DNA from: a bacterium | GTDB lineage: Bacteria > Patescibacteriota > Minisyncoccia > Phycocordibacterales > PALSA-1337 | Direction of reading: 5' to 3' | DNA length: 36,898 bases | Assembly: GCA_025355565.1 (NCBI GenBank) | Contig: JANXZK010000025.1 | Coordinates: forward strand, 1 to 36,898 | In this document: positions 1-36,898 of the stretch, one piece after another | How the letters are laid out: every line of letters starts with the position of its first letter | Numbering within the stretch: position 1 is the first letter of the stretch | The notes under the pieces: generated by a model | What the model saw: only the letters and a program-made list of their open reading frames with translations | Database searches by the model: none | What the model was told of the DNA's origin: nothing | Program-made: the position numbers and the translations under genes

Positions 1-50
1 GAGGAGGAGTTGATAAAGGTTACGGCCAGATAAATTGCTGGATTCTTTGA

Positions 51-215
51 CGTAACTCCGTCATACCTCTTTGAGTTCCGAGGACTTTTTTGAGAACCAA
101 CATACCTTTGCATTTTCACAAAGGGTGAGTGAATCCTTGAAACGAATCCTTTGTGAAAATGCAGGTATGTTGGGAACAAATCCGCAGGAGCGAAAGGAGG
201 TATGAAGGAGTTACG
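51..215 (+). repeat. Foldback (long inverted-repeat) element, copy 1
   Basis: Outer arms GTAACTCC-g-TCATACCTC (52-69) / GAGGTATGA-a-GGAGTTAC (197-214). Inner arms CCAACATACCT..TTGCATTTTCACAAAGG (97-124) / CCTTTGTGAAAATGC-AGGTATGTTGG (148-173). Apical loop gTGAGTGAATCCTTGAAACGAAT. Internal motifs TTCCGAGGACTTTTTTGAGAAC and TCCGCAGGAGCGAAAGG. Confidence 0.85.
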
Positions 216-248
216 AGATTTCAGATATATTTTGAGAGAGACGTCAAC

Positions 249-1520
249 TTACATCACCCCACCAACTCCGAACCTTCCATTCAGAATACTCCTGGTTTTA
301 ACTCCAACAATGCCCTTTTCATCCGTAATACCATACCTCTTTTGAAACATATCGACAGCAGTTATAGTACATGGACCTAACGATCCTGTGCGTGGACAAT
401 CATTCAAACTCTTTTCACCCGGCGGATAGATGCCGTCGATGACGAGAGCAGTCTGCAATGCATAGATGTCCTGTGACGACGAGGCACTGTTTTTCGTGAT
501 GACTTCTCTCCACTGATGAGGGATGAGTAAAGTATCGTACGAGACGGCGCTGTTAACGACGCTCTTTGAATCAAAGAAATCCTGAAGGCCGAGATAGGTC
601 TGGAAAGCCATATCTTTCAAAGCGGCGCTGCGCAGTAGAGGATTCACGAATTGCGGCTCATATATGTAGCCGTATTCTATGAGCATACTGGCGGCGTCCG
701 AAGTGTTATCGGCACCTATCGCGATCAGATCAGGTTCCTCGACGATACCCGTCGACTCACCAGGAAGATCGCTGACAGGATTGTACTTCGCCAACCTCTT
801 GAATATATTCTCGGCAACAGCTTTCGTCGTCGAGCTATTGTAGTAAAGCTTCTCTGGTACATAGATAGTAAAACCAGAATGGTCACCAGCCGCACGTAAA
901 TGACCCGGGTAATCATTGAAATGTATATGGATGATGATATCGATATCATTCTCATTGGACCATTTGGTAAAACCGAAAAGCCTGTACGCGACGTCTGTTG
1001 GTACCTTGTTATGAATGATGGTTGGAACGGCACGCTTCACGGAACCGATCGACACGAGATACGACATCTCCTCATGATATGCCTTGGTCCAAGTGATGAT
1101 GTCTTCCCATTTATTTTTGAAATATGCCGCAAATGTCGGGCCCCAATCTTGCCCGTCCCTAGTGATATACACCTGATAATGGCTATTAACCGAGAGGAAT
1201 TGCTGCAAATCCTTTCCGAGCTCAACATTCAAGTCGCGCTCCTTCAAGGATCCGTATTCTGCTCCACCGTAGCTAGGCTCGTGCCCAGGAACGATGAGAA
1301 TGCGCACTCTCTTGTCAGATCTCGAATATTGCGAATCTGTGTATTTTGACTGGATATTCGCGATCGTCTTTGGTTTATGTGAGAGGATGACTGCGGCGAT
1401 CTGATTTCCTGCCACCCCTATCGCCGACAGAGCTGTCTGCATTTCTCGTGGATATGTGAGCGCAAACCATGGAATACCGAGTAAGAGAACCGCTATAAAT
1501 ATCCCAAAGTAGTGCCGCAT
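249..1520 (-). CDS. N-acetylmuramoyl-L-alanine amidase (Amidase_3-like) with C-terminal peptidoglycan-binding domain
   Basis: N-terminal TM segment; amidase-like motifs ILIVPGHEPSYGGAEYGSLKERDLN and IIIHIHFND; C-terminal PG_binding_1-like repeat (ALQTALVIDGIYPP...AVDMFQKRYGI). Confidence 0.75.
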   Translation of the reverse strand: MRHYFGIFIAVLLLGIPWFALTYPREMQTALSAIGVAGNQIAAVILSHKPKTIANIQSKYTDSQYSRSDKRVRILIVPGHEPSYGGAEYGSLKERDLNVELGKDLQQFLSVNSHYQVYITRDGQDWGPTFAAYFKNKWEDIITWTKAYHEEMSYLVSIGSVKRAVPTIIHNKVPTDVAYRLFGFTKWSNENDIDIIIHIHFNDYPGHLRAAGDHSGFTIYVPEKLYYNSSTTKAVAENIFKRLAKYNPVSDLPGESTGIVEEPDLIAIGADNTSDAASMLIEYGYIYEPQFVNPLLRSAALKDMAFQTYLGLQDFFDSKSVVNSAVSYDTLLIPHQWREVITKNSASSSQDIYALQTALVIDGIYPPGEKSLNDCPRTGSLGPCTITAVDMFQKRYGITDEKGIVGVKTRSILNGRFGVGGVM

Positions 1521-1592
1521 GATGACATTGTAACGCCAAGCGATGATTTATGAAAGTTATAGTTGTGATTATAGTTGTGATATATTGCAGAT

Positions 1593-2546
1593 ATGCCGGA
1601 ACTACCCGAAGTTGAGACAACAGTAAATGGTCTACAGAAGCATATCGTCGGCCTCATCATCCGTGACGCTTGGTCGAATTACGATAGTTCATATTACCGG
1701 GGCTCTCTAACTATCAAGGATCCTGTGTTTTTCGAGTATTTCAAGGAAAATGTCGTCGGAAAGAAGATTGTTTCCATCGAGAGGCGCGCAAAGAACATCC
1801 TCATAAATATTTCAGGTGGCAATACCATCCTCGTACACATGAAGATGACTGGCCACCTGCTGTATGGACGGTATAGATTCAATGATACGAGCAAATCTCG
1901 AATATCAGGAGTTGGCCGAGTTTCAACGTCCGTCACTGATCCATGGGAGCCCTTGTCCCCCGAGAGTCTCAAAGATCCTTATAATCGTCGTGTGCGTTTC
2001 GTTCTAACATTGAATAGTGGGCGCCAACTCGCCTTGTCCGACACCAGACGTTTTGCCAAGGTCACTCTCGTCGATACAAAAACTATCCATGAATCTGAGC
2101 ATTTGACCGGTATCGGTCCTGAACCACTGGACGAGTCCTTTGATCTCGATGCGTTCAATGAGCGCATGGATCTGCGCCCGAATATTAAAATAAAGTTGGT
2201 ACTATTAGACCAAAATACCATCGCTGGTATAGGTAATATTTATGCGGATGAGTCACTATGGCGCACAGGTATTCATCCACTGAGAATCGTAAAATCTTTG
2301 ACGAAATCGGAACGACGGGAGATTTTCAACGCAATAAAACTGACCTTGTCACGTGGTATTGATTTTGGAGGTGACTCGATGTCTGACTATCGAAACATTC
2401 TCGGTGAAAAAGGTAGATTCCAAGAACAGCACATGGCTTATCAGAGAACTGGAGAAAAATGTAGGAAGACTGGGTGTAAGGGAAGAATAATCAGAATAGT
2501 GGTCGGTGGCAGGGGGACGCATCTATGCAATATGCATCAGAAATAA
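1593..2546 (+). CDS. mutM: Formamidopyrimidine-DNA glycosylase
   Basis: N-terminal MPELPEVETTVNGL; RRAKNILINI; LLDQNTIAGIGNIYADESLW; C-terminal zinc-finger-like segment. Confidence 0.95.
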   Translation: MPELPEVETTVNGLQKHIVGLIIRDAWSNYDSSYYRGSLTIKDPVFFEYFKENVVGKKIVSIERRAKNILINISGGNTILVHMKMTGHLLYGRYRFNDTSKSRISGVGRVSTSVTDPWEPLSPESLKDPYNRRVRFVLTLNSGRQLALSDTRRFAKVTLVDTKTIHESEHLTGIGPEPLDESFDLDAFNERMDLRPNIKIKLVLLDQNTIAGIGNIYADESLWRTGIHPLRIVKSLTKSERREIFNAIKLTLSRGIDFGGDSMSDYRNILGEKGRFQEQHMAYQRTGEKCRKTGCKGRIIRIVVGGRGTHLCNMHQK

Positions 2547-2579
2547 AGAAACTGAATGTACACTTTCCGAATAACAAAA

Positions 2580-3050
2580 TCAACACCCGCAAAACAACAC
2601 CACTCCAGTCGCGACCGAAACATTCAATGATTCCTTCTTCCCTTTCATAGGGATCTCTACGGCCAGATCAGCCACTTTTAGCAAACCTCCAGAAACTCCA
2701 TCGACTTCGTTGCCTAAAATATACAAAGTTTTTAATTTACGTCTAAACTCAGAAATGTTGATCGAGTCTTCCTCTTGTTCGACGGCAACTATTTGAAATC
2801 CCTCTTTTTTCAATTTCTTAATTACCCCGATCGCTTCTTCGTCTCCTATATGTTCCCAAGCAATCATATCTTCGGCTCCTAGAGAAACCTTAGCAAAATC
2901 CTTCCTTCTCCGTCCGAAACGGTCAACAGGAACCGGTGTCGTACCGACGCAATATATCTTCTTTACTCCAGCACATTCCGCAGTACGGAATATGGACCCG
3001 ACGTTGTGAACGCTCCGAATATTGTCTAGTAGTATGCGTGTTTCTATCAT
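2580..3050 (-). CDS. SpoU/TrmH-family RNA 2'-O-methyltransferase
   Basis: LLDNIRSVHNVGSIFRTAECAGV, LYILGNEVDGVS, ESLNVSVATGVVLF: canonical SpoU motifs 1-3 in a 156 aa protein. Confidence 0.9.
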   Translation of the reverse strand: MIETRILLDNIRSVHNVGSIFRTAECAGVKKIYCVGTTPVPVDRFGRRRKDFAKVSLGAEDMIAWEHIGDEEAIGVIKKLKKEGFQIVAVEQEEDSINISEFRRKLKTLYILGNEVDGVSGGLLKVADLAVEIPMKGKKESLNVSVATGVVLFCGC

Positions 3051-3088
3051 GATACAATGAGTACATTATCATATAATCAACCAATACC

Positions 3089-3403
3089 ATGGATACACAT
3101 TCACTAGCATCCGCCGACGCGTTGGGAAAAGTGAGAGTTGAAACTGAGAAAGAAAATATGAGTATCGAAACGAAAACTAAGGATTTAGACAAATTAAAAA
3201 AGGAAATGGAACAAAAACAGAGAGAGTTGGTCAAAGTTCAGCAACAAGTGCAAACGATCGAGAGAGATATCGTAACCATGGAACAAAACTCCAAAACGAT
3301 CGAAAATAGTCTAAATATGCTGAAACAACAAAGAACTCAGAACCAGCAAAAACTCACGCAGATGGCTGCTGAGCTTACAAGATTAAGCAAAGAGAAGAAA
3401 TAA
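3089..3403 (+). CDS. Small coiled-coil protein, function unknown
   Basis: 104 aa ORF, rich in K/E/Q heptad-like repeats. Confidence 0.55.
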   Translation: MDTHSLASADALGKVRVETEKENMSIETKTKDLDKLKKEMEQKQRELVKVQQQVQTIERDIVTMEQNSKTIENSLNMLKQQRTQNQQKLTQMAAELTRLSKEKK

Positions 3404-3415
3404 TGAGCTGTGGTG

Positions 3416-3488
3416 TGCGCCCAGTTGGAGTCGAACCAACGACCCACTCCTTAAAAGGGAGTTGCTCTACCAGCTGAGCTATGGGCGC
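3416..3488 (-). tRNA. tRNA-Lys (anticodon TTT)
   Basis: Minus strand GCGCCCATAGCTCAGCTGGTAGAGCAACTCCCTTTTAAGGAGTGGGTCGTTGGTTCGACTCCAACTGGGCGCA: full cloverleaf, anticodon loop CTTTTAA, T-loop GGTTCGACTCC; no encoded CCA. Confidence 0.97.
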
Positions 3489-3532
3489 GAGTGAGGAAAC
3501 GAAAGAGCTTGCTTAGAAACATTAACATGAAA

Positions 3533-4222
3533 CTACAGCTCTAGCAAAAGTTTCTCTGTACCGAGTTCCAGATCGACGAGTCCTCTATGACCATCATGAT
3601 ATAGAGTTACGAGTTTGGTCAATAGTGAATGTAGCTCGACTTTCGTATATTTAGTAGACCCCCTGTCACCACCAGAGACGATCATGGTTTTAATTTTCCA
3701 AAAAAGCGTTCCCAAAATATTTTCCAAACCAATACCTCGATCAACCGCTTGTCTGTAGATAGTCCAAGAGTTGGCTCTACTGCGGCTACTGACCGCATCA
3801 GCGAGCGCGAACACATCAAATCCTCCTTTCGCCCTCACAGAGCCACCAAAAACCTCCGTACCTGCGGACAAATCAGTAACAACGCTTTTGTCGGCATACT
3901 TTTCAAAAGCTTTCTTGATCTCAACATTCGATTTCCCTTCGAGAATGATAAATATGTTCGGAGATTCTTTCATAGCTGGAATGAATTCGACAACAACCTC
4001 TTTAGCCTCCGCATTTTCCGTGATGCGATCCAAAAAAACGATGTACTTATTCGAGAACAACCCTTGCCCGCCGAGATTTTCCTCGATTGCCGCCACATTC
4101 CAATTATCTGAATTTACGGACACATACGCGGCGTCCGGTTTTTTCAATCTCAGAGAATCGATAAGGTGATGGGCCTTCTCGTGGGATTTCGCCATGTCAT
4201 TTCCATGATATACGTAAAGCAT
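3533..4222 (-). CDS. holA: DNA polymerase III delta subunit-like protein (short)
   Basis: MLYVYHGNDMAKSHEKAHHLID...LFSNKYIVFLDRI...NIFIILEGK; C-terminal LLTKLVTLYHDGHRGLVDLELGTEKLLLEL resembles HolA. Confidence 0.65.
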   Translation of the reverse strand: MLYVYHGNDMAKSHEKAHHLIDSLRLKKPDAAYVSVNSDNWNVAAIEENLGGQGLFSNKYIVFLDRITENAEAKEVVVEFIPAMKESPNIFIILEGKSNVEIKKAFEKYADKSVVTDLSAGTEVFGGSVRAKGGFDVFALADAVSSRSRANSWTIYRQAVDRGIGLENILGTLFWKIKTMIVSGGDRGSTKYTKVELHSLLTKLVTLYHDGHRGLVDLELGTEKLLLEL

Positions 4223-4245
4223 ACTTATACTTTATACCTAATACT

Positions 4246-6756
4246 CTATTTCAACTCTCCCCAATTCTTCCCTACAGCGGACGATGCCGTAAGCACAACC
4301 CCCTTTATATCTTTTGGATCGATAACCGACTCCATGATCTTCTCGATCTCTTTAGCGACCTTTTCAACAACACTTTCTCTGATCTCGTAGACCAGTTCGT
4401 CGTGCACTTGGAGCAGCAGGTAGACATCTTTACCGAGATCATTCTCCTCAACATATTCATCGACCTTGATCATTGCCAGCTTTATCACATCAGCCTCTGT
4501 GCCCTGGATAGGCGCATTGATCGCCATACGCTCGGCGGTGGCACGGATGAATGGCAGTTTAGAATTGATACCTTGGAAATATCTGCGTCTGCCAAAAAAT
4601 GTTTCCGTGTAACCTCTAGCCGCCGTCTGCAGCTTTATATCAGCTAAATACTTCGCCAGTCCAGAAAATGTCTCGAAATATTCATTCAGATATCTTTGCG
4701 CCTCCTCTCTAGTTGAACCGAGATTCTGTTTCAACGCGTTCACCCCCATACCATACATGATGCCAAAATTTATAACCTTGGCCTTGCGACGCATATCAGA
4801 CGTCACACCACTAGCGGGGACTTTGAAAACGTACGAGGCGACAGATGTATGCACATCTTGCCCGTTCTTGAATATCTCGATCAATTTCTCATCATTTGAG
4901 AGAAACGCGGCAATGCGCAATTCCATTTGAGAGTAATCGAAAGCGCCGAGTACAAACCCTTTATCGGCAATAAATGCGTCGCGTATGGCTTTGCCATGTG
5001 CTGTCTTCACTGGAATATTTTGCAGATTTGGATTCTGTGATGCCATGCGCCCAGTCGTCGTACCAGCAGAGATGAAGTCCGCATGCAACCTTCCCCCATC
5101 GTCCAATAGCGGCGGGATAGCGTCGATATATGTGGAGAGGAGTTTTTGCAACTCTCGATACTCAAATATATTTGGGACGATCGGATGCAGATCTCGGATC
5201 TTTTCCAGTTCCGATTCGCGTGTAGATCTAGCTCCGCCAGCAGTTTTCTTCATATTCTTGGCCTCTAAACCAAGCCTATCGAACAAAACTTCTCCCAACT
5301 GTTTCGGTGAATTTATATTGAATTCCATTCCCGCATCTCTCCATATCTTTTCCTCGAGACCAGACAAAGTTGTATGATATTCCTTTGATAGATTCTGTAA
5401 GATAGCTCGGTCGATCTTCACTCCCCTTTCTTTCATCTTATGGGTTATGGGAATGAGTGGGATCTCAATCTCTTCATACAATTTTCGCAATCCTTTTTTG
5501 TCTAATTCTTCATAGATATACTGCTTCGCCTCGTCGAAAGTATCTCTGCCAGAATAGTTCATGATGTCATCTATTTTGGGATTGGTTAGGTCAGAATTCA
5601 CTAACCACAGAGCAACCGCAACTCGTTCCAATTCTTCAGTTGAAACTGCGGCAAAGAGCGCTGATTGATTTGCGATACCCATATCCTCCGCTTGGCCAGT
5701 TCCATCCCCGCCAGAATCTTCACCTCCCTTCCTGCCCACAGATCCTGTGGCATTTTTCGTGATAACAGGTGACGTAGCTCTGCCAGAGACCGCCCTATCC
5801 AGTCTCTGTGTGAGCGACCTGAACTCCAATATATTCCAGAACGCATTAACTCTCTTCACGTCCAACCCTTCCTTGAATGTCTTCAGAGGTAAAGTGAACT
5901 CTATCGGCGCATCCCGGCGAATAGTAGCCAGCATCTTGCTGAATTCAGCCTCTTCTTTGTTGTCTTTCAACAATTGAATGATCCTAGGTGTGATGCCGAC
6001 TTTTTTGAATTTTTCTTCATGTCCAGCATCCAGCTCTTTATACATATTCTCGATCGTGCCAAATGTCGTTATGAGGATTGTGGCCGTTTTTTCCCCAATA
6101 CCCTTCACACCGACGATGTTGTCAGATGGGTCACCACGAAGCCCCTTGTAGTCTGGTATGAGGAGTGGTCCGAAACCGAACCTATCCATGACCGCTTTCT
6201 CGTCATATATGATCGTATCCTTGATCCCTTTCTTCAGGGTATAGACCTTCACATCTTCACCATGAACCAATTGCAATGTATCCATATCGCCAGAGGCGAC
6301 GATCACTTCGATTTCTGAGGCCATCGCTCCCATCCTTGTTCCCCCATTTCCCATCTTCAATTTTCCATCTTCAATCTGTCCGACGATCGTTCCCAATATA
6401 TCGTCCGCCTCGAAGCCTTCCTTTTCATATATAGGGATATTCATAGCACGATACACGTCATACGATCTCTTGATTTGTGTAATGAGCGCATCATCAGTCT
6501 TGGCTCGTCCAGCTTTGTAATCTTTATATGCTTCATGCCTGTACGTTGGTGCGGCCATATCGTAACAAGCGACGACATAATCAGGTTTCAAATCTTCGAT
6601 GATCTTGATGAGCATCGTCGAAAGGCCGAACAACGCTCCCGTCGGCTCGCCGCTCTTCGTTGAGAAATCAGGCAACGCATGATATGCGCGATGGAGTATG
6701 GCGTGAGAATCAAGCAATATCAAGCGCTTCTTGGGTTGTTTTTCTGGTTTTGGCAT
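4246..6756 (-). CDS. polA: DNA polymerase I
   Basis: 5'-nuclease motifs (LLDSHAILHRAYHALP, VASGDMDTLQLV, YKGLRGDPSDNIVGVKGIGEKTA) and polymerase motifs (FDYSQMELRIAAFLS, RRKAKVINFGIMYGM, LLLQVHDELVYE). 836 aa. Confidence 0.97.
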   Translation of the reverse strand: MPKPEKQPKKRLILLDSHAILHRAYHALPDFSTKSGEPTGALFGLSTMLIKIIEDLKPDYVVACYDMAAPTYRHEAYKDYKAGRAKTDDALITQIKRSYDVYRAMNIPIYEKEGFEADDILGTIVGQIEDGKLKMGNGGTRMGAMASEIEVIVASGDMDTLQLVHGEDVKVYTLKKGIKDTIIYDEKAVMDRFGFGPLLIPDYKGLRGDPSDNIVGVKGIGEKTATILITTFGTIENMYKELDAGHEEKFKKVGITPRIIQLLKDNKEEAEFSKMLATIRRDAPIEFTLPLKTFKEGLDVKRVNAFWNILEFRSLTQRLDRAVSGRATSPVITKNATGSVGRKGGEDSGGDGTGQAEDMGIANQSALFAAVSTEELERVAVALWLVNSDLTNPKIDDIMNYSGRDTFDEAKQYIYEELDKKGLRKLYEEIEIPLIPITHKMKERGVKIDRAILQNLSKEYHTTLSGLEEKIWRDAGMEFNINSPKQLGEVLFDRLGLEAKNMKKTAGGARSTRESELEKIRDLHPIVPNIFEYRELQKLLSTYIDAIPPLLDDGGRLHADFISAGTTTGRMASQNPNLQNIPVKTAHGKAIRDAFIADKGFVLGAFDYSQMELRIAAFLSNDEKLIEIFKNGQDVHTSVASYVFKVPASGVTSDMRRKAKVINFGIMYGMGVNALKQNLGSTREEAQRYLNEYFETFSGLAKYLADIKLQTAARGYTETFFGRRRYFQGINSKLPFIRATAERMAINAPIQGTEADVIKLAMIKVDEYVEENDLGKDVYLLLQVHDELVYEIRESVVEKVAKEIEKIMESVIDPKDIKGVVLTASSAVGKNWGELK

Positions 6757-6832
6757 AGAGTTATTGTACCATTCTCAATATTTAAAGTCGTTCAAAATAG
6801 AAATAGTCGCCATAGAATCGATTGATGCAAAT

Positions 6833-7303
6833 TTAGAAAGAGATCTGGTACTCATTATCCACCACCTCGAATCTGATCTCGTGATGATCTGGAACGATCT
6901 TATCCAATGAAACATTTTCTGACCACTCAACCATGATGAGGTTGTGCCGATCAGCGACTAACAGTTCGAAATCGAGAGCATCCGTTTCTTCAGGGTTTTC
7001 CAATCTGTAAGCGTCGATATGAACCAATCGCTTCCAAGGAATATCCTGAGTATCGATATCGTAGACTTTCATTATCACAAATGTTGGACTTGTGATCTCT
7101 CCTTCCACGCCGAGCAGTTTCGCCACCATCTTCACAAAAGCCGTCTTCCCTGCACCTAGATGGCCAGACAGGCCAACAACCGTGGCCTCTATCGATCCTG
7201 CTCGGTTCTGATCACCAGCCACTTCATTCGCAACAACACCTCGCAACCATCGTGATGCGATTTCCTGTGTTTCCTCGAGTGAATGGGAGATATTGGTCTT
7301 CAT
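6833..7303 (-). CDS. tsaE: tRNA threonylcarbamoyladenosine biosynthesis ATPase
   Basis: Walker A GLSGHLGAGKTAFVKMVAKLLGVEGEITSPTFVIMKVY; HIDAYRLENPEE; MVEWSENV. Confidence 0.92.
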   Translation of the reverse strand: MKTNISHSLEETQEIASRWLRGVVANEVAGDQNRAGSIEATVVGLSGHLGAGKTAFVKMVAKLLGVEGEITSPTFVIMKVYDIDTQDIPWKRLVHIDAYRLENPEETDALDFELLVADRHNLIMVEWSENVSLDKIVPDHHEIRFEVVDNEYQISF

Positions 7304-7344
7304 ACATTTACTATACCAATTAATCGGGATATCTGTAACTATCA

Positions 7345-7520
7345 GAATTGTAACCCATCAAACCTGATCCTCGAACGACCGAGCACTCTTTGCGAAGCGA
7401 TATCTCGTGGCATTTTCCAAAGGATGAGTGAATCCTTGGAGCGAATACTTTGAGAAAATGCCGAGAGATTGCTAGCAAATTGCGAGGAAGTGAGAGGGCA
7501 GGTTTGATGGGTTACAATTC
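7345..7520 (+). repeat. Foldback element, copy 2
   Basis: Perfect 22-bp outer arms GAATTGTAACCCATCAAACCTG (7345-7366) / CAGGTTTGATGGGTTACAATTC (7499-7520). Inner arms TCTCGTGGCATTTTC / GAAAATGCCGAGAGA. Loop GATGAGTGAATCCTTGGAGCGAATACTTTGA. Internal motifs GACCGAGCACTCTTTGCGAAG and TTGCGAGGAAGTGAGAGG. Confidence 0.9.
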
Positions 7521-7554
7521 GTATATTCGCATCGATATTGATATACTATTACAT

Positions 7555-9228
7555 ATGACACTCGTTTTCGACGAAGATAAACAGAACAGAAAGATGGCTG
7601 ACCTCCTCCACAAAGAAGAGGAGGATCTCGTCCAAATGCTGGCTGGAAAATACGGAGTTGACTATGTGAACCTGACGGTCACGGCCGTAAATGCCGACGC
7701 CCTCCGACAGATCGATGAGAACACAGCTAGGACTTCCCTGGTTGCCGCTTTTGCGCTCATAGACAAGAAAATAAAAGTCGCCGCCAGGAATCCCCAGGAT
7801 GAGAAAGTCGTAGCGATCGTCGAAACACTCAAAACCAAAGGGTACGCGCCAGAGATATACATAACATCCACACAAGGACTAGAAAAAGCATGGAAGATAT
7901 ACAAGGATATGTCTTTCGCTTATGAGAGCAAAGCTGGATCATTGGAAATCTCCAGTGAAGAGATCGCGGCGATCATCGACCAAGCAAAAAGTCTGCCGAC
8001 GATCATCTCCATTCTGGAAAACACCATGACAGCGAAGAAGAGCTACCGAGTTTCCCGGATCTTGGAAACAGCAGTAGCAGGAGCCTTGGCGATCGACGCC
8101 TCAGATATACACTTCGAACCAGAAGAAACTTACGTACAGCTCCGATATCGTCTAGACGGCGTGCTCCAGGAAGTCATCCGATTCGACACCGAAACTTATG
8201 GCCTGCTACTCTCCCGCATCAAGCTCATCTCGGGGATGAAATTGAATATAAAGAAAGATTCCCAAGACGGCCGCTTCAGCATCCGCCTAGCGATCGGTGA
8301 AGTCGAAGTCCGCGTCTCCATATTGCCAGGAGCATACAACGAGTCAGTGGTTATGCGTATCTTGAATCCAAAATCCATCAACGTATCTCTCGAAGACCTC
8401 GGTATACATGAAAAATTGCTGAAAATCCTATTGAAGGAAATGGATCGACCAGATGGCATGATCCTCACAACAGGCCCGACTGGCTCAGGAAAAACCACCA
8501 CTCTATACGCCTTCCTAAAAAAGATCCACAACACGCAAGTAAAGATCATAACCATCGAAGACCCTATCGAATATCACCTTCCTGGGATAGTGCAGACCCA
8601 AGTCAATGACAAAGGATATAACTTCCCAGAGGGACTCCGTGCCGCCGTCAGACAAGACCCGGACATCATCATGATTGGTGAGATCCGCGACAATGAAACG
8701 GCTGATATCGCCATCAACTCCGCACTCACTGGTCACTTAGTTTTCTCAACACTGCATACGAACGGCGCCGCGGGAACATTTCCCCGCCTCATCGACCTCG
8801 GAGTCAATTCCAAGGTTATAACCTCTGCTCTGCGTGTCGCCATGGCACAGAGGTTGACCAGACGCCTATGTCAGTACTGCAAGAAAGAAGTCGTACTCGA
8901 GGGTGACGCACAGAGAGAAATAGAGATCGTGATAAATAGCATCGTAGACAAAACACTGGTTCCAACCGAGCGATCAAAGATGTGGTTGGCTGTTGGGTGC
9001 GAGAAATGTAACAAGACCGGCTACAAAGGTCGTGTTGGAGTATACGAGGCCGTGCTGACTGATCAGAAAGTCGAGGATGCCGTCGAGAACAACCCGAGTG
9101 AGCGTGAGATATGGCTAGCGGCAAACCCTCAAGGGCTCCTCACCATGAAACAGGATGGTGTATTGAAGATATTATCTGGGATGACTTCCCTCTCCGAGCT
9201 CGAGAGAGTTATTGCAATAGAAGATTAA
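7555..9228 (+). CDS. Type IV pilus / type II secretion assembly ATPase (PilB/GspE family)
   Basis: Walker A MILTTGPTGSGKTTTLYAFL; Asp box IITIEDPIEY; Walker B IIMIGEIRDNETADIAINSALTGHLVFSTLHTN; C-x2-C...C-x2-C zinc motif. The track start at 7450 lies inside the foldback element, so the ATG at 7555 (MTLVFDEDK) is preferred. Confidence 0.93.
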   Translation: MTLVFDEDKQNRKMADLLHKEEEDLVQMLAGKYGVDYVNLTVTAVNADALRQIDENTARTSLVAAFALIDKKIKVAARNPQDEKVVAIVETLKTKGYAPEIYITSTQGLEKAWKIYKDMSFAYESKAGSLEISSEEIAAIIDQAKSLPTIISILENTMTAKKSYRVSRILETAVAGALAIDASDIHFEPEETYVQLRYRLDGVLQEVIRFDTETYGLLLSRIKLISGMKLNIKKDSQDGRFSIRLAIGEVEVRVSILPGAYNESVVMRILNPKSINVSLEDLGIHEKLLKILLKEMDRPDGMILTTGPTGSGKTTTLYAFLKKIHNTQVKIITIEDPIEYHLPGIVQTQVNDKGYNFPEGLRAAVRQDPDIIMIGEIRDNETADIAINSALTGHLVFSTLHTNGAAGTFPRLIDLGVNSKVITSALRVAMAQRLTRRLCQYCKKEVVLEGDAQREIEIVINSIVDKTLVPTERSKMWLAVGCEKCNKTGYKGRVGVYEAVLTDQKVEDAVENNPSEREIWLAANPQGLLTMKQDGVLKILSGMTSLSELERVIAIED

Positions 9229-9328
9229 ATGTTTTGTAATCGGTTATCCACAAAAAATCATTGCTTTTTAAACACCTCAAAGAGTAGTATGGCGACAGGG
9301 GTCAATCAGCAAAATTGAGAATGGTAAT

Positions 9329-9490
9329 ACGAGTTCAAACGCAGGAATCTCTAAGCAAAATCTCGTCGCGTGATGCGATGAGCGAGGTACAGTCCCGAGG
9401 ATAATTACAGTACGCTAGACCGAAGTCTGGCAACCAGAATGTCCTTAGAGCTATACCCAAACCTGGGAAGGCCATTGCTTAGAGACTCGT
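9329..9490. ncRNA. Candidate multibranched structured RNA, family not recognised
   Basis: Closing stems ACGAG (9329-9333) / CTCGT (9486-9490) and TCTCTAAGCAA (9348-9358) / TTGCTTAGAGA (9475-9485), enclosing helices such as TCGTCGC-gtgat-GCGATGA, AGAC-cgaa-GTCT and TGGC/GCCA. The interval has no reported ORF. Strand uncertain. Confidence 0.5.
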
Positions 9491-9592
9491 GTGTTCGAAA
9501 GAAAAACTATCATACGAATCGCCCATATCCAATATCCAATCAATTTAAACCTTTATATTACTTCTCCGCAATCTTAGCATATCGGTAATAAA

Positions 9593-10612
9593 ATGTCAAT
9601 AGACAAAACAAAACAAACTAGTCCCGATAAAGATGCCAAGGATTTTGGTTTTTTGGACCAAACCTTGCGCCCTTCTCGATGGGATGAATACATCGGCCAG
9701 CAAAATATAAAAAACAACCTCCATATACTACTCACCGCAGCCAAAGAACGTGAACACCCACCTGAACATATCCTATTTTATGGTCCTCCAGGTCTCGGCA
9801 AGACCACTTTGGCACACCTCATAGCAAAAGAGAGTGGTGCGCAGATGAGGGTCACCTCTGGGCCGGCGATCTTGAAGGTCGGCGACCTGGCTTCGATACT
9901 GACCAACCTCTCCCCAGGTGATATCTTGTTCATTGACGAAATACACCGCCTAAACAAAGCCATCGAGGAAATCCTCTACCCTGCCATGGAAACTGGGAAA
10001 TTGGACATCATCATCGGAAAGGGACCTTCTGCCCGCACTATCCAACTCGACCTCCCACCATTCACCTTGATCGCCGCCACGACGCGCATCGCTATGATCT
10101 CCGCCCCACTTAGGTCCAGGTTTTCTGGTGGCGTCTTCAAATTGGAATTTTATTCAGACAAAGAGCTCGCTGAGATCGTAAAAAGGTCCGCAAAGATCTT
10201 AGGAACTGATATAGAAGACGTCGCGGTAAATGAGATCGCCATACGATCCAGGTTTACACCACGCACCGCCAACTATCATCTGAAACGTTGCCGCGACTAC
10301 GCCCAAATAAACAAGAGTGTCTTGTCCAAAGATATCGTCATGAAAGCCCTCACCATGCTCGGTGTAGATGCGATAGGTCTGACCGCCGCTGATCGAGATA
10401 TACTCAAGGTCATCGTAACAAAATTCGGCGGCGGCCCGGTGGGTTTGAACACTATCGCAGCGGCATTATCCGAGGAGCAAGCAACCATCGAAGAGGTTTA
10501 CGAGCCGTACTTGATACAACTAGGTCTATTGGAACGCACTCCCCGAGGTAGGATTGCCACTGCTAAGGCATACAACCACTTGGGAGAAAAAGGTGCCAAT
10601 AAGTTGCTATAA
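9593..10612 (+). CDS. ruvB: Holliday junction branch migration ATPase RuvB
   Basis: LRPSRWDEYIGQQNIKNNL, HILFYGPPGLGKTTLAHLIAKE, ILFIDEIHRLNKAIEEILYPAME, TLIAATTR, FGGGPVGLNTIAAAL. Confidence 0.97.
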   Translation: MSIDKTKQTSPDKDAKDFGFLDQTLRPSRWDEYIGQQNIKNNLHILLTAAKEREHPPEHILFYGPPGLGKTTLAHLIAKESGAQMRVTSGPAILKVGDLASILTNLSPGDILFIDEIHRLNKAIEEILYPAMETGKLDIIIGKGPSARTIQLDLPPFTLIAATTRIAMISAPLRSRFSGGVFKLEFYSDKELAEIVKRSAKILGTDIEDVAVNEIAIRSRFTPRTANYHLKRCRDYAQINKSVLSKDIVMKALTMLGVDAIGLTAADRDILKVIVTKFGGGPVGLNTIAAALSEEQATIEEVYEPYLIQLGLLERTPRGRIATAKAYNHLGEKGANKLL

Positions 10613-10629
10613 TATATCCGATAAATAAC

Positions 10630-10980
10630 ATGGCTGATAATTCAACAACACTTTTCGCGGCGATCTTATTGGGGACATTTCTGATCGCCAGACTAGTCGT
10701 ACTAGTCACTGGCCAAAAATCAATAACTCTCTATCTGCGAAACAAATATCAGTGGGATATCCACCATCTGCATTTGGGTATAGCGATCCTTGTTTGTGTC
10801 TTTATTTTGGGATTGAATGAGGCTACCAAATCTCTGAATATCGTTGGGCTGATCGGTGTCGGTCTCATTTTGGACGAAATCTATGGTTTCATTTTTAGTG
10901 TTCCTTATTTCAATAAAAAGGAACTCGTTCCTACCCTGCTTATGTTCTTGATCTTGTCAACGCTCCTCATTTTGTTCTAA
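10630..10980 (+). CDS. Small integral membrane protein, function unknown
   Basis: 116 aa ORF with several hydrophobic segments and a WDIHHLHLGIAI motif. Confidence 0.6.
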   Translation: MADNSTTLFAAILLGTFLIARLVVLVTGQKSITLYLRNKYQWDIHHLHLGIAILVCVFILGLNEATKSLNIVGLIGVGLILDEIYGFIFSVPYFNKKELVPTLLMFLILSTLLILF

Positions 10981-11068
10981 CCATCGATCAATTTGTATTT
11001 TCATCTTTATTGGTATACATTGGTCAATAATATATCATCAATTACAAACCACTAACAACTAAAATATC

Positions 11069-11599
11069 ATGTCTGGACATAATAAATTTTCAAAAATCAA
11101 ACACCTGAAAGCAAAGAATGACGCGCAAAAGAGCAAGAGCTTTGGTAAGATCGTGCGTCTCTTAACGGTAGAATCAAAGAAAGCTGGCGGAAACTTAAAA
11201 TCACCAGGACTCATTGCCGCTATAGAAAAAGCGCGCAGAGAGAACATGCCTAACGATACTGTGGACCGCGCGATCAAAAAAGGAGCAACAGATAATAGTG
11301 CCTCCATGGACACGATCATCTATGAGACTTACGGTCCGGGAGGAATAGCTATCCTCATAGAATCGCTAACAGATAACAAGAACAAGGCAGCGCAAGAGAT
11401 CAAGCATATCTTGAGTTTGAACGGTTTTGAGCTAGCCTCCCCTGGCAGTGCTTCATGGGCATTCACAAAAACAGGTGGTACGTGGGCAGCAACAACGACG
11501 TTGCCCCTCGAAGACGCAGACATCGAACTTCTGACAAAACTCGTAGTAGAGCTTGAAGAAAATGAAGAAGTGCAGGAGGTATTCACAAATGCCGAATAA
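11069..11599 (+). CDS. yebC: YebC/PmpR (TACO1)-family protein, shortened
   Basis: MSGHNKFSKIKHLKAKNDAQKSKSFGKIVRLL; NMPNDTVDRAIKKG; YETYGPGGIAILIESLTDNKN. Confidence 0.92.
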   Translation: MSGHNKFSKIKHLKAKNDAQKSKSFGKIVRLLTVESKKAGGNLKSPGLIAAIEKARRENMPNDTVDRAIKKGATDNSASMDTIIYETYGPGGIAILIESLTDNKNKAAQEIKHILSLNGFELASPGSASWAFTKTGGTWAATTTLPLEDADIELLTKLVVELEENEEVQEVFTNAE

Positions 11600-12083
11600 C
11601 ATAATCCTCGGGATCGACCCAGGCTATGACCGTGTCGGTATCGCGGTTATAGAAAAAATGACCAAAGGACGAGAGGTAGTCATATATTCCTCCTGTTTTC
11701 AAACGTCACCAAAGGACACAATATACGATCGTTTGTTTTCTGTTGGAAGAGAGGTAGCAAACATCATCAAAAAATACGGACCGGCGGCATTGGCGATCGA
11801 GACATTATTCATCACGAAGAACCAAAAGACTGCTATGCGCGTGTCGGAGGCACGAGGAATCATCATCTACGAAGCCTTGAAGGCTGGAGTCCTGGTATCC
11901 GAATATAGTCCAATGCAAATCAAGATGTCTGTGACTGGTGATGGCACAAGTGACAAAACCAGAATACAGAAAATGATAAAGATGCTCGTTGGTATGCCAA
12001 AAAAGGTCGCCATCGATGATGAGTATGACGCGATCGCTGTCGCCATCACCCATAGCGCCATGTGTAAATCATCTGTTTACTGA
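11589..12083 (+). CDS. ruvC: Crossover junction endodeoxyribonuclease RuvC
   Basis: MPNNIILGIDPGYDRVGIAVIE; LAIETLFITKNQKTAMRVSEARG; DDEYDAIAVAITH. ATG at 11589, overlapping the end of yebC; the track's upstream start is not preferred. Confidence 0.93.
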   Translation: MPNNIILGIDPGYDRVGIAVIEKMTKGREVVIYSSCFQTSPKDTIYDRLFSVGREVANIIKKYGPAALAIETLFITKNQKTAMRVSEARGIIIYEALKAGVLVSEYSPMQIKMSVTGDGTSDKTRIQKMIKMLVGMPKKVAIDDEYDAIAVAITHSAMCKSSVY

Positions 12084-12205
12084 TTACCGTTTACTGGTTA
12101 CTGTATCCTGTTATCCACAACCCCACTTTCTTGCAAAATCAATGTGGTTTTGCTACAAATTACTCACAAAACCATTGACTGATAGATCAATGGCCAATAA
12201 CGAGT

Positions 12206-12481
12206 ATGCCTCACACAAAAAATATCCAATCTAAAAACAAAGTAAAAGCCGCGAAGAAATCCACCACCACTCCGGACCTAGATGAACTGATAAATGAACC
12301 GCCCGTAGCAAAAATACAGAAAGTAATCGATGTGGTAGATATACACGATGATATTTCAGGAACAATCGAAGAGAAACCGGAAGTCGACCTATCGCCAGGA
12401 GAAGAAGATGCCGACGAAGCCGGTGAAGAAGGTCTGGATGATGATGAAGTAAATCCATTTGGAGACAAGTGGGAGGTCTAA
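12206..12481 (+). CDS. Short highly acidic protein, function unknown
   Basis: 91 aa ORF with acidic C-terminal half (LSPGEEDADEAGEEGLDDDEVNPFGDKWEV). Confidence 0.5.
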   Translation: MPHTKNIQSKNKVKAAKKSTTTPDLDELINEPPVAKIQKVIDVVDIHDDISGTIEEKPEVDLSPGEEDADEAGEEGLDDDEVNPFGDKWEV

Positions 12482-12531
12482 ATGGTATATCCAACCTCTG
12501 ACATCCATTCTCTGCTATACTTATTCCACTG

Positions 12532-15066
12532 ATGACTAGAAAGAGAAAACTCCATCATGTAAAGAGGATATCTATGATCCTCATATCACTCGTTCTCGTC
12601 CTTATAGGCTCAGGCGCTATTTGGGTTGCGACACTACAGATGCCGGATCTAAATTCATTCCAGGCCAGGAAGATCGCGGAATCAACCAAGATATATGACC
12701 GCACGGGAACAGTCCTTCTATACGACACTGGCAAGAACGCCAAACTTTCATACGTTCCTCTTTCCTCCATATCTTTGTTAGCACAAAAAGCGACGATAGC
12801 TATCGAAGATTCTAATTTTTACAAGAATATCGGCATCGAGCCTTTATCCATCGTGCGGGCAGTATTGGCCGATCTCGCTTCTGGTGGTTATGGCCAAGGG
12901 GCTTCAACGATCACCCAACAAGTAGTGAAGAATTCTCTATTGACGACTGACAAGACCATAACAAGAAAGATCAAGGAGTGGGTTTTGGCTATCAAACTCA
13001 CCAAAGTCATGACCAAGGACCAGATACTGGAGACGTACTTAAACGAATCACCGTATGGTGGAACGTTATATGGAATAGAAGAGGCTAGTAGAGCGTTCTT
13101 CGGTCGTCCCGCCATAGACCTAACATTGGCCCAGGCTGCATATTTGGCCGCAATACCACAGGCACCAACATATTATTCCCCGTATGGCACACACAGAGAC
13201 GCCCTAGATTCTAGACACATCTTGGTTTTACAAAGAATGCGCGATCTAGGTTTGATCACTGTTCCAGAATACAATGCCGCAAGAGCAGAAAAAGTACAAT
13301 TCCTATCAAAGAATGACTCTAGTATCAGAGCCCCACACTTTGTGATGTTCATCAAAGACTATCTGACACAAAAATATGGTGAAGATGAAGTAGACAATGG
13401 CGGATTGAAAATCATCACAACATTGAACTATGACATGCAACAAGAAGCAGAAAGTGTGGTAAAGAAGTTCGGTCCATCCCTATCATCGAGTTTCAATGCC
13501 AGTAACACAGCGATGGTCGCTATCGACCCAAAAACTGGAGATATTCTGATGATGGTAGGTTCGCGTGACTACTTCAACCAGTCTATCGACGGCAACTACA
13601 ACATCGCTCTCGCGGAGAGACAACCAGGCTCAACATTCAAACCGTTCGTCTATTCAACTTTGTTCAAGAAGGGATATACTCCAGAGACGATATTGTTCGA
13701 CGCCCAAACAGAGTTCTCCAACTATTGCACAGTCGAAGGAAAACTGAAGGACACTTCAGCGACACCAAACACTAGTAAGGCCTGCTATTCACCACAAGAA
13801 TACGACAATATATTTGAGGGTCCACTCACTATCCGCCAAGCCTTGGCCCAATCGAGAAACATTCCTGCTGTAAAAGCCCTATACTTGGCCGGTATCCCAG
13901 AATCTATCAAGACTGCTGAGGATATGGGTATAACATCATTAACAGATCCAAATCGCTACGGTCTAACCCTAGTGTTAGGTGGTGGAGAAGTTTCTCTGCT
14001 CGATCTAACCAGCGCATATGGTGTTTTCGCCAATGATGGTATGAGGAATCCGTACCGATCGATACTACAAGTCACAAACAACAAAGGCCTCATATTGGAG
14101 CAGAACGGCACAACGACCACTACTCAAGCGCTAGAACCAGAGATCGCTAGACAGATATCAGATATTTTGTCAGATACCAATGTTCGTATGGCCAGCTTGA
14201 AACCTATAGGAGACAGTGTTGGTAGACCTGTAGCGATAAAAACTGGTACGACCAATGACTATAGAGATGTGTGGGCTGTCGGCTATACACCAAACCTCGT
14301 CGTCGGCGCCTGGGCAGGAAAAAACAACAATACCCCAATGCAACACAATGTGGCTGGACTCATCATCGCCCCTGTATGGGGAGCATTTATGTCTCAGGCG
14401 GTGAAAAATCTCCCTGTTGAGGGATTTGTGCCACCACCACCTCCACTAGTTGACGGTAAACCTGTTTTACGTGGTATATGGCAAGGTGACCAGTCCTACA
14501 CGATAGACAAAGTGTCTGGGAAATTGGCCACGCAATTCACTCCAAAAGAAACTCGCCAAGAGGTCACCTTCACGAATGTTCACACGATACTGCAATGGGT
14601 CAACAAGGATGATCCCCGTGGTCCGACTCCAATAGATCCAACCAAAGACTCACAGTATCCTTATTGGGAGTATGGCGTGAGGAAATGGTTCGTAGAATAT
14701 CAAAAAACACATCCAGCATTGAAAGAAATGACGGGTAGCTTCTCCATACCAACAGATACCGATGATGTGCATACAGCCGATAAAGTGCCAAAGATCATAT
14801 TTATGAGCCCAACAGCCACATCAACCATCAACCCTCAAAACTTACTCCGAATAAATTTGGGTATCTCGAGCGGTTTTATTCCACAAAAAACAGAAGTCTA
14901 TCTGAATGGCAAATATGTATTAACAGCCACGACTAATCCGTTGAACTTCTCCTTCATTCCAGCTGATGTTGGGAAATTGAATGATACTAACAATACTATC
15001 GTTGTGGATGTTTTTGATAGTTTATTCAATAAAGGAGAAGCGGTGCTGAATTTTAAAGTTAATTAA
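12532..15066 (+). CDS. Class A penicillin-binding protein (transglycosylase/transpeptidase, PBP1A-like)
   Basis: Glycosyltransferase-51 motifs IAIEDSNFYKNIGIEPLSIVRA, GQGASTITQQVVKN, KEWVLAIKLTK; transpeptidase motifs RQPGSTFKP, SRN, KTGTTNDYRDVWAVGYTP. Confidence 0.96.
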   Translation: MTRKRKLHHVKRISMILISLVLVLIGSGAIWVATLQMPDLNSFQARKIAESTKIYDRTGTVLLYDTGKNAKLSYVPLSSISLLAQKATIAIEDSNFYKNIGIEPLSIVRAVLADLASGGYGQGASTITQQVVKNSLLTTDKTITRKIKEWVLAIKLTKVMTKDQILETYLNESPYGGTLYGIEEASRAFFGRPAIDLTLAQAAYLAAIPQAPTYYSPYGTHRDALDSRHILVLQRMRDLGLITVPEYNAARAEKVQFLSKNDSSIRAPHFVMFIKDYLTQKYGEDEVDNGGLKIITTLNYDMQQEAESVVKKFGPSLSSSFNASNTAMVAIDPKTGDILMMVGSRDYFNQSIDGNYNIALAERQPGSTFKPFVYSTLFKKGYTPETILFDAQTEFSNYCTVEGKLKDTSATPNTSKACYSPQEYDNIFEGPLTIRQALAQSRNIPAVKALYLAGIPESIKTAEDMGITSLTDPNRYGLTLVLGGGEVSLLDLTSAYGVFANDGMRNPYRSILQVTNNKGLILEQNGTTTTTQALEPEIARQISDILSDTNVRMASLKPIGDSVGRPVAIKTGTTNDYRDVWAVGYTPNLVVGAWAGKNNNTPMQHNVAGLIIAPVWGAFMSQAVKNLPVEGFVPPPPPLVDGKPVLRGIWQGDQSYTIDKVSGKLATQFTPKETRQEVTFTNVHTILQWVNKDDPRGPTPIDPTKDSQYPYWEYGVRKWFVEYQKTHPALKEMTGSFSIPTDTDDVHTADKVPKIIFMSPTATSTINPQNLLRINLGISSGFIPQKTEVYLNGKYVLTATTNPLNFSFIPADVGKLNDTNNTIVVDVFDSLFNKGEAVLNFKVN

Positions 15067-15164
15067 TCTGCCACAAAAACAACTTTCCTACCGTCTCCTG
15101 CGGGCGCTAATCGCTGGCTACCTGTCCTCGGAGCACGTACGGAAAGTTGTTTTTGTGGCAGATT
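15065..15164 (-). repeat. Foldback element, copy 4 (minimal form, motifs on minus strand)
   Basis: Perfect 24-bp arms AATCTGCCACAAAAACAACTTTCC (15065-15088) / GGAAAGTTGTTTTTGTGGCAGATT (15141-15164). Minus-strand interior GTGCTCCGAGGACAGG...GCCCGCAGGAGACGG matches the CCGAGGAC and CCGCAGGAG motifs of copy 1. Confidence 0.85.
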
Positions 15165-15182
15165 CTTAGAGTTTAATATTTT

Positions 15183-15443
15183 TTATTTAATATCCCTCAC
15201 AAAGATAATATCTTGTTTTTCATTGATAATTCTCAGTATTCGTTGCTTTTTTATGTATATCTCAGATTTCAGTGCCGGACTGATGTTGATCATGGAGATA
15301 GTCGCGTCTTTGATCTGGATATTGTCAGTCAACATACTCGAACCAATGTTATCCTTGATGGTTTGGCGGACTATATCACGCACGAAATACTCCCGCGTCT
15401 GGCGGTTTTGCATCTTCTTGAATAAATGGCCTATTCCGAACAT
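15183..15443 (-). CDS. DUF721/DciA-like protein (tentative)
   Basis: 86 aa, next to dnaN. IQIKDATISMINISPALKSEIYIKKQRILRIIN resembles the DUF721 strand-helix pattern; weak, by eye only. Confidence 0.45.
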   Translation of the reverse strand: MFGIGHLFKKMQNRQTREYFVRDIVRQTIKDNIGSSMLTDNIQIKDATISMINISPALKSEIYIKKQRILRIINEKQDIIFVRDIK

Positions 15444-15444
15444 A

Positions 15445-16563
15445 CTAGCGATTCATTGGCATTACTAAGTATAAAAATGTTTGGTCTCCGGATATAGGCC
15501 TTATAACCATTGGTTTATTGATGCCACTCAATTGGAGAGAGACGCTGTCAGCATCGATAGATTGGAAACAGTCAATGATGTATTTGTAATTAAAATTTAT
15601 CTCCATTTTATCCCCTGTCAGTGTGGCATCTATATTCGTTTTGTTTTCCCCAATATCTGAATTTTTTGTTTGCACATCAAAAACCTTAGCTTTTGGATCG
15701 ATCGTCATATGAACTTGATTGAATTTATCTGAAAAAATATTTGATATCTTTAATGCGTTCAATAAGTCTTGTTTTAGTGTGATCACCTCGGTTATATAGT
15801 CTTTTGGGATTATCTGCTTATAATCCGGGAAAGTGCCGTCAATAACCCTTGATACAATATATATATCATCCGCTTCAAATGAGATGAGGTTCTTCCCCAT
15901 TTTTACTCTCAGTGTTTCACCCATACTTTCCAAAACCCTCGTAACATCAGCGATATTTTTGAATGGTAGTAATATTTCATTGATCTTTACCGAGAGTGGA
16001 ACTTTGATCCTCTTTTCTGCCAATCGGAATGAGTCTGTTGCCGCAAAAACGATACAATCTCCATCTTTGTATATGTAAACACTTGAAAGTTCTGGTTTTA
16101 CACTAGACACAGATGCGCTGTACCAGACAGCTTTTAGACCTTTTATGAATAAGTCGCTTCTAAAACTGACTTCTTCTATTACATTATCCTTATCTCCAAC
16201 ACGAGGTATCGAAGGAAAATCCTCTATTGGTAAGGTTTTGATGACAACTTTTGACTTGTTCGCTTGGATATATAAATTTCCTGAAATAACTTCGACTTTT
16301 GCTACTTGATTATCTTCTTGGATCTGAGAAATGAATGATGATAATATGTTTCCAGGTACAGCGATAGTGCCTTTAGTTGTTGTTTTGATTGGAACAGATA
16401 TTTCCACCCCAATATCGAGATTAGTTGCTTTAAAAATCGCAATATTATTATCAACTTCTATAAGTACACATGTGAGCACTGGTAGTGTCATATGTTTTCC
16501 AGTTATCCTCTCTACAAGGTTAATCGCGTCTTTTAGTTTTTTAAAGTTAATTTCGAATTTCAT
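15445..16563 (-). CDS. dnaN: DNA polymerase III beta subunit (sliding clamp)
   Basis: MKFEINFKKLKDAINLVERITGKHMTLPVLTCVLIEV; LSSVYIYKDGDCIVFAATDSFRLAEKRI; terminal YLVMPMNR. Confidence 0.96.
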   Translation of the reverse strand: MKFEINFKKLKDAINLVERITGKHMTLPVLTCVLIEVDNNIAIFKATNLDIGVEISVPIKTTTKGTIAVPGNILSSFISQIQEDNQVAKVEVISGNLYIQANKSKVVIKTLPIEDFPSIPRVGDKDNVIEEVSFRSDLFIKGLKAVWYSASVSSVKPELSSVYIYKDGDCIVFAATDSFRLAEKRIKVPLSVKINEILLPFKNIADVTRVLESMGETLRVKMGKNLISFEADDIYIVSRVIDGTFPDYKQIIPKDYITEVITLKQDLLNALKISNIFSDKFNQVHMTIDPKAKVFDVQTKNSDIGENKTNIDATLTGDKMEINFNYKYIIDCFQSIDADSVSLQLSGINKPMVIRPISGDQTFLYLVMPMNR

Positions 16564-16723
16564 GTTATTAAGGGTGTGGATATGTTGATAATGATTTTTA
16601 TGGTTAGGTTATGTCTTATAATTAGATCTTGTATCTAGTTATCTTGTTGAGAATTTGATACTAACTTATACCAGGTTATCTTGTTTACTTATAATCAACT
16701 TCTTATCCACATATTTATCCTCT
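16564..16723. promoter_or_regulatory. dnaA-dnaN intergenic with DnaA-box-like sites (possible oriC part)
   Basis: TTATCCACA at 16703-16711; TGTTGATAA (one mismatch to the reverse-complement box) at 16583-16591; AT-rich, with repeated TTATCTTG. Confidence 0.5.
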
Positions 16724-18073
16724 TTATAACATCGAACGTAATTGGTTTATCTCTTGCAGTAATATCGGGCTAGTTTTGATGTCATTTTTGATCTTTTCAT
16801 ACGAGTGGATGACGGTTGTATGATCCCTTCCACCCAGTTTCTCTCCTATCGACGGGAAAGATATGTTGAAATCCTCACGGAGCATATACATAACCACTTG
16901 GCGTGGTTTAACAACCTCCTTTCTGCGTGTTTTGTTGTATATACTATCCTCATCAATATTATAGAAATCAGAGACCATTTTGACTATATCTTTTATCGAA
17001 ACGGTCTTTTTTGGCTTAACGCTATTTTTCAATATATCTTTTATCTCATTTATATTCAATTCCCTGTTTCGAAGTTGTGTTTGGCAGGCGATAACATTGA
17101 CGATGCCCTCTATCTCACGAATATTGTCGTCTATTGATCCGGAAAGGTACTCCACGATGTCACTGGAAAGGGTGATGTTATGCACGCCGCACTTGGTGCG
17201 CACGATAGCCATCCTAGACTCACGATCTGGCTCAGGGATATCTACGATCATTCCGACACTGAATCTACCTCGGAGACGAGATTCGAGCCCAGGAATGACA
17301 TTTGGATGGCGGTCAGAGGAAAATACCAGCTGCCTTCCTGTATCGTGGAACGTATTGAAGAAATGGAACAACTCTTCTTGGAATTTTTCTTTATGTGAGA
17401 AGAATTGAACGTCATCCATGATCATCACATCATACTTTCTGTACTTGTCTTTGAATGGTTGGACCTTGTTTTCTTGGATCGCCACGAAAAATTCAGATCC
17501 AAACCGCTCTGAGGTGAGATAAAAAACTTTTTTATTCGGGTGAAGCCTTTTGATTTGGTTCCCTACCGCTTGGATCAGGTGGGTCTTGCCTCGACCAGTA
17601 CTTCCATATACAAACAATGGGTTATAAACTTGTCCTGGGGCTTTTATGACGGCCTGAGAGGCTGCGTGGGCGAGCTCGTTGAATGGTCCAACAACGAAAT
17701 TGTCGAATGTGTAGCGTGGATTCAAGTTGTCGTCTTTGTTTATATAGAAATCCTGTAGAGGCATCGGCATTGTTGGTGCCGCTACTACCTTCTTCTTTGC
17801 GTCATTGGCTTTAGATTTCTCGTTTTCCTTGGTGATGACGTATTCGAGCGCCCTAACCCCTTCATTCATCTGTCTCAAGATGCGCAAGATGTTGTTGTGG
17901 AACTTTTTAACCATCCATTCCTGGGTAAATGAGTTCGGAACACCTAGGTATATCACTCCCTCGGTTTCTTTTAGGATCTTTGTCTCCTTGAACCAAGTCG
18001 AAAAATTAGCCTGAGAGACGAGAGTCTCTATTTCTACTAGAGCCGTTTGCCACATTTTTGTATAGTCTTGCAT
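16724..18073 (-). CDS. dnaA: Chromosomal replication initiator DnaA
   Basis: NPRYTFDNFVVGPFNELAHAAS, NPLFVYGSTGRGKTHLIQAVGN, VMIMDDVQFF, C-terminal KPRQVVMYMLRE...IGEKLGGRDHTTVIHSYEKI. Confidence 0.97.
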   Translation of the reverse strand: MQDYTKMWQTALVEIETLVSQANFSTWFKETKILKETEGVIYLGVPNSFTQEWMVKKFHNNILRILRQMNEGVRALEYVITKENEKSKANDAKKKVVAAPTMPMPLQDFYINKDDNLNPRYTFDNFVVGPFNELAHAASQAVIKAPGQVYNPLFVYGSTGRGKTHLIQAVGNQIKRLHPNKKVFYLTSERFGSEFFVAIQENKVQPFKDKYRKYDVMIMDDVQFFSHKEKFQEELFHFFNTFHDTGRQLVFSSDRHPNVIPGLESRLRGRFSVGMIVDIPEPDRESRMAIVRTKCGVHNITLSSDIVEYLSGSIDDNIREIEGIVNVIACQTQLRNRELNINEIKDILKNSVKPKKTVSIKDIVKMVSDFYNIDEDSIYNKTRRKEVVKPRQVVMYMLREDFNISFPSIGEKLGGRDHTTVIHSYEKIKNDIKTSPILLQEINQLRSML

Positions 18074-18195
18074 TGGAAAATTTTTCTTTAAGTATATACC
18101 TGTTTATAATTCTGCCTACTTGTGGAGAGAGATAAAATATGTTGATAAGTTGTGGACAAGTGTTTATATATAAAAACTTCTTAAAATTCAGTAAT
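18074..18195. promoter_or_regulatory. dnaA upstream region with DnaA-box-like sites (possible oriC part)
   Basis: TGTGGACAA (TTGTCCACA on minus) at 18151-18159, adjacent TGTTGATAA at 18140-18148, AT-rich; dnaA and rpmH diverge here. Confidence 0.5.
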
Positions 18196-18358
18196 AATAA
18201 CCCCCACCCGTCCCTATGACGCGACCGAGTACTGTTTGAACATCCATGAATCGTTAAAGCTTTTGACATAGGTTGTATGGGAACACATGTCAAAAGATCA
18301 TACGATTCATAGGATGTGAATTACGCAGGGAGCGGAGGAGGGATGGGTGGGGGTTATT
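18196..18358 (+). repeat. Foldback element, copy 3 (dnaA-rpmH intergenic)
   Basis: 20-bp outer arms AATAACCCCCACCCGTCCCT (18196-18215) / AGGGATGGGTGGGGGTTATT (18339-18358), one G-T. Inner arms ACATCC..ATGAATCG..CTTTTGACAT / ATGTCAAAAG..CGATTCAT..GGATGT. Motifs GACCGAGTACTGTTTGAAC and TACGCAGGGAGCGGAGG. Confidence 0.9.
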
Positions 18359-18416
18359 CAAGACCCGTGAATGCGAGACCTTGAATTATTATCAGAAATA
18401 ATGTAAAGTACTCTCC

Positions 18417-18551
18417 ATGTCATTCACATACAACCCAAAGAAGAGAAAGAGAGCAAAATCTCACGGTTTTCGAGTTCGTATGAAGACGACGTCAGGACGC
18501 AAAGTTCTCGCCCGTCGTCGAGGTAAAGGTCGTAAACGTGTTGCTGTTTAG
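18417..18551 (+). CDS. rpmH: Ribosomal protein bL34
   Basis: Translation [44 protein letters not shown]; below the ORF-track length cut-off but unmistakable L34. Confidence 0.96.
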
Positions 18552-18596
18552 TTGACTTCTTGATTAATTGGTCATTCTGGTGACCTTACATACAGT

Positions 18597-18932
18597 ATGT
18601 TACCTCGTTCACAAAGGCTTTCGGTGCAACAATTCGATTTTGTCATGGAAAAAGGGAGAGCATACCACTCTACCCTTTTTCTATTGAGGGTTAAGAAGGT
18701 TGGATCAAGCACGAGAGTGTCCGCCACTGTTCCCAATAAAGTCGCCAAAAAAGCGACAGATAGAAACTATCTACGTCGCAAGATGTATGAGTCGATAAGA
18801 CTGATCTATGGAAATATTGTTGCCGGACAACACATCATAGTATTTGCGAAAAGCGCAGCTGTGACGGCATCGTTCGAGCAATTAAATAAGGAGATGTGCA
18901 GTATCTTTGTAAAAGCCGGCCTATTGATGTAG
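18597..18932 (+). CDS. rnpA: Ribonuclease P protein component
   Basis: LPRSQRLSVQQFDFVMEKGRAYHSTLFLLRV...VPNKVAKKATDRNYLRRKMYESIR; located between rpmH and yidC. Confidence 0.93.
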   Translation: MLPRSQRLSVQQFDFVMEKGRAYHSTLFLLRVKKVGSSTRVSATVPNKVAKKATDRNYLRRKMYESIRLIYGNIVAGQHIIVFAKSAAVTASFEQLNKEMCSIFVKAGLLM

Positions 18933-18944
18933 TATTGATACATT

Positions 18945-19691
18945 ATGTTTCATAACTACGTTTTTTTACCTCTCTACAACGGACTCATCGGCATCATGGA
19001 TATCGTTCCTGGAATAGATGTTGGTGTCGCGGTGATCATATTTACCATCATCATCCGATTGATCCTATTCCCACTCTCTAAAAGCTCAGTTTTGACGCAG
19101 GTTCGCATGAAGGAGGTAGAGCCGGAGGCGAACAAGATCCGCGCACAATACGCTACCGACAAACAGACTCAGGCTCTAAAGATCATGGAGTTGTACAAAG
19201 AGAAGAAAGTCAGGCCCTTTTCTGGCGTCTTGCTGTTAATTATCCAACTCCCTATCCTCCTAGCGCTGATCTCTGTATTTTACAAGATCATCCCTACTAT
19301 AGACCCAACGTATCTATATAGTTTTGTCCATGTGCCCGTGATCAAACCAACGCTACTTGGTCTAGATCTGACTAGTAAAAGCTTGATTCTGGCTATTGTG
19401 ACGGCGATCATTCAGTTCCTACAGATGCATTTTTCTATTGCCTCAAAGCAGGTGAAAAATCAAAACCTGAATACAACGAATAGACTTGGCGCCATAGATA
19501 GTTCACAGATGGCAAATGCTATGACCACTCAGATGAAGTGGTTCTTGCCGATCATCGCGTTTGCCTCCGTCTATTGGCTTATACCGGCGAAATATCCCCA
19601 AGCGGCGGCGGTTATCGCGATATATTGGTCTATAAGTTCACTTTTCACACTTCTTCAGGAGATATACATCAGGAAGAGACACATTAAATAA
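18945..19691 (+). CDS. yidC: Membrane protein insertase YidC/Oxa1
   Basis: VAVIIFTIIIRLILFPLSKSSVLTQVRMKEVEPEANKIRAQYATDKQTQALKIMELYKEKKVRPFSGVLLLIIQLPILLAL. Confidence 0.95.
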   Translation: MFHNYVFLPLYNGLIGIMDIVPGIDVGVAVIIFTIIIRLILFPLSKSSVLTQVRMKEVEPEANKIRAQYATDKQTQALKIMELYKEKKVRPFSGVLLLIIQLPILLALISVFYKIIPTIDPTYLYSFVHVPVIKPTLLGLDLTSKSLILAIVTAIIQFLQMHFSIASKQVKNQNLNTTNRLGAIDSSQMANAMTTQMKWFLPIIAFASVYWLIPAKYPQAAAVIAIYWSISSLFTLLQEIYIRKRHIK

Positions 19692-19693
19692 GA

Positions 19694-21061
19694 TCACTGG
19701 ACTTTACTAGTAACTAGATCGAAAGACCATAACGAGAGGTCATTTTTGTTCATAAAGAACAGGAATTCGTCTTTTGGATCTAACCCCAGGTTGAAAGCGT
19801 CTATCACACGGTCTGATTGGTCGACGATAGAGGTGACGAGGTGGATCTCACCGGAAGTGGCGTTGATTTGCCAGATCTTGTCTGCTCCGGAGAGGATCCC
19901 ACGATACCAATCATCAGGATATAATCCACTGACTGGTTGTGCTGGGGCTGCGCAATAGATCATGTTCAAGTTAAAATTACCCCAAACACACTTATCAGCG
20001 AGAGTTTTTATAACGGCACTGGTGTATTTTTGTGAGGAGACGGCATAAATCGCTGTCGTTAAGGAATCTTTTTCTGCTGACGACGCTAACACGTATTTAG
20101 CGTCACGGCTCACTTTCGTACTCAGCCCAAGTATCGGCCCAATGATCTTCTTCCACGATCCAGTTTTTGGGCTGATAAAATACAAAAACCCTCCATACGA
20201 GGCCGAACCTTTGGTGGTAAGAGTGATCGTGTTCTCTTCCGGCCACTCGGCATTTATCTGTGTAATAGGGGTGTTGAATATCTGCGTCATAGACCTTCCA
20301 TCGAAGGTTGCGGTATACCCTACCCCATAGCCGTTGCTGTTCACTATGAAGAAGATCTTGTCTTTCTTTGGCGAAGTTGCATAAGTGATGATGTTAGTTG
20401 GCAGATTTTTTCCTTTCAACTCTGCTGGCGTCTGTTGGATGGAGTCAACGATGACCGACGAACCAGTGATATCTGAAGAGTTCAATCCTTTGCTTGTGGT
20501 CGAAGCTGTTTTGTTGCTGGTGGTACTCGTAGCAACCTTTGGTAACACCCGAGCGCGGATCTCGGCGAATAAAGTTGCGAAGCCGGGAGCGTTATCAGTG
20601 AATGTTGTGCTGACAAATGCTGTCAGATCCTTGTTCCAGACACTACTCACGATCTTTGGTACGACCGTGTTTGATATCGTCACTACGGCTGAATTATCTC
20701 CATGCGCCTCGAATATATTTCCTCTCCCCCGATCTACCCATCTAACTATTGTCGTAGAAGCTGTTGTACTAGCACCATATCCACCTACTGGTGTATTACT
20801 GAGAAGTCGTAGTGTTGGTACCACCATAGGAGAATTTCGCGTTGAAGTTGCCGACGCTTGGTTATAGGCTGTTCCATTATTGGTTACTGGTTGGGGTACT
20901 CTACCAAAAGGTGTGAAGGTGTTGTCTGTTACGTCGGTATTGGTGGCGGTCGCTGTGCTGGAGTTGCGACTGGCGATGAGGTATATACCAACACCAACCA
21001 CGATGAGTAGGATGAGGCCAAAGATGATGTATGGGGTGTATGAAGGTTTCTGTGGAGGCAT
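19694..21061 (-). CDS. Membrane-anchored extracytoplasmic protein, possibly beta-propeller (TolB-like)
   Basis: N-terminal TM (YIIFGLILLIVVGVGIYLIAS), Ser/Thr-rich linker, repeated strand-turn pattern in the C-terminal half. Confidence 0.5.
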   Translation of the reverse strand: MPPQKPSYTPYIIFGLILLIVVGVGIYLIASRNSSTATATNTDVTDNTFTPFGRVPQPVTNNGTAYNQASATSTRNSPMVVPTLRLLSNTPVGGYGASTTASTTIVRWVDRGRGNIFEAHGDNSAVVTISNTVVPKIVSSVWNKDLTAFVSTTFTDNAPGFATLFAEIRARVLPKVATSTTSNKTASTTSKGLNSSDITGSSVIVDSIQQTPAELKGKNLPTNIITYATSPKKDKIFFIVNSNGYGVGYTATFDGRSMTQIFNTPITQINAEWPEENTITLTTKGSASYGGFLYFISPKTGSWKKIIGPILGLSTKVSRDAKYVLASSAEKDSLTTAIYAVSSQKYTSAVIKTLADKCVWGNFNLNMIYCAAPAQPVSGLYPDDWYRGILSGADKIWQINATSGEIHLVTSIVDQSDRVIDAFNLGLDPKDEFLFFMNKNDLSLWSFDLVTSKVQ

Positions 21062-21064
21062 GTG

Positions 21065-22189
21065 TTATTGTTTTAAGGCCGATGATCCGAGCCCTGATCG
21101 TAGTGTTGCCGTCCTTCGCAATAGTTCTTGACTAAGTGTAGGATCACTAATATGTTCTGCTGCAAGGTTTATACTGTCTATCGAAGCGTTTATTTGGTTA
21201 TATGCATAGTTTCTGTCGCTTGTTGATTCAATTCGCTCCGTGCTTGGGTTTGTAAAAGTGTACTCTGGGGGAGAAGAGGCAGACCAGCTTCCAGATGAGT
21301 GTGCCCGAGCGGCTCCAATAATCAAGTTAATTTTCGCAACCTGCATCATTTGCCAGGTGTAATTATACTGGTTCTCAAGAGCTGATGTCGAATGACTACT
21401 ATCGACTTCTCTCAAGTGACTTATGGCAGTATTGTAAGCTAGAGCGGAAGCGGTTTGTCCTTCATTTATTGATTGTATAGTTGCAGAACTGTTAACATAT
21501 TGAGATAAATATTGGTTTTGTTGCAAGACGCTTTCTTGTTCCGTGTGTGTAATGCGGTCGTTTCGTAGCTGGGTTTCGAGTGTGGCCCGTTCTGTTGGGT
21601 TGGTGGAAGATGCTATTTGTTGTTTTGTTAAGTTGATTCTTTCTGTTAAAGTTTGGGTGGATGCGGCAACCCGTTGCGCATCTGCGGCCGCCACCATAGA
21701 TATGTCCGCTGTTTGTTCTTGGAGCTGTTCCGCTAATGATTGGAGGCTAGTCGTTGCCAAACCTTCGAGTTTCGGTATCACAGCGATATCTACCAGTTTT
21801 GGATTAACCGTGCGCAATATCAAATATGTAGACAGCACCATAAGTAGTCCTATTACGGCATTCTGTAGTTTTTCTAGCCCATCATTTTTCTTTCCAAATG
21901 ATTCCGCCGTCATATATATTAGTCCACCATATACGATCATAAAGACGGCTGCAATAGCGGATAGAGCTATAATCAGATTCAACGTATCTTGTATATATGT
22001 GTCCAAGTCGATCTTTGGGGGCATCGTCGCCGTTGCGTTATCCTTGGAAATGGCGGGTAATGGCTCAAGCAGTGTATATGTCCCACCGGCTGCTGACACC
22101 ACATGTATGGAACCCACTAGAGAGAAAGTCATTACAAATATTGCCATTAGTCCAAATAGAATCGATAGTTTTTTCATGCGAGTTTTCAT
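21065..22189 (-). CDS. VirB2/TrbC-like two-TM protein with long C-terminal extension
   Basis: Signal-peptide-like N-terminus, then two TM segments (LIIALSAIAAVFMIVYGGLIYMTA and AVIGLLMVLSTYLILRTVNP), then ~230 aa polar/coiled-coil region. Confidence 0.55.
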   Translation of the reverse strand: MKTRMKKLSILFGLMAIFVMTFSLVGSIHVVSAAGGTYTLLEPLPAISKDNATATMPPKIDLDTYIQDTLNLIIALSAIAAVFMIVYGGLIYMTAESFGKKNDGLEKLQNAVIGLLMVLSTYLILRTVNPKLVDIAVIPKLEGLATTSLQSLAEQLQEQTADISMVAAADAQRVAASTQTLTERINLTKQQIASSTNPTERATLETQLRNDRITHTEQESVLQQNQYLSQYVNSSATIQSINEGQTASALAYNTAISHLREVDSSHSTSALENQYNYTWQMMQVAKINLIIGAARAHSSGSWSASSPPEYTFTNPSTERIESTSDRNYAYNQINASIDSINLAAEHISDPTLSQELLRRTATLRSGLGSSALKQ

Positions 22190-22197
22190 GGTGATAA

Positions 22198-23232
22198 TTA
22201 TATTGAAACAGAATCAGTTGTGTTGTTATTTGGATTTGCATTGAATGAGGCAGTAAATTCACCACTGATACCTTGCAGTATGTATTTTGCGTTACTAACA
22301 TCCAGATGGATGATGGACGAACCACCACCATTACCAGGAGAACGAAGGATGACGGATGAACGACCATTGAGTTCAGGATGAGCGACACTATTTATGAGCC
22401 AGGACAGTGTACTGCCGGGGCTGAAGCCGAACGGTACAGCCAACACGCCAGTTTCATTTTTTGAGCCTATGTTCAATGTGTCACCGAGGGCGATATTGAA
22501 AAGGGGGCCATAAGATGGGTCGTTGACGTAAAACTGCAGACTCTGTCTTTCTGGTTCCAAAGTGGTCTTGCCGACAGCCTGCGATCCACCCTCACGGTTT
22601 GTCACAGTGACGGAGACAATATCAGTATTTGGTATCATTCCTCCTGAGATAACTATCGATTGTTTACCATACCCAGAACCACCAGAGAGCAACTGATCAT
22701 TCTTCCTCCATTGATAGATGAGGGTTGTGGGGTTAAGTTCTTTACCTGAAGAGTCCGCTAGGTGGGGAATAGCGATAACTTTTATGGAGTTTTGGTATGC
22801 TATCGGTGTTTTTCCTAGGAATAGTGGTGGTACGTACCCGTCTGACTCCACGACCATGTCCACAGATCCTGAACCGATCACAGTTCCTCCCTCCACGATC
22901 GCCCCGTCGGGTGTGGTCGCTGTGACATCTATTTGCATTTTGTCGCCAAGCGCGGGAGCTTTTACGTCCAACGAGTTTACCCCAACACCTTTTTTCACAA
23001 CTTTTCCTCCTATTGACCATGAAATATCTGCACCACTTATATCCACACTATAACTGCTGACATCTATGGTGATGGTTTGTCCGGGTGTTGGATTGCTGCT
23101 CGATACTGATATTGAGAGTCCGTCACCTATTCCAGGTATAACTTGTGCGTTTGCGGAGGACGTAAAAGTCAATGAGCAAATAGCGATGATAGTGAGGGTG
23201 CCGACAAATCGATTTTTAGAACAACGCATCAT
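22198..23232 (-). CDS. Secreted protein with Ig-like beta-sandwich repeats
   Basis: Signal peptide (LTIIAICSLTFTSSANAQ), followed by SVSSSNPTPGQTITIDVSSYSVDISGADISWSIGGKVV-type Ig-like pattern. Confidence 0.5.
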   Translation of the reverse strand: MMRCSKNRFVGTLTIIAICSLTFTSSANAQVIPGIGDGLSISVSSSNPTPGQTITIDVSSYSVDISGADISWSIGGKVVKKGVGVNSLDVKAPALGDKMQIDVTATTPDGAIVEGGTVIGSGSVDMVVESDGYVPPLFLGKTPIAYQNSIKVIAIPHLADSSGKELNPTTLIYQWRKNDQLLSGGSGYGKQSIVISGGMIPNTDIVSVTVTNREGGSQAVGKTTLEPERQSLQFYVNDPSYGPLFNIALGDTLNIGSKNETGVLAVPFGFSPGSTLSWLINSVAHPELNGRSSVILRSPGNGGGSSIIHLDVSNAKYILQGISGEFTASFNANPNNNTTDSVSI

Positions 23233-23238
23233 TACGTA

Positions 23239-23748
23239 TTATTTTAACACAGGTGGCTTGATATCCACCATCGGTGTTTTTGCCGGTTGTAATCCGCCTC
23301 CTGGGGCGCGAATACCGCTCTGATTTGATGGAGTTGGGTTTGACGACGGAGGATCATTGGGATTTCTTGGTGCCCTGGAACCATCAACATAGAGCGGTTG
23401 ATTTATGGTATTTTTCACCGTCCTTTCCTGTTCCATAGACTCCTTTTGTTCCGAGGTGATCGTCCCTGAAAACAAGTTGGCTACGTCCAATGTCCAAAAA
23501 GGTAGAGCGTTGACGAATGGTATCTGCTCGCCCACGAATGTTGCTAATAGTACCGCAAGCTTCTTGCCAGTCCAGAGTCGTCTAAATAATCCATAAGCAA
23601 ACAATACTATACCAGCTGCAATATCAATAAAATGGTTGACCACTTCTCCAACTACAAAAAGGCTCAATATTACCTGTAAAGCATCAGTTGCACCAAAAAA
23701 ACCAAATACCAGCCATTTCTCACCTTTGTTGACTACTTTTGGTTCCAT
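23239..23748 (-). CDS. Multi-TM membrane protein of the T4SS-like block
   Basis: 169 aa, hydrophobic N-terminal half, Pro/Asn-rich C-terminal tail. Confidence 0.5.
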   Translation of the reverse strand: MEPKVVNKGEKWLVFGFFGATDALQVILSLFVVGEVVNHFIDIAAGIVLFAYGLFRRLWTGKKLAVLLATFVGEQIPFVNALPFWTLDVANLFSGTITSEQKESMEQERTVKNTINQPLYVDGSRAPRNPNDPPSSNPTPSNQSGIRAPGGGLQPAKTPMVDIKPPVLK

Positions 23749-23809
23749 GAAGCAATTATAACACCCAATCAGGGGTTGAACATTGAATATTGATCATCGA
23801 GAATTCCCT

Positions 23810-25627
23810 TTACCCTCCCGCTGCTTCTAACTCTTGTTTGGCCTTTTGTATCTGAAGAACTTGTGCAGGATTGGTGGTGATGATCTGGTCCTCTGTATAC
23901 GAAGCCACGATCTTCATCGCTACATGTTTCAATCCGACGAAGAACATCCCTTCCCCGACATCTGACTCCAATAGCAGATATTTCTCTTCGTCTGTTAGGT
24001 TAAATGTTTGTTGGATGTGATCGATGATCGTGGGCGATTGCTTCAACAAGATCTGGATAGATGAGTTTGTGAGGATCGGCAATCCATAGGGAGATTTCAA
24101 GAAGTCGTCCACGTCCTGGGTGATCGTGGCAAGTCCGAGGAAGTATTTACGGCCCCTCTTTGCCAAACTGAACAAGAATGAAGCTGTATCTTCGGATTTC
24201 ATCATCCACCAAGCCTCATCGATGACTAGCAGGCGCTTCTTCAAATTCTTGCGGATAGCATTCCATATATAGTGCGTGACGATGTACATGGCGACCGGCT
24301 TCAGCTCATCTTCCATATCGCGGAGCGAGAACACGGCGAATTTCTTGTTGATGTCCACGTTTGAAGGTCTATTGATGAATCCTGCCCACGTTCCCTTCGT
24401 ATATTTCGACAGTCTCTGCACCAACGAGTCCGCGCCTTCCATACCAGCGAGCACCATTTCGAAGTCTGATAGTAGTGGAGGTTCTACACTCTTGAAGTCT
24501 GACTCAGCGGTGATGTCTTTCAGGGCATATGTCTCTGTTATGGCGCGATCAATGATAGCATCCTCCTCTTGGGTGAGACCTCCTAGCATGATGCGGAACA
24601 GTCCTACGAGATTGATGATATTTGAGCGTAAAACATCTGAACCAGACTCATCTTCCCTAGCGATAGGCAGGTCAAATGGGTTGATGTGGTGTTCAGAGTT
24701 GAGTGAGATATTGAAATACTTTCCACCAGTGGCTTCAGCCATGTACTCGTATTCTTTTTCTGGGTCGATCACGATGACGTCAGTATCGAACATGAGGGTT
24801 CGGAGTATCTCGAGCTTTGTGCAGTATGATTTTCCTGCTCCAGCGACGGCGAAAGTGACGGAGTTGTAGTTTTCCAGCAAGTATCGGTCGAAAAGCACGA
24901 GAGACGAATTGTGCCTATTGATCCCATAGAGGATACCTTTGTCTGATGTGAGATCAAATGAGACGAATGGGAATAGTGATGAAAGCGGCGAACTATTCAA
25001 TTTTGAATTGACGGCTAGTTCGTCGTCACATATCGGGATAACTGATTTGAAACCTTGCTCTTGTTGGAATAGTGCGGGTTTTAGATACACGAGCTTTGAT
25101 TCGAGCAGAGATTTGATCTCAGACTCTAGTTTGTCTAGTTCACCGTCGTTGTCCGCGAACAGGGTGATGTAGACACCAACATCGAATAGGTGCTCCTGTG
25201 CTTGCATGAGCTGATCTCGCAATGACTCCAGGTCCTGGTAGGCGGTGTCTAGTGACGGATCTCGGACCAAGCCCTTGTCTTCCCTCCTAGATATCTGGCT
25301 CTGCACCTCAGCTACTTTCTTTTGGAAATGGCGAAGGATTTTGGCTGTGTCTATCGGATGTATGAATATGGAGACATTGAAGACCTTGTCTAGATTGATG
25401 ATCGGTGCAAACCAGCTTTCCTCCAGGAAACGTGGATATGAGATGACGAAGAATGTTCTCCCGACTTTTTCTCCAAGATTCAATTCTTTCGGGCTCACCT
25501 TGAGGGCTGATGGCGCGATCACGTCTTTCAATTCCAAAACACCCGCCTGATAGATCTCTTCTGGCAAGATAGAGATGATGGGATTCTTCTCGCTATCTTT
25601 GTTAAATAATTTGGAAAATATTGACAT
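23810..25627 (-). CDS. VirB4-family T4SS ATPase
   Basis: Walker A TFAVAGAGKSYCTKLE, Walker B KRLLVIDEAWWMM, SLAKRGRKYFLGLATITQDVDDF. The start at 25627 (MSIFSKLF) leaves a 19-nt gap to the upstream gene; the track start is 25678. Confidence 0.88.
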   Translation of the reverse strand: MSIFSKLFNKDSEKNPIISILPEEIYQAGVLELKDVIAPSALKVSPKELNLGEKVGRTFFVISYPRFLEESWFAPIINLDKVFNVSIFIHPIDTAKILRHFQKKVAEVQSQISRREDKGLVRDPSLDTAYQDLESLRDQLMQAQEHLFDVGVYITLFADNDGELDKLESEIKSLLESKLVYLKPALFQQEQGFKSVIPICDDELAVNSKLNSSPLSSLFPFVSFDLTSDKGILYGINRHNSSLVLFDRYLLENYNSVTFAVAGAGKSYCTKLEILRTLMFDTDVIVIDPEKEYEYMAEATGGKYFNISLNSEHHINPFDLPIAREDESGSDVLRSNIINLVGLFRIMLGGLTQEEDAIIDRAITETYALKDITAESDFKSVEPPLLSDFEMVLAGMEGADSLVQRLSKYTKGTWAGFINRPSNVDINKKFAVFSLRDMEDELKPVAMYIVTHYIWNAIRKNLKKRLLVIDEAWWMMKSEDTASFLFSLAKRGRKYFLGLATITQDVDDFLKSPYGLPILTNSSIQILLKQSPTIIDHIQQTFNLTDEEKYLLLESDVGEGMFFVGLKHVAMKIVASYTEDQIITTNPAQVLQIQKAKQELEAAGG

Positions 25628-25646
25628 AGTAGTGATTACTGTGTTC

Positions 25647-26279
25647 TCATGTGATTTGAATCGGTTTCTCTGTATCACCTGGATTGAACAGTTTGTAATA
25701 CAATTCTACCACTTCTTCGGTTCCGAGTTCTGCTGAGCGGATGCCGCAACGAACCAATCCTTGTTCGACCACAGCGACCCTCTGTTCTAGTTGGCTCCTG
25801 TATTCTTGGAATTGCGCATCAAAATCTTGAACAGCACCTTTCTTTTTTGGCATCATGCCAGATAGCAGGTTCTTGCCGCCTACTAGTATCGGCGGATCAT
25901 ATGGAATAACGACGAAGAAGCTCTTGGACATGATATTGGTGCTCTCCACGAAAGTTCTGATGAACTCGATGTATTCCCTAACTTGGATCTTCATCAGTTC
26001 TGTCGCCTGTTCTTTATACCTCCCTTCCAACAGCGCCAGATATGGCCTGATATCTAGCTTCTTTGACTGGATCATGATCTGGATGGAAAAATCTAGGGAG
26101 TTCACAAAGTTTTGGAATTGCATCAAGATCGATCCTTGCTCGTCTTGAGACTTCAATGCAAAGTTGAGCGATGAGGCGAGGATGATAGACCTCATACCAC
26201 CGCTTTTCAGCACGATCACACCATCTCGGATCTCTTTGATGGGAACAAAATCTTGGGTTGTTTTTGATCCTCTTGCCAT
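25647..26279 (-). CDS. TraC-like / VirB4 N-terminal-like domain protein
   Basis: FVPIKEIRDGVIVLKSGGMRSIILASSLNFALKSQDEQGSILMQFQNFVNSLDFSIQIMIQSKKLDI...; immediately upstream of virB4. Confidence 0.7.
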   Translation of the reverse strand: MARGSKTTQDFVPIKEIRDGVIVLKSGGMRSIILASSLNFALKSQDEQGSILMQFQNFVNSLDFSIQIMIQSKKLDIRPYLALLEGRYKEQATELMKIQVREYIEFIRTFVESTNIMSKSFFVVIPYDPPILVGGKNLLSGMMPKKKGAVQDFDAQFQEYRSQLEQRVAVVEQGLVRCGIRSAELGTEEVVELYYKLFNPGDTEKPIQIT

Positions 26280-26280
26280 A

Positions 26281-26715
26281 TTATTTTTGGTTCTTATTTG
26301 AATACATACTCTCTTTGATATCCAAACTCCATGTCAGATCCTTCAATTTGCTGTCAGAGATCTTTGGCACCATGATCGATGCGAAATTCTTTGCGTCTTT
26401 TGTTGCCTCAATTTGAGTTTTTGGCATCGGTTTTTGCTCTTTCTTCCAGACGTAGAGCTTGTTTCCTAGATAATATTTGAAAGCATACTCGACGACACTG
26501 ATGAGTGGTTTGTTATTTAGCTTGTAGAAAGCCAATGCCGCGGAGACGGCCATAATAGCGATCACTGGTACCGCTGAAAGCAGGAGGCTACCAAATATGC
26601 TGTATATCAAGAATGAAAGTCCGCCGCCACCAGCCAAGTAGATGAACTGTTTCAAGGTGAGTGGTCCGAAGATCTTGTCCTCAACCTCTATGAATTGGGG
26701 AACTTGAAATCGCAT
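26281..26715 (-). CDS. PrgI family protein (VirB3-like)
   Basis: MRFQVPQFIEVEDKIFGPLTLKQFIYLAGGGGLSFLIYSIFG; two TM segments; upstream of the TraC/VirB4 pair. Confidence 0.8.
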   Translation of the reverse strand: MRFQVPQFIEVEDKIFGPLTLKQFIYLAGGGGLSFLIYSIFGSLLLSAVPVIAIMAVSAALAFYKLNNKPLISVVEYAFKYYLGNKLYVWKKEQKPMPKTQIEATKDAKNFASIMVPKISDSKLKDLTWSLDIKESMYSNKNQK

Positions 26716-26734
26716 TGAGTATATTGTAACACAT

Positions 26735-27523
26735 TTACTTTATTGGTTCCCTATACATATCAGGGCCTTTCGGTTTCGAAGATGTGTCGGTTGGTTTTTG
26801 TGGCATATCTGTCGGTTTTACTGACGTTTCGACAGGTTTCGCACTTGGAACATTTGAAGGCGAAATGATGCCGGGAATGTTTACAATCACTTTTTTCTCA
26901 ATATTGGCGGTTGATCCTGACAATAGTTGGTCGACCAGGGGTTCCGTATGAGGATATTCTTTCTGCGGTCTTCCGCTACTCTGGCTCATATTTTCTAATC
27001 TTTCTTTGACTCCAGTTGGAAACTCGATGTCATTTAGTATTTTCGCTCTGTCTCCCGGTGTCACCTCGGAGTCGGTGCCAGATCCATCACCGGCGCCTGG
27101 AGAGTTGAGGTTATCGTCCTGCCCAGGGTCTTTTTCAATAGTGAAGCCACCAGCGGATTCGATGCGTACTTTATTTGTATCCTCGATATATCTAGAAGGT
27201 GTTTCTGTGTCGTAAGTTTCGTTTCTTCTAATTTCCGTTTTTATATCAGAGAGAATGTTCATATTTATTTCATTGGCAATCTTCTTCGCGACAACCCCAT
27301 CAATCTTTAGTGCTCTGCTGATAATGTCTACGAACTGAGTAGGTGGTTTCAAGCCAATAATGCTATACCCAGTTTCTTCGATAAGTGTGTCGATCTGATC
27401 GATATGAAGATCATTCTTTTGTCCTATTTCCTCAATCTTTCTAGCGGTGTCGATCGAAAAAAACAATTTTTTAATGTTTTCTGGAACTTTCTTTAATTGC
27501 TCTTCGACTTTATTTAAGTCCAT
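26735..27523 (-). CDS. Soluble protein of the T4SS-like block, function unknown
   Basis: 262 aa, helical N-terminal region, acidic linker, KPTD-type low-complexity tail. Confidence 0.5.
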   Translation of the reverse strand: MDLNKVEEQLKKVPENIKKLFFSIDTARKIEEIGQKNDLHIDQIDTLIEETGYSIIGLKPPTQFVDIISRALKIDGVVAKKIANEINMNILSDIKTEIRRNETYDTETPSRYIEDTNKVRIESAGGFTIEKDPGQDDNLNSPGAGDGSGTDSEVTPGDRAKILNDIEFPTGVKERLENMSQSSGRPQKEYPHTEPLVDQLLSGSTANIEKKVIVNIPGIISPSNVPSAKPVETSVKPTDMPQKPTDTSSKPKGPDMYREPIK

Positions 27524-27537
27524 TTGGTTTATGATAG

Positions 27538-29370
27538 TTAGTAATTTCTTTTTGCTGTTGCTTTTGTAGATGCACCAAGTGTTGTACTGAATTGATTGAC
27601 CTGAGTATTGATCTTATCAAAATCATCTTGAGCATCCCAGATCTCGTTTACATCCAAATCTGCGACATTTCGACCATTTCTCATAGTTCCTAATGCATAT
27701 GTTGTGTTATTGTGACCGACATGCGTCCCCTGAAGCCTATCAAGCCTATCTATTTCGTACGTAGTCAGTGCTCTACCTCCTCGTGAGGCGGCCAGGTGTT
27801 TTCTTAGCTCGCTCGTCAATTTATCTTGATCAGTTCTAACTTCAGATAGTCGTGTATTTAGGATTCTGGCGGCAGCTACTCGGTCAGTTCTTCCTATAGT
27901 ATGCATCAGGCCTGTACCAGCGTGAGAACCGATACTTCCAGAAAGCCTATCTGCATATGCAGCTGCACCTTTTGTATCAAGTGTTTTTGCAAAGTCTTCA
28001 CGAGACTTGATCTTTGCGTCAAGATTTTTATTGTAGTTCCCAGCCACACCTCTAGTTCCTTTAAGCATAAGCTCACCAACTTTATAATCACCGGCAAATT
28101 TTTGAAAGGAAGCATTTTGGGCAACCCTACTCGCGACTCTGCCACCAGTATTGTTCCATATCCCTTTTGTTCCATTTGTGACTGCCCCCCTCGCCAACCC
28201 TACCGCTTTTGACCGCAATCCTTTATATGCCTTATCAATGAGACCGTTTGAGCCGCCTGCTACTTTTGCAGCGGCAATCATTGGGACATTCAATAGAACG
28301 ATAATGATTCCAAATCCAACGGTAAGGTTGATGATATTCAACCAAGGATTGTCCGCATTTGCTGAGGCGGTGATCAGTGTGTTTAGTTTGCTTGCTGTAA
28401 CAATGCGTAATGCAACGTATAGAAATGCCAAATATACAGGCAAGAATATGAGTTGAATCTTGAATTGGTCCACCCATTCCTTCGATAGATCATTGAGTTT
28501 AGGCATTCCTTTTGCAGCAATCCATATGGGAGAAAAACCAAGTAGGAATAGTAGTATGGCGATACGCGCGACACAGACCAAGGCGATAATGAGGAAATTT
28601 ATAATAGTCAAGGAAACGACAATTATTCCTGCAACTTGCAAGATGAGTATGTTGATGTTTGCGGAGACCTCGTTTTTTCCTAGGAGGTCAGTGAACTTTA
28701 GCCCTTTGCCGCTCCAGAACGAATTGACCTGCAATGCCCCCATCAGAATGTCTGATATGCCACCACTTGTGAGAAGTCCACCTTTGCCATTTGTACCACC
28801 AGAAATCAATGCAGAGATATTCGTTATATTAGCTTTTCTCGTTGCGTCGTCTTGGGCGGTGTTCGTTGGGGCTATGGCGTTGTAGAATTCCAAGGAGACG
28901 ATATTTGATAGGTCAATTAGTACTCTAGAAAAAAAGAAACTAAAGTTGATGAGAATACCAACGATGATGATGTTTTTAACCAATTCACCATAGCTAGCTG
29001 ATTCTAGACCAAGAATCTTTTGAATCGCTGCGAATAGAATAAAAAATATTAGTAATGTACTAGAAATATCTCTAATAATAGTCCAAACAGTATAGATGAC
29101 CGGAGACTGGTCGATAAATACCCCTAAGTGAGTGGTGAGATACATCCCAACATTCAGTAATGTTCCAGCGGCGCCAAGGAGCCATCCCGCGACCGTCAAT
29201 ACTGCCCATGCGAAAATGGCAAGGAGACCAGTGGCTATAGTAAGTATTCCTCCTGCCAATGCTCCAAGAAGCTCGGTTACCAAACTAGCGTGTGCTGTTG
29301 GTGCAGAAACTCCAAAAACCACGATGAGTGTAAGTATTGTCAGAATTGTGTATCTGGTGAGGTTTTTCAT
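27538..29370 (-). CDS. TrbL/VirB6-like polytopic membrane protein
   Basis: 610 aa, signal sequence and multiple TM segments, then a soluble C-terminal region; position beside PrgI/VirB4. Confidence 0.65.
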   Translation of the reverse strand: MKNLTRYTILTILTLIVVFGVSAPTAHASLVTELLGALAGGILTIATGLLAIFAWAVLTVAGWLLGAAGTLLNVGMYLTTHLGVFIDQSPVIYTVWTIIRDISSTLLIFFILFAAIQKILGLESASYGELVKNIIIVGILINFSFFFSRVLIDLSNIVSLEFYNAIAPTNTAQDDATRKANITNISALISGGTNGKGGLLTSGGISDILMGALQVNSFWSGKGLKFTDLLGKNEVSANINILILQVAGIIVVSLTIINFLIIALVCVARIAILLFLLGFSPIWIAAKGMPKLNDLSKEWVDQFKIQLIFLPVYLAFLYVALRIVTASKLNTLITASANADNPWLNIINLTVGFGIIIVLLNVPMIAAAKVAGGSNGLIDKAYKGLRSKAVGLARGAVTNGTKGIWNNTGGRVASRVAQNASFQKFAGDYKVGELMLKGTRGVAGNYNKNLDAKIKSREDFAKTLDTKGAAAYADRLSGSIGSHAGTGLMHTIGRTDRVAAARILNTRLSEVRTDQDKLTSELRKHLAASRGGRALTTYEIDRLDRLQGTHVGHNNTTYALGTMRNGRNVADLDVNEIWDAQDDFDKINTQVNQFSTTLGASTKATAKRNY

Positions 29371-29442
29371 CTAATGTTTACGGTTCGCTGTGTCCTGTTA
29401 CATTTGCGTCATGGTTGGCGTGGTGAAGTCTCGATGGCCGAT

Positions 29443-31164
29443 CTACATTTCTGTCGAGCTCGCGATAGATAGGCCGCACTGGAGTTGGTAACTCATAGCC
29501 GATGAGTTCCAAGAATTGACCACCTGTGGAGCCTTGGTCAGGTTGCTGTTGGCGTTCGATAGGTCCGTCAATGTGACTAGATAATTATTCCCCACGATCT
29601 GGCTATAAATACTGCCGGCACTCTGCACGTCATTTGCTTGCACTGCTGCCTGTAGACTGTTTATCGCCTCCAGTCGCGCATCGGCATCTTCGGCCACTTT
29701 CTGTGACTCATCAACCACTGGAGTCACTGATTCATCCATGAACACTTGGATAGCACCTACTACTTCCTGGCTTCCATTGCCGTTGTTTATGCAATCATTT
29801 TGCATACTAGCGATGAGTTGTTGTTCTGTCTGGAGCAGTGTAAATGTTTGATTGGTGAAATATTTGTAGTCGATCGCTGGTCTCAGGTATTGACTGGTAC
29901 TACTAGCCATCTCTTTCATTGTGGCTTTGGTATTGACCTGGTTCGCCTGTGTCGTTTGGGTGGACAATTGACTCAAGATCGAAGATCTCTGCCCGCTACG
30001 CGTCGTACTAACCGTACTCAATCCTTCCTTGAGTACGGTCGTCATCAATTTTTGGAAGAGGGCACCGACGATCTCGTTTATCGAATGTGCCGCGTTCAAT
30101 CTATCAGCACCTGCTCCGAGTTGCTTGTTTAATGCGCTAACGATCACTGAACCAGGTGTAACCACGGAACACTTCTGTCCATTCATTTCTGCCTCATCAG
30201 GCTCACATTTTGTATATGAGAGGAAACCGTTGCCACGATTCAGATCATTGTTCGTCTGTTCTCTTTTTGCGGCGATAGATTGCTGTAGGTCGCTGCGTGC
30301 CATGAGGTATGAACCGACGGGATTGTTTTGGGGACTAGTCGTCAATGCGAGGAAACCGAGCCAGCCACCTTCTTTGGTAAATGTGTCGCTCACAACCTGT
30401 CCAGCTGTGTTTGCGCTGACGCCATTTACACTCAAACCATTTGCGTTGTTGAGCACACTACCATTCATCAAGCCCCCGAGAGTTGTTCCGTTAGGACTAG
30501 TTCCGACAGAGACACTAGCGTGAGCGTTCGACGCATTGTTTATGATAGATTGGAGTGTACATGTATATCTTTTTTTGTATACAGTATCGGCTTGGTTCAT
30601 TGCCAATGAAAGTTTAATATCGAGCCCGAAGTTGCCGCAAAGCATTTTTAGTGGACCACTGGTGGCTAGGAATTCGTTAGCGATATCATTTGCCTGATTC
30701 GCGAAGAAACTACCAGGATCGGATATGAATGAAGGAGGTCTCTTGCCATCACCATTTATCCAATTTACTATCTCAGTCGTCATGCCCTGCAATATGTCAC
30801 CAGCGAGAGACCAGACTAGACCATCCAGTGTACATGCTTGTGTCTTTTTGAACTCGGTATTTTTGCTAGTCTCCTCGGTATATTTGTGGGTATCCTTATC
30901 AGAAACTGGAACAGCACTTGAGCCACCTATTATACCACCAGTTATACCACCTGTTAAGCCACCTGTTACGCCACCTAACATGCCACCGAGACTACTGGTC
31001 AACCCACCCAATATCCCTCCAAGTTTACATGTCACCCATCCTCCAAGCGCACCCCCAGCGACGCTCCCGAGCTGAGCGTTCGCTAGTGATGGTGAGAATA
31101 GGTTTGAGATCATCACGATCCCGATCACTGCAGGAAATATTTTTGTTAAAATGGATTTGTTCAT
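29443..31164 (-). CDS. Secreted protein with glycine-zipper segment, T4SS-like block
   Basis: Signal peptide; GGILGGLTSSLGGMLGGVTGGLTGGITGGIIGG; paired cysteines (CKL, QACTLD, KMLCGN, YTCTLQ). Confidence 0.5.
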   Translation of the reverse strand: MNKSILTKIFPAVIGIVMISNLFSPSLANAQLGSVAGGALGGWVTCKLGGILGGLTSSLGGMLGGVTGGLTGGITGGIIGGSSAVPVSDKDTHKYTEETSKNTEFKKTQACTLDGLVWSLAGDILQGMTTEIVNWINGDGKRPPSFISDPGSFFANQANDIANEFLATSGPLKMLCGNFGLDIKLSLAMNQADTVYKKRYTCTLQSIINNASNAHASVSVGTSPNGTTLGGLMNGSVLNNANGLSVNGVSANTAGQVVSDTFTKEGGWLGFLALTTSPQNNPVGSYLMARSDLQQSIAAKREQTNNDLNRGNGFLSYTKCEPDEAEMNGQKCSVVTPGSVIVSALNKQLGAGADRLNAAHSINEIVGALFQKLMTTVLKEGLSTVSTTRSGQRSSILSQLSTQTTQANQVNTKATMKEMASSTSQYLRPAIDYKYFTNQTFTLLQTEQQLIASMQNDCINNGNGSQEVVGAIQVFMDESVTPVVDESQKVAEDADARLEAINSLQAAVQANDVQSAGSIYSQIVGNNYLVTLTDLSNANSNLTKAPQVVNSWNSSAMSYQLQCGLSIASSTEM

Positions 31165-31196
31165 GTGACTATTGATGATATTATTAAAATTCTGGG

Positions 31197-32093
31197 CTAG
31201 CTATTGCTGAGCATCACATCGACGAATGTGCCATCGAAGGTAAATGTCCCACCACGAGATTCGATGTACTTTCTCATGTTTTGGAGAGACTCGATGATCT
31301 GCTTGATTCCGTCCAAGTAGTTATTTGCTCCAACCATGGCTGCTAGAGGGTCAGTTTTCGCGGCACGCAATGACTCGGCGACGAACTTCATCGCACTGAA
31401 ACCATTTATGAGTTCTAACATATCTTTGCTAATAACTGACGGCGTTCGTATCTTCCGGAGGCTATCGATGATCGTTGTGTAATTCCTTATGATCGGGTCG
31501 ATCTGTTTCAGTACCTCGGGATCTCTGTTCTCCAGGTATTGTCTAGTGATGAGGGCCTCGTTCTTCGTGATCTTGTATAGAGACAGGCTACCGGCGACTG
31601 CTGACTTGAATACGGTCAAAGTTACGTCATCAGATTTCGGTGTCGCATTGATATCGCTCGGAGTGTACACCGTCGGCGTTTTATAGCTGAGAGCAGAAGA
31701 AATAATCTTTTTCGTCGCATTATCTACTGATGTCTTATCGCCGTCGAGCCCGGCATTTTGTAAAGCCATGTAACTGGTCAATGCCGCTTTCCCCAGATAT
31801 GCCGTCATAGTGTCTTCATTTGACGTATCTGTAGATGGTGGAGATTTTGTAACAGCCGCGCCAGCTGTCGTCACGTCACCGGTTATGAAAGATTTTTTCC
31901 AATCAATGCTCGATGAAGCTGTGTTGTCGGCGGAGCTATCATCGGAGTTGTTGGCTGCGGATATCGCCCCGAGAGTTGTGTCATTTGTCGTCGAACCCGC
32001 CCCTTGTCTAGTCGTGAATAATGCCACTGCCACTGCGGCGATGCAGATAACTGAAACGAACACGGTTTGTGAACGAGGATGGGCAAAAGCCAT
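31197..32093 (-). CDS. Membrane-anchored extracytoplasmic protein, function unknown
   Basis: N-terminal TM (TVFVSVICIAAVAVALFTT), 298 aa. Confidence 0.45.
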   Translation of the reverse strand: MAFAHPRSQTVFVSVICIAAVAVALFTTRQGAGSTTNDTTLGAISAANNSDDSSADNTASSSIDWKKSFITGDVTTAGAAVTKSPPSTDTSNEDTMTAYLGKAALTSYMALQNAGLDGDKTSVDNATKKIISSALSYKTPTVYTPSDINATPKSDDVTLTVFKSAVAGSLSLYKITKNEALITRQYLENRDPEVLKQIDPIIRNYTTIIDSLRKIRTPSVISKDMLELINGFSAMKFVAESLRAAKTDPLAAMVGANNYLDGIKQIIESLQNMRKYIESRGGTFTFDGTFVDVMLSNS

Positions 32094-32100
32094 GGGCTAA

Positions 32101-32631
32101 TTATAGCAAGGAATCCCTAGATTTCTCATTCTTTTTGGGGATAACGAGAAGATCATTTTTCTGTACTTGAGTGATGACGTGTGACATCTCACTGGCCCCA
32201 GGCAAAGTCTTTAACATGGCCATGAGATTGTCTGCATCGAAGTTGTATGAAGTGCCTGTTAGTAGAAATATTCCCTCGGGCGTGTCGCCACTGCTTCCGG
32301 CACAATCATCGGCAATATCTAAACAGATGGCGAAAGGAACCAGAGTTGTCAGGAAGTAGCCACTAGAGGTAAAAACGTTGTAGTTTGCATAAAGTTGGGT
32401 GATTCCGGCTTGGTACATATAAACATGGTCCTGGTTGTCGACGTAGCTTTTGACTTTGATAGTCAGTCCACCAGTACAAGAACATGTTGCGTCTATTCCC
32501 TTTAGATCTCCACCATCGAATGAAGCTCCATATGCGAACGTGTGTAGTGGTAAAGCGGTGAGTGTGACCATTGAAACAACTGCCGCCAGTCCGATCAGAT
32601 GTTTATTTATGTTGTTTTGAATAGTTTGCAT
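32101..32631 (-). CDS. Small secreted protein, function unknown
   Basis: 176 aa with N-terminal hydrophobic segment; ATCSCTGGLTIKVKSY motif. Confidence 0.45.
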   Translation of the reverse strand: MQTIQNNINKHLIGLAAVVSMVTLTALPLHTFAYGASFDGGDLKGIDATCSCTGGLTIKVKSYVDNQDHVYMYQAGITQLYANYNVFTSSGYFLTTLVPFAICLDIADDCAGSSGDTPEGIFLLTGTSYNFDADNLMAMLKTLPGASEMSHVITQVQKNDLLVIPKKNEKSRDSLL

Positions 32632-32642
32632 AGTTCGGTTTA

Positions 32643-33830
32643 TTATTTGGTAATAAAGAAGTAGCCGTAGTTGCTACTTAGGCCAGAGGAATTTTTCACG
32701 CCAAATGAGACGGTGAACTGATTTACGGATGTATTACTGAAGAACATCGACGCGTTTGGCAGATCATTAACGTTAAAAGTTAAGGTTTTGCCGTCTGAAG
32801 AATTCAGGTTTCTGAGGGTGCCGAGTGTCGAATGGATCGTGTTGTTGGAGGTGTCGAGCCTGGTTGCGGTTACCTTGATGACTGCGTTGCGGCTGGCGCT
32901 ATTTGGCGTTACGGAAAGTATTTCCGGCCTGGAATCGGTTGTGGCGCCTATGGTGAACTTGAATGGAGAAGAGGTTTTGGATGAACCACGGCTATTCGTG
33001 ACCCAGAGGTCATAAGTCCCATATGAGATTTCTGGTACAACCAGACGAATGTCGGAACTCGAGATGGAGACGGTCGGAGCGGTCGTTGCCCCTATATGGA
33101 CGATGCTATCAGGATCGAATCCGTACCCCGTGATCGATAGTGTGTCCCCTGGCTTGATCTGCAAGTTTGAAACCCCAAATATTAGGAGATCTCTAGGCGA
33201 AACGGCCATAAAAGCGTTGCGTGCTGAGATGGTGCCGAGAGAGGTTGGTGATGAAATTGGGGCGTATGGTCTTACTGATGGTCTCGTTGCGGTTGTGGTG
33301 GAGGTTGTTGCTGGTTGGTTGTTTCTCGGAACAGTCGTTTGTGGATTCGTTGCTGGATTTGTAGGACTAGTTGACGTCGAAGTGATTGCCGGAACAATCC
33401 GTGGAACGAGATTTGGACTGGTCGACACGGAGACGCCCGGAGTCGTTGATTTTTGAATCGAATTTAATTTAGCTATCGTCAATGGGCCAACAAACCCCGT
33501 GCCTCTAGCCAAACTGGCCGGAACTAGCACGTCTTTGTAGTATTTTTCTTGGAACTTGATGACAGCGACTGCAGTTCTATTGCCAAAATATGTCGTTTCA
33601 TTCCCCGGAGAGCCTACTCCAAAGGTTGCGATCTTCGTGGATGGATCAGAATTTAGTAATTTCTGCAATTGCGAGACATCTAGGCCAGACATTCCTCGTG
33701 ACAGATTTCTGTAAAAAGTATATGACGCCGCCGCATGAGATATTTGCCATTGCGTCAGTAAGAAACCACAAATAATCAGGGTTATTATAGTGACAAAATA
33801 TTGTCTGCTAGATTTAGCATTCGATCTCAC
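32643..33830 (-). CDS. Peptidoglycan-binding + IPT/TIG-domain secreted protein
   Basis: LSRGMSGLDVSQLQKLLNSD...TAVAVIKFQEKY (PG_binding_1-like); LQIKPGDTLSITGYGFDPDSIVHIG...YDLWVTNSRGSSKTSSPFKFTI (IPT/TIG-like). Confidence 0.65.
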   Translation of the reverse strand: MRSNAKSSRQYFVTIITLIICGFLLTQWQISHAAASYTFYRNLSRGMSGLDVSQLQKLLNSDPSTKIATFGVGSPGNETTYFGNRTAVAVIKFQEKYYKDVLVPASLARGTGFVGPLTIAKLNSIQKSTTPGVSVSTSPNLVPRIVPAITSTSTSPTNPATNPQTTVPRNNQPATTSTTTATRPSVRPYAPISSPTSLGTISARNAFMAVSPRDLLIFGVSNLQIKPGDTLSITGYGFDPDSIVHIGATTAPTVSISSSDIRLVVPEISYGTYDLWVTNSRGSSKTSSPFKFTIGATTDSRPEILSVTPNSASRNAVIKVTATRLDTSNNTIHSTLGTLRNLNSSDGKTLTFNVNDLPNASMFFSNTSVNQFTVSFGVKNSSGLSSNYGYFFITK

Positions 33831-34704
33831 CTACAGATTGTATCATGAATCTTGAAGCCAGCGATATCCACTGATCTACTGACAGATCTTCTGCTCGAGT
33901 TTTCGGGTCAAAACCTAGATCAACCCAGATCGTGGCGAGTTTTTGTTGGTCGACATGAACACTTTTTTTTGGATCCTTAGTGATACTGACAGATTCCAGG
34001 TTTCTGATCAGGAACTTTCTCTTGTGTGCAAAACCAGCATGTACGATGTCAAAAAAGTCTGATATTTCAACGTTATTTGCGATAAATTTTTTGTTAGATA
34101 TGTCGGTGATGGATAATATGGCTGAGTCAACAGTTGGTGCCGGCGTGAATGCTCCGCGTGGAACCTTCGCTATGAGTTTTGGAGTACCGAAGGCTTTTAC
34201 TGAAATCGATAGAATACTTTCTTTGCCATCATTGTTTCCCTTACTATTCGCAATCGATGTGCCCGAGATGATCCTTTCTGCAACTTCTCTTTGTACCAAC
34301 AAAACCATACGGTTAGGTCTCGGTTCCTGCTCCAAGAATTTCTCCAAAATAGCACCAGTGATGTAATACGGAATATTTGCGACGATGGAGTATCCTCCAT
34401 CGAGAATCGTAAATCGTTCATTGAACGTTTCATCTAGCACATCCCCTTCTATCACATTCAATTGGCCACTATGACTGGCGACTTCGAATTTTGTCTGGAG
34501 CAACCCTATTGCTCTGACATCTTTTTCAATGGCGATGACTTTTACGCCAGTCTCAAGTAAAGCCTCTGTGAGGACCCCAGTTCCTGGACCTATTTCGAGT
34601 ACCATCTCCCCTTTTTGGAGCGAGGCAGTTTCGATGATCTGGTCCAAAACATGTTTTGAGTTCAAGAAATGCTGGCCTAGTGATTTTTTTGCGTATAGCT
34701 CCAT
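33814..34704 (-). CDS. rsmA: 16S rRNA dimethyladenosine transferase RsmA (KsgA)
   Basis: KKSLGQHFLNSKHVLDQIIETASLQKGEMVLEIGPGTGVLTEALL; IVANIPYYITGAILEKFL; FAHKRKFLIRNL. Confidence 0.95.
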   Translation of the reverse strand: MELYAKKSLGQHFLNSKHVLDQIIETASLQKGEMVLEIGPGTGVLTEALLETGVKVIAIEKDVRAIGLLQTKFEVASHSGQLNVIEGDVLDETFNERFTILDGGYSIVANIPYYITGAILEKFLEQEPRPNRMVLLVQREVAERIISGTSIANSKGNNDGKESILSISVKAFGTPKLIAKVPRGAFTPAPTVDSAILSITDISNKKFIANNVEISDFFDIVHAGFAHKRKFLIRNLESVSITKDPKKSVHVDQQKLATIWVDLGFDPKTRAEDLSVDQWISLASRFMIQSVGEIEC

Positions 34705-34725
34705 GGTTGTTGATGTTACAGTTAA

Positions 34726-36693
34726 TCAAAAATCGATAAACAACGCCTTAGCACCGCTCGGTTTTGTCGGTTTATAGTCCTCGATCAATCTGGTTTCGAT
34801 ATCGGTGATAAACTCGGACGGGTTACTGATCCGTTGTGCGCCGAAGATCGTTCGGAGGATCGTATAGGATAGGTAGACTTTCTTTCTCGCTCGAGTCAAG
34901 GCCACATAGAACAGCCGTCTCTCCTCTTCCTCTTCTGATTTGCTGATGTCGCCGTCATCCATGTGTTTGAATGGGAACAGATCCTGTTCCATGCCGGCAA
35001 TGAAGACATAGTCGAATTCTAGTCCTTTGGCGGCGTGGACGGTCATCAGTTTGACCGCATCCTCATCTTTCACGAGGTCATCTTGGTCGCTAGCTAGGGC
35101 AGCGTTAGAGAGTAATGACTCTATTCCCTCTTCGGGCGTCAGGTGATCGTATTGCGTCGCGACGGACACGAGCTCACGTATGTTGAGGAGTCTTTCCTCG
35201 TCTTCGGGGTCACCAGTCCTCAATGAATGTTCAATGCCGGACTCTCGGATGACGAACTTCACTGATTCTCCAGGTTTCTTTGTTGTGATCTCGGCCTTGA
35301 TATCATCCAGAAGCTTGTAGAAGTTATCTAATTTGATCTTCATTCCCACAGGCAAGAGATGAGCAGCGTCGGACATGATCTTCGCAATCGTCGCCTTACC
35401 TATACCCCTTGTCGGCACATTGATCACTCGGCCGATATCTGACCAGGAGTCTCTATTCAATGAGGCACGTATATATGAAAGGACGTCTTTGATCTCTTTT
35501 CTCTCGAAGAAACGCACCCCGACGAGCTGGTAAGGGATATTTTTCTTTAGGAATGATTCTTCCAGGACGCGCGATTGGAAATTCGTTCGATACAATACGG
35601 CTATGTTGCGGGGCGAAACGCCTGATGAACCTCCTTGGGATCCACCAGCGATCAGACTCTTTGATATGTCTGCTATCGTCCTCGCCTCGTCTATCTCGGT
35701 GTATGAGACTATGAGAGAGATCTTCTCACCGGTGTCGTTGTCTGTATACAGGGTCTTCTTTTTTCGGAGAGTGTTCTTTTCTATGACATTGTTTGCCGCT
35801 TCAAGGATGTTTTTGGTCGAACGGTAGTTCTTCTCTAGTGTGATGACTGTTGCCTCAGTATAATCCTTCTCAAAGTTTAGGATATTCTCTATCGTCGCAC
35901 CTCTCCAGCTATAGATATTCTGGTCCGCATCTCCAACGACGCAGATATTCCTATGACTTTCGGCCAGAAGTTCGACGATCATGTACTGTATCTTGTTGGT
36001 GTCCTGATATTCGTCGACATGAACATATTTCCATAAGTCCGCATAGTGTTTCTTGACTTGTGGGTACTTGCTGAGTAACAGCGCTGTTTTTGCCAAGAGG
36101 TCGTCGAAGTCGAGAGCCTTTTCTTTCGCCATGATCGCTTCATATTTCTCCCAGATCTGCGCGACAACTTCTTCGGTATAACCTTTTGCGTGATCGAGAT
36201 ACGCGAGCCTGTCTATCGCATCACCTTTCGCTCTGGAGATCATATTGAGCATCACTCCGGCATTGAACTTTTTTGGGTCTACACTGCACTCAGTCATCGC
36301 TTCCTTGATCGCTCGGCGCGAATCTGACCGATCGAATATGGTGAAATGCCTAGTTAGACCCAGTAGTGCCGCATTTTCGCGAATTATATGCACACCCAAC
36401 GCATGAAAAGTGCTTACGAAAGGCTTCTCTGTACCGGAATATGAGTTTGAAATTGGCAGATTTAGCCCTTTGTCCTCCTTGATGAGAGTCAGTACCCTCT
36501 CACGCATCTCTTTGGCGGCCTTATTGGTAAAAGTTATAGCTAAAATAGAATGAGGAGTTGCACCGCTCTTTATGAGGTGCAGTATCCTATGGGTGATGAC
36601 ACGTGTCTTCCCAGAGCCGGCGCCGGCGATGATGAGGACTGGTCCATCCGTAGTCTCCACTGCTCTCTGTTGGGCGTCGTTTAGTGATGTCAT
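34726..36693 (-). CDS. UvrD/PcrA-family DNA helicase
   Basis: LNDAQQRAVETTDGPVLIIAGAGSGKTRVITHRI, VDEYQDTNKIQY, VVGDADQNIYSWRGA, LMTVHAAKGLEFDYVFIAGMEQDLFP, RRLFYVALTRAR. Confidence 0.96.
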   Translation of the reverse strand: MTSLNDAQQRAVETTDGPVLIIAGAGSGKTRVITHRILHLIKSGATPHSILAITFTNKAAKEMRERVLTLIKEDKGLNLPISNSYSGTEKPFVSTFHALGVHIIRENAALLGLTRHFTIFDRSDSRRAIKEAMTECSVDPKKFNAGVMLNMISRAKGDAIDRLAYLDHAKGYTEEVVAQIWEKYEAIMAKEKALDFDDLLAKTALLLSKYPQVKKHYADLWKYVHVDEYQDTNKIQYMIVELLAESHRNICVVGDADQNIYSWRGATIENILNFEKDYTEATVITLEKNYRSTKNILEAANNVIEKNTLRKKKTLYTDNDTGEKISLIVSYTEIDEARTIADISKSLIAGGSQGGSSGVSPRNIAVLYRTNFQSRVLEESFLKKNIPYQLVGVRFFERKEIKDVLSYIRASLNRDSWSDIGRVINVPTRGIGKATIAKIMSDAAHLLPVGMKIKLDNFYKLLDDIKAEITTKKPGESVKFVIRESGIEHSLRTGDPEDEERLLNIRELVSVATQYDHLTPEEGIESLLSNAALASDQDDLVKDEDAVKLMTVHAAKGLEFDYVFIAGMEQDLFPFKHMDDGDISKSEEEEERRLFYVALTRARKKVYLSYTILRTIFGAQRISNPSEFITDIETRLIEDYKPTKPSGAKALFIDF

Positions 36694-36736
36694 GAGGACA
36701 GTTTACAGTGCAATGTGTAAAGTTCAAAGCTTTTTA

Positions 36737-36898
36737 CCCCCCCCACACACACCTGCCCCCCTCACTCCCTCGCAATCTGCTAGCAATCTCTCGGCATTTT
36801 CTCAAAGTATTCGCTCCTCTCCTTCGCCACTGTACTCATCATTACTGTGGAATACTGAGAAAAGCTACGGAGGAGCAGGCAAGGATTCACTCATCATG
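36737..36898 (-). repeat. Foldback element, copy 5 (truncated by window end)
   Basis: Minus strand GATGAGTGAATCCTTG-[~63 bp]-GGAGCGAATACTTTGAGAAAATGCCGAGAGATTGCTAGCAGATTGCGAGGGAGTGAGGGGGGCAGG; the right half is near-identical to copy 2 (7437-7503). Confidence 0.85.

Follow-up and report, generated by a model that had tools for sequence, protein, structure and literature searches.

The window analysed here, 36,898 nucleotides long, spans contig C25 in full; its source is a bacterial genome of 832 kb in 27 contigs, whose small size suggests Patescibacteria. It carries five intergenic foldback elements belonging to a dispersed family, in which conserved cores are enclosed by near-perfect arms that differ between copies over most of their length. 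The elements are non-coding and probably selfish, and the identity of their two arms through DNA copying is well supported by the pattern of paired substitutions. We consider it rather likely that template switching keeps the arms identical and that tips are exchanged between hairpins; the agent, template switching, and the selfishness of the elements are what we infer from these patterns.

Foldback elements in the window and their relatives

All five elements proposed by the sequence-only reading were found where it had placed them, folding as described, and their outer arms are near-perfect as claimed (22/22 positions paired in E2, 24/24 in E3, 19/20 in E4 and one bulge in E1). Their features are as follows.

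E1, 51-215, forward strand: outer arms about 51-72 and 193-215, one bulge
E1 motifs, forward strand: left CCGAGGAC at 78, right CGCAGGAG at 183
E1 nested foldback in the loop, about 91-176, forward strand
E2, 7345-7520, forward strand: 22-bp perfect outer arms, 7345-7366 and 7499-7520
E2 motifs, forward strand: CCGAGCAC at 7379, GCGAGGAAG at 7482
E2 nested inner foldback, about 7393-7474, forward strand
E3 (core A), 15065-15164, reverse strand: 24-bp perfect arms, core 15089-15140
E4, 18196-18358, forward strand: arms of 20 bp, 1 mismatch; flanked by dnaA and rpmH, which are divergent
E4 motifs, forward strand: CCGAGTAC at 18225, CGCAGGG at 18325
E4 inner hairpin, 18246-18310, forward strand
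E5, 36720-36898, reverse strand: right motif at 36773, third nested foldback as at C24:51167

E5 is incomplete because the contig ends at 36898. Together with E1 at 51, it places an element at or near both ends of the contig, as is expected if repeats break the assembly. The left and right motifs are opposed in the fold, as had been predicted, in the form CC-GA-GNA against TNC-G(C)A-GG with recurring tandem G.A mismatches. The arms had also been called unrelated between copies. This holds for their middles but not for their ends, since E1, E2 and most relatives in the genome have a GTAAC-like start and a CCTG or CCTC end in common.

In E1, E2 and E5, a second foldback sits inside the loop of the first, and both E5 and C24:51167 hold a third level. 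Sister copies without the nested insert were found on contig C3 (C3:40246 for E1, C3:41492 for E2), where the outer elements have short loops (TTTTTTGTAAACAAAT and CTCTTTGCTTTGCAAATT). The inner foldbacks of E1 and E2 have a core of their own in common and different outer stems, indicating that the family pattern repeats one level down. The sister copy of E3, at C14:34112-34191, likewise has the core and the inner 8 bp of the arm (AACTTTCC) in common with E3 and a different outer arm.

The family proved to be dispersed and structured, as the sequence-only reading had proposed, with 12 copies bearing both motifs in the 399 kb of the source genome (G000 in the cross-genome counts) that were read. 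The covariance model R1 recovers only copies with a short interior; those with nested inserts came from motif and foldback scans. A scan for foldbacks with arms of at least 14 bp and spacers of at least 20 nt gave 72 in G020 (797 kb), 17 in G014 (418 kb) and 19 in the source genome (399 kb), against 1, 2 and 0, respectively, in shuffled controls. Arms of at least 25 bp were present in 56 of the 72 G020 foldbacks and were perfect in 37 of these 56, a perfection that is partly selected because the scan is blind to arms without a 12-nt perfect seed; counting by core avoids this bias. There were 15 foldbacks in 97 kb of G008, and 3-4 per 100 kb in G003, G025 and G029. Related foldback families are thus present across the genus. 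Core A occurred in 14 copies in 8 of the 34 genus genomes, with 0 copies of the reversed pattern, and in none of the 388 genomes searched elsewhere in the order. An 18-mer scan of the genome contigs gave three unrelated matches, about the chance expectation. Three patterns searched against viral contigs found no match, and 50 kb of E. coli K-12 contained no copies. At gathering score, the only Rfam matches in the window and five related loci were tRNAs, and E2 searched at a relaxed threshold gave only a chance-level match; thus, the elements match no RNA family there.

Two further foldbacks were observed. At locus L171, a 79-bp foldback is found at 3986-4064 and again, 926 bp further on, at 4912-4990, apparently as a duplication. 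In the window, a long foldback at 9334-9499 is not a member of the E1-E5 family; it occurs once each in the sequence of G000, G003, G020 and G014, with 80-87% identity, has no Rfam match above gathering score even with a relaxed threshold, and looks like a conserved structured RNA.

Pairing and two-sided change in the arms

In G020, the cores of families C, D and A are 87%, 77% and 95% identical between copies, respectively, and the copies have a short inner stem in common, with differing outer stems. Family C was collected by its core alone, giving 22 copies whose arms were not used in the selection. All 22 pair at least 21 of 24 arm positions, whereas the best random place pairs 14 of 24, and 522 of the 528 arm cells (98.9%) are Watson-Crick pairs, with 5 of G-U type and 1 other. 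In family D, 14 of 17 core matches pair at least 18 of 24 arm positions. Between-copy arm identity falls from 0.93 beside the core to 0.33 at 37-42 nt, with pairing at 97-100% throughout; an intermediate stretch at 7-12 nt, with an identity of 0.58, is flanked by two conserved stretches. The variable arms had no other match in the three genomes searched, and a CRISPR-like origin of the arms was rejected.

The alignment of family C shows how these arms diverge. Changes on both sides were found in 15 of 25 pairs and one-sided change alone in 0 of 25; at the level of cells, there were 66 two-sided changes, 2 G-U (one-sided) and 4 unpaired. The covariation score was 0.351, compared with 0.118 in shuffled alignments and reached in 0 of 500 shuffles, so covariation is strongly supported. 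RNA selection commonly proceeds through G-U intermediates, and DNA copying does not. With 66 two-sided changes against 2 G-U, DNA copying therefore accounts for the pairing better than RNA selection. Of the two means of arm maintenance that had been suggested, template switching agrees with arm differences that are paired Watson-Crick changes, and plain compensatory change under RNA selection is unsupported because the G-U intermediates are nearly absent. This two-sided change in family C is the strongest evidence in the analysis.

Orthologous sites and the origin of the arms

We compared G020 with G014, which is about 80% identical to it and in which 40 of the 72 G020 foldbacks could be placed; the closest genome pair compared was 87% identical. 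At one site (C3:20840 in G020, C5:6199 in G014), one outer stem is kept around different cores, with a 2-bp indel on both arms. At another (C2:64861 and C11:19249), an identical outer stem encloses cores C and D. The pyrG gene of G014 contains a native quasi-palindrome of 11 bp, formed by GTAAGGTGAA and TTCACCTTAC with about 20 nt between them; in G020, its loop is swapped in frame for a core, the stem being longer and perfect. At a glycosyltransferase locus, core A lies between the arms in opposite orientations in G023 and G017, with a sequence identity of 98% against 69% for the rest of the region; two separate insertions, instead of an inversion, could also have produced this arrangement. 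Two G020 sites have orthologs in G014 that retain only one half of the element. An assembly artefact is unlikely, since separate assemblies have elements at orthologous positions. The suggested mobility of the elements is supported indirectly by the same core at non-orthologous places, by relatives without the insert and by nested insertions.

Support for tip exchange comes from two orthologous sites, from the nesting and from one inverted core. In the mechanism that we propose, the spreading unit would be a short core together with its short inner stem. At replication, the nascent strand would fold back or switch template within a hairpin, and one arm would thus serve as the template for rewriting the other. 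Where the switch is to a hairpin elsewhere, tips would be exchanged, and a core could thereby enter the loop of a hairpin or quasi-palindrome that already exists. Such exchange would yield outer stems that are unrelated, cores that are shared or inverted, and nests. The copies would persist between genes and, if in frame, within protein linkers. Three observations fit this account less well. Replication slips alone leave the same core at dozens of distant sites unaccounted for. Arm correction would be expected to remove the tandem G.A internal loops of the window family, yet many copies retain them, a hint that the core is under selection or recognised. Finally, at one site (C2:340366 in G020, C20:10423 in G014), members of the same core family occupy the same position but their arms are entirely different, which calls for arm replacement or two insertions.

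Alternatively, the arms might derive from the target: the core would join the nascent strand, and snap-back would copy the flank, leaving a 20-40-bp inverted target duplication round the core. The elements would then form a mobile class that brings only a core and builds its stem from adjacent host sequence, with a private perfect arm for each insertion. We regard both statements as tentative possibilities. Within a single genome, near-identical cores do have perfect arms that are unrelated and without a match elsewhere in it, and in arm tests against the orthologous sites of G014, 9 of 44 gave p ≤ 0.01, with about 0.4 expected (left arms of C1:4218 and C1:338591; right arms of C1:78547, C1:102971 and C2:355922; both arms of C2:92155; and two more that are decayed elements). 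At C1:24037, the reversed right arm encodes, in our reading, RIFAGHNSS, resembling the MILPGHISG start of a gene that is intact in G014. However, some of these matches resemble halves left by decay of the same element, the inner-arm variation that lies between conserved stretches does not come from the target, and the tests were not significant at a core A copy (C2:297117, p = 0.13), recG (p = 0.07) or dnaG (p > 0.15). Because the nine tests include decayed elements and these three cases were not significant, target-derived arms are to be read as possible only.

Movement in trans of MITE-like elements by a transposase, such as a Y1 RAYT-like enzyme or one of the IS110 family, or by reverse transcriptase appears improbable. 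The genus does hold such genes (Y1_Tnp in 21 of 34 genomes, reverse transcriptase in 22 and the IS110 family in 7), but none of these three enzyme families tracks the elements: the 100% complete G008 has no Y1 or IS110 match, yet 15 foldbacks in 97 kb, and G020 has no reverse transcriptase or IS110 match, yet many foldbacks. The RAYT-like Y1 transposase gene of G020 (C2, about 109212-109740) is flanked by short palindromes of its own, ACAAGGGTAGRCCTTGT, which are unrelated to the foldback cores and occur in 17 copies in G020, 2 in G014 and 0 in G000; the gene and its palindromes apparently form a REP/RAYT pair. MITE ends are common to copies, whereas the outer-arm identity here is about that of chance and the window family shares only the GTAAC-like end. 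No target-site direct duplication was seen by eye at the element ends.

The least probable reading, and a very doubtful one, is a structured RNA or terminator-like regulatory element with arms kept by compensatory mutation under selection: the strong covariation, the conserved G.A internal loops and the mostly intergenic location favour it, but G-U pairs are almost absent, each copy has unique outer arms, Rfam gives no match, and E2 and E4 each lie between divergent genes. Terminators are ruled out by the gene context, with no enrichment between convergent genes (6 convergent, 17 divergent and 40 tandem in G020; background 71, 92 and 226).

Insertions in genes, known systems and implications

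Long reading frames are otherwise avoided (6 of the 72 G020 elements lie inside one, compared with 66% of random intervals), but in-frame copies occur in unrelated protein genes. In dnaE, core A is present in G029, a second core, B, in G000, G002 and G010, and a similar one in G025; most genus members lack the dnaE insert, and in them VFG is joined to DRL directly or nearly so. Copies are also in frame in recG and dnaG of G014, in recG of G010, with a related one in G028, and in pyrG of G020. Across the genus (loci L039-L098), the dnaE and recG linkers carry in-frame inserts of different families in several species and are hot spots of protein lengthening. The dnaE linker of G016 (L058) has a different hairpin with CCCCCTTTGAAAAAGGGGG.

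Several known systems resemble the present elements in part. In Rickettsia palindromic elements, the arms are part of the repeat consensus, and REP/BIME sequences are short palindromes with a GTAG motif, linked to a RAYT gene. Here, the elements are palindromic and intergenic and RAYT-like genes are present, but the REP-like repeats of the G020 RAYT-like gene are a separate set, and foldbacks occur without Y1 genes, as in G008. The Rickettsia elements are also palindromic repeats of about 150 bp in several families, in frame in unrelated genes (PMC10969869); the present ones are set apart, by description and not by sequence, in that they occur in different bacteria and their outer arms differ in each copy. 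Nested palindromic repeats of Volvox organelles are hairpins within hairpins and probably selfish, but have short loops of 3-5 nt (PMC2670323), in contrast to the long conserved unpaired cores and unique arms seen here. Hairpin elements of sponge mitochondria have conserved stems and variable loops (PMC2800124), the converse of conserved cores and unique arms.

Other parallels concern the process. Published work shows that template switching can create and perfect hairpins (PMC8794818), homogenise arms and invert spacers (PMC8604942). In quasipalindrome correction (PMC8794818, PMC8604942, PMC7202029), the arms are likewise perfected by copying, spacers invert and changes are multi-base and paired. 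A possible inversion of the spacer between arms was seen here at one syntenic site, the G023/G017 locus. The changes of quasipalindrome correction are local, however, whereas the present cores are conserved and dispersed through the genome and across species. A shared core with private perfect arms was not found described in a partial search of the literature, which is weak evidence of absence.

Two-sided substitutions are usually taken as proof of a selected RNA structure. Dozens of dispersed hairpins with extreme two-sided change and almost no G-U offer a natural case in which to test template switching, and they call for caution in the covariation-based discovery of RNA families. In these bacteria, the elements lengthen essential proteins in frame, and they may break assemblies at contig ends.
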